Assembly (NCBI GenBank): GCA_034440155.1
Contig: JAWXBN010000032.1
Location: 1 to 38,402 of the forward strand
Direction: 5' to 3'
Length of the DNA: 38,402 nucleotides
Origin: Verrucomicrobiota bacterium
GTDB lineage: Bacteria; Verrucomicrobiota; Verrucomicrobiia; JAWXBN01
Shown in pieces: positions 1 to 38,402 of the stretch. The position numbers and the translations under genes were made by a program. Numbering within the stretch: the first letter of the stretch is position 1; each line of letters opens with the position of its first letter. A model generated the notes under the pieces. The model did no database searches. It saw only the letters and a program-made list of their open reading frames with translations, and was not told where the DNA came from.

Positions 1-163
1 AGGTAAAGGTGCGCCTGAGTATTGGGCAGCGGTAGTTCGTCCAGGTAATATGTTATTTGAAATCGATGGGGTGACCGAATCTGTCGCCAAAGAATGTTTC
101 CGTCTGGCAGCGGCGAAACTGCCAATCCGCACGCGCTTTTTAACGCGTAATCATCATGCTTAA
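1..163 (+). CDS. rplP: 50S ribosomal protein L16, 3' part (5' end outside the window)
   Basis: The last 53 codons of L16 are read in frame from base 2 to the TAA at 161-163. The peptide starts [15 protein letters not shown] and continues through [12 protein letters not shown], the conserved C-terminal part of L16, which helps position the aminoacyl end of tRNA in the large subunit. About 80 N-terminal residues are missing because the window begins inside the gene. It lies 25 bases upstream of rpmC, the usual order in the S10-spc cluster. Confidence 0.95.
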
Positions 164-188
164 TCCTGCATGAAGGGAACCAGACTAT

Positions 189-422
189 ATGGCTAAAATT
201 ACAAATTTTTCTGAATTAACAGTAGATGAGTTGAATGCCCGTAAAACGGAATTCAAAAATGACATCCTCAATATGCGCCTGCAGCAACAAAGCGGGCAGC
301 TTAAAAAGCCAAGCATGCTTCGCGGTTTAAGTCGCGATATTGCGAGAATAGAGACTGTTCTATCTCACAAGACCTTGGGGACGAAAATTAATTATCGTAA
401 ACCGTCAAAAGGTACAAAATAA
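189..422 (+). CDS. rpmC: 50S ribosomal protein L29
   Basis: This is a 77-residue L29, slightly longer than the usual 60-70, with a short basic C-terminal tail. The family shows in the helical hairpin [10 protein letters not shown]...LRLQQ-like segment and the terminal [14 protein letters not shown] motif. L29 sits at the peptide exit tunnel near the signal-recognition-particle docking site. AAGGGA at 173-178 supports the start. Its TAA overlaps the ATG of rpsQ by one base (TAATG at 420-424), so translation of the two is probably coupled. Confidence 0.96.
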
Positions 423-697
423 TGAGCACGACGAGTACATTACCTGAAGTGACTAAAGGCATACGCAAAGAACGTGTCGGGGTGGTAGTCTCTGACAAAA
501 TGAGCAAAACGATTGTTGTCAGGGTTGAACGCCGCGTACCACATCCCCAGTTCCGTAAAATTGTGCGTATTAGTAATAAATTTTACGCACACGATGAGAG
601 TGGCCAGGCAAAACCCGGCGACCGTGTATTGATTAGGGAGACTAAACCGCTTAGCCGTCTGAAAAGATGGGAGCTTGTTGAAGTCCTGAAACACTAA
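422..697 (+). CDS. rpsQ: 30S ribosomal protein S17
   Basis: This 91-residue protein carries the S17 OB-fold signature: [18 protein letters not shown] near residues 20-37, then [19 protein letters not shown] and a C-terminal [18 protein letters not shown]17 is a primary 16S rRNA-binding protein of the small subunit body. A non-conserved N-terminal stretch of about 15 residues precedes the core. The start overlaps the rpmC stop by one base, and rplN follows after 25 bases. Confidence 0.97.
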
Positions 698-722
698 CTT
701 TAGACAACAGGAAGATTATTAT

Positions 723-1088
723 ATGTTACAAATTCGCTCCCGCTGTGATGTTGCCGATAATACCGGTGCCCGCATGGCTACAATGATTGGTGTGGTCGGA
801 AAGAAAACACATATTGCCGGAATCGGTGATGTAATTAAGGCAAATGTCAAGGAAGCTTCCTCCGATGGAACAGTAAAAAAGAGTGCTGTTGTCAGTGCTG
901 TAGTTGTCCGCACACGGAATTCAATCCGCCGCAATGACGGTTCATACGTTCGCTTTGACTCGAATGCAATAGTCATCATTGATAAGGATAATAATCCTGT
1001 TGGCACACGCATATTTGGCCCTGTAGCCCGCGAATTGCGTGAAAGAAACTTTATGAAAATCATCTCACTGGCGCCGGAGGTAGTTTAA
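723..1088 (+). CDS. rplN: 50S ribosomal protein L14
   Basis: This is a 121-residue protein of standard L14 length, with the classic N-terminus [19 protein letters not shown] and the C-terminal motif [25 protein letters not shown]14 binds 23S rRNA at the subunit interface and contacts S12 and h14. The stop is separated from the rplX ATG by only one base, which points to coupled translation. Confidence 0.98.
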
Positions 1089-1089
1089 T

Positions 1090-1359
1090 ATGCCTAGTCG
1101 TTTCCATATCAAAAAAGGTGAAATCGTCGTCGTCATTAGTGGTGATGAAAAAGGCAAACGTGGTAAGATTCTTGAAATTCTTGCTAAAAAAGACCGCTTG
1201 ATAGTCGAAGGATTAAACCTCATTAAAAAGCATGTGCGTAAGACTCAAAAGGATCCACAAGGGGGGATTATCACACGTGAAGGTACCATTCACATTTCCA
1301 ATGTAATGTTGGCTGAAAAGTATGATAACAGTAGCGCAAGAAAGGCGAAAGCCGCCTAA
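1090..1359 (+). CDS. rplX: 50S ribosomal protein L24
   Basis: The protein has 89 residues and a KOW motif near the N-terminus ([20 protein letters not shown], about residues 8-27). It then has the L24 signature [12 protein letters not shown] and [18 protein letters not shown]24 is an assembly initiator that binds the 5' end of 23S rRNA. Its start lies one base after the rplN stop. It is on the short side for bacterial L24 (about 75-110), with an Ala/Lys-rich end. Confidence 0.97.
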
Positions 1360-1379
1360 ATTGGAGCATTCGAAAAGAT

Positions 1380-1958
1380 ATGAATAGTGTTACCTATCAA
1401 GATTATGTCAAAGTTGCCCGGGCTGAACTTAAAAAGAAGTTCGGATACAAAAATGACATGCAAATCCCTAAGATCGAAAAAGTGGTTGTGAATATGTGTG
1501 TGGCATCCTCACCAGATGTAAAGCAGGCTCTGGATGATGCAGAGAAGGATCTTGTATTGATTACTGGGCAAAAACCATCCCGCACAAAGTCCAAAACAAG
1601 TATTGCAAATTTTAAACTACGCAAAGGCCAGGAGATTGGCCTGAAGGTAACCCTTCGTAATGTGCGTATGTATGAATTCCTCGATAGATTCATTAAAATG
1701 TCCGTACCTCGTATCCGAGATTTTCGTGGTCTTCCCGCCCGTGCATTTGATGGTCGTGGAAATTATACTGTCGGTGTCAGTGACCATACTATATTTCCTG
1801 AGATCGAACTCGATAAGGTGAAGCGGAATCTCGGTATGGATGTAACATTTGTTACGACGGCAAAAACCAATGATGAGGCTAAAGAGCTTTTGAATTTGAT
1901 TGGTATTCCTTTCTCGGATCGTGTAAAAAAAGATCCAGTTAAAAAGGATGGGGAATAA
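1380..1958 (+). CDS. rplE: 50S ribosomal protein L5
   Basis: A 192-residue L5 with the expected blocks: QIPKIEKVVVNMCV, LITGQKPSRTKSKTSIANFKLRKG, RFIKMSVPRIRDFRGLP, and near the end YTVGVSDHTIFPEI. L5 forms the 5S rRNA complex in the central protuberance. The C-terminus extends about 10 Lys/Asp-rich residues past the usual end. The order rplX-rplE-rpsN is conserved. Confidence 0.98.
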   Translation: MNSVTYQDYVKVARAELKKKFGYKNDMQIPKIEKVVVNMCVASSPDVKQALDDAEKDLVLITGQKPSRTKSKTSIANFKLRKGQEIGLKVTLRNVRMYEFLDRFIKMSVPRIRDFRGLPARAFDGRGNYTVGVSDHTIFPEIELDKVKRNLGMDVTFVTTAKTNDEAKELLNLIGIPFSDRVKKDPVKKDGE

Positions 1959-1981
1959 AGTAATTATAAAAAGGATTTTGT

Positions 1982-2167
1982 ATGGCAAAGACATCGCAAA
2001 TTGAACGTTGGAAAAGGAAACCGAAATTTTCGGCACGGGCATATAACCGTTGTCGTATTACTGGCCGCCGCCGTGCTTACATGCGCAAGTTCGGTCTTAG
2101 CCGTATAACATTCCGCGAAATGGCGCTCCGTGGTGAAATTCCTGGAGTGATTAAAGCCTCTTGGTAA
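1982..2167 (+). CDS. rpsN: 30S ribosomal protein S14, short form lacking the zinc ligands
   Basis: The protein has 61 residues, exactly the length of the short zinc-binding S14 class (rpsN/rpsZ), and ends in the hallmark [11 protein letters not shown]. In that class four cysteines at 24, 27, 40 and 43 bind zinc. Here Cys24 remains, but the other three positions are Thr27, Ser40 and Thr43 (RCRIT and GLSRIT), so zinc binding by this site looks impossible. S14 belongs to the 30S head. It lies between rplE and rpsH with short gaps, as expected. Confidence 0.95.
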
Positions 2168-2179
2168 GAAGATAATAAT

Positions 2180-2569
2180 ATGATAACAGATCCAATTTCA
2201 GACATGTTGACATGTATTCGCAATGCGAATGCTGCCCGTAAAATCAAAGTGACTATGCCTCACTCAAAGATGAAAGGCGAAATCGCCCGCATCCTTAAAA
2301 GCGAAGGATATATTCAAGATTTTGAAGTCGCGAGAAAAGAGAAAAAGGCAACACTTTCTATAGAACTCAAGGTTCAAGGTGAGCGCCCCTTAAAGAGTCT
2401 GAAGAAGGTGAGTACCCCAGGACTCCGCTCATACGTCTCTTCATCGGAAATTCCGAGAGTAATCGGTGGACTTGGAATTTGTATCCTTTCAACTTCTAAA
2501 GGAATTATGACAGGCCGTGAGGCTAAGAAACAAAATGTAGGCGGTGAATTAATCGCTTTTGTGTACTAA
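2180..2569 (+). CDS. rpsH: 30S ribosomal protein S8
   Basis: A 129-residue protein of normal S8 length. It begins ITDPISDMLTCIRNANAA and ends with the diagnostic VIGGLGICILSTSKGIMTGREAKK..GGELIAFVY. S8 binds helix 21 of 16S rRNA. In well-studied bacteria it is also the translational repressor of the spc operon through a site near rplE, and no obvious copy of that site was recognised here. It lies 12 bases after rpsN and 12 before rplF. Confidence 0.98.
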   Translation: MITDPISDMLTCIRNANAARKIKVTMPHSKMKGEIARILKSEGYIQDFEVARKEKKATLSIELKVQGERPLKSLKKVSTPGLRSYVSSSEIPRVIGGLGICILSTSKGIMTGREAKKQNVGGELIAFVY

Positions 2570-2581
2570 TAAGAGGTATTT

Positions 2582-3118
2582 ATGTCCCGTATCGGCTCAA
2601 AACTAATTGAAATCCCAAAGAATGTAAAAGTCCAAGTTAACGGAGACCATGTCAATGTTGAAGGACCAAAAGGGAAGCTCGAATATGTGCTACCCCGCCA
2701 AATTTCTGTACTAATCGAAGGAACTACGGTTTCTTTGAAAAGACAGGTTGAAACACGTGTCGTTAAAGCATTACATGGACTCTCACGTAGCTTGATTAAT
2801 AACATGATCGAGGGTGTGAATACCGGATTTAAAAAGGACTTAGAAATTAACGGTGTCGGATTTAAAGCAGTGGTCAAAGGCAATAACTTAGATTTAAATG
2901 TTGGATTTTCCCATCCTGTTCTTTTACCGATTCCTGAAGGAATCAAAGTACAAGTGAATGAAAACACGCAAATCGCCATTGAAGGTTACGATAAACAAGT
3001 GGTAGGACAGTTTGCTGCTGAAATCCGCTCGATTTACCCGCCAGAGCCATACAAAGGCAAGGGAATTAAATATAAAGGTGAAATCATTCGCCGCAAAGCT
3101 GGAAAAACAGTACAGTAA
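2582..3118 (+). CDS. rplF: 50S ribosomal protein L6
   Basis: A 178-residue L6 with its two repeated domains. The first opens MSRIGSKLIEIPKNVKV. The second ends with the family signature PPEPYKGKGIKYKGEIIRRKAGKT. L6 binds the sarcin-ricin region near the factor-binding site of the large subunit. Length and both ends agree with the family. Confidence 0.98.
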   Translation: MSRIGSKLIEIPKNVKVQVNGDHVNVEGPKGKLEYVLPRQISVLIEGTTVSLKRQVETRVVKALHGLSRSLINNMIEGVNTGFKKDLEINGVGFKAVVKGNNLDLNVGFSHPVLLPIPEGIKVQVNENTQIAIEGYDKQVVGQFAAEIRSIYPPEPYKGKGIKYKGEIIRRKAGKTVQ

Positions 3119-3145
3119 TTGATTTATAAATAAGGCTTAAAGACT

Positions 3146-3523
3146 ATGGGTAAACAAAACACACCTAAGAAAACGTGGACAGCACGTGAGCGTATTCATA
3201 CACGTATCCGCCGTAAAGTGACCGGGACTACCGAACGTCCACGGTTAGCTGTGAATTTCTCCAACAAGAATATAGTCGCTCAGATCATTGATGATCATGA
3301 AGGCGTGACGGTTGCTTCTGCTTCAACACTGGAAAAGACTACAAAACAAAAGAATAAATCACAGGCTAATATCCAAATGGCTGAATCAATTGGCCGTTTG
3401 GCTGCTGAAAGAGCCATTGCGAAGAATGTCAAGGCCGTTGTTTTTGACCGCGGCGGATTCAAATATCATGGTAAAGTCAAGGCATTGGCGGACGCTGCCC
3501 GAGCAGCAGGACTTCAATTCTAG
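3146..3523 (+). CDS. rplR: 50S ribosomal protein L18
   Basis: The protein has 125 residues. It has the basic N-terminus, the core [22 protein letters not shown], and the C-terminal [24 protein letters not shown] typical of L18. L18 joins L5 and L25-type proteins on 5S rRNA. It is followed 15 bases later by rpsE in the usual order. Confidence 0.97.
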
Positions 3524-3538
3524 AGGATTATCCCTATT

Positions 3539-4108
3539 ATGAGCGAAACTATTGTACAAGATAAGAAACCAAATTCAGGCCGCAGGTCACGTGATAACAA
3601 TTCACGCCGTGATTCCGGAAACCGTCGGAATGAAGATAATCCATTTATTGAGAAGCTCGTCCATGTTAATCGTACAACAAAAGTTGTTAAGGGTGGACGT
3701 ACATTCAGCTTTAGCGCACTAGTCGTAGCCGGTGACGGTAAAGGCAAAGTAGGGCATGGTTTTGGTAAGGCCAAAGAGGTAGGGGATGCCATTAAGAAGG
3801 CTACTGAAGCCGCAAAACGTGCTATGATTGCAATTCCATTAAACAAGGCATCGATACCACATGAAGTTACTAGTGCCTATTGCGGGGGACGTGTTATCCT
3901 CCGTCCAGCTTCACCCGGTACAGGTGTTATAGCGGGTGGTGGGGTGCGTGCCGTCATGGAAGCTGTCGGTATCCGCGATATCCTGACAAAATCTTTGGGA
4001 TCCAGTAATCCTAACAACGTGGTAAAAGCCACAATTAAAGCTCTCCAAGAGTTGCGTTCCGCTCAATCGATTCGCCAGCTCAGGGGAATCAAAAGTCAAT
4101 CAAACTAA
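3539..4108 (+). CDS. rpsE: 30S ribosomal protein S5
   Basis: This is a 189-residue S5. An N-terminal low-complexity stretch of about 33 residues rich in Arg, Asn, Ser and Asp precedes the dsRNA-binding-like domain, which starts at [23 protein letters not shown]. The signature [15 protein letters not shown] and the second domain with [25 protein letters not shown] are intact. S5 contributes to decoding fidelity and mRNA entry. The next gene is rplO: rpmD, which commonly sits here, is absent. Confidence 0.97.
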
Positions 4109-4130
4109 TTTTTATTAAGGAATAAACCCT

Positions 4131-4601
4131 ATGCGTTTGCATACTATAAAACCTCGTCCTGGTTCAAAACATCGCACAAAGAGACTTGGTTGTGGAGAGT
4201 CCAGTGGTCATGGTAAGACCAGTGGTAAAGGTCATAAAGGTCAAAAAGCCCGCTCTGGTGGAAGTATCCGTTTGGGGTTTGAAGGTGGCCAGATGCCCCT
4301 TATCCGGCGTATACCAAAACGTGGTTTTAATAATGCGGCATTCCGATTGATTTATGCCCCGATCAATGTGAGTTCACTAGAAAAGTTTGATGCAGGTACT
4401 GTTGTGGATCTTGCAGTCATGATATCAAAGGGGTTAGCCGCCGGACAATTTGATGGGATTAAAATCCTTGGTAATGGTGAACTTACTAAAAAGCTCATTG
4501 TCAAAGCACACAAATTTTCGGCGAGTGCCAAGGAAAAAATCGAGAAAGCCGGAGGCAGCATTGAGATTATCAGTGGCCGGGAAATAAAACCTGAGGCTTA
4601 G
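4131..4601 (+). CDS. rplO: 50S ribosomal protein L15
   Basis: A 156-residue L15. The Gly/Lys-rich N-terminal arm (GHGKTSGKGHKGQKARSGG) and FEGGQMPLIRRIPKRGF are diagnostic, and the globular C-terminal domain ends near AGGSIEIISG. L15 is a late assembly protein of the large subunit. It directly follows rpsE with a 22-base gap and precedes secY by 18 bases. Confidence 0.98.
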   Translation: MRLHTIKPRPGSKHRTKRLGCGESSGHGKTSGKGHKGQKARSGGSIRLGFEGGQMPLIRRIPKRGFNNAAFRLIYAPINVSSLEKFDAGTVVDLAVMISKGLAAGQFDGIKILGNGELTKKLIVKAHKFSASAKEKIEKAGGSIEIISGREIKPEA

Positions 4602-4619
4602 TCCCGGATTCTTATAACT

Positions 4620-5990
4620 ATGCTTTCAGCCTTTATTAATTCATTCAAAATTCCTGAGCTACGCCAGAGGATATTTTTTACCTTAGGGGTAATCGCTCTG
4701 GTTCGTTTTGGAGCAGCGATTCCTGCTCCTGGGGTGGATGCTTCTATTTTAGCCCACTATTTTGAACAGGTTAATAACCAGACATCGAGCAGTGTCGTCG
4801 CTTTATTTAATATATTCAGTGGTGGCGCACTTGAGGCCTGTGCGGTATTTTCATTGGGGATAATGCCTTACATTAGTGCATCGATTATTATACAGCTTTT
4901 GACAGCTGTTTATCCGCGCTTAGCAAAAACTGCCAGAGAAGAAGGCGGACGTGCAAAAATAACACAATACACGCGTTATTTAACATTAATTCTTTGTCTT
5001 TTTCAGGGAACATTACTCGCACATGGCTTTGCAAACCCAAAATCAAATCCCTTTTTACCTGGCATTGATGCAACCATACAACAATATGGGCCTCTCGTAG
5101 CTAACCCCGACTTTTTCTTTTATTTCAGCTGTATCATGACACTTACGGCAGGTACGATGTTGCTGATGTGGTTTGGAGAACAAATCACTGATAAGGGAAT
5201 TGGACAGGGTATTTCCGTCATTATTACTATCGGTATTTTGGCACGTTTACCTGCGGCAATTACACAATCCTATCATTTCTTTTCTGATAAATTTAATCCC
5301 GTCATTATTGCTATTCTCTTATTATTTCTGTTTGGAGTGATCGCTGGTATCGTGGCTGTTACTTCTGCAGAGAGGAAAATACCTGTGCAATTTGCAAAAC
5401 GTATGGTGGGAAGAAAGTTGTATGGCGGCCAAACGACTTTTATGCCGCTGAAAGTGAATTATGCAGGGGTGATGCCGATTATCTTTGCACAGGCTATTCT
5501 GATGTTTCCTCAGACATTCCTGATGATTCCGGGACTTCAAAAGCTGCCCGGTTTCCAAGAGTTAATGGGAATGTTAAATCCCGGAACCGTTCTGCATGTC
5601 CTGCTATATGGTATCATGATTTTCTTCTTTTCCTATTTTTGGGTTTCGACACAATTTAACCCCACACAAATCGCGGATGATTTGAAAAAGAATAGCGGAT
5701 ATATTCCCGGAGTTCGTCCAGGTAAACCGACGGCTGACTTCCTTGACTTTACCATGACCAGATTAACTCTTGCTGGCGCAGCCTTTTTGACCATTATTGC
5801 CATTCTTCCTGAGATGGTGAATTATAATCTGAAAGTATCATTTTTAGTGGCTCAATTTTTTGGAGGCACCAGTCTTTTGATTTGTGTCGGTGTTGTATTG
5901 GATACGATGAGACAGGTCGAGACATTCCTGCTTCAACGCCATTATGACGGTTTTTTGAAAAAAGGAAGACTCCGGAGCCGCCAGTCGTAA
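4620..5990 (+). CDS. secY: Protein translocase channel subunit SecY
   Basis: This 456-residue, very hydrophobic protein has the ten-helix layout of SecY. Recognisable parts are the N-terminus (FKIPELRQRIFFTLGVIALVR), the plug-proximal FNIFSGGALE, the PYISASIIIQLL segment of helix 2, and the cytoplasmic loop RKLYGGQTTFMPLKVN. SecY forms the inner-membrane channel with SecE and SecG and works with SecA for export. Its place at the end of the spc operon, before map, is standard. Confidence 0.98.
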   Translation: MLSAFINSFKIPELRQRIFFTLGVIALVRFGAAIPAPGVDASILAHYFEQVNNQTSSSVVALFNIFSGGALEACAVFSLGIMPYISASIIIQLLTAVYPRLAKTAREEGGRAKITQYTRYLTLILCLFQGTLLAHGFANPKSNPFLPGIDATIQQYGPLVANPDFFFYFSCIMTLTAGTMLLMWFGEQITDKGIGQGISVIITIGILARLPAAITQSYHFFSDKFNPVIIAILLLFLFGVIAGIVAVTSAERKIPVQFAKRMVGRKLYGGQTTFMPLKVNYAGVMPIIFAQAILMFPQTFLMIPGLQKLPGFQELMGMLNPGTVLHVLLYGIMIFFFSYFWVSTQFNPTQIADDLKKNSGYIPGVRPGKPTADFLDFTMTRLTLAGAAFLTIIAILPEMVNYNLKVSFLVAQFFGGTSLLICVGVVLDTMRQVETFLLQRHYDGFLKKGRLRSRQS

Positions 5991-6029
5991 GACGTGGATC
6001 CGAGATGTTTTATTAAAAGGTTTTTGATA

Positions 6030-6803
6030 ATGATTCCGATCAAGAATGAGCGAGAAGTTCAATTCATGAAGGACTCATGCAAGACAGCGGCACTGATCCG
6101 AGATCGACTTGCACAGGAAGTGAGGCCTGGAGTGAGTACACGTGAGCTTGACGATCTGGCTCGTGAGTTGATTGCCAAAGCTGGAGGTAAAAGCCCATTT
6201 TACGGTTATGGAACTAGAAAAAAATTTCCAGGTCACATCTGTGTTTCTGTAAATGAAGAGGTCGTACATGGTATCGGTTCGGACAGACGTTTGCAGCTTG
6301 GGGATATTGTGAAGTTGGATGTTGGAATAATCCTCAATGGATGGATAGGTGATACAGCGATAACAGTCCCGGTTGGTATGGTGACATCAGAGGTTAATCA
6401 CCTGATGCATGTGACTTTGCAATCCCTTTATATTGGGATTGACCAAGCGAGGGCGGGTAATCATGTCCACGATATAGGAGCAGCGGTTGATCGTTACGTT
6501 TCGGAAAATAAATGTGCGGTTGTCAGAGAATTTGTTGGACATGGTGTAGGAAAAAGGTTGCATGAGGAGCCTCAAGTTCCAAATTTTGGCAAACCAAAGA
6601 CGGGAGCCCGCCTAAAGCCTGGTATGACATTAGCGATTGAGCCGATGGTTAACCTAGGGACGAGTGAGGTAAAAATCCTCTCGGATGGATGGACAGTAGT
6701 AACGGCAGACAAAAAAGCGTCTGCACATTTTGAACATACGGTTCTGATTACAGACGGCGAACCTGAGATTTTGACATGGACCGAAAGAATGGCATTGAAA
6801 TAG
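6030..6803 (+). CDS. map: Methionine aminopeptidase, type I
   Basis: The enzyme removes the initiator methionine from new proteins. From the ATG at 6030 it is 257 residues, and AAAAGG at 6015-6020 supports that start over the in-frame ATG at 5994, which would add 12 residues. The five metal ligands of the pita-bread fold are visible in order: Asp in KLDVG, Asp in GDTAIT, His in VGHGVG, Glu in AIEPMV and Glu in HFEHTVL. The substrate-binding His lies in EVVHGIG. The gene overlaps infA by 28 bases. Confidence 0.96.
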   Translation: MIPIKNEREVQFMKDSCKTAALIRDRLAQEVRPGVSTRELDDLARELIAKAGGKSPFYGYGTRKKFPGHICVSVNEEVVHGIGSDRRLQLGDIVKLDVGIILNGWIGDTAITVPVGMVTSEVNHLMHVTLQSLYIGIDQARAGNHVHDIGAAVDRYVSENKCAVVREFVGHGVGKRLHEEPQVPNFGKPKTGARLKPGMTLAIEPMVNLGTSEVKILSDGWTVVTADKKASAHFEHTVLITDGEPEILTWTERMALK

Positions 6804-6994
6804 CTGGGCGTGTATTGGATGTAATGAATGAACGCTTGGCGGAAATTGAATTTCCTAATCAACATAAGTTGGTCGGTTTTATCGAACCACCTGATATGGA
6901 AAAGTTTAAAAATAGGCTTGTGCAAGGAGCTCAAGTTATTGTAATATGTTCCTCTTTCGACTTTTCGAAAGGACGAATAATAAAAATCGAATGA
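6776..6994 (+). CDS. infA: Translation initiation factor IF-1, divergent
   Basis: This is a 72-residue protein of exactly IF-1 length. It aligns end to end with the OB fold: [21 protein letters not shown] at the start and [10 protein letters not shown] at the end. Many otherwise near-invariant residues are changed, including the central HIS/GKMR region, which here reads [12 protein letters not shown]-1 binds the A site of the 30S subunit during initiation. The start codon lies inside map (28-base overlap), and the position between map and rpmJ is the typical infA slot. Confidence 0.88.
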
Positions 6995-7010
6995 TAGAAA
7001 AACAGCTATT

Positions 7011-7124
7011 ATGAAAGTAAGACCATCAGTGAAAAGACTTTGTGAACATTGCAAAATTGTTCGGAGAAAGAACGTTGTCCGAGTGATTTGCAAAAACCCA
7101 AGACATAAACAGCGCCAAGGTTAA
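7011..7124 (+). CDS. rpmJ: 50S ribosomal protein L36, zinc-binding form
   Basis: This short gene of 37 codons runs from the ATG at 7011 to TAA at 7122-7124. The protein begins [15 protein letters not shown] and ends [10 protein letters not shown]. The zinc ligands C11, C14, C27 and H32 are all present, so L36 keeps its zinc site while S14 in the same operon does not. L36 stabilises 23S rRNA near the L7/L12 stalk base. It lies 16 bases after infA and 12 before rpsM. Confidence 0.96.
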
Positions 7125-7136
7125 TTTGAGGTAAAT

Positions 7137-7532
7137 ATGCCACGTATTTTAGGTATTGATATTCCGAACGAAAAGCGAATTGAAATTTCGCTCACATACA
7201 TTTATGGAATCGGCTTAAGCCGATCCCAAATGATTCTAGAGGAGGCTGGAATTGATTCCAACATCCGCGCCAAAGACCTCAGCGATGAGCAAATTGGTAA
7301 AGTCATCAACGCGATCAAAAAGAATAATTTTATCGTGGAAGGTGATCTACGCCGTGAGCTCCAGCAAAACCTCAAGCGCCTCCAAGCGATCAATTGTTAC
7401 CGTGGTATCCGTCATAAAAGAGGGTTACCGGTACGTGGTCAACGGACTAAATCAAACGCACGTTCCCGGAAGGGACCACGTAAGACAGTTGGTGTCCAAA
7501 GGAATCCGAACGCAAAGGCGGGCAAGGTATAA
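7137..7532 (+). CDS. rpsM: 30S ribosomal protein S13
   Basis: A 131-residue S13. It starts with [26 protein letters not shown] (helix-two-turn-helix) and ends with the C-terminal signature [23 protein letters not shown] followed by a basic tail. S13 sits in the 30S head and contacts P-site tRNA and the L5 bridge. It is followed by rpsK, as in other alpha operons. Confidence 0.98.
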
Positions 7533-7557
7533 TCTTTGAAGAATAATAAGGCAAACT

Positions 7558-8043
7558 ATGGCAGACGAAAAGAAAACTAAAGAAGCAGGCAAACCGACTG
7601 AAAAAGTCGCTTCCATGGAGTTATTAGAAAATTTAAGCCTAGATCCTAATGCTCCGGTAGAAAAACCAAAGATTATCAGGGTCAAAGGTGCTAAGAATAT
7701 CTCCACTGGTGTGGCGCACATCTTGGCTACTTTTAACAATACAATTGTCAGCTTTACAGACGTGTCGGGAAATATCCTTTCATGGAGTAGTGCTGGAAAA
7801 TGTGGATTTAAAGGTTCACGTAAGAGCACGGCTTATGCAGCTCAGGTTGTGGCACAAGAGGCTTCAAAAGGTGCTATGTCCCATGGATTAAAGGAATGTG
7901 AAGTATGGGTGAAAGGGCCGGGATCGGGCCGTGAGTCGGCAATCCGTGCGCTGCAAGCCATTGGTTTGGAAATTACAATTATCCGGGATGTGACCCCTGT
8001 ACCACACAATGGTTGCCGTCCACGCAAGAAACGTCGTGTATAA
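7558..8043 (+). CDS. rpsK: 30S ribosomal protein S11 with an acidic N-terminal extension
   Basis: The core ([21 protein letters not shown] through [17 protein letters not shown]) is a canonical S11 of about 115 residues. The protein is 161 long because about 30 extra, partly acidic residues ([11 protein letters not shown]...[13 protein letters not shown]) precede it, where other bacteria have about 15 basic ones. S11 lies on the 30S platform next to the E-site mRNA. No internal ATG would give the normal length, so the extension is probably real. Confidence 0.96.
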
Positions 8044-8066
8044 TTTTTTGAGGAGATATTAATATT

Positions 8067-8675
8067 ATGGGTCGTCTTTTAGGTGCTAAAACAAGAATCA
8101 GTCGCCGTTATGGTGTTGCGTTATTCGGACCAAGCAAAGCCTTGGAAAGAAAAAATTACCCACCGGGAATTCATGGTCCCAAAGGTAAAAGAAAAGGCTC
8201 AGAATATGGTGCCTTACTTGCAGAAAAACAAAAACTTCGTTATCAATACGGTTTGATGGAAGGACAATTTCGTCGCTTTTTCCAACAGGCTAAAAAAGTT
8301 CGTGGTGTTACAGGTGCTACATTCTTGCAATTATTAGAGCGTCGTATCGATAACGTTACTTTCCGTACAGGATTTGCTACTTCACGGCGTGGGGCAAGAC
8401 AATTGGTGGTTCATGGTCATATCTTAGTTAATAGTGTTAAGGTCACCAGTCCTTCATACATTGTGAAGGCTGGCGATACAATCGAAGTTAAGAATAAGCC
8501 CGGTAGCCGCCAATTAGCTCAAAAGAATATTGACGTAGCTTCATTACAAGTAGCCCCAGAATGGATCTCTGTGGATAAAGAGAAATTTAAAGCAATTGTT
8601 AACCGGATCCCAACACGCGAAGATATTCAAGTTAATGTCAATGAGCAATTAGTTGTAGAGTTTTACTCACGCTAG
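8067..8675 (+). CDS. rpsD: 30S ribosomal protein S4
   Basis: The protein has 202 residues. The N-terminal domain has SRRYGVALFGPSKALER and the conserved GQFRRFFQQAKKVRG. The S4 RNA-binding domain follows at about residues 90-150 (RRIDNVTFRTGFATSRRGARQLVVHGHI). There is no zinc-type Cys cluster in the N-terminal domain. S4 nucleates 30S assembly and, in enterobacteria, represses the alpha operon. A 99-base spacer with a hairpin follows before rpoA. Confidence 0.97.
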   Translation: MGRLLGAKTRISRRYGVALFGPSKALERKNYPPGIHGPKGKRKGSEYGALLAEKQKLRYQYGLMEGQFRRFFQQAKKVRGVTGATFLQLLERRIDNVTFRTGFATSRRGARQLVVHGHILVNSVKVTSPSYIVKAGDTIEVKNKPGSRQLAQKNIDVASLQVAPEWISVDKEKFKAIVNRIPTREDIQVNVNEQLVVEFYSR

Positions 8676-8722
8676 TCATACTGATTTATAGAGGGTTTTT
8701 ATCAAAAAATTATGCTGTAGGT

Positions 8723-8748
8723 CCTGTCTTTTAAAGCCCTGAGACAGG
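8723..8748 (+). promoter_or_regulatory. Hairpin in the rpsD-rpoA spacer
   Basis: CCTGTCT at 8723-8729 pairs perfectly with AGACAGG at 8742-8748 across a 12-base loop. There is no following T-run, so it is not a standard terminator. It sits in the longest gap of the ribosomal operon, just upstream of the rpoA ribosome-binding site (AAAGGAG). It could be an attenuation, processing or feedback element for RNA polymerase alpha levels; the function is inferred. Confidence 0.45.
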
Positions 8749-8774
8749 GTAACCCAGCAAAAGGAGTATAAGAT

Positions 8775-9794
8775 ATGCCAGTTCGTTTAGGTCGTTTTGA
8801 GATGCCGAAGCGTCTCGTTAAAGATGAAGAAAATCCTTCAGAAAATTATGCCAAGTTTGTCGCGGAGCCCTTTGAGGCTGGATATGGGCATACGATAGGA
8901 AACTCACTCAGACGTGTTCTCTTGTCTTCTCTGGAAGGAGCTTCAATTGTAAATGCAAAGATTGAAGGAGCTCAGCATGAGTTCTGTACAGTTCCCGGAG
9001 TGGTAGAGGATGTAGTCGAGATCATTATGAACCTTAAAAAAGTTCTATTTTTGATCCATGACCGTGAAACTAAGAAAGTAACGATTTCCGTAAATAAGGA
9101 TGGAGAAGTGACTGCTGCGGACTTCCAATGCCCCTCTAATATCGAGGTCGTTAATCCTCACCAACATATTTGCACACTCGACCGTAAACAAAAATTTGAA
9201 GCAGAGTTTGAGGTTAGTGTCGGACGTGGGTACATGAGTGCGGATGAAAACAAATTTCCGGATATGGCGATTGGGGTTATTCCTGTAGATGCGCTTTTTT
9301 CACCCGTACGTAAAGTAAAGTACAGTGTTGAAAATTGCCGTGTCGGACAACGGACAGATTATGACAAGTTAATTGTGGAGGTGTGGACTGATGGACGTAT
9401 TACACCTGAAGATGCTTTAACACAATCATCGGCAATTCTCAGACATCACTTGGATGTGTTTGTTGATTATAATAATACCGAAATTGAATTTGAAGAAGCG
9501 TCAGCTCCTGCATCTGAAGAAGAAAATAAACTCAAGAAGATACTCATGATGAGTGTTAACGAGATTGAACTCTCAGTGCGTGCTGCAAATTGCCTTAATA
9601 ATGCCAATATTACAACTGTTGGCCAATTAGCCATGAAGTCTGAGGCTGAAATGCTCAAGTACCGTAACTTCGGTAAAAAATCCTTGAATGAAATCAAGGA
9701 TAAACTCAAAGAGCTCCAATTAGGATTGGGAATGAAATTTGACAACTCTCTTGTTGAAGCGATTAATGCGGCGACAATGGGGCAACAACGATAA
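8775..9794 (+). CDS. rpoA: DNA-directed RNA polymerase alpha subunit
   Basis: The 339-residue alpha subunit has both domains. The N-terminal dimerisation domain contains FEAGYGHTIGNSLRRVLLSSLEGA and PGVVEDVVEIIMNLK. The C-terminal domain (from about residue 255) contains LSVRAANCLNNANITTVGQL and YRNFGKKSLNEIKDKL, the part that binds UP elements and activators. A Glu/Ser-rich linker joins them. AAAGGAG before the ATG is a strong ribosome-binding site. Confidence 0.98.
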   Translation: MPVRLGRFEMPKRLVKDEENPSENYAKFVAEPFEAGYGHTIGNSLRRVLLSSLEGASIVNAKIEGAQHEFCTVPGVVEDVVEIIMNLKKVLFLIHDRETKKVTISVNKDGEVTAADFQCPSNIEVVNPHQHICTLDRKQKFEAEFEVSVGRGYMSADENKFPDMAIGVIPVDALFSPVRKVKYSVENCRVGQRTDYDKLIVEVWTDGRITPEDALTQSSAILRHHLDVFVDYNNTEIEFEEASAPASEEENKLKKILMMSVNEIELSVRAANCLNNANITTVGQLAMKSEAEMLKYRNFGKKSLNEIKDKLKELQLGLGMKFDNSLVEAINAATMGQQR

Positions 9795-9812
9795 ATTTAA
9801 GCAGGTAAAGTT

Positions 9813-10256
9813 ATGAGACATCGCATAGGAACGGCCCGCTTGGGGCGTAAATCCAAGCATCGTGAAGCCATGCTGGCAAATATGATTGCCAGTTTGATCG
9901 AGCACGGTCGCATTAAAACAACACTCGCCAAGGCAAAAGCAGCAAAACCACTTGCTGAACGTCTAGTCACAATGGCTAAAAAGGGTACGCTCCATAGCCG
10001 ACGTGTTGCTGTGAGCAGGCTTCAAGGAAAAGAAAAGATTGTAGCTAAGCTCTTCACAGAAGTAGCACCAAAACAAGCTGATCGTAAAGGTGGATATACC
10101 CGTATCATCAAAATAGGGCCGCGTAATAGTGATGCTTCAGAGATGGCCTTTCTTGAGTTTGTTGAGCCAGCAGGAGTTGCTGCTTCTGATATCGATCCTT
10201 TGAAGGAAATTGAGAAGAAATCTAAAACAGCTCCTAAATCAGACGACTCCAAGTAA
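9813..10256 (+). CDS. rplQ: 50S ribosomal protein L17 with C-terminal extension
   Basis: The first ~117 residues are standard L17 (MRHRIGTARLGRKSKHREAMLANM..., later GGYTRIIKIGPRNSDASEMAFLEFV). About 30 further residues rich in Ser, Lys and Asp follow, so the total is 147. L17 sits close to the exit tunnel. It is the last gene of the operon, and a strong terminator follows eight bases after its stop. Confidence 0.97.
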   Translation: MRHRIGTARLGRKSKHREAMLANMIASLIEHGRIKTTLAKAKAAKPLAERLVTMAKKGTLHSRRVAVSRLQGKEKIVAKLFTEVAPKQADRKGGYTRIIKIGPRNSDASEMAFLEFVEPAGVAASDIDPLKEIEKKSKTAPKSDDSK

Positions 10257-10264
10257 TTTACTTC

Positions 10265-10302
10265 AAACCGCTGTAATCTAGACGGGGTTATAGCGGTTTT
10301 TT
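10265..10302 (+). terminator. Intrinsic terminator of the ribosomal operon
   Basis: A 13-bp stem with two G-U pairs (10266-10278 with 10286-10298), a 7-base loop and an immediate TTTT run form a classical rho-independent terminator right after rplQ. Confidence 0.9.
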
Positions 10303-10344
10303 CAAATTGCCCTGGATGACCATTAGTGTTAACTTACTATTAAT

Positions 10345-10420
<76 letters not shown>

Positions 10421-10509
10421 TATTTATACTGAACTCACCTGATAGTCTGTAGTCCATTCTGCATTAGAGCTTGATTTATCAGGATGATTTAATATTAATT
10501 GACTTCTAC

Positions 10510-10585
10510 GGATGCGTAGCTCAGTCGGTAGAGCAGTTGACTCTTAATCAATTGGTCCCTGGTTCGAACCCAGGCGCATCCACCA
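10510..10585 (+). tRNA. tRNA-Lys (CUU anticodon)
   Basis: A 76-base cloverleaf with perfect acceptor pairing GGATGCG/CGCATCC and encoded ACCA end. The anticodon loop CTCTTAA gives CUU. The D arm and TTCGAAC T-loop are normal. It lies 89 bases after the first tRNA and is followed by an intrinsic terminator. Confidence 0.96.
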
Positions 10586-10594
10586 TTTTTTTTT

Positions 10595-10635
10595 AAACCC
10601 CTCTTAATAATCCTATTGATGAGGGGTTTTTCTTT
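10595..10635 (+). terminator. Terminator after tRNA-Lys
   Basis: AAACCCCTC (10595-10603) pairs with GAGGGGTTT (10621-10629) and is followed by a T-rich tail TTCTTTT. The position nine bases after the tRNA fits a rho-independent terminator for the tRNA transcript. Confidence 0.85.
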
Positions 10636-10642
10636 TAGCAAT

Positions 10643-10668
10643 AAAAAGGCCCCGTATATTACGGGGCC
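10643..10668 (-). terminator. Terminator of the mtaC transcript
   Basis: GGCCCCGTA and TACGGGGCC (10648-10668) form a perfect 9-bp stem with a 3-base loop. On the - strand it is followed by TTTTT (complement of 10643-10647). It lies 70 bases beyond the end of the corrinoid-protein gene and so should end that leftward transcript. Confidence 0.85.
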
Positions 10669-10738
10669 AAATCTATACTTAATTTTGTCTACCAAACGAT
10701 TCAACCCTTCATTTAAATAGAGTTAATCGTATCTGATA

Positions 10739-11374
10739 TTATTTTGCAGCCAATTTACGGGCAAGTGACACAGCAGAGCTTGCATTATCACTATAACCGT
10801 CAGCGCCTATTTCGTCAGAGTACTGTTGGGTAACAGGTGCTCCGCCGATCATGATTTTCACCTTGGCACGGTCTCCTGAGGCCTTAAAGGCATCGATAGT
10901 TGTTTTCATAGCAGGCATCGTCGTTGTCAGGAGTGCTGAAAGGGCGACGATATTAATATTCTTTTCCTTGATGGCCTGGATGAATTTCTCCGGGGAGACA
11001 TCAACACCGAGGTCTGTGACTTCAAATCCACCACCTTCAAGCATTGCTGATACCAGGTTTTTACCGATATCATGAAGATCGCCCTTTACAGTACCGATGA
11101 GAACTCGTCCGATGGGTTCTGTTCCTTTAGCAGCCAAAAGAGGTTTGATCAGTTCGAGACAACCTTTCATGGCACGTGCAGCAATCAGGAGTTCTGGAAC
11201 GAAGTATTCATTTGCCTCAAAGCGACGGCCGACTTCATCCATGGCTTTAATCATGTATTCATTCACGAGTAGCTCGGGATCTGCTCCTTCAGCAAGAGCC
11301 TCCTGAGTGATTATTTTAGCTGCTTTTGCATTACCTTCTACGACTGAGTCATAGAGTTTAGCGAGGTCTGCCAT
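10739..11374 (-). CDS. mtaC: Corrinoid protein of a methyltransferase system (MtaC-like)
   Basis: The 211-residue protein has an N-terminal helical cap (about 1-85) and a Rossmann B12-binding domain. The cobalt-ligating motif GDLHDIG has His101. Downstream are SALL (S146) and GG (177-178), which hold the nucleotide tail of base-off cobalamin. Such proteins carry a methyl group between a substrate methyltransferase and an acceptor methyltransferase. AAGGAG precedes the ATG. The gene reads away from mtaB, with araC between them. The sequence alone does not separate MtaC from MtbC/MttC types; the neighbouring MtaB favours methanol. Confidence 0.88.
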   Translation of the reverse strand: MADLAKLYDSVVEGNAKAAKIITQEALAEGADPELLVNEYMIKAMDEVGRRFEANEYFVPELLIAARAMKGCLELIKPLLAAKGTEPIGRVLIGTVKGDLHDIGKNLVSAMLEGGGFEVTDLGVDVSPEKFIQAIKEKNINIVALSALLTTTMPAMKTTIDAFKASGDRAKVKIMIGGAPVTQQYSDEIGADGYSDNASSAVSLARKLAAK

Positions 11375-11422
11375 ATGTTTGTCTCCTTGCGGATGGTATT
11401 CGTTTTTGTTTGGTTATATTGT

Positions 11423-11437
11423 TTTGTGATTCACAAA
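11423..11437. promoter_or_regulatory. Perfect palindrome upstream of mtaC
   Basis: TTTGTGA and TCACAAA flank a single central T, a 15-bp perfect dyad about 50 bases upstream of the mtaC start. The position fits an operator or activator site. The arms resemble CRP/FNR half-sites, but the spacing of one base does not fit those families (six or four). Confidence 0.45.
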
Positions 11438-11459
11438 GGCGTTGTGCCTTCTATGAGTG

Positions 11460-11468
11460 TGATACTAT
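11460..11468 (+). promoter_or_regulatory. TGATACTAT word, copy 1 (upstream of mtaC)
   Basis: The 9-mer TGATACTAT occurs here in the araC-mtaC spacer. It recurs at 12438-12446 between araC and mtaB, so it is a candidate binding element for the AraC-type regulator encoded between the two sites. A nearby hairpin at 11491-11509 (CATTAAA/TTTAATG, 5-base loop) may belong to the end of the araC transcript. Confidence 0.35.
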
Positions 11469-11526
11469 TTCATACATTAAAAAAGAGCATCATTAAAAAA
11501 TGTTTAATGAGTCCTGATAAGGAGAT

Positions 11527-12438
11527 TTAAGAGCGTTTTCCTCTGAATTCACTTGGAGTCAATGTGGTATAGCGTTGGAAGACTGTTGCAAAATATTGGG
11601 AAGACGAAAAACCGAGGTTTATAGCGATATTTGTGATAGAATCTTTATTTTGCGAAAGAAGCTTTTTGCCTTGTTCGAGTTTCCGACGCAAAACGTATTC
11701 AGCAGGGGGAAACCCTGTTTCTTCTTTAAATCTCGCCTTAAAACGTGAAACGGAAAGATTAGCGATGACGGCTAACTCTGGCACGGAGAGGGGATCATAG
11801 AGGTGTTCATGGATGTATTGGATGGAATCAAGGATCTTGTCGGATTGTAGATAGGGTTCGAATTCTTCGGCGGCTTCCACTACTTTCAGGAGGAAGGACA
11901 TAATATAATGGGCGACCATCATCCGTTTTGTGTGGATGTCACCATTTTTAAAATTACCGATAGCGGCATCTAAATATTCATTTAAGCTTTCGGGCACCTT
12001 GAAATGTTGATGTTTGGCATTTAACAGCCTTTTTATGAGCTTTTGCCCATCAATTAGTCGCGGACAGAATATTTGATTTTTTTTATTAATGGGGATTTGT
12101 AACCAGTAGAGCAGTCCTTTTTCTTCGGGCTGTCCGGCAGTGCTATGGGGCTGATCAGGTAAAATAACTAATGCATCTGATCCGAAAAGAAACCGTTTGA
12201 CGCCTTCGGTTTCAAATATTTGTTTTCCACGGGCCAGATATATAATCTCGATTAGGTCCTTATGCTTGTCTCTTTGGAGCGGTGGTTGGGAGGTGTTATA
12301 CTCATAACGACCGAGTAATTTGACTTCTTTGAGGCCCAGCCTAGAGAAATGACAAACCGTGCGGGTGGGGTTCGGATTTTTATCCATGTATGATTCTGTA
12401 CTGTAGGACAAGAATGAAAGCAAACCTTTTTCAAACAT
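11527..12438 (-). CDS. AraC-family transcriptional regulator
   Basis: The protein has 303 residues. The N-terminal ~150 form a cupin-type sensor region (YLARGKQIFETEGVKRFLFG...DALVILPDQPHSTAG is typical). The last ~100 residues carry two helix-turn-helix units: LSVPELAVIANLSVSRFKARFKEETG and the signature IAINLGFSSSQYFATVFQRYTTLTPSEFR. The start at 12438 has CAGGA ten bases upstream on its strand. It lies between mtaC (same strand, 152 bases on) and mtaB (divergent), so it probably controls the methyltransferase genes in response to the methyl donor or a derived signal. The inducer cannot be read from sequence. Confidence 0.93.
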   Translation of the reverse strand: MFEKGLLSFLSYSTESYMDKNPNPTRTVCHFSRLGLKEVKLLGRYEYNTSQPPLQRDKHKDLIEIIYLARGKQIFETEGVKRFLFGSDALVILPDQPHSTAGQPEEKGLLYWLQIPINKKNQIFCPRLIDGQKLIKRLLNAKHQHFKVPESLNEYLDAAIGNFKNGDIHTKRMMVAHYIMSFLLKVVEAAEEFEPYLQSDKILDSIQYIHEHLYDPLSVPELAVIANLSVSRFKARFKEETGFPPAEYVLRRKLEQGKKLLSQNKDSITNIAINLGFSSSQYFATVFQRYTTLTPSEFRGKRS

Positions 12439-12446
12439 GATACTAT
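12438..12446 (+). promoter_or_regulatory. TGATACTAT word, copy 2 (araC-mtaB divergent region)
   Basis: This is the second exact copy of the 9-mer found upstream of mtaC, in the same orientation. It lies at the araC start codon, about 29 bases before the mtaB start. Binding here could both limit araC and activate mtaB. This is inference from position. Confidence 0.35.
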
Positions 12447-12474
12447 GATCCTGTTAAATCAACCAAGGAACCAG

Positions 12475-13860
12475 ATGACAAAATATACAGGTATGCAAGT
12501 AAACACGGTGGAGGATTTCACATATGGAAAATGTGTGAAGCCCGTAACAACAAAGAGGGGACTCGTGATCGGTGGAGGCACGGTTTATCCGGAATTAAAC
12601 TTCACACTACCAGCGATAAATATCGAAGACAGTACATGGCCCCAGATAAAAGGGCATTATCAGCAGATGATCACAGAAGCTTGTCAAAGGGCTGTTGAGC
12701 TATATGCACCAGGGCTAGTAGTAGAGTTTGAGACATTGCCTCCAATGACGATCAAACCAGAATGGGGCGCTGAAATTACGGGTATTCTCAGACAGACATT
12801 GGACACCTATTATGATAAGCATGGTTTATTGGGTGCTTTGCGTATTACACCTAATGATATCCGCGAACATGAAAGACCCCCCTATATGAGACAGGGGCAT
12901 CTTTGGGAAAATATGCTGAGCAGCTTTCACCAGTGTTGTGAAAAGGGTGCTGATTTTATCTCGATTGAATCGACGGGTGGAAAAGAAGTCAATGATGATG
13001 CGATGATTATGGGTGACCTTAAAATGGTTACATTTGCCCTTGGAGTCATGGCTTGCCGCGACATGAAATTCTTGTGGGAGCATATCGTTAGTATATGTAA
13101 CCAGCACGGAGTCATTCCTGCAGGAGACTCTGCTTGCGGATTTGGCAATACAGCGATGGTTCTCGCTGATAAAAGGTTTATTCCAAAAATCTGGTCTGCC
13201 ATTATTCGCGTAATGACGGTACCACGTACTTTGGTAGGTTACGAAGCAGGTGCCATTGGGCCGAGTAAGGATTGTGCTTATGAAGGGCCATATATAAAGG
13301 CGATCACTGGGTGTCCTATCTCGATGGAAGGTCGTGATGCCGCTTGTGCACACTTATCTCCCGTAGGGAATATATCCCAAGCGCTTGCCGATTTGTGGAG
13401 TAATGAATCCGTTCAGAATGTAAAGCTCTTGGGAGCCATGGCTCCGACGGTGTCATTGGAACAATTAGTCTTTACCACGCGATTCATGAATACTGCATCG
13501 AGCAAGGGTAAAGCTGTCAATAACCAGCTCCGGGATATCATGGTTGATTCGGATTGCTCCTATGATCCACAAGCCTATGTTTTGAGGCCTGATGTCGTTC
13601 TTAAACTCTCCAAAGAGATTATTAAAGAACCGACCCCGTACCTCCAGACAAGAAAAGCGGCTTTAGTGGTATTGCAGGAATTACGTGATGCTGCCGCCAA
13701 GAATTTATTCCCGATGAGTAAGATGGAACAAATTTGGCTGGATAAACTCTCAAAACAATCAGATCAATTGCCGGAAGACGAAAATGAGATGATTGCGGAT
13801 GTCATCGACGATATTGATCGTGATAAAGTCCGTCTTGAAGAGTACGGTATTAAGGGATAG
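12475..13860 (+). CDS. mtaB: Methanol:corrinoid protein methyltransferase (MtaB)
   Basis: This is a 461-residue zinc enzyme that activates methanol and methylates the Co(I) of a corrinoid protein. Long blocks match MtaB: EWGAEITGIL, ESTGGKEVNDDA, the PRTLVGYEAGAIGPSKDCAYE region, KAITGCPISMEGRDAACAH and LADLWSNESV. The zinc ligands known for the Methanosarcina enzyme (Glu164, Cys220, Cys269) correspond here to Glu165, Cys221 and Cys267. The ATG at 12475 is chosen because AAGGAA lies five bases upstream and it aligns with the family start; an in-frame ATG at 12445 would add ten residues. The gene is divergent from araC and followed by its own terminator. Confidence 0.93.
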   Translation: MTKYTGMQVNTVEDFTYGKCVKPVTTKRGLVIGGGTVYPELNFTLPAINIEDSTWPQIKGHYQQMITEACQRAVELYAPGLVVEFETLPPMTIKPEWGAEITGILRQTLDTYYDKHGLLGALRITPNDIREHERPPYMRQGHLWENMLSSFHQCCEKGADFISIESTGGKEVNDDAMIMGDLKMVTFALGVMACRDMKFLWEHIVSICNQHGVIPAGDSACGFGNTAMVLADKRFIPKIWSAIIRVMTVPRTLVGYEAGAIGPSKDCAYEGPYIKAITGCPISMEGRDAACAHLSPVGNISQALADLWSNESVQNVKLLGAMAPTVSLEQLVFTTRFMNTASSKGKAVNNQLRDIMVDSDCSYDPQAYVLRPDVVLKLSKEIIKEPTPYLQTRKAALVVLQELRDAAAKNLFPMSKMEQIWLDKLSKQSDQLPEDENEMIADVIDDIDRDKVRLEEYGIKG

Positions 13861-13889
13861 TTTTCTCCTTCCATATCACTGGTTTCCAC

Positions 13890-13915
13890 GCTGCAACTGG
13901 GGTTGCAGCTTTTTT
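13890..13915 (+). terminator. Terminator after mtaB
   Basis: GCTGCAAC (13890-13897) pairs perfectly with GTTGCAGC (13902-13909) over a TGGG loop, followed by six T residues. It separates mtaB from the next transcription unit. The remaining ~145 bases before the next gene hold no recognisable gene. Confidence 0.9.
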
Positions 13916-14060
13916 GTGTGCCTATGGATAGTAGTCGCAAGGCACTGGGCGAGTTTAAAATGGTCGTGAAGGTGTGAAAATGGTGGAACTTTGTCCTGAT
14001 TGACAGGTGATTTTTGTAGCAGACTCTTCACATTCCAGAGGCTATTGATAACATGTATTT

Positions 14061-15077
14061 ATGACATCAAAAGAACGAATTTTAGCAGTGCTCCGAGGTC
14101 AAAAGCCTGACCGGATTCCGAATATGACGATCACTATGATGTTCGCATGTGATCAAATCGGGGCGAAATATTATGATTATGCGATGGATCACCGGGTGAT
14201 CGTTGAGGCCCAGATAAAAACGGCGGAGAAATTCAAAATCGATCATCTTTGCTCCATGACAGATCCTGCGCGTGAGTCGGCTGATTGTGGTGCTCATGTG
14301 AAATATTACGATAATCAACCACCTGCTATTGACGAATCTGATGCGTTACTTTTAGACAAGACTAAATTGATTAAACTAAAAATCCCCGATCCACTAGGTG
14401 GAGGAAGAATGCATGACCGGGTGAAAGGTGTGGAATTATATAAAAAGCTGTCCGGGGATTCACGAATGATCGAAGGTTGGGTGGAGGGGCCCTGTGCTGA
14501 GGGGGCTGATCTAAGGGGGATCAATAACCTGATGATGGATTTTATGGACGACCCGCAATTTGTTCAGGACTTGTTTGCTTTTAATGTCGAGATGGCCATC
14601 CGTTTTGCTAAAGTGCAGGTGGAGGCCGGTGCTGATTATATCGGTATTGGTGATGCGGCCGCATCATTAGTCGGGCCCAGGATTTATGAGGAGTTCGTTT
14701 TTCCTTATGAGAAAAAATTAGTGGATGCTATCCACGAAATGGGGTTGCCAGTGCGCTTACATATCTGTGGTAATACCCAACGCATACTGGCTGGAATAGC
14801 ACGACTGGGAGTGGATATTTTTGATTTAGATTATTGTGTGCCGATGAATAAAGCCAGAGAGTTAATGGGACCCAAACAAGTTATTTTCGGGAATATTGAT
14901 CCAGTCAGGCAAATGAGAAATAGTACTCCGGAAAAGGTGTATGAGGATATTAAGTTATGCCATGAGCAGGCAGGCCAAAACTATGTGATCGGGGGGGGGT
15001 GTGAAGTACCTCGCGATACCCCGCAAGCATGCCTCATGGCATTGGCGGATTATGCGGATAATGCCGTTATAGAATGA
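14061..15077 (+). CDS. MtaA/UroD-family cobamide methyltransferase (first copy)
   Basis: A 338-residue uroporphyrinogen decarboxylase-fold protein of the MtaA/MtbA/CmuA branch. The N-terminal SKERILAVLRGQKPDRIP is typical. The zinc motif of thiol or folate methyltransferases is present as His234-x-Cys236 (RLHICGNT) and Cys314 (GGGCEVP). In methanogens MtaA moves the methyl group from corrinoid protein to coenzyme M; a bacterium would more likely use tetrahydrofolate. Nine consecutive G at 14991-14999 encode the three glycines just before Cys314. It heads the second + strand unit of the cluster and lacks a clear ribosome-binding site. Confidence 0.85.
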   Translation: MTSKERILAVLRGQKPDRIPNMTITMMFACDQIGAKYYDYAMDHRVIVEAQIKTAEKFKIDHLCSMTDPARESADCGAHVKYYDNQPPAIDESDALLLDKTKLIKLKIPDPLGGGRMHDRVKGVELYKKLSGDSRMIEGWVEGPCAEGADLRGINNLMMDFMDDPQFVQDLFAFNVEMAIRFAKVQVEAGADYIGIGDAAASLVGPRIYEEFVFPYEKKLVDAIHEMGLPVRLHICGNTQRILAGIARLGVDIFDLDYCVPMNKARELMGPKQVIFGNIDPVRQMRNSTPEKVYEDIKLCHEQAGQNYVIGGGCEVPRDTPQACLMALADYADNAVIE

Positions 15078-15174
15078 GGAGTTAAGAGGAAAATACTCCC
15101 CTTTGTATGGAATTATACTGCATTTCACATAGTCATTTTTAGGCAATGAGAGTTATGTGATATGAAAATCCCCT

Positions 15175-15921
15175 ATGAAAAAATATAAATTAATCAGTTG
15201 TGAAGTATTCTACCGTGAAGTCTGCTGGGTTGTATCCCGATCGTGTAACCAGATAGATATCGAGTTCCTTCCCAAGGGGTTACATGATCTTGGCTGCCAT
15301 AAAATGTTTCAAGAGGTTAATAAGATAATTTCAGCGGTGGATAATGATAAATATGACGCTGTCCTTCTCGCTTATGGCCTCTGTAACAATGGGTTAGTCG
15401 GGGCGGCAGCCCGGAAAATTCCTTTGGTCATGCCACGTGCACACGATTGCATTACGGTTTTTTTAGGCAATAAAGAGCGTTATCTCGAGTATTTTCAAAA
15501 TAATCCCGGGAGCTATTTTAAAACCTCAGGCTGGATGGAAAGGGGCAAGGGGGACCAGATGGATTCACAAATGTCCATCCAAAGCAGTAACGGGATGGAT
15601 AAAACGTATGAAGAAATGGTGGAGAAATACGGAGAGGAAAATGCGAAATTCCTTTATGAAGAACTCTGCGAGCACACAAAGAACTATGGGCAAATGACCT
15701 ACATTCACATGGGGATCGAGCCAGGGAATCAATTTGAGAACATGGCCCGCGACCAAGCAACTGAAAAGAACTGGAAATTCGAGAAGATACAAGGCGATTT
15801 ATCCTTGCTGCAACGCCTCGTGGACGGGCAATGGAGTGAACATGAGTTTTTAGTTTTGGAGCCGGGACAGAAAATCGCCCCGAGCTACAATGAATCAATC
15901 ATTAAAGCTGAAAAGGTCTAA
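15175..15921 (+). CDS. DUF1638 protein associated with corrinoid methyltransferases
   Basis: The 248-residue protein belongs to the uncharacterised DUF1638 family, recognised by conserved Cys9 (LISCEVFYRE), YGLCNNGLVG with Cys70, and PRAHDCIT with His90 and Cys92. These spaced Cys/His residues could form a metal or corrinoid site, but this has not been seen directly. It lies between two MtaA-like genes and its stop is immediately followed by the ATG of the second, so they are almost surely co-translated. The role is unknown; handling of the corrinoid or the methyl acceptor is a reasonable guess from context. Confidence 0.8.
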   Translation: MKKYKLISCEVFYREVCWVVSRSCNQIDIEFLPKGLHDLGCHKMFQEVNKIISAVDNDKYDAVLLAYGLCNNGLVGAAARKIPLVMPRAHDCITVFLGNKERYLEYFQNNPGSYFKTSGWMERGKGDQMDSQMSIQSSNGMDKTYEEMVEKYGEENAKFLYEELCEHTKNYGQMTYIHMGIEPGNQFENMARDQATEKNWKFEKIQGDLSLLQRLVDGQWSEHEFLVLEPGQKIAPSYNESIIKAEKV

Positions 15922-16956
15922 ATGAACTCACTTGAAAGAATCCAATCTGTCATGACAGGACAGATCCCTGATCGTGTGCCGGTTTGCCTGCATAATTTCT
16001 TATTGGCCTGCCATGAGGCCGGGATTCCTGTGGATCAATACCGCCTCAATGCTCGCTTGATTGCTGAGGTTCATCTAAAAGCATTGGAAAAATACGAATA
16101 TGATTGTGTCTTGATTGATCTCGACACAACCATGGCCGCCGAGGCAATGGGAGCTGTATCCGAGGTCGCTCCGAATGGAGTAGGCAGTATCCACGGGACC
16201 TTGCTCCGCTCATTGGACGAAGTCAAAAAGTTGAAAGTATTAGACCCATACAAAGACGGTCGTATCCCGGTATTGCTGGAGTCTATTCATATCCTCAAGG
16301 AAAAGCTCGGGGGAGAATTTGCAATCAGGGGAAATTGTGACCAGGGGCCGTTTTCTCTCGCCGCACTCCTGCGGGGGATGAATGACTTCATGATGGACTT
16401 GGCCGATGATCCCGATCATCCCGCCATCCGTGATCTTCTGGAAATAACCTATCAAAGCCATCTGAAGATCCATGAGGCTGTCCATGCGGCGGGAGCCACC
16501 ATGACTTCCCTTGGGGATAGTGTTTCTGGCCCTGATGTCCTTTCACCAAAAATGTTTACTTCATTTGCGCGGGGTTATCATGAAAGGCTTTTGAAGGATT
16601 TATCTGATCGCGGTATATTTACCGTGATACACATTTGCGGGAATACGACCCGTATTTTGGAGCAACTTGCACAGTACCCATTTTGCGGATTTGAATTAGA
16701 TTACAAGACCGATTCCGCTAAGGCGAAAGACTTGGTCGGAAAAGACCATGTGTTACTCGGCAATATCGACCCGAGCTCGATTCTGGCATTTGGCACTCCA
16801 GAATCAGTGGCGGAGAAAACACGCGAATTGATTACGTTATGGAAGCCCGGTGGAAAATTTATCCTGAATGCTGGTTGCGCTATTAATGCAAATACACCCT
16901 CGGATAATCTTTTATCAATGATGAGAACCCTCAGGCAGGAAGGACTTTATGCATAA
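15922..16956 (+). CDS. MtaA/UroD-family cobamide methyltransferase (second copy)
   Basis: This 344-residue protein is a clear but distant paralogue of the gene at 14061, with MNSLERIQSVMTGQIPDRVP at the start. The zinc-binding set is His237-x-Cys239 (VIHICGNT) and Cys319 (LNAGCAI). The conserved LLGNIDP is also present. It begins directly after the DUF1638 stop and overlaps the next gene by eight bases. Two such proteins in one cluster suggest either two acceptors or donors, or division between methyl transfer to the carrier and transfer from a second substrate. Which one serves MtaC is not decided by sequence. Confidence 0.83.
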   Translation: MNSLERIQSVMTGQIPDRVPVCLHNFLLACHEAGIPVDQYRLNARLIAEVHLKALEKYEYDCVLIDLDTTMAAEAMGAVSEVAPNGVGSIHGTLLRSLDEVKKLKVLDPYKDGRIPVLLESIHILKEKLGGEFAIRGNCDQGPFSLAALLRGMNDFMMDLADDPDHPAIRDLLEITYQSHLKIHEAVHAAGATMTSLGDSVSGPDVLSPKMFTSFARGYHERLLKDLSDRGIFTVIHICGNTTRILEQLAQYPFCGFELDYKTDSAKAKDLVGKDHVLLGNIDPSSILAFGTPESVAEKTRELITLWKPGGKFILNAGCAINANTPSDNLLSMMRTLRQEGLYA

Positions 16957-18472
16957 TCCCCAGAAGTATTTGATTAAACTCATGCCGATGAATAAGACCC
17001 TCGAATATTACGAGGGAGAATCTTTACAAGATATCCTCTTTGTTGAAGGAGTGGAGTTTCCTTGTGGTGGGCGTGGAAAATGTAAGGGCTGCCGAGTCAA
17101 GGTGACCGAGGGAAATATCCCTGCCACGGATATTGAAGCACAAACCCTCTCCCCGAAAGAATTGGAGGAGGGATGGAGGCTTTCATGTAAGGTCAAAATC
17201 TCAGATGAGGTGACACTAGAGTTGGCACAATGGGAGGCAAAAATCCTGACTGACGATACGCAATTTGCTTTTATCTCAAAAAAAGGTCTCGGTATTGCCG
17301 TTGATCTGGGTACGACGACCTTGGTGGCACAGCTCTTAGACCTCCAGACAGGTAATGTCTTGGCGGTGAAGTCTGCCTTGAACCCCCAAGCCCGCCACGG
17401 CGCAGACTTGATGAGCCGCATTGATTTTTCTGTGACCCAAGGAAAACAAAAAATCCTCCAGGAACTCATTCATAAAGAAATAGGAATTCTCATTGTAGAG
17501 GTTCTCAATGATGCAAAACAGGATGCCGACAACCTTGTGGAAACGGTGATCGTCGGCAATACCGTGATGCATAATCTTTTTTGCGGGATAGACCTGACCC
17601 CGATGTCTGTTTACCCATTTGAACCCATTAATGACAGCCTCGTGGTGATGACGGCTGAGGAGCTGGGTTGGACATTTGCAAGTCAGTCTAAAGTCCTTTT
17701 CCTGCCTTGTCTTGGCACTTTTGTGGGGAGTGACATTCTCGCGGGGGTACTGGCTACCGAAATCTATTTGAAAGACAAAATAAATGTCTTGATCGACTTG
17801 GGCACCAATGGGGAGATGGTCGCTGGTAATAAAGACCGTATGATCTGTGCTTCCACAGCAGCTGGGCCAGCTTTTGAAGGGGCGAGAATATCCATGGGGA
17901 TGAGGGCTTCGACAGGGGCGGTGTCAGAGGTTACTATCGAAAATGGGAAATTAAATCCACGAGTGATTGGAACTGGGGCGGCTCGTGGGATATGCGGAAG
18001 TGGCCTTGTAGATGTGGCTGCGGGAGCTTTGGAGCTGGGATTAATGAACTACCGCGGCAAAATCCAATCAGGGGACGAAATGCCGCTGGTGGATAATGTA
18101 GTCGTCACTCAGACGGATATTCGTGAGCTTCAGCTCGCCAAAGGGGCCATTGCTGCAGGTGTCAAAATCCTTCTTGCTCAACTGGGTAAAACCTATGACG
18201 ACGTGGATAAACTTTATTTAGCCGGTGCTTTCGGGAATTATATAAACCGGTCTAGTGCTGAAAGGATTGGATTAATTCATTTCCCTCCAGAGCAAGTAAC
18301 CCCAGCAGGTAATACTGCTCTTCTAGGAGCAAAGCGAGCACTCTTCAGGCCTGAAAATGAGGATGGCTCCTATGCCATGCTCCGGAAAAAAATCGAACAT
18401 CTCACCTTGAGTTCTGTGCCAGAATTCCAAGACATTTATGTCGATGAAATGTTTTTTCCTCAAGAAGACTAG
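16949..18472 (+). CDS. Reductive activator of corrinoid proteins ([2Fe-2S] plus ASKHA ATPase)
   Basis: This 507-residue protein has an N-terminal plant-type ferredoxin domain with cluster ligands Cys39, Cys45, Cys48 and Cys80 (CGGRGKCKGC...LSC). A linker and a DUF4445/ASKHA ATPase domain follow from about residue 112 (GIAVDLGTTTLVAQL, then IDLGTNGEM, STAAGPAFEGA, GICGSGLVD and YLAGAFGNYI). Proteins of this design (RACo and related activators of O-demethylases) use ATP to reduce accidentally oxidised Co(II) back to Co(I). It overlaps the preceding gene by eight bases and completes the methyltransferase set. Confidence 0.92.
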   Translation: MHNPQKYLIKLMPMNKTLEYYEGESLQDILFVEGVEFPCGGRGKCKGCRVKVTEGNIPATDIEAQTLSPKELEEGWRLSCKVKISDEVTLELAQWEAKILTDDTQFAFISKKGLGIAVDLGTTTLVAQLLDLQTGNVLAVKSALNPQARHGADLMSRIDFSVTQGKQKILQELIHKEIGILIVEVLNDAKQDADNLVETVIVGNTVMHNLFCGIDLTPMSVYPFEPINDSLVVMTAEELGWTFASQSKVLFLPCLGTFVGSDILAGVLATEIYLKDKINVLIDLGTNGEMVAGNKDRMICASTAAGPAFEGARISMGMRASTGAVSEVTIENGKLNPRVIGTGAARGICGSGLVDVAAGALELGLMNYRGKIQSGDEMPLVDNVVVTQTDIRELQLAKGAIAAGVKILLAQLGKTYDDVDKLYLAGAFGNYINRSSAERIGLIHFPPEQVTPAGNTALLGAKRALFRPENEDGSYAMLRKKIEHLTLSSVPEFQDIYVDEMFFPQED

Positions 18473-18577
18473 ACATTTTTCCTGCGATTAACTAGAAATC
18501 ATACGCTTTTGCTTGGGGGAAGTGAAAGCGGTGTACTGTCTAATTCACTATTTCAGAAGTCAAAGGAGAGGACTATC

Positions 18578-19315
18578 GTGAAAAAAATCCGAGATTACAC
18601 AAATAACTATGGTTTTTCGATTATTGAAGTGCTCGTGGTCGCCCTGATTATCACGATCCTTTTTACTCTGATGGTACCGGTCTACAATAGTGTCAAAGAA
18701 AAAGGTCGCCGTACCCAGTGTGCCGCCAATTTAAAAAACTGGGGTACCGGATTCTACCTGTATACTGCGGATAATAATGGTTTTTTACCTCCCGAAGGAG
18801 GGACAGGGACCAGTACGAACGGGCCTAATCTCTGGTATAACCTGGTCCCATCTTACATGTCGCATGTCGCCTATTCAGTCTATATCAACCAAGTCGGAGG
18901 CTTTCGAAATGCAACGATTCAGAACTCGATTTTTAATTGTCCAAGTAAACGGTATAACCGCACTCCTGCGGAGAGCCCCGGTTTCTATATCGGTTATTCC
19001 CTCAACCAGTGGATCGACGGGAGTGGAAGCTCTGATTTGGCCAATGTGACAGTGGCAAATTTACAGAGGGCATCTTCAACAGTTCTTCTTTTTGCGAGTT
19101 ATGATAATGATGGGGTGAACACCTGGACCGGGACGATTACAAATAATTCATCAGGGACTTTTATGAAGGCTGCTCAAAATGAGGGTTTTAATACACTTTT
19201 TGCCGACGGGAGCGTTCGTTTTATCCGCAATACAGAGGTCAGGAATGGCAGCCAATGGATCACCAATAGCCCGACTCTTGTCTGGAACCCCAATTACGGG
19301 GCCGATGGATGGTAA
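18578..19315 (+). CDS. Type II secretion/type IV pilin-like pseudopilin
   Basis: A GTG start at 18578 is preceded by AAGGAGAGG, a much better site than the in-frame ATG at 18509. The prepilin signal is NNYGFSIIEVLVVALIITILF, with cleavage after Gly, Phe+1 and Glu+5, followed by one hydrophobic helix. The C-terminal FADGSVRFI matches the DG signature of pilin-like proteins abundant in Verrucomicrobiota, Lentisphaerota and Planctomycetota. It is probably exported and anchored by its N-terminal helix. No other secretion genes are adjacent, and the function beyond pseudopilin class is unknown. Confidence 0.85.
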   Translation: MKKIRDYTNNYGFSIIEVLVVALIITILFTLMVPVYNSVKEKGRRTQCAANLKNWGTGFYLYTADNNGFLPPEGGTGTSTNGPNLWYNLVPSYMSHVAYSVYINQVGGFRNATIQNSIFNCPSKRYNRTPAESPGFYIGYSLNQWIDGSGSSDLANVTVANLQRASSTVLLFASYDNDGVNTWTGTITNNSSGTFMKAAQNEGFNTLFADGSVRFIRNTEVRNGSQWITNSPTLVWNPNYGADGW

Positions 19316-19336
19316 TCCGAATTCAACCGGATTTTT
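19314..19336 (+). terminator. Terminator after the pseudopilin
   Basis: AATCCG (19314-19319) pairs with CGGATT (19328-19333), loop of eight bases, then TTT. It overlaps the pseudopilin stop codon and lies in the 48-base gap to the convergent nadA gene. Confidence 0.6.
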
Positions 19337-19363
19337 GGAGGTATTCTTCCATCACAGGATATT

Positions 19364-20305
19364 TTACCGCGATAAGTCGAGCATTCTCTCAATGGGCACC
19401 AAAGCTTTTTTCCGGATTTCTTCATTCATGATGATTTCAGGGCGCAAATTGCGCAGAGCATCGCGGAGTTTTTCAGGGGTATTCATTTTCATGAAACGGC
19501 AATCTGCACAGGCACAGTGATCGGTCGGGCCGGGAATGAATTTTTTATGAGGGATTTCACGTTCAAGCCGGTGAAGCATCCCGCTTTCGGTGACGATAAT
19601 GAATACGTCCGAAGCATTATCCTTGCAAAAGTGGACCATTTTTTCAGTGGAACAAATCTCGTCGGCCAAGAGGCGGACGGCGCGGGTGCATTCTGGATGG
19701 GCGACGACCGGGGCAAGGGGATACTCAGCCCGGATACGGGAGATACTTTGATGGGTGAACTCCACATGGAGATAACAATTTCCCTGCCAGTAGCGCATTT
19801 TGCGCCCGGTTTTCTCTGTGACCCATTCCCCGAGGTTTTGGTCCGGCACAAAGAGGATTTCCTTGTCAGCCGGGATACTGTTAACGATTTTCACAGCGTT
19901 CCCACTCGTACAAATCACATCACTGAGTGCTTTGACTCCGGAGGAACAATTGATATAGGCCACGACGTAAAGTCCGGGATTGTCTTTGAGATAGGTTTCC
20001 AGTTTATCGGCAGGACATGAATCCGAGAGTGAACATCCCGCATCAATATCGGGTAAGATCACGGTTTTAGAGGGGTTAACGATTTTAGCTGTTTCTGCCA
20101 TGAAATGCACACCGCAAAAGGCGATCACATCGGCATTCGTCTCTTTGGCCTTATAGGAGAGCCCCAATGAATCGCCGACAAAATCAGCGACTTCCTGTAT
20201 TTCCTTTACCTGGTAGTTATGGGCAAGGATGATCGCGTTACGCTCCTTTTTGAGAGCGAGGATTTCTTCCTGTACGGATGTTAAACGGCTAATGGATGTG
20301 ACCAT
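19364..20305 (-). CDS. nadA: Quinolinate synthase A
   Basis: This 313-residue enzyme condenses iminoaspartate with dihydroxyacetone phosphate to give quinolinate for NAD synthesis. It uses a [4Fe-4S] cluster. Likely ligands by alignment to the E. coli protein are Cys91 (AGCSLSD), Cys177 (WQGNC) and Cys269 (CACADC). Other signatures are RNAIILAHNYQ, VRFM-like GVHFMAETAKI, and the C-terminal ALVPIERMLDLSR. nadB and nadC are not in the window. Confidence 0.95.
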   Translation of the reverse strand: MVTSISRLTSVQEEILALKKERNAIILAHNYQVKEIQEVADFVGDSLGLSYKAKETNADVIAFCGVHFMAETAKIVNPSKTVILPDIDAGCSLSDSCPADKLETYLKDNPGLYVVAYINCSSGVKALSDVICTSGNAVKIVNSIPADKEILFVPDQNLGEWVTEKTGRKMRYWQGNCYLHVEFTHQSISRIRAEYPLAPVVAHPECTRAVRLLADEICSTEKMVHFCKDNASDVFIIVTESGMLHRLEREIPHKKFIPGPTDHCACADCRFMKMNTPEKLRDALRNLRPEIIMNEEIRKKALVPIERMLDLSR

Positions 20306-20362
20306 AATATATCTTTAGATAAATTAGGGCGTGATGTAAATTCTTTAGAGAAAGAGAATTTT

Positions 20363-20644
20363 ATGAATGTGATCCGTTTTCGTTACTGTACCCAATGCCA
20401 TTGGATGCTCCGTTCTGCTTGGATGGCTCAAGAACTCCTTACGACATTCCCCACGCAAATTGCGGAAATGATTCTCGAACCCTGTACAGGGGGGATTTTC
20501 GAGATTTGGCTCGGGGATGAAATGATCTGGGAGCGTAAACGTGACGGGGGATTCCCGGACATCCGTATCCTTAAACAAATGGTTAGGGACGCAATTTGCC
20601 CAGAGGCTGATCTCGGGCATGTCGATCGGGTCAAAAGAAAATAA
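20363..20644 (+). CDS. SelW/Rdx-family thioredoxin-like protein, Cys form
   Basis: This 93-residue protein matches the Rdx (SelW/SelT/SelH) family: RFRYCTQCHWMLRSAWMAQELL at the start and FEIWL..EMIWERKRDGGFPDIRILKQMVRD at the end. The redox motif is Cys9-x-x-Cys12, so there is no selenocysteine. Its activity in bacteria is not well established; a thiol-redox role is inferred from the fold. It is divergent from nadA (57 bases) and convergent with lspA (6 bases). Confidence 0.85.
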   Translation: MNVIRFRYCTQCHWMLRSAWMAQELLTTFPTQIAEMILEPCTGGIFEIWLGDEMIWERKRDGGFPDIRILKQMVRDAICPEADLGHVDRVKRK

Positions 20645-20650
20645 GGGGAA

Positions 20651-21136
20651 TTATCCAACAGGATCGGAGGATGGCTTCTTCTCATGATGGTGTGTTTGCC
20701 AGGTCATGAGGATATAAAGGCTCACACCGACGCAAATTGCGCTGTCGGCAATATTAAAATTTGGCCAGACGTAGGAACCGAAGATGAATTTAAAGAAGTC
20801 AATGACCCCGCCGATCCTGAGACGGTCGACCATATTACCCAAGATACCCCCGACAATCAGTCCTCCCGCAAATTGCTGTAGGCGGTTTGTTCCAAAAAAG
20901 TCTTTCCGGAAAAGGAAAAGGATCACCAGTACCACAAGGGCAAAAATGCCCAGAAGCCAGCTTTTACCTTGGAAAATACCAAAAGCCGCCCCGGTATTAA
21001 TGACGTATTCCAAGTGGAAAAAGCCGGGGATGACTCGGATATAATGATGCCCGTAATCAAGTAAATGGCTCATCCAAAGCTTCAAGGCTTGATCGGCAAT
21101 CAAAATGATCAGTGCTGTAATGAGGGGGATTTTCAT
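20651..21136 (-). CDS. lspA: Lipoprotein signal peptidase (signal peptidase II)
   Basis: A 161-residue inner-membrane aspartyl protease that cleaves the signal peptide of prolipoproteins. Four hydrophobic helices are visible. The catalytic aspartates are Asp104 (GNMVDRL) and Asp131 (FNIADSA), and NTGAAFG near residue 47 is conserved. It lies 56 bases downstream of ileS on the same strand, a very common pairing. The C-terminus is a short polar tail with HHH. Confidence 0.95.
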   Translation of the reverse strand: MKIPLITALIILIADQALKLWMSHLLDYGHHYIRVIPGFFHLEYVINTGAAFGIFQGKSWLLGIFALVVLVILFLFRKDFFGTNRLQQFAGGLIVGGILGNMVDRLRIGGVIDFFKFIFGSYVWPNFNIADSAICVGVSLYILMTWQTHHHEKKPSSDPVG

Positions 21137-21192
21137 AGTGATAATCTGTTTTTTTTAAGAGCCCGTATTCCCACGAGCTATTGGCGTATCTT

Positions 21193-24051
21193 CTAAGCAG
21201 TAGGTGCTACTCGGGACGAGAAATATTCCACCGCCTCCACATCGCGTGAAGTCAGGTCGGGGTATTTCAGATTCGTGCCCACGGAGCGGTCATACTTCCA
21301 TGAACGTGCACATTTTTGGGCGACTTGGGTGGCCGGGGTGACTTTCACCGTTTCAGCCGCGTCAGCTGGCAGGAGTTTAAAATCCGACACGATGATGAAT
21401 TCCGCAAAGGCATCTTCTTTTCCGGCGAGCAAATTGCGTTCGGCATCGTCTGAGGGTTTGTATTCTACCCACGCATCAATGGCTTTACCGATTGTTTTGG
21501 CCGCACGGAGCTTTTCGAGCTCGGCAGAGATTTTCTCGCGGATTTTCAGGCGCAAGGCAAATTTCTCCTCGAGATTAGTGTCGATGAGGTCTTGCCGGGC
21601 TTCAGGGAAAAGCTGGAGGTGAACACTCTCCCTTGAGATATTTTCCGGGGATACGGACTCTGCTGTATTAGAAATATAGCCCCACATTTCTTCTGAGGTG
21701 TATGGCATGATGGGGGCGATCAGGAGGGTGATCGCCTTTAATACCTCCAGCATGACCGTCTGGGTGGCCCTGCGCCGTGCAGAGTGGGGAATGTCGCAAT
21801 ACATGCGGTCCTTACTAATATCCACGTAAAGGGAACTCAGTTCGATCGTGCAGAATGAATTCACCAAATGATACACCTTGTGGAACTCATATTCATCATA
21901 GGCTTTGCGACATTCACCGATCAATGCCTGCAATTTGCTCAGGATATAGCGGTCGAGTTCGACAAAAGCGGCTGTTTCCGGAGCGATTTGCGCGGGGTTC
22001 AAGCTGAGCGAATCCTGAGCCTCATTGAAGTCATAGAGATTTGCATGGAGGATACGCAGGGTATTACGGATCGTGCGGTAGGAACCGCTCACATGTTTAA
22101 AAATCTCTTCTGACCAAGGGACATCATTCTGGTAATTCTCCGACGCCACCCACAAGCGTAGAATATCAGCCCCGTAGAGATTGATCATGCTCATCATGTC
22201 GATTGGTTTCTGGTAACCGGTTCCCGACTTTGAAAGTTTTTTCCCGTCGAGATCGACGACAAACCCGTTGGTTAACACTTCCTTGTAAGGAGCACGTCCG
22301 AGTGTTGCGACGGATAAAAGGAGGGAGGACTGGAACCACCCACGGTGTTGGTCGCTGCCTTCCAAGTACATGTCCACGGGGAATTTAATTTCCGGGTGGG
22401 TCTTTTCCACGGCGCGTTGGGATGAGCCTGAGTCGATCCAGACGTCGATCGTGTCGTTTTTCTTGGTCAGATTATCAGCATCGGGCAGGCCGAGTGTGCG
22501 GGCGAGCTGGGCAGGTTCACTAGCGAACCAGACATTGGTACCTTCCTTCTCGACCAAATCGGCGAGTTTGCGGATCGCGTCGGCATTGAGGACTCCTTTG
22601 CCTTCGGCATCATAAAAAGCGGGGAGAGGGACACCCCAAGTGCGTTGGCGGGAGATACACCAGTCACCCCGGGATTCCACAGCCCCGGAGATCCTGTTTT
22701 GTCCCCAGTCTGGAACCCATTTGACCTTCTTGATCTCGGACAAGGCTTTTTCTTTGAGGCCGGAGCCGTCGATCCTGATAAACCATTGCTCTACGGCGCG
22801 GAAAACAATCGGCGTTTTTGAGCGCCAGCAGTGGGGATAGGTGTGTTTGAAGAGTGCCTCATGATAGAGGGCTCCGGTAGGGATGAGCAATTTGTCCACG
22901 ATTTCACGGTTGGCGTCAAAGACATATTTGCCGACCAGCCAGTCGATACCGACTTCATCCGTAAATTTCCCGTAATCATTGACGGGAGAAATGACTCCCA
23001 AATGTTTACCGACATCATAGTCGTCTTTCCCGTGTCCGGGGGCAATGTGGACCAGTCCGGTTCCGGTTTCTGTCGTGACAAAATGATCACCGAAAAGAAT
23101 GGTTGATTCACGGCCTTCGAGGAAAGGATGTTTTGCTTTGCCGATTTTCTCGAGCGATTTGCCTTCGACCAGGGCGATTTGTGTGTAGGCCTGTGAGGGC
23201 TCCAGGGCGGCGATCTTTTCAGCGAGGGCTTTTGCGACGATGATCGCGTCCTTGCCATTAGACAAGACGGCATAATCAATATCCGATCGTGCCGCTATCG
23301 CGAGGTTTGCCGGCAAAGTCCAAGGAGTCGTCGTCCAGATCATCAGGGACACGGACAAATTGCGCAATTGCTCCAGACCGAGGGCTTCTGCAGCATTCGG
23401 GGTCGGGAACTTTACATAAATCGCAGGGGTCTGGTGGTCGAGGTATTCGACCTCAGCTTCAGCGAGGGCGGTCTGGGCACCCGTGCTCCAGAGAACAGGT
23501 TTTTGGCTCGCGTAAACCATGTCTTTTTCGACGAGATCGGCAAAAGTGCGGATGACCTCGGCCTCGTAGCGCGGGTCGATGGTCAGATAAGGATTGTCCC
23601 ATTCACCGAAGACACCGAGACGTTTAAATTGCTCCCTCTGGAGGTTAATATATTTCCGGGCATAAGTATCACAGGCCCCTCGGATTTCTGCCACGGACAT
23701 TGTACGAGCTTTGTTACCGAGGTCTTTGGTTACTTTGAATTCAATCGGGAGTCCATGGCAATCCCAGCCGGGAACAAAAGGGCTGTAGAATCCTGACATA
23801 TTTTTACTCTTCAGGACGATGTCCTTGAGTGTCATATTCAGCGCATGCCCCATGTGGGCGTCCCCATTGGCGAAAGGGGGACCATCGTGCAAGATGAATT
23901 TGGGGGAGTGCTTGCGTGCAGAAAGGAGTTGATCGTAAATTTTAGTCTGATTCCAGCGTTCGAGGAAGGAGGGTTCGCGCTTGGGTAAATCCGCCTTCAT
24001 GGGGAATTCAGTTTTCGGTAAGTTCAAGGTATCTTTATAATTCACTGACAT
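21193..24051 (-). CDS. ileS: Isoleucyl-tRNA synthetase with degenerate C-terminal zinc finger
   Basis: A 952-residue class I synthetase. The HIGH motif is HMGH in PPFANGDAHMGHALN, KMSKS appears as KKLSKSGTG, and the editing domain has TTTPWTLPANLA. In other bacterial-type enzymes the C-terminal finger has two CxRC pairs. Here only Cys914 of the first pair remains (CARSWKY), and the second pair reads TSRD (934-937). The start MSVNYKDTLNLPKTEFPMKADLPKREP matches the family. lspA follows on the same strand. Confidence 0.96.
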   Translation of the reverse strand: MSVNYKDTLNLPKTEFPMKADLPKREPSFLERWNQTKIYDQLLSARKHSPKFILHDGPPFANGDAHMGHALNMTLKDIVLKSKNMSGFYSPFVPGWDCHGLPIEFKVTKDLGNKARTMSVAEIRGACDTYARKYINLQREQFKRLGVFGEWDNPYLTIDPRYEAEVIRTFADLVEKDMVYASQKPVLWSTGAQTALAEAEVEYLDHQTPAIYVKFPTPNAAEALGLEQLRNLSVSLMIWTTTPWTLPANLAIAARSDIDYAVLSNGKDAIIVAKALAEKIAALEPSQAYTQIALVEGKSLEKIGKAKHPFLEGRESTILFGDHFVTTETGTGLVHIAPGHGKDDYDVGKHLGVISPVNDYGKFTDEVGIDWLVGKYVFDANREIVDKLLIPTGALYHEALFKHTYPHCWRSKTPIVFRAVEQWFIRIDGSGLKEKALSEIKKVKWVPDWGQNRISGAVESRGDWCISRQRTWGVPLPAFYDAEGKGVLNADAIRKLADLVEKEGTNVWFASEPAQLARTLGLPDADNLTKKNDTIDVWIDSGSSQRAVEKTHPEIKFPVDMYLEGSDQHRGWFQSSLLLSVATLGRAPYKEVLTNGFVVDLDGKKLSKSGTGYQKPIDMMSMINLYGADILRLWVASENYQNDVPWSEEIFKHVSGSYRTIRNTLRILHANLYDFNEAQDSLSLNPAQIAPETAAFVELDRYILSKLQALIGECRKAYDEYEFHKVYHLVNSFCTIELSSLYVDISKDRMYCDIPHSARRRATQTVMLEVLKAITLLIAPIMPYTSEEMWGYISNTAESVSPENISRESVHLQLFPEARQDLIDTNLEEKFALRLKIREKISAELEKLRAAKTIGKAIDAWVEYKPSDDAERNLLAGKEDAFAEFIIVSDFKLLPADAAETVKVTPATQVAQKCARSWKYDRSVGTNLKYPDLTSRDVEAVEYFSSRVAPTA

Positions 24052-24172
24052 AAGGGGGCAAAATTAGGGGATTTATCCTTTGCTTAAAAGACTTTTTTCA
24101 CGGACTAGCGGTTTTCTCCGGTAAAGGGGAATATTTCAATATCTTATTAGATTGAAGAACGAGCAGGAAGTT

Positions 24173-24223
24173 AAATAAAGATAATACTTTCTTTAATTAT
24201 TAGTTTCTGTCTAATCTTTATTT
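24173..24223. promoter_or_regulatory. Long inverted repeat before the nnrS start
   Basis: AAATAAAGAT at 24173-24182 is perfectly inverted at 24214-24223 (ATCTTTATTT) across 31 AT-rich bases. The right arm touches the ATG of the NnrS gene, which has no visible ribosome-binding site. It may be a regulator operator or an RNA stem covering the start. The rest of the 172-base ileS-nnrS spacer shows no gene. Confidence 0.5.
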
Positions 24224-25429
24224 ATGAGTGGGAGCAGGCAGGCAGTCATTTCTAGTCAAAACCAGCCTTATTACTCTTTGGCTGTCAAAGAACCTTTCCG
24301 GATTTTATTTATTCTTGGGTCATTAATAGCCGTTTTCGGCATCATGCTCTGGCCTTTGAACCACTGGGGTGTCATTGGATTTTATCCGAATATTGCTCAT
24401 GCCCGGATCATGGTAGAAGGTTTTTTGGGGTGTTTTGTCATTGGTTTTTTGGGTACGGCCCTACCGAGGATTCTTGATGTAGAGCAGTTAACAGTCTTTG
24501 AAACGCCGATTTTTGCCCTTTTGATGATTTTTGTCGTGGCGCTCCATTTCCTGCAGAAAACGTTTTGGGGTGATATTCTTTTTGCGGTGACATTCAGTGG
24601 CTTCATGATGGCTTTACTTGTGCGGGCGATCCTGAGGAAGGATATTCCTCCTCCGGGGTTTATCTTGGTGCCTGCGGGATTAGGCTCCGGGGTAATAGGG
24701 GCATTCATTCTGGCAATCGGTCAGGTGAGTCCGCCCGAACCATTTTTATACCTTTTTGCACAGTTACTCCTTTACCAAGGTTTTTTGCTTTTGCCGGTGA
24801 TGGGGATCGGGGCTTTTCTTCTGCCGCGGTTTTTTGGAGAGGTCAGTAAACATAACTTTCCTGAGTCAATGGCAGTTCCTCCCGGATGGATGGGCAAGGC
24901 CTTGGTGTCGGGTTTGGCCGGAGGCCTTGTGATCGTGAGTTTCGCCATTGAGGCCGGGGGGCAAATTGTCTGGGGCTGCCTTTTGAGGGGAGCCGTGGTT
25001 CTCGCTTATTTCCTGATGGAGATGAATTTACTCCAAAACTGGAAAGCCCGGGGGACTTTGGCACTGTCATTGCGCATAGCTTTAATTTGTTTTCCTGCGG
25101 GGTTATTTGCTGTGGCGAGTGCCCCGTTGCACCGCGTGGCGCTTTTACATGTATTTTTTATGGGAGGTTTTTGCCTGCTATGCTTTACCGTGGCTTCGCG
25201 AGTGGTGATGGGGCATTCAGGCCATTCCCACCTGCTCTCAGGCCGGCTCAAACCAATGATCTTTTTCTTGGTAATGCTGATCTTGGCCTTATTATGCCGG
25301 GTAAGTGCAGATTTTATCCCAGAGGTACGACTTTCGCATTATGATTATGCCGCTATTCTTTTATCAGGAGGGATATTGGTTTGGTTAATGGCATATTTGC
25401 CTTTGATGAAAATGGAGGAACCCAAATAG
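24224..25429 (+). CDS. nnrS: NnrS family membrane protein
   Basis: The 401-residue protein has about twelve hydrophobic helices. NnrS hallmarks are HARIMVEGFLGCFVIGFLGTALPR near residue 60 and, near the C-terminus, LLHVFFMGGFCLLCFTVASRVVMGHSGHSH. Conserved His residues in these segments bind heme and copper in studied members, which protect cells against nitric oxide. It is followed six bases later by a truncated globin gene, so the pair is likely one NO-response operon. It is divergent from ileS. Confidence 0.88.
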   Translation: MSGSRQAVISSQNQPYYSLAVKEPFRILFILGSLIAVFGIMLWPLNHWGVIGFYPNIAHARIMVEGFLGCFVIGFLGTALPRILDVEQLTVFETPIFALLMIFVVALHFLQKTFWGDILFAVTFSGFMMALLVRAILRKDIPPPGFILVPAGLGSGVIGAFILAIGQVSPPEPFLYLFAQLLLYQGFLLLPVMGIGAFLLPRFFGEVSKHNFPESMAVPPGWMGKALVSGLAGGLVIVSFAIEAGGQIVWGCLLRGAVVLAYFLMEMNLLQNWKARGTLALSLRIALICFPAGLFAVASAPLHRVALLHVFFMGGFCLLCFTVASRVVMGHSGHSHLLSGRLKPMIFFLVMLILALLCRVSADFIPEVRLSHYDYAAILLSGGILVWLMAYLPLMKMEEPK

Positions 25430-25435
25430 ACGATT

Positions 25436-25828
25436 ATGGAAATCACAGGACAAAATTCACTTTATGACCGGATCGGTGGCAAAGACGGCGTTATGCGTCT
25501 ACTGAATGATTTTTACGGGCGGGTGAAGCTCGATCCCGTGCTCGGCCCGGTATTTGCCTCGCGAATTGAGAATTGGGAAGAACATTTGGAGAAGATTCAC
25601 CGGTTCTGGAGCTTCCAAACCGGAGGACCGGATGTTTATGAGGGCGGTATGGGCCGACATGTTGGTTTACCCGTGGATACTCATCATTTTGACAAGTGGA
25701 TCGATGAATGGACTATATCCTGCCGGAAGATTCTTGCACCTGAGGAAGCGGGTCAAATGGTCATGGTCGCCCTACGATTCAGGAAGATCCTCGAGCAAAT
25801 GATCGAGATGAACCGACGGGCAATTTAA
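25436..25828 (+). CDS. Truncated hemoglobin (group III-like)
   Basis: This 130-residue all-helical protein starts SLYDRIGGKDGVMRLLNDFYGRV and contains HLEKIHRFWSFQTGG. The RHVGLPVDTHHFDKWIDEW segment includes the proximal-His region of the truncated globin family. The Phe-Trp-rich E-helix region fits group III. Such globins bind O2 or NO. The six-base gap to nnrS implies co-transcription and a role in NO detoxification or sensing. Confidence 0.85.
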   Translation: MEITGQNSLYDRIGGKDGVMRLLNDFYGRVKLDPVLGPVFASRIENWEEHLEKIHRFWSFQTGGPDVYEGGMGRHVGLPVDTHHFDKWIDEWTISCRKILAPEEAGQMVMVALRFRKILEQMIEMNRRAI

Positions 25829-25962
25829 AGCCCCAGGATCACGGCGCTAATTTGCGCTGGGTAAATCTTGAGCAGGTGCTTGGATGGGAGAGGGCAGGTA
25901 TTTTCGATAGAGATGGTATTCTCTATTGCAACTTTTATGGATTCAATGGTTTAATTTCTCCC

Positions 25963-26742
25963 GTGGATTACTTTTCATTCAAAAAAACGATTATTCCCCT
26001 TTTGAATCCGGCTATTTTAGCCGGAGTCGGACTTCTTTTTGCATTGTTATTCATTCTTATTAAACAGACGAGGTGGTTTGGTTTTATATTGGCGGTGCTT
26101 TCTCTGGGTTTCCTTTATATCAGCAGCACAGCCATTGGGGAAATGCCTTTCCTGCGTTATTTAGAATGGAAATATCCGAGAATTAATCTGGATCTGGCAA
26201 CAGAAAGACAAAAGATCGAGGAATTTAATCCGGATTATATTGTCGTACTGGGCGGGGGAAACCGTGAGGCGCGGGCTACGGAGGCGGCACGGATTAAGAA
26301 ATATTTTCCTGACTTGAAGATTATTACGACCGGTGGGGATAATGAATTCCCGCTTTCAGCTGCAGCCACATCAGAGAGCCTGATCAAGGAAAGGATGAAA
26401 ATGGAGGATATGGAGATTATCAAGCTCCCGGGGAGGGATACTGAAAGTGAAGCTTTAGGGGTTTCCCGATATCTGAAGGAAAATAGAAAATCAAAAATCA
26501 TCCTCGTCACCGGGGCTATCCACATGCCACGTGCGATTCTATTTTTTGAAGCAGCGGGCGTGAAATGTTTTCCGTCACCAGCAAGGCGCCAACACAGGGG
26601 ATTCGGTTCATTGATTGCGGATAGTTTGATTCCGTCAATCTCCAGCTTGAAGGAAACACACTTGGCCATTAGGGAATTTGTCGGTTTCCTTTGGGCGAAA
26701 TTTAAGGTGGGATACTTGGTGCCAGAACCAGAGAAAAACTAA
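25963..26742 (+). CDS. DUF218 (ElyC/YdcF-like) membrane protein
   Basis: Two hydrophobic helices (AILAGVGLLFALLFILI and FGFILAVLSLGFLYIS) precede a cytoplasmic or periplasmic DUF218 domain. That domain shows YIVVLGGGNREARATEAARI, KIITTGGDN, RDTESEALGVSRYL and ILVTGAIHMPRAILFF. ElyC-type proteins affect envelope polysaccharide or peptidoglycan metabolism. The start is unsure: the open frame reaches back to a TTG at 25852. The GTG at 25963 gives an N-terminus (VDYFSFKKTIIPLL) that resembles ElyC best. No good ribosome-binding site is seen for either. Confidence 0.8.
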   Translation: MDYFSFKKTIIPLLNPAILAGVGLLFALLFILIKQTRWFGFILAVLSLGFLYISSTAIGEMPFLRYLEWKYPRINLDLATERQKIEEFNPDYIVVLGGGNREARATEAARIKKYFPDLKIITTGGDNEFPLSAAATSESLIKERMKMEDMEIIKLPGRDTESEALGVSRYLKENRKSKIILVTGAIHMPRAILFFEAAGVKCFPSPARRQHRGFGSLIADSLIPSISSLKETHLAIREFVGFLWAKFKVGYLVPEPEKN

Positions 26743-26785
26743 TCTCAGACGAGCTGTTTCTCCACCCCCCCTCGAGAAAGCTTGC

Positions 26786-27538
26786 TTAAACCCCTTGCAG
26801 CTCGTGGGCGATGATACTTAGGCAATAAATGGCCGCCGTCTCGCTACGCAGGACTTGGGGCCCGAGCGTAATCGGCTGGCACCCACTAGCCTTTGACAAT
26901 GAGATTTCAGCGGGGGTAAAATCACCTTCCGGACCGATCAGGACGAGTACCTTATTGGGCTTTTTCCCCTTAGTATCCAGGGTGAAGTCCTCAAGGACTT
27001 TCTTAAAATGAACCGCATCCGGTTGTAACGAGGCGATCAAGAGAAGGTCGAATGTATGTTTCTGATTAAAAAACTCTTTCAGGGAAACCGGTGGTAAAAC
27101 CTCGGGCAGCCAGTTAATCCCGCATTGTTTGGCCGCTTCAATGGTGATTTGGATCCATTTACCGATTTTCGATTCTGCTTTCTCGTCAGATACTTGGACG
27201 ACAGTCCTTTGCGAGATGAGGGGGATAATTTGTTTCGCACCGATTTCCGTGGCCTTCTGGACGATTGAATCCATGCATTTACCCTTGGGAATCGCTTGAG
27301 CTAGTGTAATGGAATAGGGGAGTGCCGGTGTGGTGGATTGATGGATCATATCCAGGGAAGCCTCATTTTTAGTGACATCCTTGATCCTTGCTTTGACCTC
27401 CAGCCCTTTGCCGTCAAAAAGAACTACCGCATCCCCAGGACCTTGACGCATGACATGGGTACAGTGGTGGTACTCCTCGCCGGAGAGGTGTAAGTCGCGC
27501 AAATGGTTCTGGAGGTCGGCTACAAAAAAACGATTCAT
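26786..27538 (-). CDS. rsmE: 16S rRNA (uracil-1498-N3)-methyltransferase RsmE
   Basis: This 250-residue SPOUT-class methyltransferase has an N-terminal PUA-like domain (FFVADLQ...EYHHCTHVMRQGPGDAVVLFDGKG). The C-terminal knot carries VLIGPEGDFTPAEI and PITLGPQVLRSETAAIYCL, the SAM-binding signatures. It modifies U1498 of 16S rRNA. It lies nine bases downstream of dnaJ, a frequent arrangement in bacterial heat-shock operons. Confidence 0.95.
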   Translation of the reverse strand: MNRFFVADLQNHLRDLHLSGEEYHHCTHVMRQGPGDAVVLFDGKGLEVKARIKDVTKNEASLDMIHQSTTPALPYSITLAQAIPKGKCMDSIVQKATEIGAKQIIPLISQRTVVQVSDEKAESKIGKWIQITIEAAKQCGINWLPEVLPPVSLKEFFNQKHTFDLLLIASLQPDAVHFKKVLEDFTLDTKGKKPNKVLVLIGPEGDFTPAEISLSKASGCQPITLGPQVLRSETAAIYCLSIIAHELQGV

Positions 27539-27547
27539 GAGGATTCC

Positions 27548-28699
27548 TTAGGAGAAAAAGCTTTTTGCTTTTTCAAAAAAGCCTTTTTCATTGGATGTAG
27601 GATAAGTGTCATCCCCGCTGAGTTTACTGAACTCTTCGAGTAATTGTTTTTGTTTGCTGGTGAGTTTGGAGGGGATTTGGACGTTGACTTTGACATTCTG
27701 GTCGCCGATCCCACGGCCTTGGACATTTTCAATTCCTTTTCCCTTCAAACGGAAAACTTTCCCGCTTTGGGCGCCTGAAGGGATTTTTAAAGACACTTCC
27801 CCACCGAGGGTCCGAACAGAGGTTTCCCCGCCAAGGGCAGCCAAGGTAAAAGGAATATTGATTTCACAATAAACATCGTCCCCATCACGGACAAAAAAGT
27901 CATGGTCTTTGATGTGAGTAACGATATATAAGTCCCCAGGCGATCCACCCCGGACTCCACTGTCACCCATTCCTGTGACTCGTAAGCGCATCCCGTTTTC
28001 GATACCCGCCGGGATTTTGACCTTTGTTTTGGAAGTTTTCTCCATGTGGCCGGAACCGGAGCATTTTGGGCAAGGTTTTTCGATAGTCTTTCCAGCACCA
28101 CGACAGGACGGGCAAGTCTGGGAAATCGAGAAAAAGCCTTTGGAAACGGTGACTTGTCCGAGGCCTCTACAGGTCGAGCATGTTTTCATGCCAGAACCCT
28201 TTTCGGCGCCCGATCCTTCACAGGAATCACAAGCTTCGGAGCGGCGAATGGAGATTTCCTTCTCTACACCAAAGGCCGCTTCTTCAAAAGTAATTTCTAG
28301 GTCGTAACGCAAATCGTCACCGCGCTGGCTGGAGGAACGCCCACCGCCACGGCGGCTACCCCCCCCGAGGAACTCTTCAAAAATACTGCCGATGTCGCCA
28401 CTGCCGAAAACCTGTGAGAAAATGTCAGAAGCATCGTGGAATCCACCGCCAAAACCCCCGCCGCCTTGAGAAAAAGCCGCATGTCCATAACGGTCGTAAG
28501 CCGCACGTTTTTGTTCGTCATTGAGGACTTCATAAGCCTCGCCGAGTTCCTTAAATTTATTTTCCGCTTCATTATCCCCTTGATTTTTATCGGGGTGATA
28601 TTTGACGGCGAGTTTACGGTAAGCTTTCTTGAGCTCATCAGCGGAGGCAGTCTTACTGATTCCTAATACTTCATAATAATCACGTTTTTGTGCGGCCAT
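27548..28699 (-). CDS. dnaJ: Chaperone protein DnaJ
   Basis: A 383-residue full-length type I DnaJ. It has a J domain with the HPD motif (KYHPDKNQ, about residues 33-40), a Gly/Phe/Arg-rich linker containing GGGSRRGGG, and four CxxCxGxG zinc repeats ([32 protein letters not shown]). Two C-terminal substrate-binding domains follow. It stimulates the DnaK ATPase and binds unfolded clients. dnaK is not between grpE and dnaJ. A run of eight C at 28359-28366 lies in the linker. Confidence 0.97.
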
Positions 28700-28725
28700 A
28701 ATTGCGGAAAGATAAGTTTATTAAT

Positions 28726-29292
28726 TTACCCTTTTGAGGGGGATTTGGAGACAATAACGGAAGCGGGGCGGAGCAATTTGCCTTTGAGCATGTAGCCTTT
28801 GCGTTTCTCAAGGATCACGGTGTCCTCGGGATATTCATCCGAGTGCTCCTGTGAAATGGCATCATGGAAATTGTGGTCAAAGGGTTGGCCAAGGGCGGTA
28901 ATTTCCTCGAGCCCGTCTTGTTTAAGGTTCTGCTTGAGCTGGCCGTAAACCATTTTGATCCCATCCTTGATGGCTTGGACATTGTCGGTTAGATCCATCG
29001 ACTGGAGGGCGAGTTCGAAATTATCCAGCACAGGGAGCAAAGCTTCGAGGATGGATTCATTCGCGTACTTGAGCGCATCGATTTTTTCTTGGGCCAAACG
29101 TTTCCGCAGATTATCCATGTCGGCGATCAAACGGAGGTTCTTGTCCTGGAGTTCATCGGCGAGCGCAGATTTCCTGAGGAGATCTGCGATTTGCTCGGGG
29201 GTCAGGTCGATGGTGTCCGGGGTGCCCGTTTCGACTGGTTTATCGGCATCGGTGGGTATAACATCAGGTTTTTGTTCGGTATTTTCGGACAT
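28726..29292 (-). CDS. grpE: Nucleotide exchange factor GrpE
   Basis: This 188-residue protein has an acidic N-terminal tail, a long coiled helix (LRLIADMDNLRKRLAQEK is the typical block), and the C-terminal beta domain with HDAISQEHSDEYPEDTVI and KGYMLKGKLLRPASVIVSK. GrpE dimers release ADP from DnaK. It lies 26 bases upstream of dnaJ and six bases downstream of an RsbU phosphatase gene, so the set is probably one operon. Confidence 0.95.
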   Translation of the reverse strand: MSENTEQKPDVIPTDADKPVETGTPDTIDLTPEQIADLLRKSALADELQDKNLRLIADMDNLRKRLAQEKIDALKYANESILEALLPVLDNFELALQSMDLTDNVQAIKDGIKMVYGQLKQNLKQDGLEEITALGQPFDHNFHDAISQEHSDEYPEDTVILEKRKGYMLKGKLLRPASVIVSKSPSKG

Positions 29293-29298
29293 ATGTGA

Positions 29299-30756
29299 CT
29301 ATCCCTTGTATTTCAATGCGATCAATGTGATATCGTCATATTGCTCCCCCGCACCGACAAAACGTTCCACCTGCTCTTGGATTTTTTCTAGGACGGTTTC
29401 GGCATTTTCGGACGTGGCCGCCTTTATGGCAGTTATCAGGTTGTCCTTGCCGAATTCTTGTCCTTCCAAATCGTGGGCTTCTGTGACGCCGTCAGTGTAG
29501 AGGATAATCAAATCTCCCGCGTGGAGATCGATTTGTTTTTCTTCGATTAAAGTATCAAAAACCTCACCGCTGTCAATGCCGAGGGCCATCCCTTGGCTAG
29601 AGAGGGATGAGACTTTCTGAGTGATGGCATTATAATAAAGGGGTGCCTCGTGGCCGGCCCGGGAGAAGGTGAAGGTCTTATTTTTACTGTCAATAACCGC
29701 GTATGCAGCACTGACAAACATGTCCTCTTTGATGTCGAAGAAGAGGCGTTGATTGACTTTCTTAAAAAGCTCGGCGGGTGAATCAGTCTCATGGGCTACA
29801 GAACGGATCACACTGCGGAACATGGACATGACCATGGCCCCGGGCACCCCTTTGCCCGACACGTCTGCGATCACGATCCCCCAGCGGTTATCATCGAGGC
29901 GGATGTAATCATAATAGTCCCCACCCACAGCCAAGGCCGTGTCATTGAGGCCGGATAATTCAAAACCATCGATCTCGGGAGCGGCCGAAGGGAGTAGGAT
30001 AGTTTGAATATCACGGGCTACTTGCAGCTCACGGTCAAAACGTTGTTTTTCAGCTACAGCCATCGATACCGTGGCATTATGCAGGGCATAAGCGGCTTGA
30101 TCGGCGATTGAGGAAAAAAGGTGCAGTTCACTGCCGTTAAAGGGAGTATCATCTTTTTTATTTACGACCGCCATGACCCCGAGAGTCTCGCCGGCATGGG
30201 TCAGGGGTACCGCCATCATCGTATCGATTGAAAGGGCGGTATTCAGCGATCTTTCGCCGAACTTCGGGATGCGGGGGTCATTTTTACCTGATTCAATCAA
30301 GATAGGGGCATTTGTCGCAGCCGCTTCCCCGATCACACTCAAGCCTAAGGGAATGGAAATACTTTTGATCAATTGGTCAAAATGTTTTGCAGCACTTACG
30401 ACCTTGGGCATGATGAAATCTTCCGGGAGATAAGGGGGAGGGAAGGCCCCTTCGACATATTCGGCTTTTAATGTTTTAGTTTCCTGATCGATCAGGAAAA
30501 TGGCGCAGCTTTTGGCTTCCGTGGTCTTGATCGAATACTTGACGACACAATCTAAGATGGTCTCGGCATTGATCTCTTCTTGGCTGGCTTTACCAAGGTT
30601 GTTCAGGAATTCGAGCAGGATTTCACGTTCCTTAATAAGTTGGGCTTGGGATTTTTTAAGGATGGCATTGGCTGTTTTGAGGGCACTTAACCGTATATAA
30701 AGAACGATGGTGGCAATAAAACAGGCAATGGCGATAATATCAGCGTATATATTCAT
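29299..30756 (-). CDS. GAF domain-containing PP2C-type serine phosphatase (RsbU-like)
   Basis: From the ATG at 30756 the protein has 485 residues. It has one N-terminal membrane helix (DIIAIACFIATIVLYIRL), a short coiled coil, a GAF sensor domain (about 55-250), and a PPM/SpoIIE phosphatase domain. Metal-binding motifs are GGDYYDYIRL, VIADVSGKGVPGAMVMS, LYTDGVTEA and DDITLIAL. Such enzymes dephosphorylate STAS proteins in partner-switch signalling; the STAS gene lies just upstream. The longer open frame to 30855 overlaps the STAS gene and is less likely. Confidence 0.9.
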   Translation of the reverse strand: MNIYADIIAIACFIATIVLYIRLSALKTANAILKKSQAQLIKEREILLEFLNNLGKASQEEINAETILDCVVKYSIKTTEAKSCAIFLIDQETKTLKAEYVEGAFPPPYLPEDFIMPKVVSAAKHFDQLIKSISIPLGLSVIGEAAATNAPILIESGKNDPRIPKFGERSLNTALSIDTMMAVPLTHAGETLGVMAVVNKKDDTPFNGSELHLFSSIADQAAYALHNATVSMAVAEKQRFDRELQVARDIQTILLPSAAPEIDGFELSGLNDTALAVGGDYYDYIRLDDNRWGIVIADVSGKGVPGAMVMSMFRSVIRSVAHETDSPAELFKKVNQRLFFDIKEDMFVSAAYAVIDSKNKTFTFSRAGHEAPLYYNAITQKVSSLSSQGMALGIDSGEVFDTLIEEKQIDLHAGDLIILYTDGVTEAHDLEGQEFGKDNLITAIKAATSENAETVLEKIQEQVERFVGAGEQYDDITLIALKYKG

Positions 30757-30787
30757 GCGTAATGGACAACTGAGAGTGAAAGCAAAC

Positions 30788-31291
30788 TTACTCTTTCGAC
30801 AAGTCTTTTTTGAGCATATCCACGACATCCTTGAATTTAGCTTGATTTGCATCATCAGCTTTTATCAAGGTCTCATGCGCTTCAAGGGACTGTTTCATGG
30901 TTTCATTTTTGGTGATCGTCGTATTGGTCAGGGGTTGAAAGCTCATTCCGGGATAATCAATCATTTCCCCGGCCATCTGGAATAAACGGTCGATCCCGAG
31001 GTTTTTGAGGCTTTCGGTATTCCGTTCATTGGCCTGACGAATGGTGATTGAGCCGGTACCCCCGGCTTTCTTGATTGCATAACTCAATCCCGCCAATGTC
31101 CCGAGAAAGCTGCTATCCATCGCAGCGCAATCAGACATGTTGATTTCGAAATGGCAGCTGCCAGTTTTGAGTTTTTCGTTTACATAACCTTTAAGGAGAG
31201 GGGCGAGTTGGAAGGTCCCACGTGATTTAACCAAAAAAACAACTCGGTTTTGATCTTCTGCCACTTCAATGCTTGGTACTGTCGTGCTCAC
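30788..31291 (-). CDS. STAS-domain anti-sigma factor antagonist-like protein
   Basis: This 167-residue protein has an N-terminal STAS domain (about 5-110) with the phosphorylatable serine motif NMSDCAAMDSSFLGTLAGL. A further ~50 residues form a charged helix (KQSLEAHETLIKADDANQAKFKDVV). In partner switching such a protein releases a target, often a sigma factor, when dephosphorylated by an RsbU-type enzyme, which is encoded 31 bases downstream. No RsbW-type kinase gene is in the window. Confidence 0.88.
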   Translation of the reverse strand: MSTTVPSIEVAEDQNRVVFLVKSRGTFQLAPLLKGYVNEKLKTGSCHFEINMSDCAAMDSSFLGTLAGLSYAIKKAGGTGSITIRQANERNTESLKNLGIDRLFQMAGEMIDYPGMSFQPLTNTTITKNETMKQSLEAHETLIKADDANQAKFKDVVDMLKKDLSKE

Positions 31292-31423
31292 AATATGTTT
31301 CCATTAATGATAATCCAGACTGACTTTTTTCAGTCGGATATCTGTTTTGTTGAATTAACTGATAAATATACCTTTGATCCGGCTGGCTCGTCAAGCCATG
31401 TAATTTTTCTTAATTGGTAATAC

Positions 31424-32218
31424 TTACGATTCGATTTCCGCTGTTTGCCACGCAGGCTTGTTCTGATACACCCATTGGTAATAATCTTTTCTTGTTAATT
31501 TCCCAGAGGCTTCTTCATCGATTAAGACTGTTGTTTTTTCATGCCATTGTAAAGCGGAGGCTGGAACCATGGCGGAAATCGGACCTTCCACCATTTTAGC
31601 GACGATCTCCGCCTTTCGCGTGCCGAATGCTAATAATACACAACTGCGACTATCCATGATCGTTCCGATTCCCATCGTAAGTACATGTAGTGGAACTTGT
31701 TCAGCGGAATCAAAAAAAGTTGAATTATCCTGAATGGTCCGCCTTGTCAATGTCTTTATCCTTGTTCGAGAGGAGAGTGAGGAACACGGTTCGTTAAACC
31801 CGATATGCCCGTCCCCGCCGATCCCGAGGAGCTGGATATCGATCCCGCCGCAAGCCCGGATTTTATCCTCATACTCCCGGCAATGTTCGGGAATGTTTTT
31901 CGCTAAACCGTTTGGGATATTCACTTGGAGCGGTTTGATATTGACGTGTTTAAAGAGGTACTCCCACATGAAAGAATGGTAGGATGCCGGATGATCTGGG
32001 GCGAGCCCGACGTATTCATCGAGGTTAAATGTCGTTACCCGCGAAAAGTCTAATCCTTCTCCCTGATGCATTTTGACCAAGTGCCTGTAAGTGTCCAGAG
32101 GGGTATTTCCTGTGGCGAGACCGAGAACACTTGTAGGTTTATGCCGGATTTGGCGGGCGATTAATTTTGCAGCGATGAGAGAGGCATCCCCTGCGGTAGG
32201 TTTGATAATGACTTCCAT
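31424..32218 (-). CDS. nagB: Glucosamine-6-phosphate deaminase
   Basis: A 264-residue enzyme that converts glucosamine-6-phosphate to fructose-6-phosphate and ammonia. The phosphate loop is LGLATGNTPL. Catalytic residues are Asp67 (FNLDEYVGL), Asp136 and His138 (GGDGHIGFNEP) and Glu143, matching Asp72, Asp141, His143 and Glu148 of E. coli. It lies nine bases after the PIG-L deacetylase gene and ends an amino-sugar cluster. No nagA is present. Confidence 0.95.
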   Translation of the reverse strand: MEVIIKPTAGDASLIAAKLIARQIRHKPTSVLGLATGNTPLDTYRHLVKMHQGEGLDFSRVTTFNLDEYVGLAPDHPASYHSFMWEYLFKHVNIKPLQVNIPNGLAKNIPEHCREYEDKIRACGGIDIQLLGIGGDGHIGFNEPCSSLSSRTRIKTLTRRTIQDNSTFFDSAEQVPLHVLTMGIGTIMDSRSCVLLAFGTRKAEIVAKMVEGPISAMVPASALQWHEKTTVLIDEEASGKLTRKDYYQWVYQNKPAWQTAEIES

Positions 32219-32227
32219 AAAAGTTAA

Positions 32228-33076
32228 TTAAAATTGTTTTCTGAGGCGTTCGATCACCGATTGTTGGAAATTCTCGATTTTTTCCGAGATAAACTCGACT
32301 ATGTCGAGGGAGTCATTCTCGATTAAAGAGGATAGATCCATCGCGAACTCCACCTCCGAGGCCGTATCGGCATGATGACTTTCCAGATAAGTGGCATTAG
32401 CCCGTTTGCGTCCGAGGGTGGCCAGGTCGTAACGTTTCCCGCCGGCTATTTGAGAGTCGAAAACCCCCATCATGGCATTCATCAAGTGATCGAATCCACT
32501 GACATTGAGTAGGACTTTTTCCTTATCGTCGAGCCAATCGATATTGCGCCAGACTTCACAACCGTAGAGCTTTTCCGGGCGTTGCTCCCGGGGCAATTTG
32601 CGCAGGGCCGAGATGACGGGGATCACCACGCCGAGGTGGGTGTCATGTTTGTCGGCGAGGTTATGGGTATAGATCACTCCGGGAGTGGAGGCGCAAATCA
32701 AGCGGGATATGTCATCCACGAGATCGGTATTCAGGCGACCTTTGATTTCCGGGCTGGGGTAGTCCAGCTGCACAATGGCACTGTACTCTCCCATGATCGC
32801 CGCGCGGCGTTGCTCTTCCTTGCGGATAAAGCGGATATCATCATTGGTGTAATTTGCGTAGCGCTCAGAGCGGGAGGAACCGCTCCCGTCGGTCACGGTC
32901 ACTCCGGTGAACCATTTTTCCGTCTGATGAAAACACTCTTTGATCCCGTGGAAACACATGAATTCCAGATCATCCTGGTGGGCTCCAATGCCCATGTGTG
33001 TGGTACGGGAAAAGGCTTTGTCTTCCGGCGTATTGTCCGGAATAAAAATCTCGGCAGTGTTTTTATAGAATTTCAT
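32228..33076 (-). CDS. PIG-L family deacetylase
   Basis: From the ATG at 33076 the protein has 282 residues; the frame extends to 33112, adding 12. The PIG-L/LmbE zinc motif is GAHQDDLEF (His33, Asp35 and Asp36 in this numbering), with the distal His in DKHDTHLGV. Family members deacetylate N-acetylglucosamine-containing small molecules. Its place between an ROK-like gene and nagB suggests it removes acetate from GlcNAc, GlcNAc-6-phosphate or a related sugar before NagB acts. The substrate itself is not established. Confidence 0.88.
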   Translation of the reverse strand: MKFYKNTAEIFIPDNTPEDKAFSRTTHMGIGAHQDDLEFMCFHGIKECFHQTEKWFTGVTVTDGSGSSRSERYANYTNDDIRFIRKEEQRRAAIMGEYSAIVQLDYPSPEIKGRLNTDLVDDISRLICASTPGVIYTHNLADKHDTHLGVVIPVISALRKLPREQRPEKLYGCEVWRNIDWLDDKEKVLLNVSGFDHLMNAMMGVFDSQIAGGKRYDLATLGRKRANATYLESHHADTASEVEFAMDLSSLIENDSLDIVEFISEKIENFQQSVIERLRKQF

Positions 33077-33130
33077 AATCTTTACATTTTTGGTTCGAGG
33101 CCCTATTCCCACGGCCCCGCTTATGGCGCT

Positions 33131-34531
33131 TTAGTTTAAATTCGGCAAACTCGCCGCGGCGACGGCTTGGCCGACCCGGCGGCTTTTTTCGTCGGGTACC
33201 AGTAAATGAATCTTTCCATCTAATCCCGTGAACTCCGCCGCCAGCACCTCTTTAGCCTTGCTGATCATGATATCCCCGCCGGTCCCCGTCGTGACGCGTC
33301 CGAGGATCAGGACATGGCGATAATCGTAAAACTCCGTATACAGTGCGAGGGTGTACCCGAGGCAAATGCCTATAGCCTCGTAAATATTGGCGCAATTTGC
33401 GTCACCCATTTTCATGATTTCTTGGACTTGCTTCAGTCGTTCGGGCACTGAACGGGATTCGTCCAGAGCTACCCCGGCGAGCTTGGCCAAACGTATGACC
33501 CCTTGCTGCGAAAAATATTGTACGCCACAACCGATGTCTCCGCTCCATTCATCAGGAGCGGCATTCAGGCTCAGGTCCACCGGCACAAAGGCTAATTCAT
33601 TTAGCCAGCCTGTCAGCAGACCTTCCGCATTCAGGTAACCCGCTGCGAGACTCGATCCCATCGCGATGCCGAGCATGGCATTCTCCCCGAGACTGAGTGA
33701 ACCCGCCAGTGCGGTCACGTCCCCGTCATTAGCGACTTCGACGGGTACACCCCATTCTCGGGCCAGTTGCCCGAAAATTCCCGCGACCTTTTGGGCGAAA
33801 ACATCATCTGGTACTGCCCGGAAAAGGGAGGCGGCCCGGATCCGGTTATTGATAATGACACCGGCGGAACTCCCCCCGATGGCATCCACACGGGGCATTT
33901 TCCCAGCCGCTTCCTTCAAGCCTTTGGTGATATGCTCATAATGGAAATCGGGGTTGGGTTCATCCTTGGGATTCCAGGGGAATTCATCAGCCCAGACAGA
34001 TACGCCATCGATCACGGCGGAGACTTTATAATCGCTGGCCCCGAGGTCGAATCCGATCCGGCATCCTTTTAGGTGCCCGCCCAGGGGTGAGGATTCGGTT
34101 TTTTCGGGCGGGACAGATTCAGGCGCACAATGGACTACCTCAAAAGTGTGCTCGTAAATTTTACCCATAAAATGGTAATCAAATGCACGGGCTCCTGTGG
34201 GTGAGTAAATTGTTTTGATCTCACGGGCGAGTTCTTCCGGTCCACCGATAATGACTTTCCAGCCTCCACGCGCCCAGAGCAGGAATTTGATAATGCGCTC
34301 CACGAGGCGAATGGTGTCCGGCCACAGGGCCGAGTCTGGAGGAGCGATTTGCATCTCATAACGGCTGACCAGTCCAGCTTCCCGTTCCAAACCGATAACG
34401 AGTTTCTGGTGACTGGGGAATTTGCCCACAGCTGCGCGGTAGTTTTTGATTCCCGTGATCATCGGGCGGAAATCAGGATCGATTGACGGGAGTATCCCCG
34501 GAGCGGCATCCAATAATAGGCTTTCAGACAT
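33131..34531 (-). CDS. ROK-family-like protein with N-terminal extension
   Basis: The protein has 466 residues. The ASKHA sugar-kinase fold begins only at about residue 158 (IGFDLGASDYKVSAVIDG), with GGSSAGVIINNR and the putative catalytic Asp269 in EVANDGDVTALAG. The first ~150 residues are an extra domain without a recognised family. The ExGH and CGxxGCxE zinc motif of typical ROK kinases are largely lost (NELAFVPVDL and GDIGCGVQYFSQQG). It may be a divergent sugar kinase or a sugar-sensing protein. It heads the - strand cluster with the deacetylase and nagB. Confidence 0.75.
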   Translation of the reverse strand: MSESLLLDAAPGILPSIDPDFRPMITGIKNYRAAVGKFPSHQKLVIGLEREAGLVSRYEMQIAPPDSALWPDTIRLVERIIKFLLWARGGWKVIIGGPEELAREIKTIYSPTGARAFDYHFMGKIYEHTFEVVHCAPESVPPEKTESSPLGGHLKGCRIGFDLGASDYKVSAVIDGVSVWADEFPWNPKDEPNPDFHYEHITKGLKEAAGKMPRVDAIGGSSAGVIINNRIRAASLFRAVPDDVFAQKVAGIFGQLAREWGVPVEVANDGDVTALAGSLSLGENAMLGIAMGSSLAAGYLNAEGLLTGWLNELAFVPVDLSLNAAPDEWSGDIGCGVQYFSQQGVIRLAKLAGVALDESRSVPERLKQVQEIMKMGDANCANIYEAIGICLGYTLALYTEFYDYRHVLILGRVTTGTGGDIMISKAKEVLAAEFTGLDGKIHLLVPDEKSRRVGQAVAAASLPNLN

Positions 34532-34580
34532 AATCAGGAATAATTCATAAGCATCTACGGCTCCAAGTGCAAAGTTTTTT

Positions 34581-34596
34581 GGAACTTTCTGGATAG
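34581..34596 (+). repeat. 16-bp direct repeat, left copy
   Basis: GGAACTTTCTGGATAG here is repeated exactly at 35388-35403. The two copies flank the VapBC genes. GGAACTT also resembles the -35 element of ECF sigma factor promoters. Confidence 0.7.
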
Positions 34597-34657
34597 ACGG
34601 CAGAGGTGATGATTTCTGGTGATAGTATGATTATACGTGTTAAAAAATAGGAAAATA

Positions 34658-34685
34658 TTGACTTAATAATCTGATTTATTAAATT
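34658..34685 (+). promoter_or_regulatory. Candidate vapBC promoter and operator
   Basis: TTGACT (34658-34663), a 16-base spacer and TAAATT (34680-34685) form a plausible sigma-70 promoter. An inverted repeat TTAATAA/TTATTAA (34663-34669 with 34676-34682) lies inside it, as expected for an autorepressing antitoxin. The start codon follows within seven bases, with no ribosome-binding site visible, so the message may be leaderless. Confidence 0.45.
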
Positions 34686-34691
34686 AATTCT

Positions 34692-34928
34692 ATGAAAATC
34701 ACTGTTGAATTTCTTGAATCTGAAATAGCTGAAATTTGTAAATTTACGGGTGAACGTAAAAAAGGACCCGCAATCCGTAAACTGGTGAATGATGCCCTGA
34801 TGGTAAAAAGGCGGGAGCAAATTGCGGGAAAATTCATTTCCGGTGAGTGGGGTGTGGAGTTAAAGGGATTTGAAGAATCCCGGGCCATTGACCGTCTGCG
34901 TGAGTCCAAGCACGGAGAAAATCCGTAG
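34692..34928 (+). CDS. VapB-type antitoxin
   Basis: The 78-residue protein has an N-terminal DNA-binding stretch (MKITVEFLESEIAEICKFTG...KKGPAIRKLVNDALM, a likely ribbon-helix-helix) and a charged C-terminus (FEESRAIDRLRESKHGENP) of the sort that wraps a PIN toxin. Its stop is ten bases before the ATG of the PIN gene. The gene contains one GCAAATTGC copy. Antitoxin identity rests on size, arrangement and the partner. Confidence 0.8.
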   Translation: MKITVEFLESEIAEICKFTGERKKGPAIRKLVNDALMVKRREQIAGKFISGEWGVELKGFEESRAIDRLRESKHGENP

Positions 34929-34938
34929 GACAGAGGAT

Positions 34939-35346
34939 ATGGCAAATTTAATTGATACAAGCGTGTGGATCGATTTCACTCGGTCGAAATCATCCCGAGT
35001 CCTTAAAAACTTTATTGCCCCGTATATTTTGGACACTAATGCATTTTTGTCTGAACCCGTTATTTTCGAGGTGATGAGACATGCGAGTGCCGCAGAGTTT
35101 AAACCCCTTGAGGCAATGACGGCGACCTTTCCGGTTTTATCGACCCCTTCTGATCTGTGGAAAAGGGCGACCTCGCTGGGGCGTACACTCAGGGACAAGG
35201 GTTATGTGGTGGGCTCCATTGATTTAGTCATTGCGGCATTGGCTTCTTACCATGGGGCACAGATCATTACCTTTGACCAGGATTTTCAGAAAATCGCCCT
35301 GTGTGAGAAGACCGTGAAAGTAAATTTATTAAAGCGGCCAAGTTGA
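34939..35346 (+). CDS. PIN-domain ribonuclease toxin VapC
   Basis: From the ATG at 34939, preceded by AGAGG, the protein has 135 residues, normal for VapC. The four acidic residues of the PIN site are visible: Asp6 (LIDTSVW), Glu (EPVIFEVMRH), Asp (GSIDLVIAALA) and Asp (IITFDQDF). VapC toxins cut tRNA or rRNA unless held by VapB. The open frame extends upstream to 34870 inside vapB, but the internal start fits the family. Confidence 0.9.
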   Translation: MANLIDTSVWIDFTRSKSSRVLKNFIAPYILDTNAFLSEPVIFEVMRHASAAEFKPLEAMTATFPVLSTPSDLWKRATSLGRTLRDKGYVVGSIDLVIAALASYHGAQIITFDQDFQKIALCEKTVKVNLLKRPS

Positions 35347-35387
35347 CTTCTTTTGGCTTAAAAAATAATCTGAAAAATAGATTATCG

Positions 35388-35415
35388 GGAACTTTCTGGA
35401 TAGTCCGGGGGTCTT
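35388..35415 (+). promoter_or_regulatory. 16-bp direct repeat, right copy, overlapping an ECF-like promoter
   Basis: The second copy of GGAACTTTCTGGATAG is at 35388-35403. GGAACTT (35388-35394), 16 bases, then GTCTT (35411-35415) looks like an extracytoplasmic-function sigma promoter. It lies 45 bases ahead of the secreted DUF4139 gene. Confidence 0.5.
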
Positions 35416-35459
35416 CATCTAGCATAAAAACAATGAGTTTTGATTTAAAACAAAGGAAC

Positions 35460-36968
35460 ATGATGAATAGAACAAAAGTTTTAGCGTTTACGGGGGTGTT
35501 ACTTGCGCAATTTGCTGCGCTGGCTGTCGCCGAGAATACATCACTGACGATTTATAATCAGGATTTTGCCGTAGTCCGGGATAAAGCTGTCCTCGACCTC
35601 AAAGAAGGGGATAATATCATTGGATTCAACGAGATCGCAGCCACCCTCGAACCCCAGTCGGTGATCCTCCGTGATCCGAAGGGTGAGGCCAAGCTCCAGA
35701 TTCTCGACCAGAGTTTCCGTAATGATCCGGTGACCCAACAATATCTCCTTTCGCTTTTTGAAGGTAAGACCATCCAGTTCCAAGCCATCCGTCCCGACGG
35801 TAAAATCGAGTTGATTGATGGGAAAGTCATTCGCAGCGGGTACATGGCTCCGCAGAGACCGGATCGTTACGGGAATTACCGACAGCCTAATGGTTTTGGT
35901 GCTGGTGAACCCGTGATCGAGGTCGCGGGGAAATTACAGTTTCAATTGCCCGGAATGCCCCTTTTTCCGTCATTAGGCGATGATACTATCCTTAAACCGA
36001 CATTGAACTGGACATTACGTTCCAGTAAGGCCGGAAAGATTGAAGCCGAGATCGGGTATCTCGCCACGGGGCTTTCGTGGCAGGCGGATTACAATGTCGT
36101 CTCTCCTGAGACAGGGGACCAGTGCGACATCATCGGATGGGTCACTTTCCAGAACCAGTCTGGGAAAACTTTCCGCGATACGAAGGTTAACCTCATGGCG
36201 GGTGATGTCAGTCGGGTACAGGAAAATAGGAATAATGATATGGGGGGAAGGGAAATGAAGCTCGGAACAATGTCGGCACCAACTGACGGCAATGTCACTC
36301 AGAAAGATTTTGACGATTTTAAACTCTACACACTCCCTCGCCCGGTCACGCTGCGGAATCAGGAAATGAAACAAGTCGAGTTTGTGAAAGCCACCAATGT
36401 CAAAGCTCCCCGATTTTACGTTTATGACGGGGTCCTACCCGAATACGGCTCCTCTGCGTGGTGGCTCCATAACGGGTTATCGACAGAACCGAGTTACGGC
36501 ATACCCACCAATAAAAAGGTATGGATTTTCCGTGAATTTGAAAATAAGGAGGACAATGGACTCGGGATTCCTCTGCCCAAGGGCAAATTGCGCTTCTACC
36601 GCCGCGACACGGACGGTTCCCTCCAATTCATCGGGGAAGATATCATTGATCACACTCCGAAAAATGAAAAGGTGCGGGTTTATCTGGGTAACGCCTTTGA
36701 TCTCGTAGGGGAACGCAAACAAACAAATTTCACCGTGGACTCCGGACGTAAAACCATGACCGAGACTTTCGAGATCACACTCAAGAACCGGAAAAAGGAG
36801 GCAGTGGAATTCCGCGTGGTCGAACACCTTTACCGTTGGAATAACTGGGAAATTAAAGACCCCTCCGATAAATTCGAGAAAACCGATGCCCGCACGATTG
36901 AGTTCAAGATCTCCGTCCCCGCCGACGGCGAAAAGAAGGTTGCTTACACCGTTGTTTATACGTGGTGA
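35460..36968 (+). CDS. Secreted DUF4139 domain-containing protein
   Basis: From the ATG at 35460 (AAGGA just upstream; a second ATG follows at once) the protein has 502 residues. A signal peptide (MMNRTKVLAFTGVLLAQFAALAVAE) suggests export. The mature part begins TSLTIYNQDFAVVRDKAVLDL, a beta-rich domain, and ends with the DUF4139 closing motif KKVAYTVVYTW. The function of the family is unknown; it may act at the cell surface. A candidate ECF-type promoter precedes it. The frame extends upstream to 35343 but lacks a signal there. Confidence 0.87.
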   Translation: MMNRTKVLAFTGVLLAQFAALAVAENTSLTIYNQDFAVVRDKAVLDLKEGDNIIGFNEIAATLEPQSVILRDPKGEAKLQILDQSFRNDPVTQQYLLSLFEGKTIQFQAIRPDGKIELIDGKVIRSGYMAPQRPDRYGNYRQPNGFGAGEPVIEVAGKLQFQLPGMPLFPSLGDDTILKPTLNWTLRSSKAGKIEAEIGYLATGLSWQADYNVVSPETGDQCDIIGWVTFQNQSGKTFRDTKVNLMAGDVSRVQENRNNDMGGREMKLGTMSAPTDGNVTQKDFDDFKLYTLPRPVTLRNQEMKQVEFVKATNVKAPRFYVYDGVLPEYGSSAWWLHNGLSTEPSYGIPTNKKVWIFREFENKEDNGLGIPLPKGKLRFYRRDTDGSLQFIGEDIIDHTPKNEKVRVYLGNAFDLVGERKQTNFTVDSGRKTMTETFEITLKNRKKEAVEFRVVEHLYRWNNWEIKDPSDKFEKTDARTIEFKISVPADGEKKVAYTVVYTW

Positions 36969-37229
36969 GTAGGGCAGGGTGACTGGAAAGGGGACAGATA
37001 AACGAGCGGGGAAGTGAGCATCTTGCCGCTTGATTGATTCGGAAAATGGTAATGTGGCTGGGAGCACGCTTTTGCATCGGGTGAGCAATTTGCTCCGCAC
37101 AGCCCCGGAGCAGGAATATCCTTTTCATCCCCCCCCCCGACAATTCCCTGATTACATGCCACAAACTGACTCGCCAACAAACGCTCCTCCAGACCACCGA
37201 TATGAACCAAATAATCTCAAATCTCAGCC

Positions 37230-37282
37230 TGACCCCGATTCCATGACCCCGATTCCCTGACCCCGATTCCTCCCCGATTCCC
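37230..37282 (+). repeat. 14-bp tandem repeat
   Basis: Three near-perfect units of TGACCCCGATTCC(A/C) (37230-37243, 37244-37257, 37258-37270) are followed by a shortened fourth (TCCCCGATTCCC, 37271-37282). It lies in non-coding DNA just upstream of a toxin-antitoxin operon and may vary in copy number. Confidence 0.8.
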
Positions 37283-37311
37283 AGACACTGTGGTTATGCC
37301 CAAGACGAGAC

Positions 37312-37339
37312 TTGACACGTTTAAATGCAGTGATACATT
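37312..37339 (+). promoter_or_regulatory. Candidate promoter of the Phd/PIN operon
   Basis: A consensus -35 TTGACA (37312-37317) is followed after 16 bases by TACATT (37334-37339). The antitoxin ATG is at 37349, about ten bases on, leaving no room for a normal ribosome-binding site. TGATA/TATCA (37331-37335 with 37345-37349) is a small dyad that could be its operator. Confidence 0.5.
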
Positions 37340-37348
37340 AAATCTATC

Positions 37349-37609
37349 ATGAAAACCGCTACCGTTGCTGATCTCAGAAATAACTTTCGGCGTGTCTCTG
37401 CTTGGATAGAGCATGGAGAAACGGTGAAAATCCTCAAACGCGGCCGTGCTTTTGCTCAACTTACAGCCATCCCTGTGGCGGAGACTGGCGGCACCCTTGT
37501 GAAGCCCGATATCATGGCCCAACTCAAGGAAGTGTGGGGTGAGCGCATATTGTCGATGGAGGAGGTCAAAGCGATGCGAGATGACGAATTGGCGGACGAT
37601 TTAGGATGA
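37349..37609 (+). CDS. Phd/YefM-type antitoxin
   Basis: This 86-residue protein has the Phd/YefM N-terminus (MKTATVADLRNNFRRVSAWIEHGETVKILKRGRAFAQL), which folds into the DNA-binding dimer. A C-terminal acidic region (SMEEVKAMRDDELADDLG) would bind the toxin. It overlaps the next gene by four bases (ATGA), as is usual for toxin-antitoxin pairs. Confidence 0.88.
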   Translation: MKTATVADLRNNFRRVSAWIEHGETVKILKRGRAFAQLTAIPVAETGGTLVKPDIMAQLKEVWGERILSMEEVKAMRDDELADDLG

Positions 37610-38058
37610 TTGCCTATCCTGACACCTCGTTTTTGTGCGCCATGTATCGGCAACAGTACAACTCAGGATGCGCCGCCAGCCATTTTGCCCAAATGCCGGA
37701 GCCTTTGCACTTGGCCTCCCCTTTATTGTTCGAGTTTCGGCAGGCTACACGTTGGCAGGTATTTCTCCACGCGAACAACCCAACTAAAGGATTTGATCGG
37801 ACCACCGCGGTCGCCGCCATGGGGAAACTCCAAATCAATATTTCGACTGGTGCGGTAGTGATCGTTCCAGTGGACTGGGCAGACGTTGTCAGCATTGGCG
37901 AGCGTCTTTCCGCCCAATACACATGGACCGAGGGGTATCGCGGCTTTGATGTGCTTCATGTAGCGACCGCTCTGCATCTGGGGGCGAGGGAGTTTCTGAC
38001 TTTTGACGCCAAACAAAAGAAACTCGCAGAGGCCGAGGGACTGGTGGTGCCGCTGTGA
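37606..38058 (+). CDS. PIN-domain toxin
   Basis: This 150-residue protein has the PIN acidic residues in order: Asp6 (AYPDTSFLCAMY), Glu (LLFEFRQA), Asp (RGFDVLHVATALHLG) and Asp (FLTFDAKQ). It is likely a ribonuclease kept inactive by the Phd-type partner. It differs clearly from the VapC at 34939, so the two pairs are independent acquisitions rather than a local duplication. Confidence 0.88.
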   Translation: MIAYPDTSFLCAMYRQQYNSGCAASHFAQMPEPLHLASPLLFEFRQATRWQVFLHANNPTKGFDRTTAVAAMGKLQINISTGAVVIVPVDWADVVSIGERLSAQYTWTEGYRGFDVLHVATALHLGAREFLTFDAKQKKLAEAEGLVVPL

Positions 38059-38060
38059 GG

Positions 38061-38402
38061 ATGATTTTTCATTGCCTACGATTGGTCTGTCTAATCGTGC
38101 TGGGATTGGCATGGACTACGACGCTGAGTTTTGCGGCGGTGGATGTCCAGAGTCCTGCGATTTGCGGCGTCAGTATAGGGTATGACCAGGCATATGCCTC
38201 ACACAATGGCTACGATGCAGCCCCATTACGTGCCTGGGAGGATGAGAACCAATCTGCATTAGCAGACACGAGAGCTTCTTTCGGCTTGGGGCCCGGATTT
38301 ATTGCCGCAAAGGGGGGATTTATGAATCCCAATGCGATTCGTTTTTCCCAAGATTCAATCAAGACAGGTTTCAAAGATGCGTCACTTGGAGGGATTGATG
38401 AT
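38061..38402 (+). CDS. Secreted protein of unknown function, 5' part
   Basis: The frame opens at the ATG at 38061, two bases after the PIN-gene stop, and runs out of the window after 114 codons. A signal peptide is evident (LRLVCLIVLGLAWTTTLSFAAV). The following region has no sure family, but NAIRFSQDSIKTGFKD resembles the RFSQDSI-type segment seen near the C-terminal domains of polymorphic toxins and Rhs proteins. That link is only a resemblance from memory. It may be part of the toxin operon or independent. Confidence 0.55.
   Translation, partial: MIFHCLRLVCLIVLGLAWTTTLSFAAVDVQSPAICGVSIGYDQAYASHNGYDAAPLRAWEDENQSALADTRASFGLGPGFIAAKGGFMNPNAIRFSQDSIKTGFKDASLGGIDD

What the first reader, a model, noticed from the sequence alone, without database searches (positions are those of the whole stretch)
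5387..37093. A 9-mer, GCAAATTGC, is iterated about 50-fold above chance across the window
Exact copies (either strand) start at 5387, 9585, 17260, 19444, 20455, 20591, 20732, 20868, 21429, 21930, 28773, 32593, 33392, 34817, 35507, 36583 and 37085: 17 in 38.4 kb, where I estimate about 0.3 for this base composition. Ten of 17 extend to GCAAATTGCG. Orientation is balanced (8 and 9). Copies sit in all reading frames and encode different peptides (ANC, RNL, QIA, AIC, QFA, GKL), so selection is on DNA. Near misses (1996, 7289, 14555, 24961) add to the pattern. DNA uptake sequences and the cyanobacterial HIP1 octamer behave like this. Balanced orientation speaks against Chi- or KOPS-like roles. I know of no described word of this kind in this bacterial group.
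Basis: partly seen in the sequence, partly recalled or inferred. Interest (0 to 1): 0.8.

Follow-up and report, generated by a model that had tools for sequence, protein, structure and literature searches.

The report
Genome-wide iterated near-palindrome, function unknown
This uncultured Verrucomicrobiia bacterium carries one nine-letter DNA word, GCAAATTGC, about 1,500 times across its genome, roughly fifty times more often than expected, and keeps it even where it changes its proteins; this looks like the "self-tag" words of naturally transformable bacteria and the HIP1 word of cyanobacteria, but it fits neither known type exactly.

Summary
GCAAATTGC occurs 17 times in the window and 1,522 times in the 2.76-Mb genome; its letter-reversed control occurs 7 times. 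In the 2.08 Mb I could read it is the top 9-mer, 1,122 copies against 21 expected (54x). The real unit is a dyad-symmetric site, cc.GM-GCAA-W-TTGC-KC.gg (~19 bp). The two halves do not covary, so it behaves like the binding site of a dimeric protein and not like an RNA hairpin. Copies arise by substitution in place. They lie in coding and intergenic DNA and distort the proteome (QIA tripeptide 502 against 171 expected). None of about 640 other genomes of the phylum is enriched comparably; G000 has no held relative in its order. Four families of DNA methyltransferase, the hallmark partner of cyanobacterial HIPs, are absent. Type IVa pilus ATPases, ComEC and DprA are present, but no classical ComEA was found. 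I read it as a HIP-like or DUS-like iterated recognition word without methylation, maintained by drive or selection. A transformation self-tag is the single most likely role, at modest confidence. Not shown: the binding protein, and any function.

The parts
5387..5395 (-). word copy, inside secY
   Evidence: secY by TIGR00967
9585..9593 (+). word copy, inside rpoA, encodes ANC
   Evidence: ANC is present in all 80 relatives read, mostly coded GCCAACTGC or GCGAACTGC
17260..17268 (-). word copy, inside a RACo-like ASKHA-domain gene
19444..19452 (+). word copy with full CGCAAATTGCGC extension, inside nadA
20455..20463 (+). word copy, inside a SelT/SelW/SelH-family gene
20591..20599 (-). word copy, same SelW-like gene
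20732..20740 (+). word copy, inside lspA (signal peptidase II)
20868..20876 (+). word copy, inside lspA
21429..21437 (+). word copy, inside ileS (gene on - strand)
21930..21938 (-). word copy, inside ileS
28773..28781 (-). word copy, inside grpE
32593..32601 (-). word copy, inside a PIG-L family gene
33392..33400 (-). word copy, inside an unassigned 466-aa ORF
34817..34825 (+). word copy, inside a small predicted ORF (34692-34928) without a family match
35507..35515 (-). word copy, inside a DUF4139-like gene
36583..36591 (+). word copy, inside the DUF4139-like gene
37085..37093 (-). word copy, intergenic downstream of the DUF4139-like gene
16662..16670 (.). S-centred variant GCAACTTGC/GCAAGTTGC; this class is 14-fold enriched genome-wide and keeps the flanks
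24961..24969 (+). end variant GCAAATTGT; this class is 9-fold enriched genome-wide

Best explanation
GCAAATTGC is the core of a ~19-bp dyad-symmetric recognition site, cc.GM-GCAA-W-TTGC-KC.gg, iterated about 1,500 times (more with near-misses) in the genome of an isolated order-level lineage of Verrucomicrobiia. Shown: the enrichment, the dyad, creation by point substitution in place, proteome distortion, confinement to this lineage among genomes held, and absence of DNA methyltransferases of four families. Inferred: a dimeric (or two-contact) DNA-binding protein reads the site, and the word spread and persists by drive or selection acting on that recognition. The single role I commit to as most likely is a self-DNA tag for natural transformation: DNA carrying the word is preferentially bound and taken up by a type IV pilus apparatus, and homologous recombination of incoming word-bearing DNA copies the word across the genome. 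The kind (an iterated recognition word of the DUS/HIP class, not methylation-based) is much more certain than that role.
For: Counts 1,522 against 7 control and 1,122 against 21, i.e. one per 1.8 kb; published DUS counts are 1,543-3,603 per Neisseriaceae genome (PMC3630211). The dyad extends to +/-5 with graded weights; near-misses keep the flanks. No covariation of mirrored flank positions. Codon and tripeptide distortion. The 13- to 80-member alignments at RpoA and NadC show substitution with no gaps at the words; two of the four RuvA words also sit in ungapped blocks. Copies are dense in housekeeping genes and absent from an 18.4-kb type III CRISPR contig, P=5e-5 before choosing it as the emptiest piece, as expected of a word that accumulates only in long-resident DNA. 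PilT-family ATPases (3), PilB-like ATPases, many prepilins, ComEC and DprA are present. No PF01555, PF00145, PF02384 or PF02086 match in the genome.
Against: Known DUS/USS are not palindromes (PMC1939737). ComEC, DprA and type IV pili are common in bacteria with no uptake specificity. The one small HhH protein found lacks an evident signal peptide and is not convincing as ComEA. No ComP- or FimT-like receptor was identified. There is no bias to gene termini as reported for Pasteurellaceae (PMC2346458), no inverted-pair terminators, and no clear bias to DNA-repair genes once genes picked for density are excluded. No relative carrying the word was available for testing turnover.
Confidence: 0.38

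Rival explanations
1. An intracellular architectural or repair-related site: an abundant homodimeric nucleoid, segregation or recombination protein binds the dyad roughly every 1-2 kb, and selection on that function keeps the word.
For: The dyad with graded, independent half-sites is the classical signature of a homodimer. It occurs in coding and intergenic DNA on both strands without skew bias.
Against: Known nucleoid proteins do not force exact 9-mers to 54x with proteome distortion (my knowledge). Spacing is overdispersed (variance/mean 1.2-1.4) with no helical period, and islands of 10-18 kb lack it, unlike an evenly needed architectural site.
Confidence: 0.3
2. A HIP1-type word created or kept by a DNA methyltransferase and mismatch-repair interplay, as proposed by Elhai for cyanobacteria.
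For: Iterated palindrome with palindromic extension, as for HIP1 (PMC4390886); MutS and MutL present by motif.
Against: No match to four DNA methyltransferase families in a 97%-complete genome while the control genomes ring. The only SPPY protein that matched a methyltransferase family beyond RsmD is TrmN-like, an RNA methyltransferase. Density (~550 per Mb) is below the 1,000-2,000 per Mb typical of HIPs.
Confidence: 0.12
3. A neutral mutational or repair bias: a repair or conversion process preferentially creates the word with no function for the word itself.
For: Copies arise by substitution at any permissive position and depend on permissive peptides (frame 0 is rare).
Against: A 19-bp dyad with weak outer positions and unequal tolerance of the two halves (P=3e-15) points to binding. 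Near-misses by transition at positions 2-4 are at or near background (0.9-1.6x), not the halo expected from neutral decay.
Confidence: 0.12
4. An ordinary compositional, codon-usage or repeat-family artefact.
For: None found.
Against: Markov models up to order 4 give 15-32 copies against 1,122. Flanks are unique: at most 2 copies share a 39-mer. Relatives with similar genes lack the enrichment.
Confidence: 0.01

Closest known systems
HIP1 and alternative HIPs of cyanobacteria (GCGATCGC and others; PMC4390886)
   Same: Genome-wide iterated palindrome, thousands of copies, in genes and between them, palindromic extension beyond the core, lineage-specific.
   Different: Different, AT-centred, odd-length word with a W centre; lower density; no DNA methyltransferase of four families found; different phylum.
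DNA uptake sequences (DUS) of Neisseriaceae, with the minor pilin ComP
   Same: Copy number and density range, use of coding DNA, enrichment in long-resident core DNA, type IV pilus machinery present.
   Different: DUS is asymmetric; here the site is a dyad. No ComP-like receptor identified, competence not demonstrated, classical ComEA not found.
Uptake signal sequences (USS) of Pasteurellaceae
   Same: A 9-bp core plus weaker extended positions, ~1 per 1-2 kb, effects on protein sequence.
   Different: USS is asymmetric and biased to gene termini in Pasteurellaceae (PMC2346458); here there is no terminus bias and the extension is symmetric.
Chi and KOPS
   Same: Short over-represented words.
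   Different: Those are non-palindromic and strand-biased with modest enrichment; here near-palindromic, no association with GC skew, 54-fold.

Membership tests
HIP (highly iterated palindrome) | Palindromic word iterated genome-wide far above Markov expectation | tested here: met
   (palindrome except the centre base)
HIP (highly iterated palindrome) | Cognate DNA methyltransferase for (part of) the word encoded in the genome | tested here: not met
   no PF01555, PF00145, PF02384 or PF02086 match; assembly 97% complete, so loss by incompleteness is possible
HIP (highly iterated palindrome) | Density of about 1,000-2,000 per Mb (PMC4390886) | tested here: not met
   1,522 in 2.76 Mb, ~550 per Mb; more if near-misses are counted
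DUS/USS (DNA uptake sequence) | Thousands of copies, one per 1-2 kb, in genes and between them | tested here: met
DUS/USS (DNA uptake sequence) | Asymmetric, non-palindromic word | tested here: not met
   dyad symmetry to +/-5, though the two halves differ in tolerance
DUS/USS (DNA uptake sequence) | Natural-transformation machinery (type IV pilus, ComEA, ComEC, DprA) | tested here: inconclusive
   PilT/PilB, ComEC and DprA present; classical ComEA not found
DUS/USS (DNA uptake sequence) | Preferential uptake of DNA carrying the word; a specific pilin receptor | not testable with these tools
   needs culture or purified protein; prepilins seen but no receptor identified
Chi/KOPS | Orientation follows replication strand | tested here: not met
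   no association of centre-base orientation with local GC skew; weak test for a near-palindrome
Intrinsic terminator or RNA hairpin element | Compensatory pairing of the arms and a T-run, 3' of genes | tested here: not met
   no covariation, no excess of T-runs

The most novel reading that the evidence does not exclude
A new class of genome-wide self-tag: a dyad-symmetric, methylation-independent DNA word read by a dimeric receptor, evolved independently in Verrucomicrobiota. It would be either the first palindromic DNA uptake signal or the first HIP without a methyltransferase.
Probability: 0.4. Interest if true: 0.88.

Novelty: new variant of a known kind. Interest (0 to 1): 0.76.

Why it matters
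Only two well-described groups of such extreme genome-wide words were found in the literature searched: DUS/USS, in two proteobacterial families, and HIPs in cyanobacteria. The function of HIPs is unresolved and has been tied to methylation. A third, independent case in a distant phylum, palindromic like HIP1 but with no methyltransferase found, separates palindrome iteration from methylation and makes the open question testable: what drives such words. It also shows a DNA word rewriting protein sequence at hundreds of sites, and it gives a cheap signature for assigning contigs to this uncultured order.

Tried and rejected
RNA hairpin or terminator: no covariation, no T-runs. Repeat or MITE insertion: flanks unique, no gaps at words in NadC or RpoA; in RuvA the two words in conserved blocks are ungapped, while the other two lie in poorly conserved C-terminal segments where the alignment cannot tell. 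Helical periodicity: best peak not significant for the number of periods tried. Methylation-linked HIP: four methyltransferase families absent. Bias to genome-maintenance genes: suggested by the densest genes (OGG-like, RuvA, XseA) but not by a motif-picked set of repair genes. Bias to gene termini: absent. I first took the gene at 21193-24051 for uvrA from its length; the family search shows it is ileS.

Full report
Observation. The window is contig 32 of a 2.76-Mb, 132-contig, 97%-complete assembly (G000). A whole-genome pattern search gives 766 forward and 756 reverse copies, against 4 and 3 for the reversed control. There the word is the most over-represented 9-mer: 1,122 copies against 21 from a Markov-3 model and 15.8 to 32 from orders 0 to 4. 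Among all 4+1+4 palindromes GCAAnTTGC has 1,221 copies, the next 288, and the median is 26. Of 120 pieces of at least 5 kb, all but two carry it.

Anatomy. Aligning 1,120 copies shows that the 9-mer is the core of a longer dyad: G at -2 (62%), A/C at -1 (67%), G/T at +1 (73%), C at +2 (66%), and weaker C at -5/-4 and G at +4/+5. The centre is A or T 1,122 times and C or G 99 times (still 14-fold enriched); spacing variants GCAATTGC (15 copies) and GCAANNTTGC (14) are not enriched. Near-misses that are enriched keep the same flanks. Mirrored flank positions vary independently, so the arms are not selected to pair with each other as RNA. This is the signature of two half-sites contacted independently, as by a dimer (inference). 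The two halves are not equally strict: relative to the A-centred strand, changes in the TTGC half are 2.2-fold enriched and changes in the GCAA half 1.1-fold (P=3e-15).

How copies arise. Copies lie in coding DNA (0.52 per kb) and intergenic DNA (0.70 per kb; 1.1 in convergent gaps). In genes they choose permissive frames. At a given peptide the word is used 9-69 times more than codon usage predicts, and the peptides themselves are in excess: QIA 502 against 171, QFA 257 against 80, ANC 63 against 16. In RpoA the ANC tripeptide is present in all 80 related loci read, which mostly use GCCAACTGC or GCGAACTGC; here it is GCAAATTGC. Five words in NadC align to solved homologues without gaps at the words. 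Of four in RuvA, two are in ungapped conserved blocks and two in poorly aligned C-terminal segments. The words are therefore made by substitution in place, synonymous or not, and I saw no sign of insertion.

Distribution. Spacing is mildly clustered (variance/mean 1.2-1.4) with no convincing period. There is no link of orientation to GC skew, no T-runs, and no gene-terminus bias. The densest genes include an OGG-like glycosylase, nadC, queG, ruvA, ribD, rsmI, xseA and leuS. Long genes without it include sensor kinases, an efflux pump and a Cas10 gene on an 18.4-kb contig that has no copy. A motif-picked set of repair genes shows no clear excess.

Phylogenetic spread. In 387 other genomes of the phylum and 56 relatives of the class (partly overlapping sets) GCAAATTGC never exceeds about 144 copies, in a 5.1-Mb genome. 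For GMGCAAWTTGC, G000 has 1,385 matches and the highest of 383 other class genomes 79. Together these are about 640 distinct genomes. None of the genomes searched is marked as sharing an order with G000, and the closest RpoA proteins in GTDB contigs are about 72% identical, from Verrucomicrobia MAGs. Genomes of other phyla were not sampled.

Candidate partners. DNA methyltransferase families PF01555, PF00145, PF02384 and PF02086 are absent from the genome while control genomes ring. A motif scan of 1,850 predicted proteins found no convincing DNA methyltransferase; the notable SPPY protein is TrmN-like. For transformation: ComEC, DprA, three PilT-family and several PilB/GspE-like ATPases and many prepilins are present. 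The small HhH protein on contig 67 has no evident signal peptide and is not convincing as ComEA.

Interpretation. What it works like: an iterated recognition word of the kind represented by DUS/USS and HIP1. What it is a member of: neither is established. A defining correlate of HIPs (a methyltransferase) was tested and not met. A defining property of DUS/USS (asymmetry) was tested and not met, and uptake could not be tested. A self-tag for transformation is my single most likely role (0.38) because that is the only mechanism known to spread such words by drive without a per-copy benefit (PMC1939737 for the drive argument), the core machinery is present, and methylation is excluded as far as the assembly goes. 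An intracellular dimer site (0.30) is close behind because of the dyad. Shown: enrichment, dyad, substitution, proteome distortion, lineage restriction in the sample, absence of four methyltransferase families. Inferred: a dimeric reader, drive, the uptake role.

Literature. A search of open-access papers found no report of this word as an iterated genomic element (157 papers contain the letters; the 12 best-ranked were listed and, by title, none concerns such an element), none pairing Verrucomicrobia with uptake sequences beyond a passing review, and HIP papers confined to cyanobacteria in the list returned. Subscription papers are not held, so this is not proof of absence.

Noticed in passing
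L223:- strand around 9352, 10024, 10407; L212, L210, L186 and others: A second, separate interspersed element, TGTAGGGCGACCGGCCCGGTTGCC-like (65 copies of TGTAGGGCG in 2.08 Mb), REP-like and apparently mostly intergenic, none in the window.
   Followed up: partly
L137 (contig 27), Cas10/Cmr2 gene at 5286-7895 on -: Type III-B-like Cas10 gene on an 18.4-kb contig without a single copy of the word, perhaps recently acquired DNA or a mis-binned contig.
   Followed up: partly
whole genome G000: No match to four DNA methyltransferase families in a 97%-complete bacterial genome, which is unusual in itself.
   Followed up: partly
L123:12059-12673 and 12764-13378, - strand: Two near-identical prepilin-like genes in tandem.
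   Followed up: no
window:20363-20644 +: SelT/SelW/SelH-family protein of 93 aa carrying two copies of the word in 282 bp.
   Followed up: no
L128:10236-11312 +, L159:12443-13513 -, L165:240-1301 +: Three separate PilT/PilU-family retraction ATPases in one genome.
   Followed up: no

Follow-up and report, generated by a model that had tools for sequence, protein, structure and literature searches.

The gene cluster at positions 10739–18472 of the window (the whole stretch of DNA analysed, 38,402 nucleotides) may, with roughly even likelihood as judged from sequence, encode a corrinoid system that moves a methyl group from methanol to a thiol. This thiol would most likely be homocysteine, and the product methionine. 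The way in which partner genes divide between the clades of MtaB, together with the relatives of the system, suggests homocysteine rather than folate as the acceptor.

The window is an entire contig (C32) of a 2.76 Mb genome that is 97.2% complete and 0.06% contaminated. The cluster is flanked on one side by ribosomal protein genes, rpoA, rplQ and two tRNAs, and on the other by nadA, lspA and ileS. A preliminary description of the sequence had reported a complete methanol-type corrinoid methyltransferase set in a probable Verrucomicrobiota host. Open reading frame and Pfam profile checks confirmed all seven genes and their families, and the host was indeed of the Verrucomicrobiota/PVC kind. 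On the reverse strand lie the genes for an MtaC-like corrinoid protein, the putative methyl carrier (10739–11374; 211 aa; PF02607, B12-binding_2, and PF02310, B12-binding), and for an AraC-family regulator (11527–12438; PF12833, HTH_18), which is divergent from mtaB. The forward strand carries mtaB (12445–13860), MtaA-like protein 1 (14061–15077), a DUF1638 protein (15175–15921), MtaA-like protein 2 (15922–16956) and an ATP-dependent corrinoid activase (16949–18472). Terminator-like hairpins, both matches to a consensus only, were found 3' of the MtaC gene (10648–10668, reverse strand; 9-bp stem and T-run) and directly 3' of mtaB (13890–13909, forward strand; 8-bp stem and T6).

The methanol:corrinoid methyltransferase MtaB matched PF12176 over its full length (residues 12–467; 541 bits against a cut-off of 25) and could be aligned end to end with MtaB of Methanosarcina barkeri (2i2x; E=3.7e-79). 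In this alignment, the zinc ligands E164, C220 and C269 of 2i2x corresponded to E175, C231 and C277 of the 471-aa open reading frame. These are the Glu165, Cys221 and Cys267 named earlier, counted from a possible start at M11 (position 12475). The protein was approximately 50–55% identical to acetogen MtaB and scored below the cut-off of the methanogen MtaB equivalog NF040651 (391.7 vs. 720 bits). A tree of 91 MtaB proteins placed it inside a non-acetogen clade, sister to a Bacillota clade that includes Moorella, Sporomusa and Acetobacterium. It retained 85 of the 92 columns that are invariant in 14 acetogen-clade MtaBs and M. barkeri, all zinc ligands included, and from this conservation methanol is inferred to be its substrate.

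To our knowledge, MtaB proteins of the PF12176 kind are methanol-specific wherever they have been tested. This and the retained columns and ligands make it improbable that MtaB uses another donor, such as a methoxylated or methyl-ester compound, with the system acting as an O-demethylase and methanol not being the real substrate. Such a role would agree with the presence of an AraC regulator in the cluster and with three related clusters (L044, L045 and L065) that also hold uroporphyrinogen decarboxylase-like (URO-D) proteins in which the third cysteine is replaced, as in O-demethylases according to a published rule (PMC10418091). Both URO-D proteins of the window, however, have the His-Cys-Cys site.

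These two URO-D proteins are the MtaA-like proteins 1 and 2. Both contain the motif His-x-Cys...Cys (HICG...GC), aligned with that of the methylcobalamin:coenzyme M methyltransferase 4ay7, and protein 2 is the nearer of the two to this enzyme (E=1e-29). His-Cys-Cys zinc sites are typical of S/Se-methyltransferases (PMC10418091), and MtaA-like protein 1, for which a related protein with an identical motif is encoded in the L060 and L085 clusters, is a probable thiol methyltransferase. The thiol is very improbably coenzyme M, as it is in methanogens, where MtaA acts as a methylcobamide:coenzyme M methyltransferase. The window shares with the MtaABC system of Methanosarcina the zinc ligands of MtaB, an MtaC-type corrinoid protein and the URO-D zinc motif, and the similarity of protein 2 to 4ay7 and the retained zinc motif would fit that acceptor. 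Against it, both proteins scored below every MtaA/MtbA equivalog cut-off and below that of the MtaA/CmuA subfamily TIGR01463 (161.9 and 175.4 vs. 235.4 bits), and the cluster lies in a bacterial genome lacking CdhC. The window also differs from the Methanosarcina system in having additional DUF1638 and bacterial RACo-type activase genes. The earlier expectation that coenzyme M was an unlikely acceptor was supported.

Two MtaA-like proteins with His-Cys-Cys sites, accompanied by a corrinoid protein and an activase and by no folate methyltransferase, are also the composition of a type 1 mlp cluster (PMC10418091). We consider it unlikely that the window holds a cluster of this type. The resemblance is one of gene composition, whereas type 1 clusters are defined by the Mlp2 and Mlp3 lineages; MtaB and DUF1638, both present here, are not among the components given in PMC10418091, which does not describe such clusters for Verrucomicrobia; and no selenium or sulfur genes were found beside the window cluster.

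MtaC had as its nearest solved structures 1y80 and methylamine corrinoid proteins, grouped in a tree with the MtaCs of L044, L060, L085, L022 and L029 (support 95), and was, MetH aside, the sole corrinoid protein of its type in the genome. The activase contained the RACo middle and C-terminal ASKHA domains and a 2Fe-2S domain characteristic of RACo/RamA-type enzymes (PF14574, PF17651 and PF00111; 3zyy, E=2e-67). The DUF1638 protein (PF07796, 127 bits) was 50–57% identical to those of L044, L058 and L045; its structure was predicted with confidence (pLDDT 84), and comparison of the model with the PDB gave no significant match. By analogy with Phaeobacter, where RamA-like and DUF1638 genes are required for methionine synthesis (PMC5764234), it probably works with the activase to reactivate the corrinoid.

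The preliminary description had proposed a route from methanol to methyl-tetrahydrofolate (THF), which was not supported: the genome encodes no acetyl-CoA synthase (ACS), no AcsE/MtvA-type methyltransferase II (MTII) and no component that links MtaC to folate. A profile search for CODH/ACS returned no CdhC match in this 97%-complete genome, and Wood-Ljungdahl acetogenesis was rejected on that ground. A search for pterin-binding domains, which recovered 14 matches in the genome of Acetobacterium bakii and 6 in that of Moorella stamsii, mostly stand-alone proteins of 265–330 aa, detected no stand-alone pterin-type methyl-corrinoid:THF methyltransferase in the window's genome. Its only such domains belong to a canonical dihydropteroate synthase (DHPS), a DHPS-like protein and MetH. 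The first two were rejected as MTII candidates; the canonical DHPS gene adjoins a glmM-like gene, and that of the DHPS-like protein adjoins a pteridine-reductase-like gene and a glycine-betaine-type transporter.

In acetogens (Moorella, Acetobacterium, Eubacterium), which share MtaB, MtaC and the RACo-type activase with the window, MtaA is a THF methyltransferase that feeds the Wood-Ljungdahl pathway and was of the pterin type at the loci examined here; that of Moorella has a mass of 29.7 kDa (PMC13391211). The window differs in having URO-D proteins in the cluster and in its separate MtaB clade, and its genome lacks a pterin-type MtaA and ACS. A pterin-type MTII adjoined mtaB at 13 of 38 loci of the Bacillota clade vs. 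0 of 38 in the window's clade. Folate C1 genes, a search for which had been suggested and whose absence had been named as grounds for dismissing the folate route, are not missing, since FTHFS, a homocysteine methyltransferase–MTHFR fusion and MetH were all found. These enzymes leave a small probability, marginally below that given to an mlp-type cluster, that methanol methyl groups pass to THF and on into folate C1 metabolism, for oxidation to formate or CO2 or for biosynthesis; this is the exact route of acetogens (PMC13391211), and the pterin domain of MetH or a newly specific MtaA-like protein could in principle serve as the transferase. The absence of both ACS and a stand-alone MTII, the restriction of mtaB-adjacent pterin enzymes to the sister clade, the thiol preference suggested by the His-Cys-Cys sites (PMC10418091) and the fusion of the genome's only MTHFR to a homocysteine methyltransferase all argue against it.

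The partner that distinguished the window's clade was a MetH-module-type homocysteine S-methyltransferase, which accompanied MtaB and MtaC at 8 of 38 loci vs. 0 of 38 in the Bacillota clade. The eight loci span four phyla: Chloroflexota (L035, L081), Armatimonadota (L045, L050, L065), Acidobacteriota (L060, Terriglobia) and the phylum of the window (L058, L102). With about 3 such genes per genome, approximately 2% of loci would be expected to have one near mtaB by chance. The window's genome encodes a stand-alone PF02574 homologue outside the cluster (L116; G000:C61:26506-27375), alone among unrelated genes on a separate contig. This protein is approximately 60% identical to the L058 copy, retains the NCG...GGCCGT motif of the MetH homocysteine domain and groups with five in-cluster copies in a tree (moderate support, 80/82). 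Its closest relatives by identity, in the f30 genomes, had no MtaB among the genomes searched. The window's MtaC and MtaA-like protein 1 either group with their L060 counterparts or are close matches to them, and the L060 cluster includes a homocysteine S-methyltransferase. Counting against the methionine reading are the off-cluster position of L116, the lack of MtaB in its closest relatives and the moderate support for its grouping; the obvious choice of second methyltransferase would be the two MtaA-like proteins of the cluster, not L116.

A complete MetH is encoded in the genome, so a second route to methionine is not required. Loss of MetH or MetE as proof of function was discarded as not general, MetH being present in most genomes tested, including that of the window. 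Among these, searches of G391, G394 and G396 gave no MetH; MetE-like genes occurred in G391 and G396, and G394 gave a weak partial match only. Neither the window nor 15 related loci gave a SAM riboswitch, and the sole cobalamin riboswitch match across the window and the clusters of its relatives was one to AdoCbl-II in L102; this, too, counts against the methionine reading.

In the proposed methanol-to-thiol system, the zinc of MtaB would bind methanol and MtaB would methylate Co(I)-MtaC. Methyl-MtaC would then dock either with an MtaA-like protein or with the homocysteine S-methyltransferase, the latter in the way that the homocysteine module of MetH does inside a single polypeptide. The methyl group would pass to the thiol, and Co(I) would be regenerated. 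Co(II)-MtaC would be rescued by DUF1638 and the ATP-driven activase. Overall, this would look like a split methionine synthase in which a methanol module has taken the place of the folate module.

Its best reading, from gene content, would be a system like MtgBCDE of Ruegeria in which MtaB replaces MtgB and the folate module is missing. In Ruegeria, a split methionine synthase with RamA and DUF1638 draws on the same corrinoid protein as the glycine betaine demethylase MtgB (PMC12478193). The corrinoid protein, PF02574 homocysteine module, RamA-like activase and DUF1638 of the Ruegeria and Phaeobacter systems (PMC12478193, PMC5764234) all have counterparts here. In contrast, MtaB (methanol) stands in for MtgB (PF06253) as the donor module, the stand-alone pterin module MtgD is absent from the genome, and the homocysteine module lies off-cluster. 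The idea of direct, folate-independent transfer from a corrinoid protein to homocysteine is shared with the MesA–MesD "core" methionine synthases (PMC7857596). Those are MetE-type enzymes supplied by MtrA, by CoFeSP or by an O2-dependent partner, whereas the candidates here are a PF02574 enzyme and the MtaA-like proteins, fed by MtaBC.

The host had been presented as belonging to a group very different from those known to carry such clusters. The novelty is weaker than stated because corrinoid methyltransferase genes (mtxB) are known from 19 bacterial phyla, with expression of mtaB in Acidobacteriota (PMC10805028), and because mtaB was found in 13 of the 388 genomes searched from the phylum of the window. 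That MtaB occurs in many bacterial phyla has been published before, and what is new here is the proposed exchange of the acceptor module. More tentatively, and somewhat less probably than for the window itself, the whole MtaB clade (Chloroflexota, Actinomycetota, Armatimonadota, Acidobacteriota and Verrucomicrobiota/PVC) may carry out folate-free, methanol-fed methionine synthesis, with MtaB–MtaC coupled directly to homocysteine S-methyltransferase and supported by DUF1638 and a RACo activase. The methyl group in methionine and SAM would then come from environmental methanol.

When mtaB turns up in metagenomes, it is usually taken as a sign of methylotrophic methanogenesis or acetogenesis. Should homocysteine be the recipient of methanol carbon from the MtaB of non-acetogenic phyla, these genes would mark methionine and SAM supply, or another thiol route, and not methanol catabolism. 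This would change how mtaB is read in soils and wetlands, for instance its expression in Acidobacteriota (PMC10805028), and would make the window's system a readily testable example of how modules can be exchanged in cobalamin-dependent methionine synthesis.

All seven genes named in the preliminary description were present in the stated families at 10739–18472, with mtaC and an AraC gene running leftward and mtaB, mtaA1, a DUF1638 gene, mtaA2 and an activase gene running rightward. MtaB was full length (PF12176, 541 bits) and aligned with M. barkeri MtaB (2i2x, E = 3.7e-79). Its zinc ligands E175, C231 and C277 in the 471-aa ORF corresponded to E164, C220 and C269 of 2i2x, and the earlier numbering (Glu165, Cys221, Cys267) is consistent with these if translation starts at M11. 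Terminator-like hairpins were found 3' of mtaC and of mtaB; the latter (13890–13909) lies immediately 3' of mtaB, within the apparent operon, and could reduce the expression of the genes after it relative to mtaB.

Housekeeping genes flanked the cluster on both sides, and the window is one entire contig of a 2.76-Mb genome (97.2% complete, 0.06% contaminated), making a binning error unlikely. MtaB and MtaC of same-class genomes nested among MAGs named Verrucomicrobiia, Puniceicoccales and Opitutales, in agreement with the suspected Verrucomicrobiota host. Distribution of MtaB in the phylum was patchy (13 of 388 genomes). Elsewhere in the window, NnrS beside a truncated-haemoglobin-like globin (24224–25825) likely forms a nitric oxide stress pair.

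Methanol methyltransferases have already been reported across many bacterial phyla (PMC10805028). Our scan of 84,980 species yielded 80 MtaB loci, and two clades held most bacterial MtaB. Clade A (38 rows, support 92) comprised Chloroflexota, Actinomycetota, Acidobacteriota, Armatimonadota, Sumerlaeota, PVC and the window sequence, which fell with a mainly Chloroflexota group (support 99). Clade B (38 rows, support 98) was mostly Bacillota, including Moorella, Sporomusa and Acetobacterium. In a same-class genome, two Acido-Lenti-1 RNA copies about 300 bases apart were located 3' of an mtaB cluster (L107, 14878–15219).

A transfer of methanol methyl groups to tetrahydrofolate (THF), as proposed earlier, would require the second methyltransferase (MTII) of acetogens, which in Moorella is a 29.7-kDa protein (PMC13391211) and in the acetogen loci examined was a 265–270-aa pterin-type protein adjoining mtaB. 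The window genome encodes FTHFS as well as an MTHFR that is fused to a homocysteine methyltransferase, but this route was left without its enzyme: PF00809 occurred in only three places, namely canonical DHPS, a DHPS-like protein and MetH, and in the same search of 21 MtaB genomes no non-acetogen had a stand-alone pterin MTII, with the possible exception of a Streptosporangiaceae genome, whereas Acetobacterium bakii gave 14 pterin matches and Moorella stamsii 6. No CdhC was found in the 97.2% complete genome, and B12-binding_2 was confined to MetH and the cluster MtaC. The divergent DHPS-like protein (G000:C75, L017/L152; L017 569–3534; 120 bits, under the DHPS cut-off) is encoded directly 3' of an osmoprotectant-type ABC transporter gene and is followed by a dihydropteridine-reductase-like SDR; the genome has canonical DHPS besides.

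Genes next to mtaB differed between the clades, although these frequencies are lower bounds, since contig ends clip many loci, and p-values computed from them overstate independence, the rows being related: pterin-type MTII adjoined 0/38 in clade A and 13/38 in clade B, homocysteine S-methyltransferase (HMT, of the PF02574 kind) 8/38 and 0/38, and DUF1638 8/38 and 1/38, respectively. Among loci that have 3.5 kb or more on each side, HMT was found in 7/22 (A) vs. 0/25 (B) and the pterin type in 0/22 vs. 13/25. The eight HMT loci spanned four phyla and their HMTs came from more than one subclade, as if HMT had been recruited several times. In clusters such as those ordered MtaC-activase-MtaB-HMT-DUF1638 (L058) or MtaC-MtaB-HMT-DUF1638-MtaA1-activase (L060), MetH's homocysteine module is combined with the methanol module. 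The HMT of the window genome (L116, G000:C61:26506–27375) matched the homocysteine domain of MetH best in the PDB (1q7m), kept the cysteine motif and grouped with five in-cluster HMTs (support 80/82); the genes adjoining it are unrelated. Within the phylum, an MtaB-less operon of corrinoid protein, HMT and pterin-type methyltransferase (L150, G251:C4:28000–44000, 6546–9142) reads as a split three-protein methionine synthase, its HMT being of the kind found in mtaB clusters. Another locus (L149, G003:C71, 2721–11613) carries a corrinoid protein, activase, HMT and, judged by eye, a candidate MetE-core (Mes-like) protein, adjoining CODH-like and CooC-like genes.

The window MtaC grouped with those of L044, L060, L085, L022 and L029 (support 95), MtaA1 matched the L060 and L085 proteins best, and DUF1638 was 50–57% identical to that of L044, L058 and L045. 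Invariant C9, H37, C70, H90, D91 and C92 in the DUF1638 alignment (window 15175–15921 and relatives) possibly form a metal site; its predicted fold (pLDDT 84) had no significant match in the PDB. Both MtaA-like proteins carry HICG...GC, the type of zinc site (His-Cys-Cys) that marks S/Se-methyltransferases by the rule of PMC10418091. Their scores fell under the MtaA/CmuA and MtaA/MtbA cut-offs. They could be second methyltransferases with a thiol acceptor or could donate methyl groups from methyl-sulfur compounds. The URO-D proteins of clade-A clusters L044, L045 and L065 lack the third Cys and are O-demethylase-like, which suggests that one MtaC may be fed by several donors. The Armatimonadota clusters L045, L065 and L097 have a second URO-D type (HLCG...GNNL(S/A)PGTP). 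The window genome has 14 URO-D matches (hemE, two in the cluster, 11 elsewhere); one at C87:10931–11839 retains a His-x-Cys ... Cys-like motif, so the genome may encode further zinc-thiol methyltransferases.

MtaB coupled to homocysteine was not reported in the literature searched, which omits most subscription journals. Weak points of the methionine reading are that HMT is unlinked to the window cluster and that MetH is intact. The closest working model is Ruegeria MtgBCDE, in which a single corrinoid protein serves demethylation and methionine synthesis (PMC12478193); here MtaB would stand in for MtgB, with no folate module present. Reactivation would fall to DUF1638 and the RACo-type activase, as inferred from Phaeobacter genetics (PMC5764234) and the Ruegeria proteomics. 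Most likely, methanol would be bound at the MtaB zinc and its methyl group passed to Co(I)-MtaC and from MtaC to a zinc-bound thiol, the favoured thiol being homocysteine, which would yield methionine.
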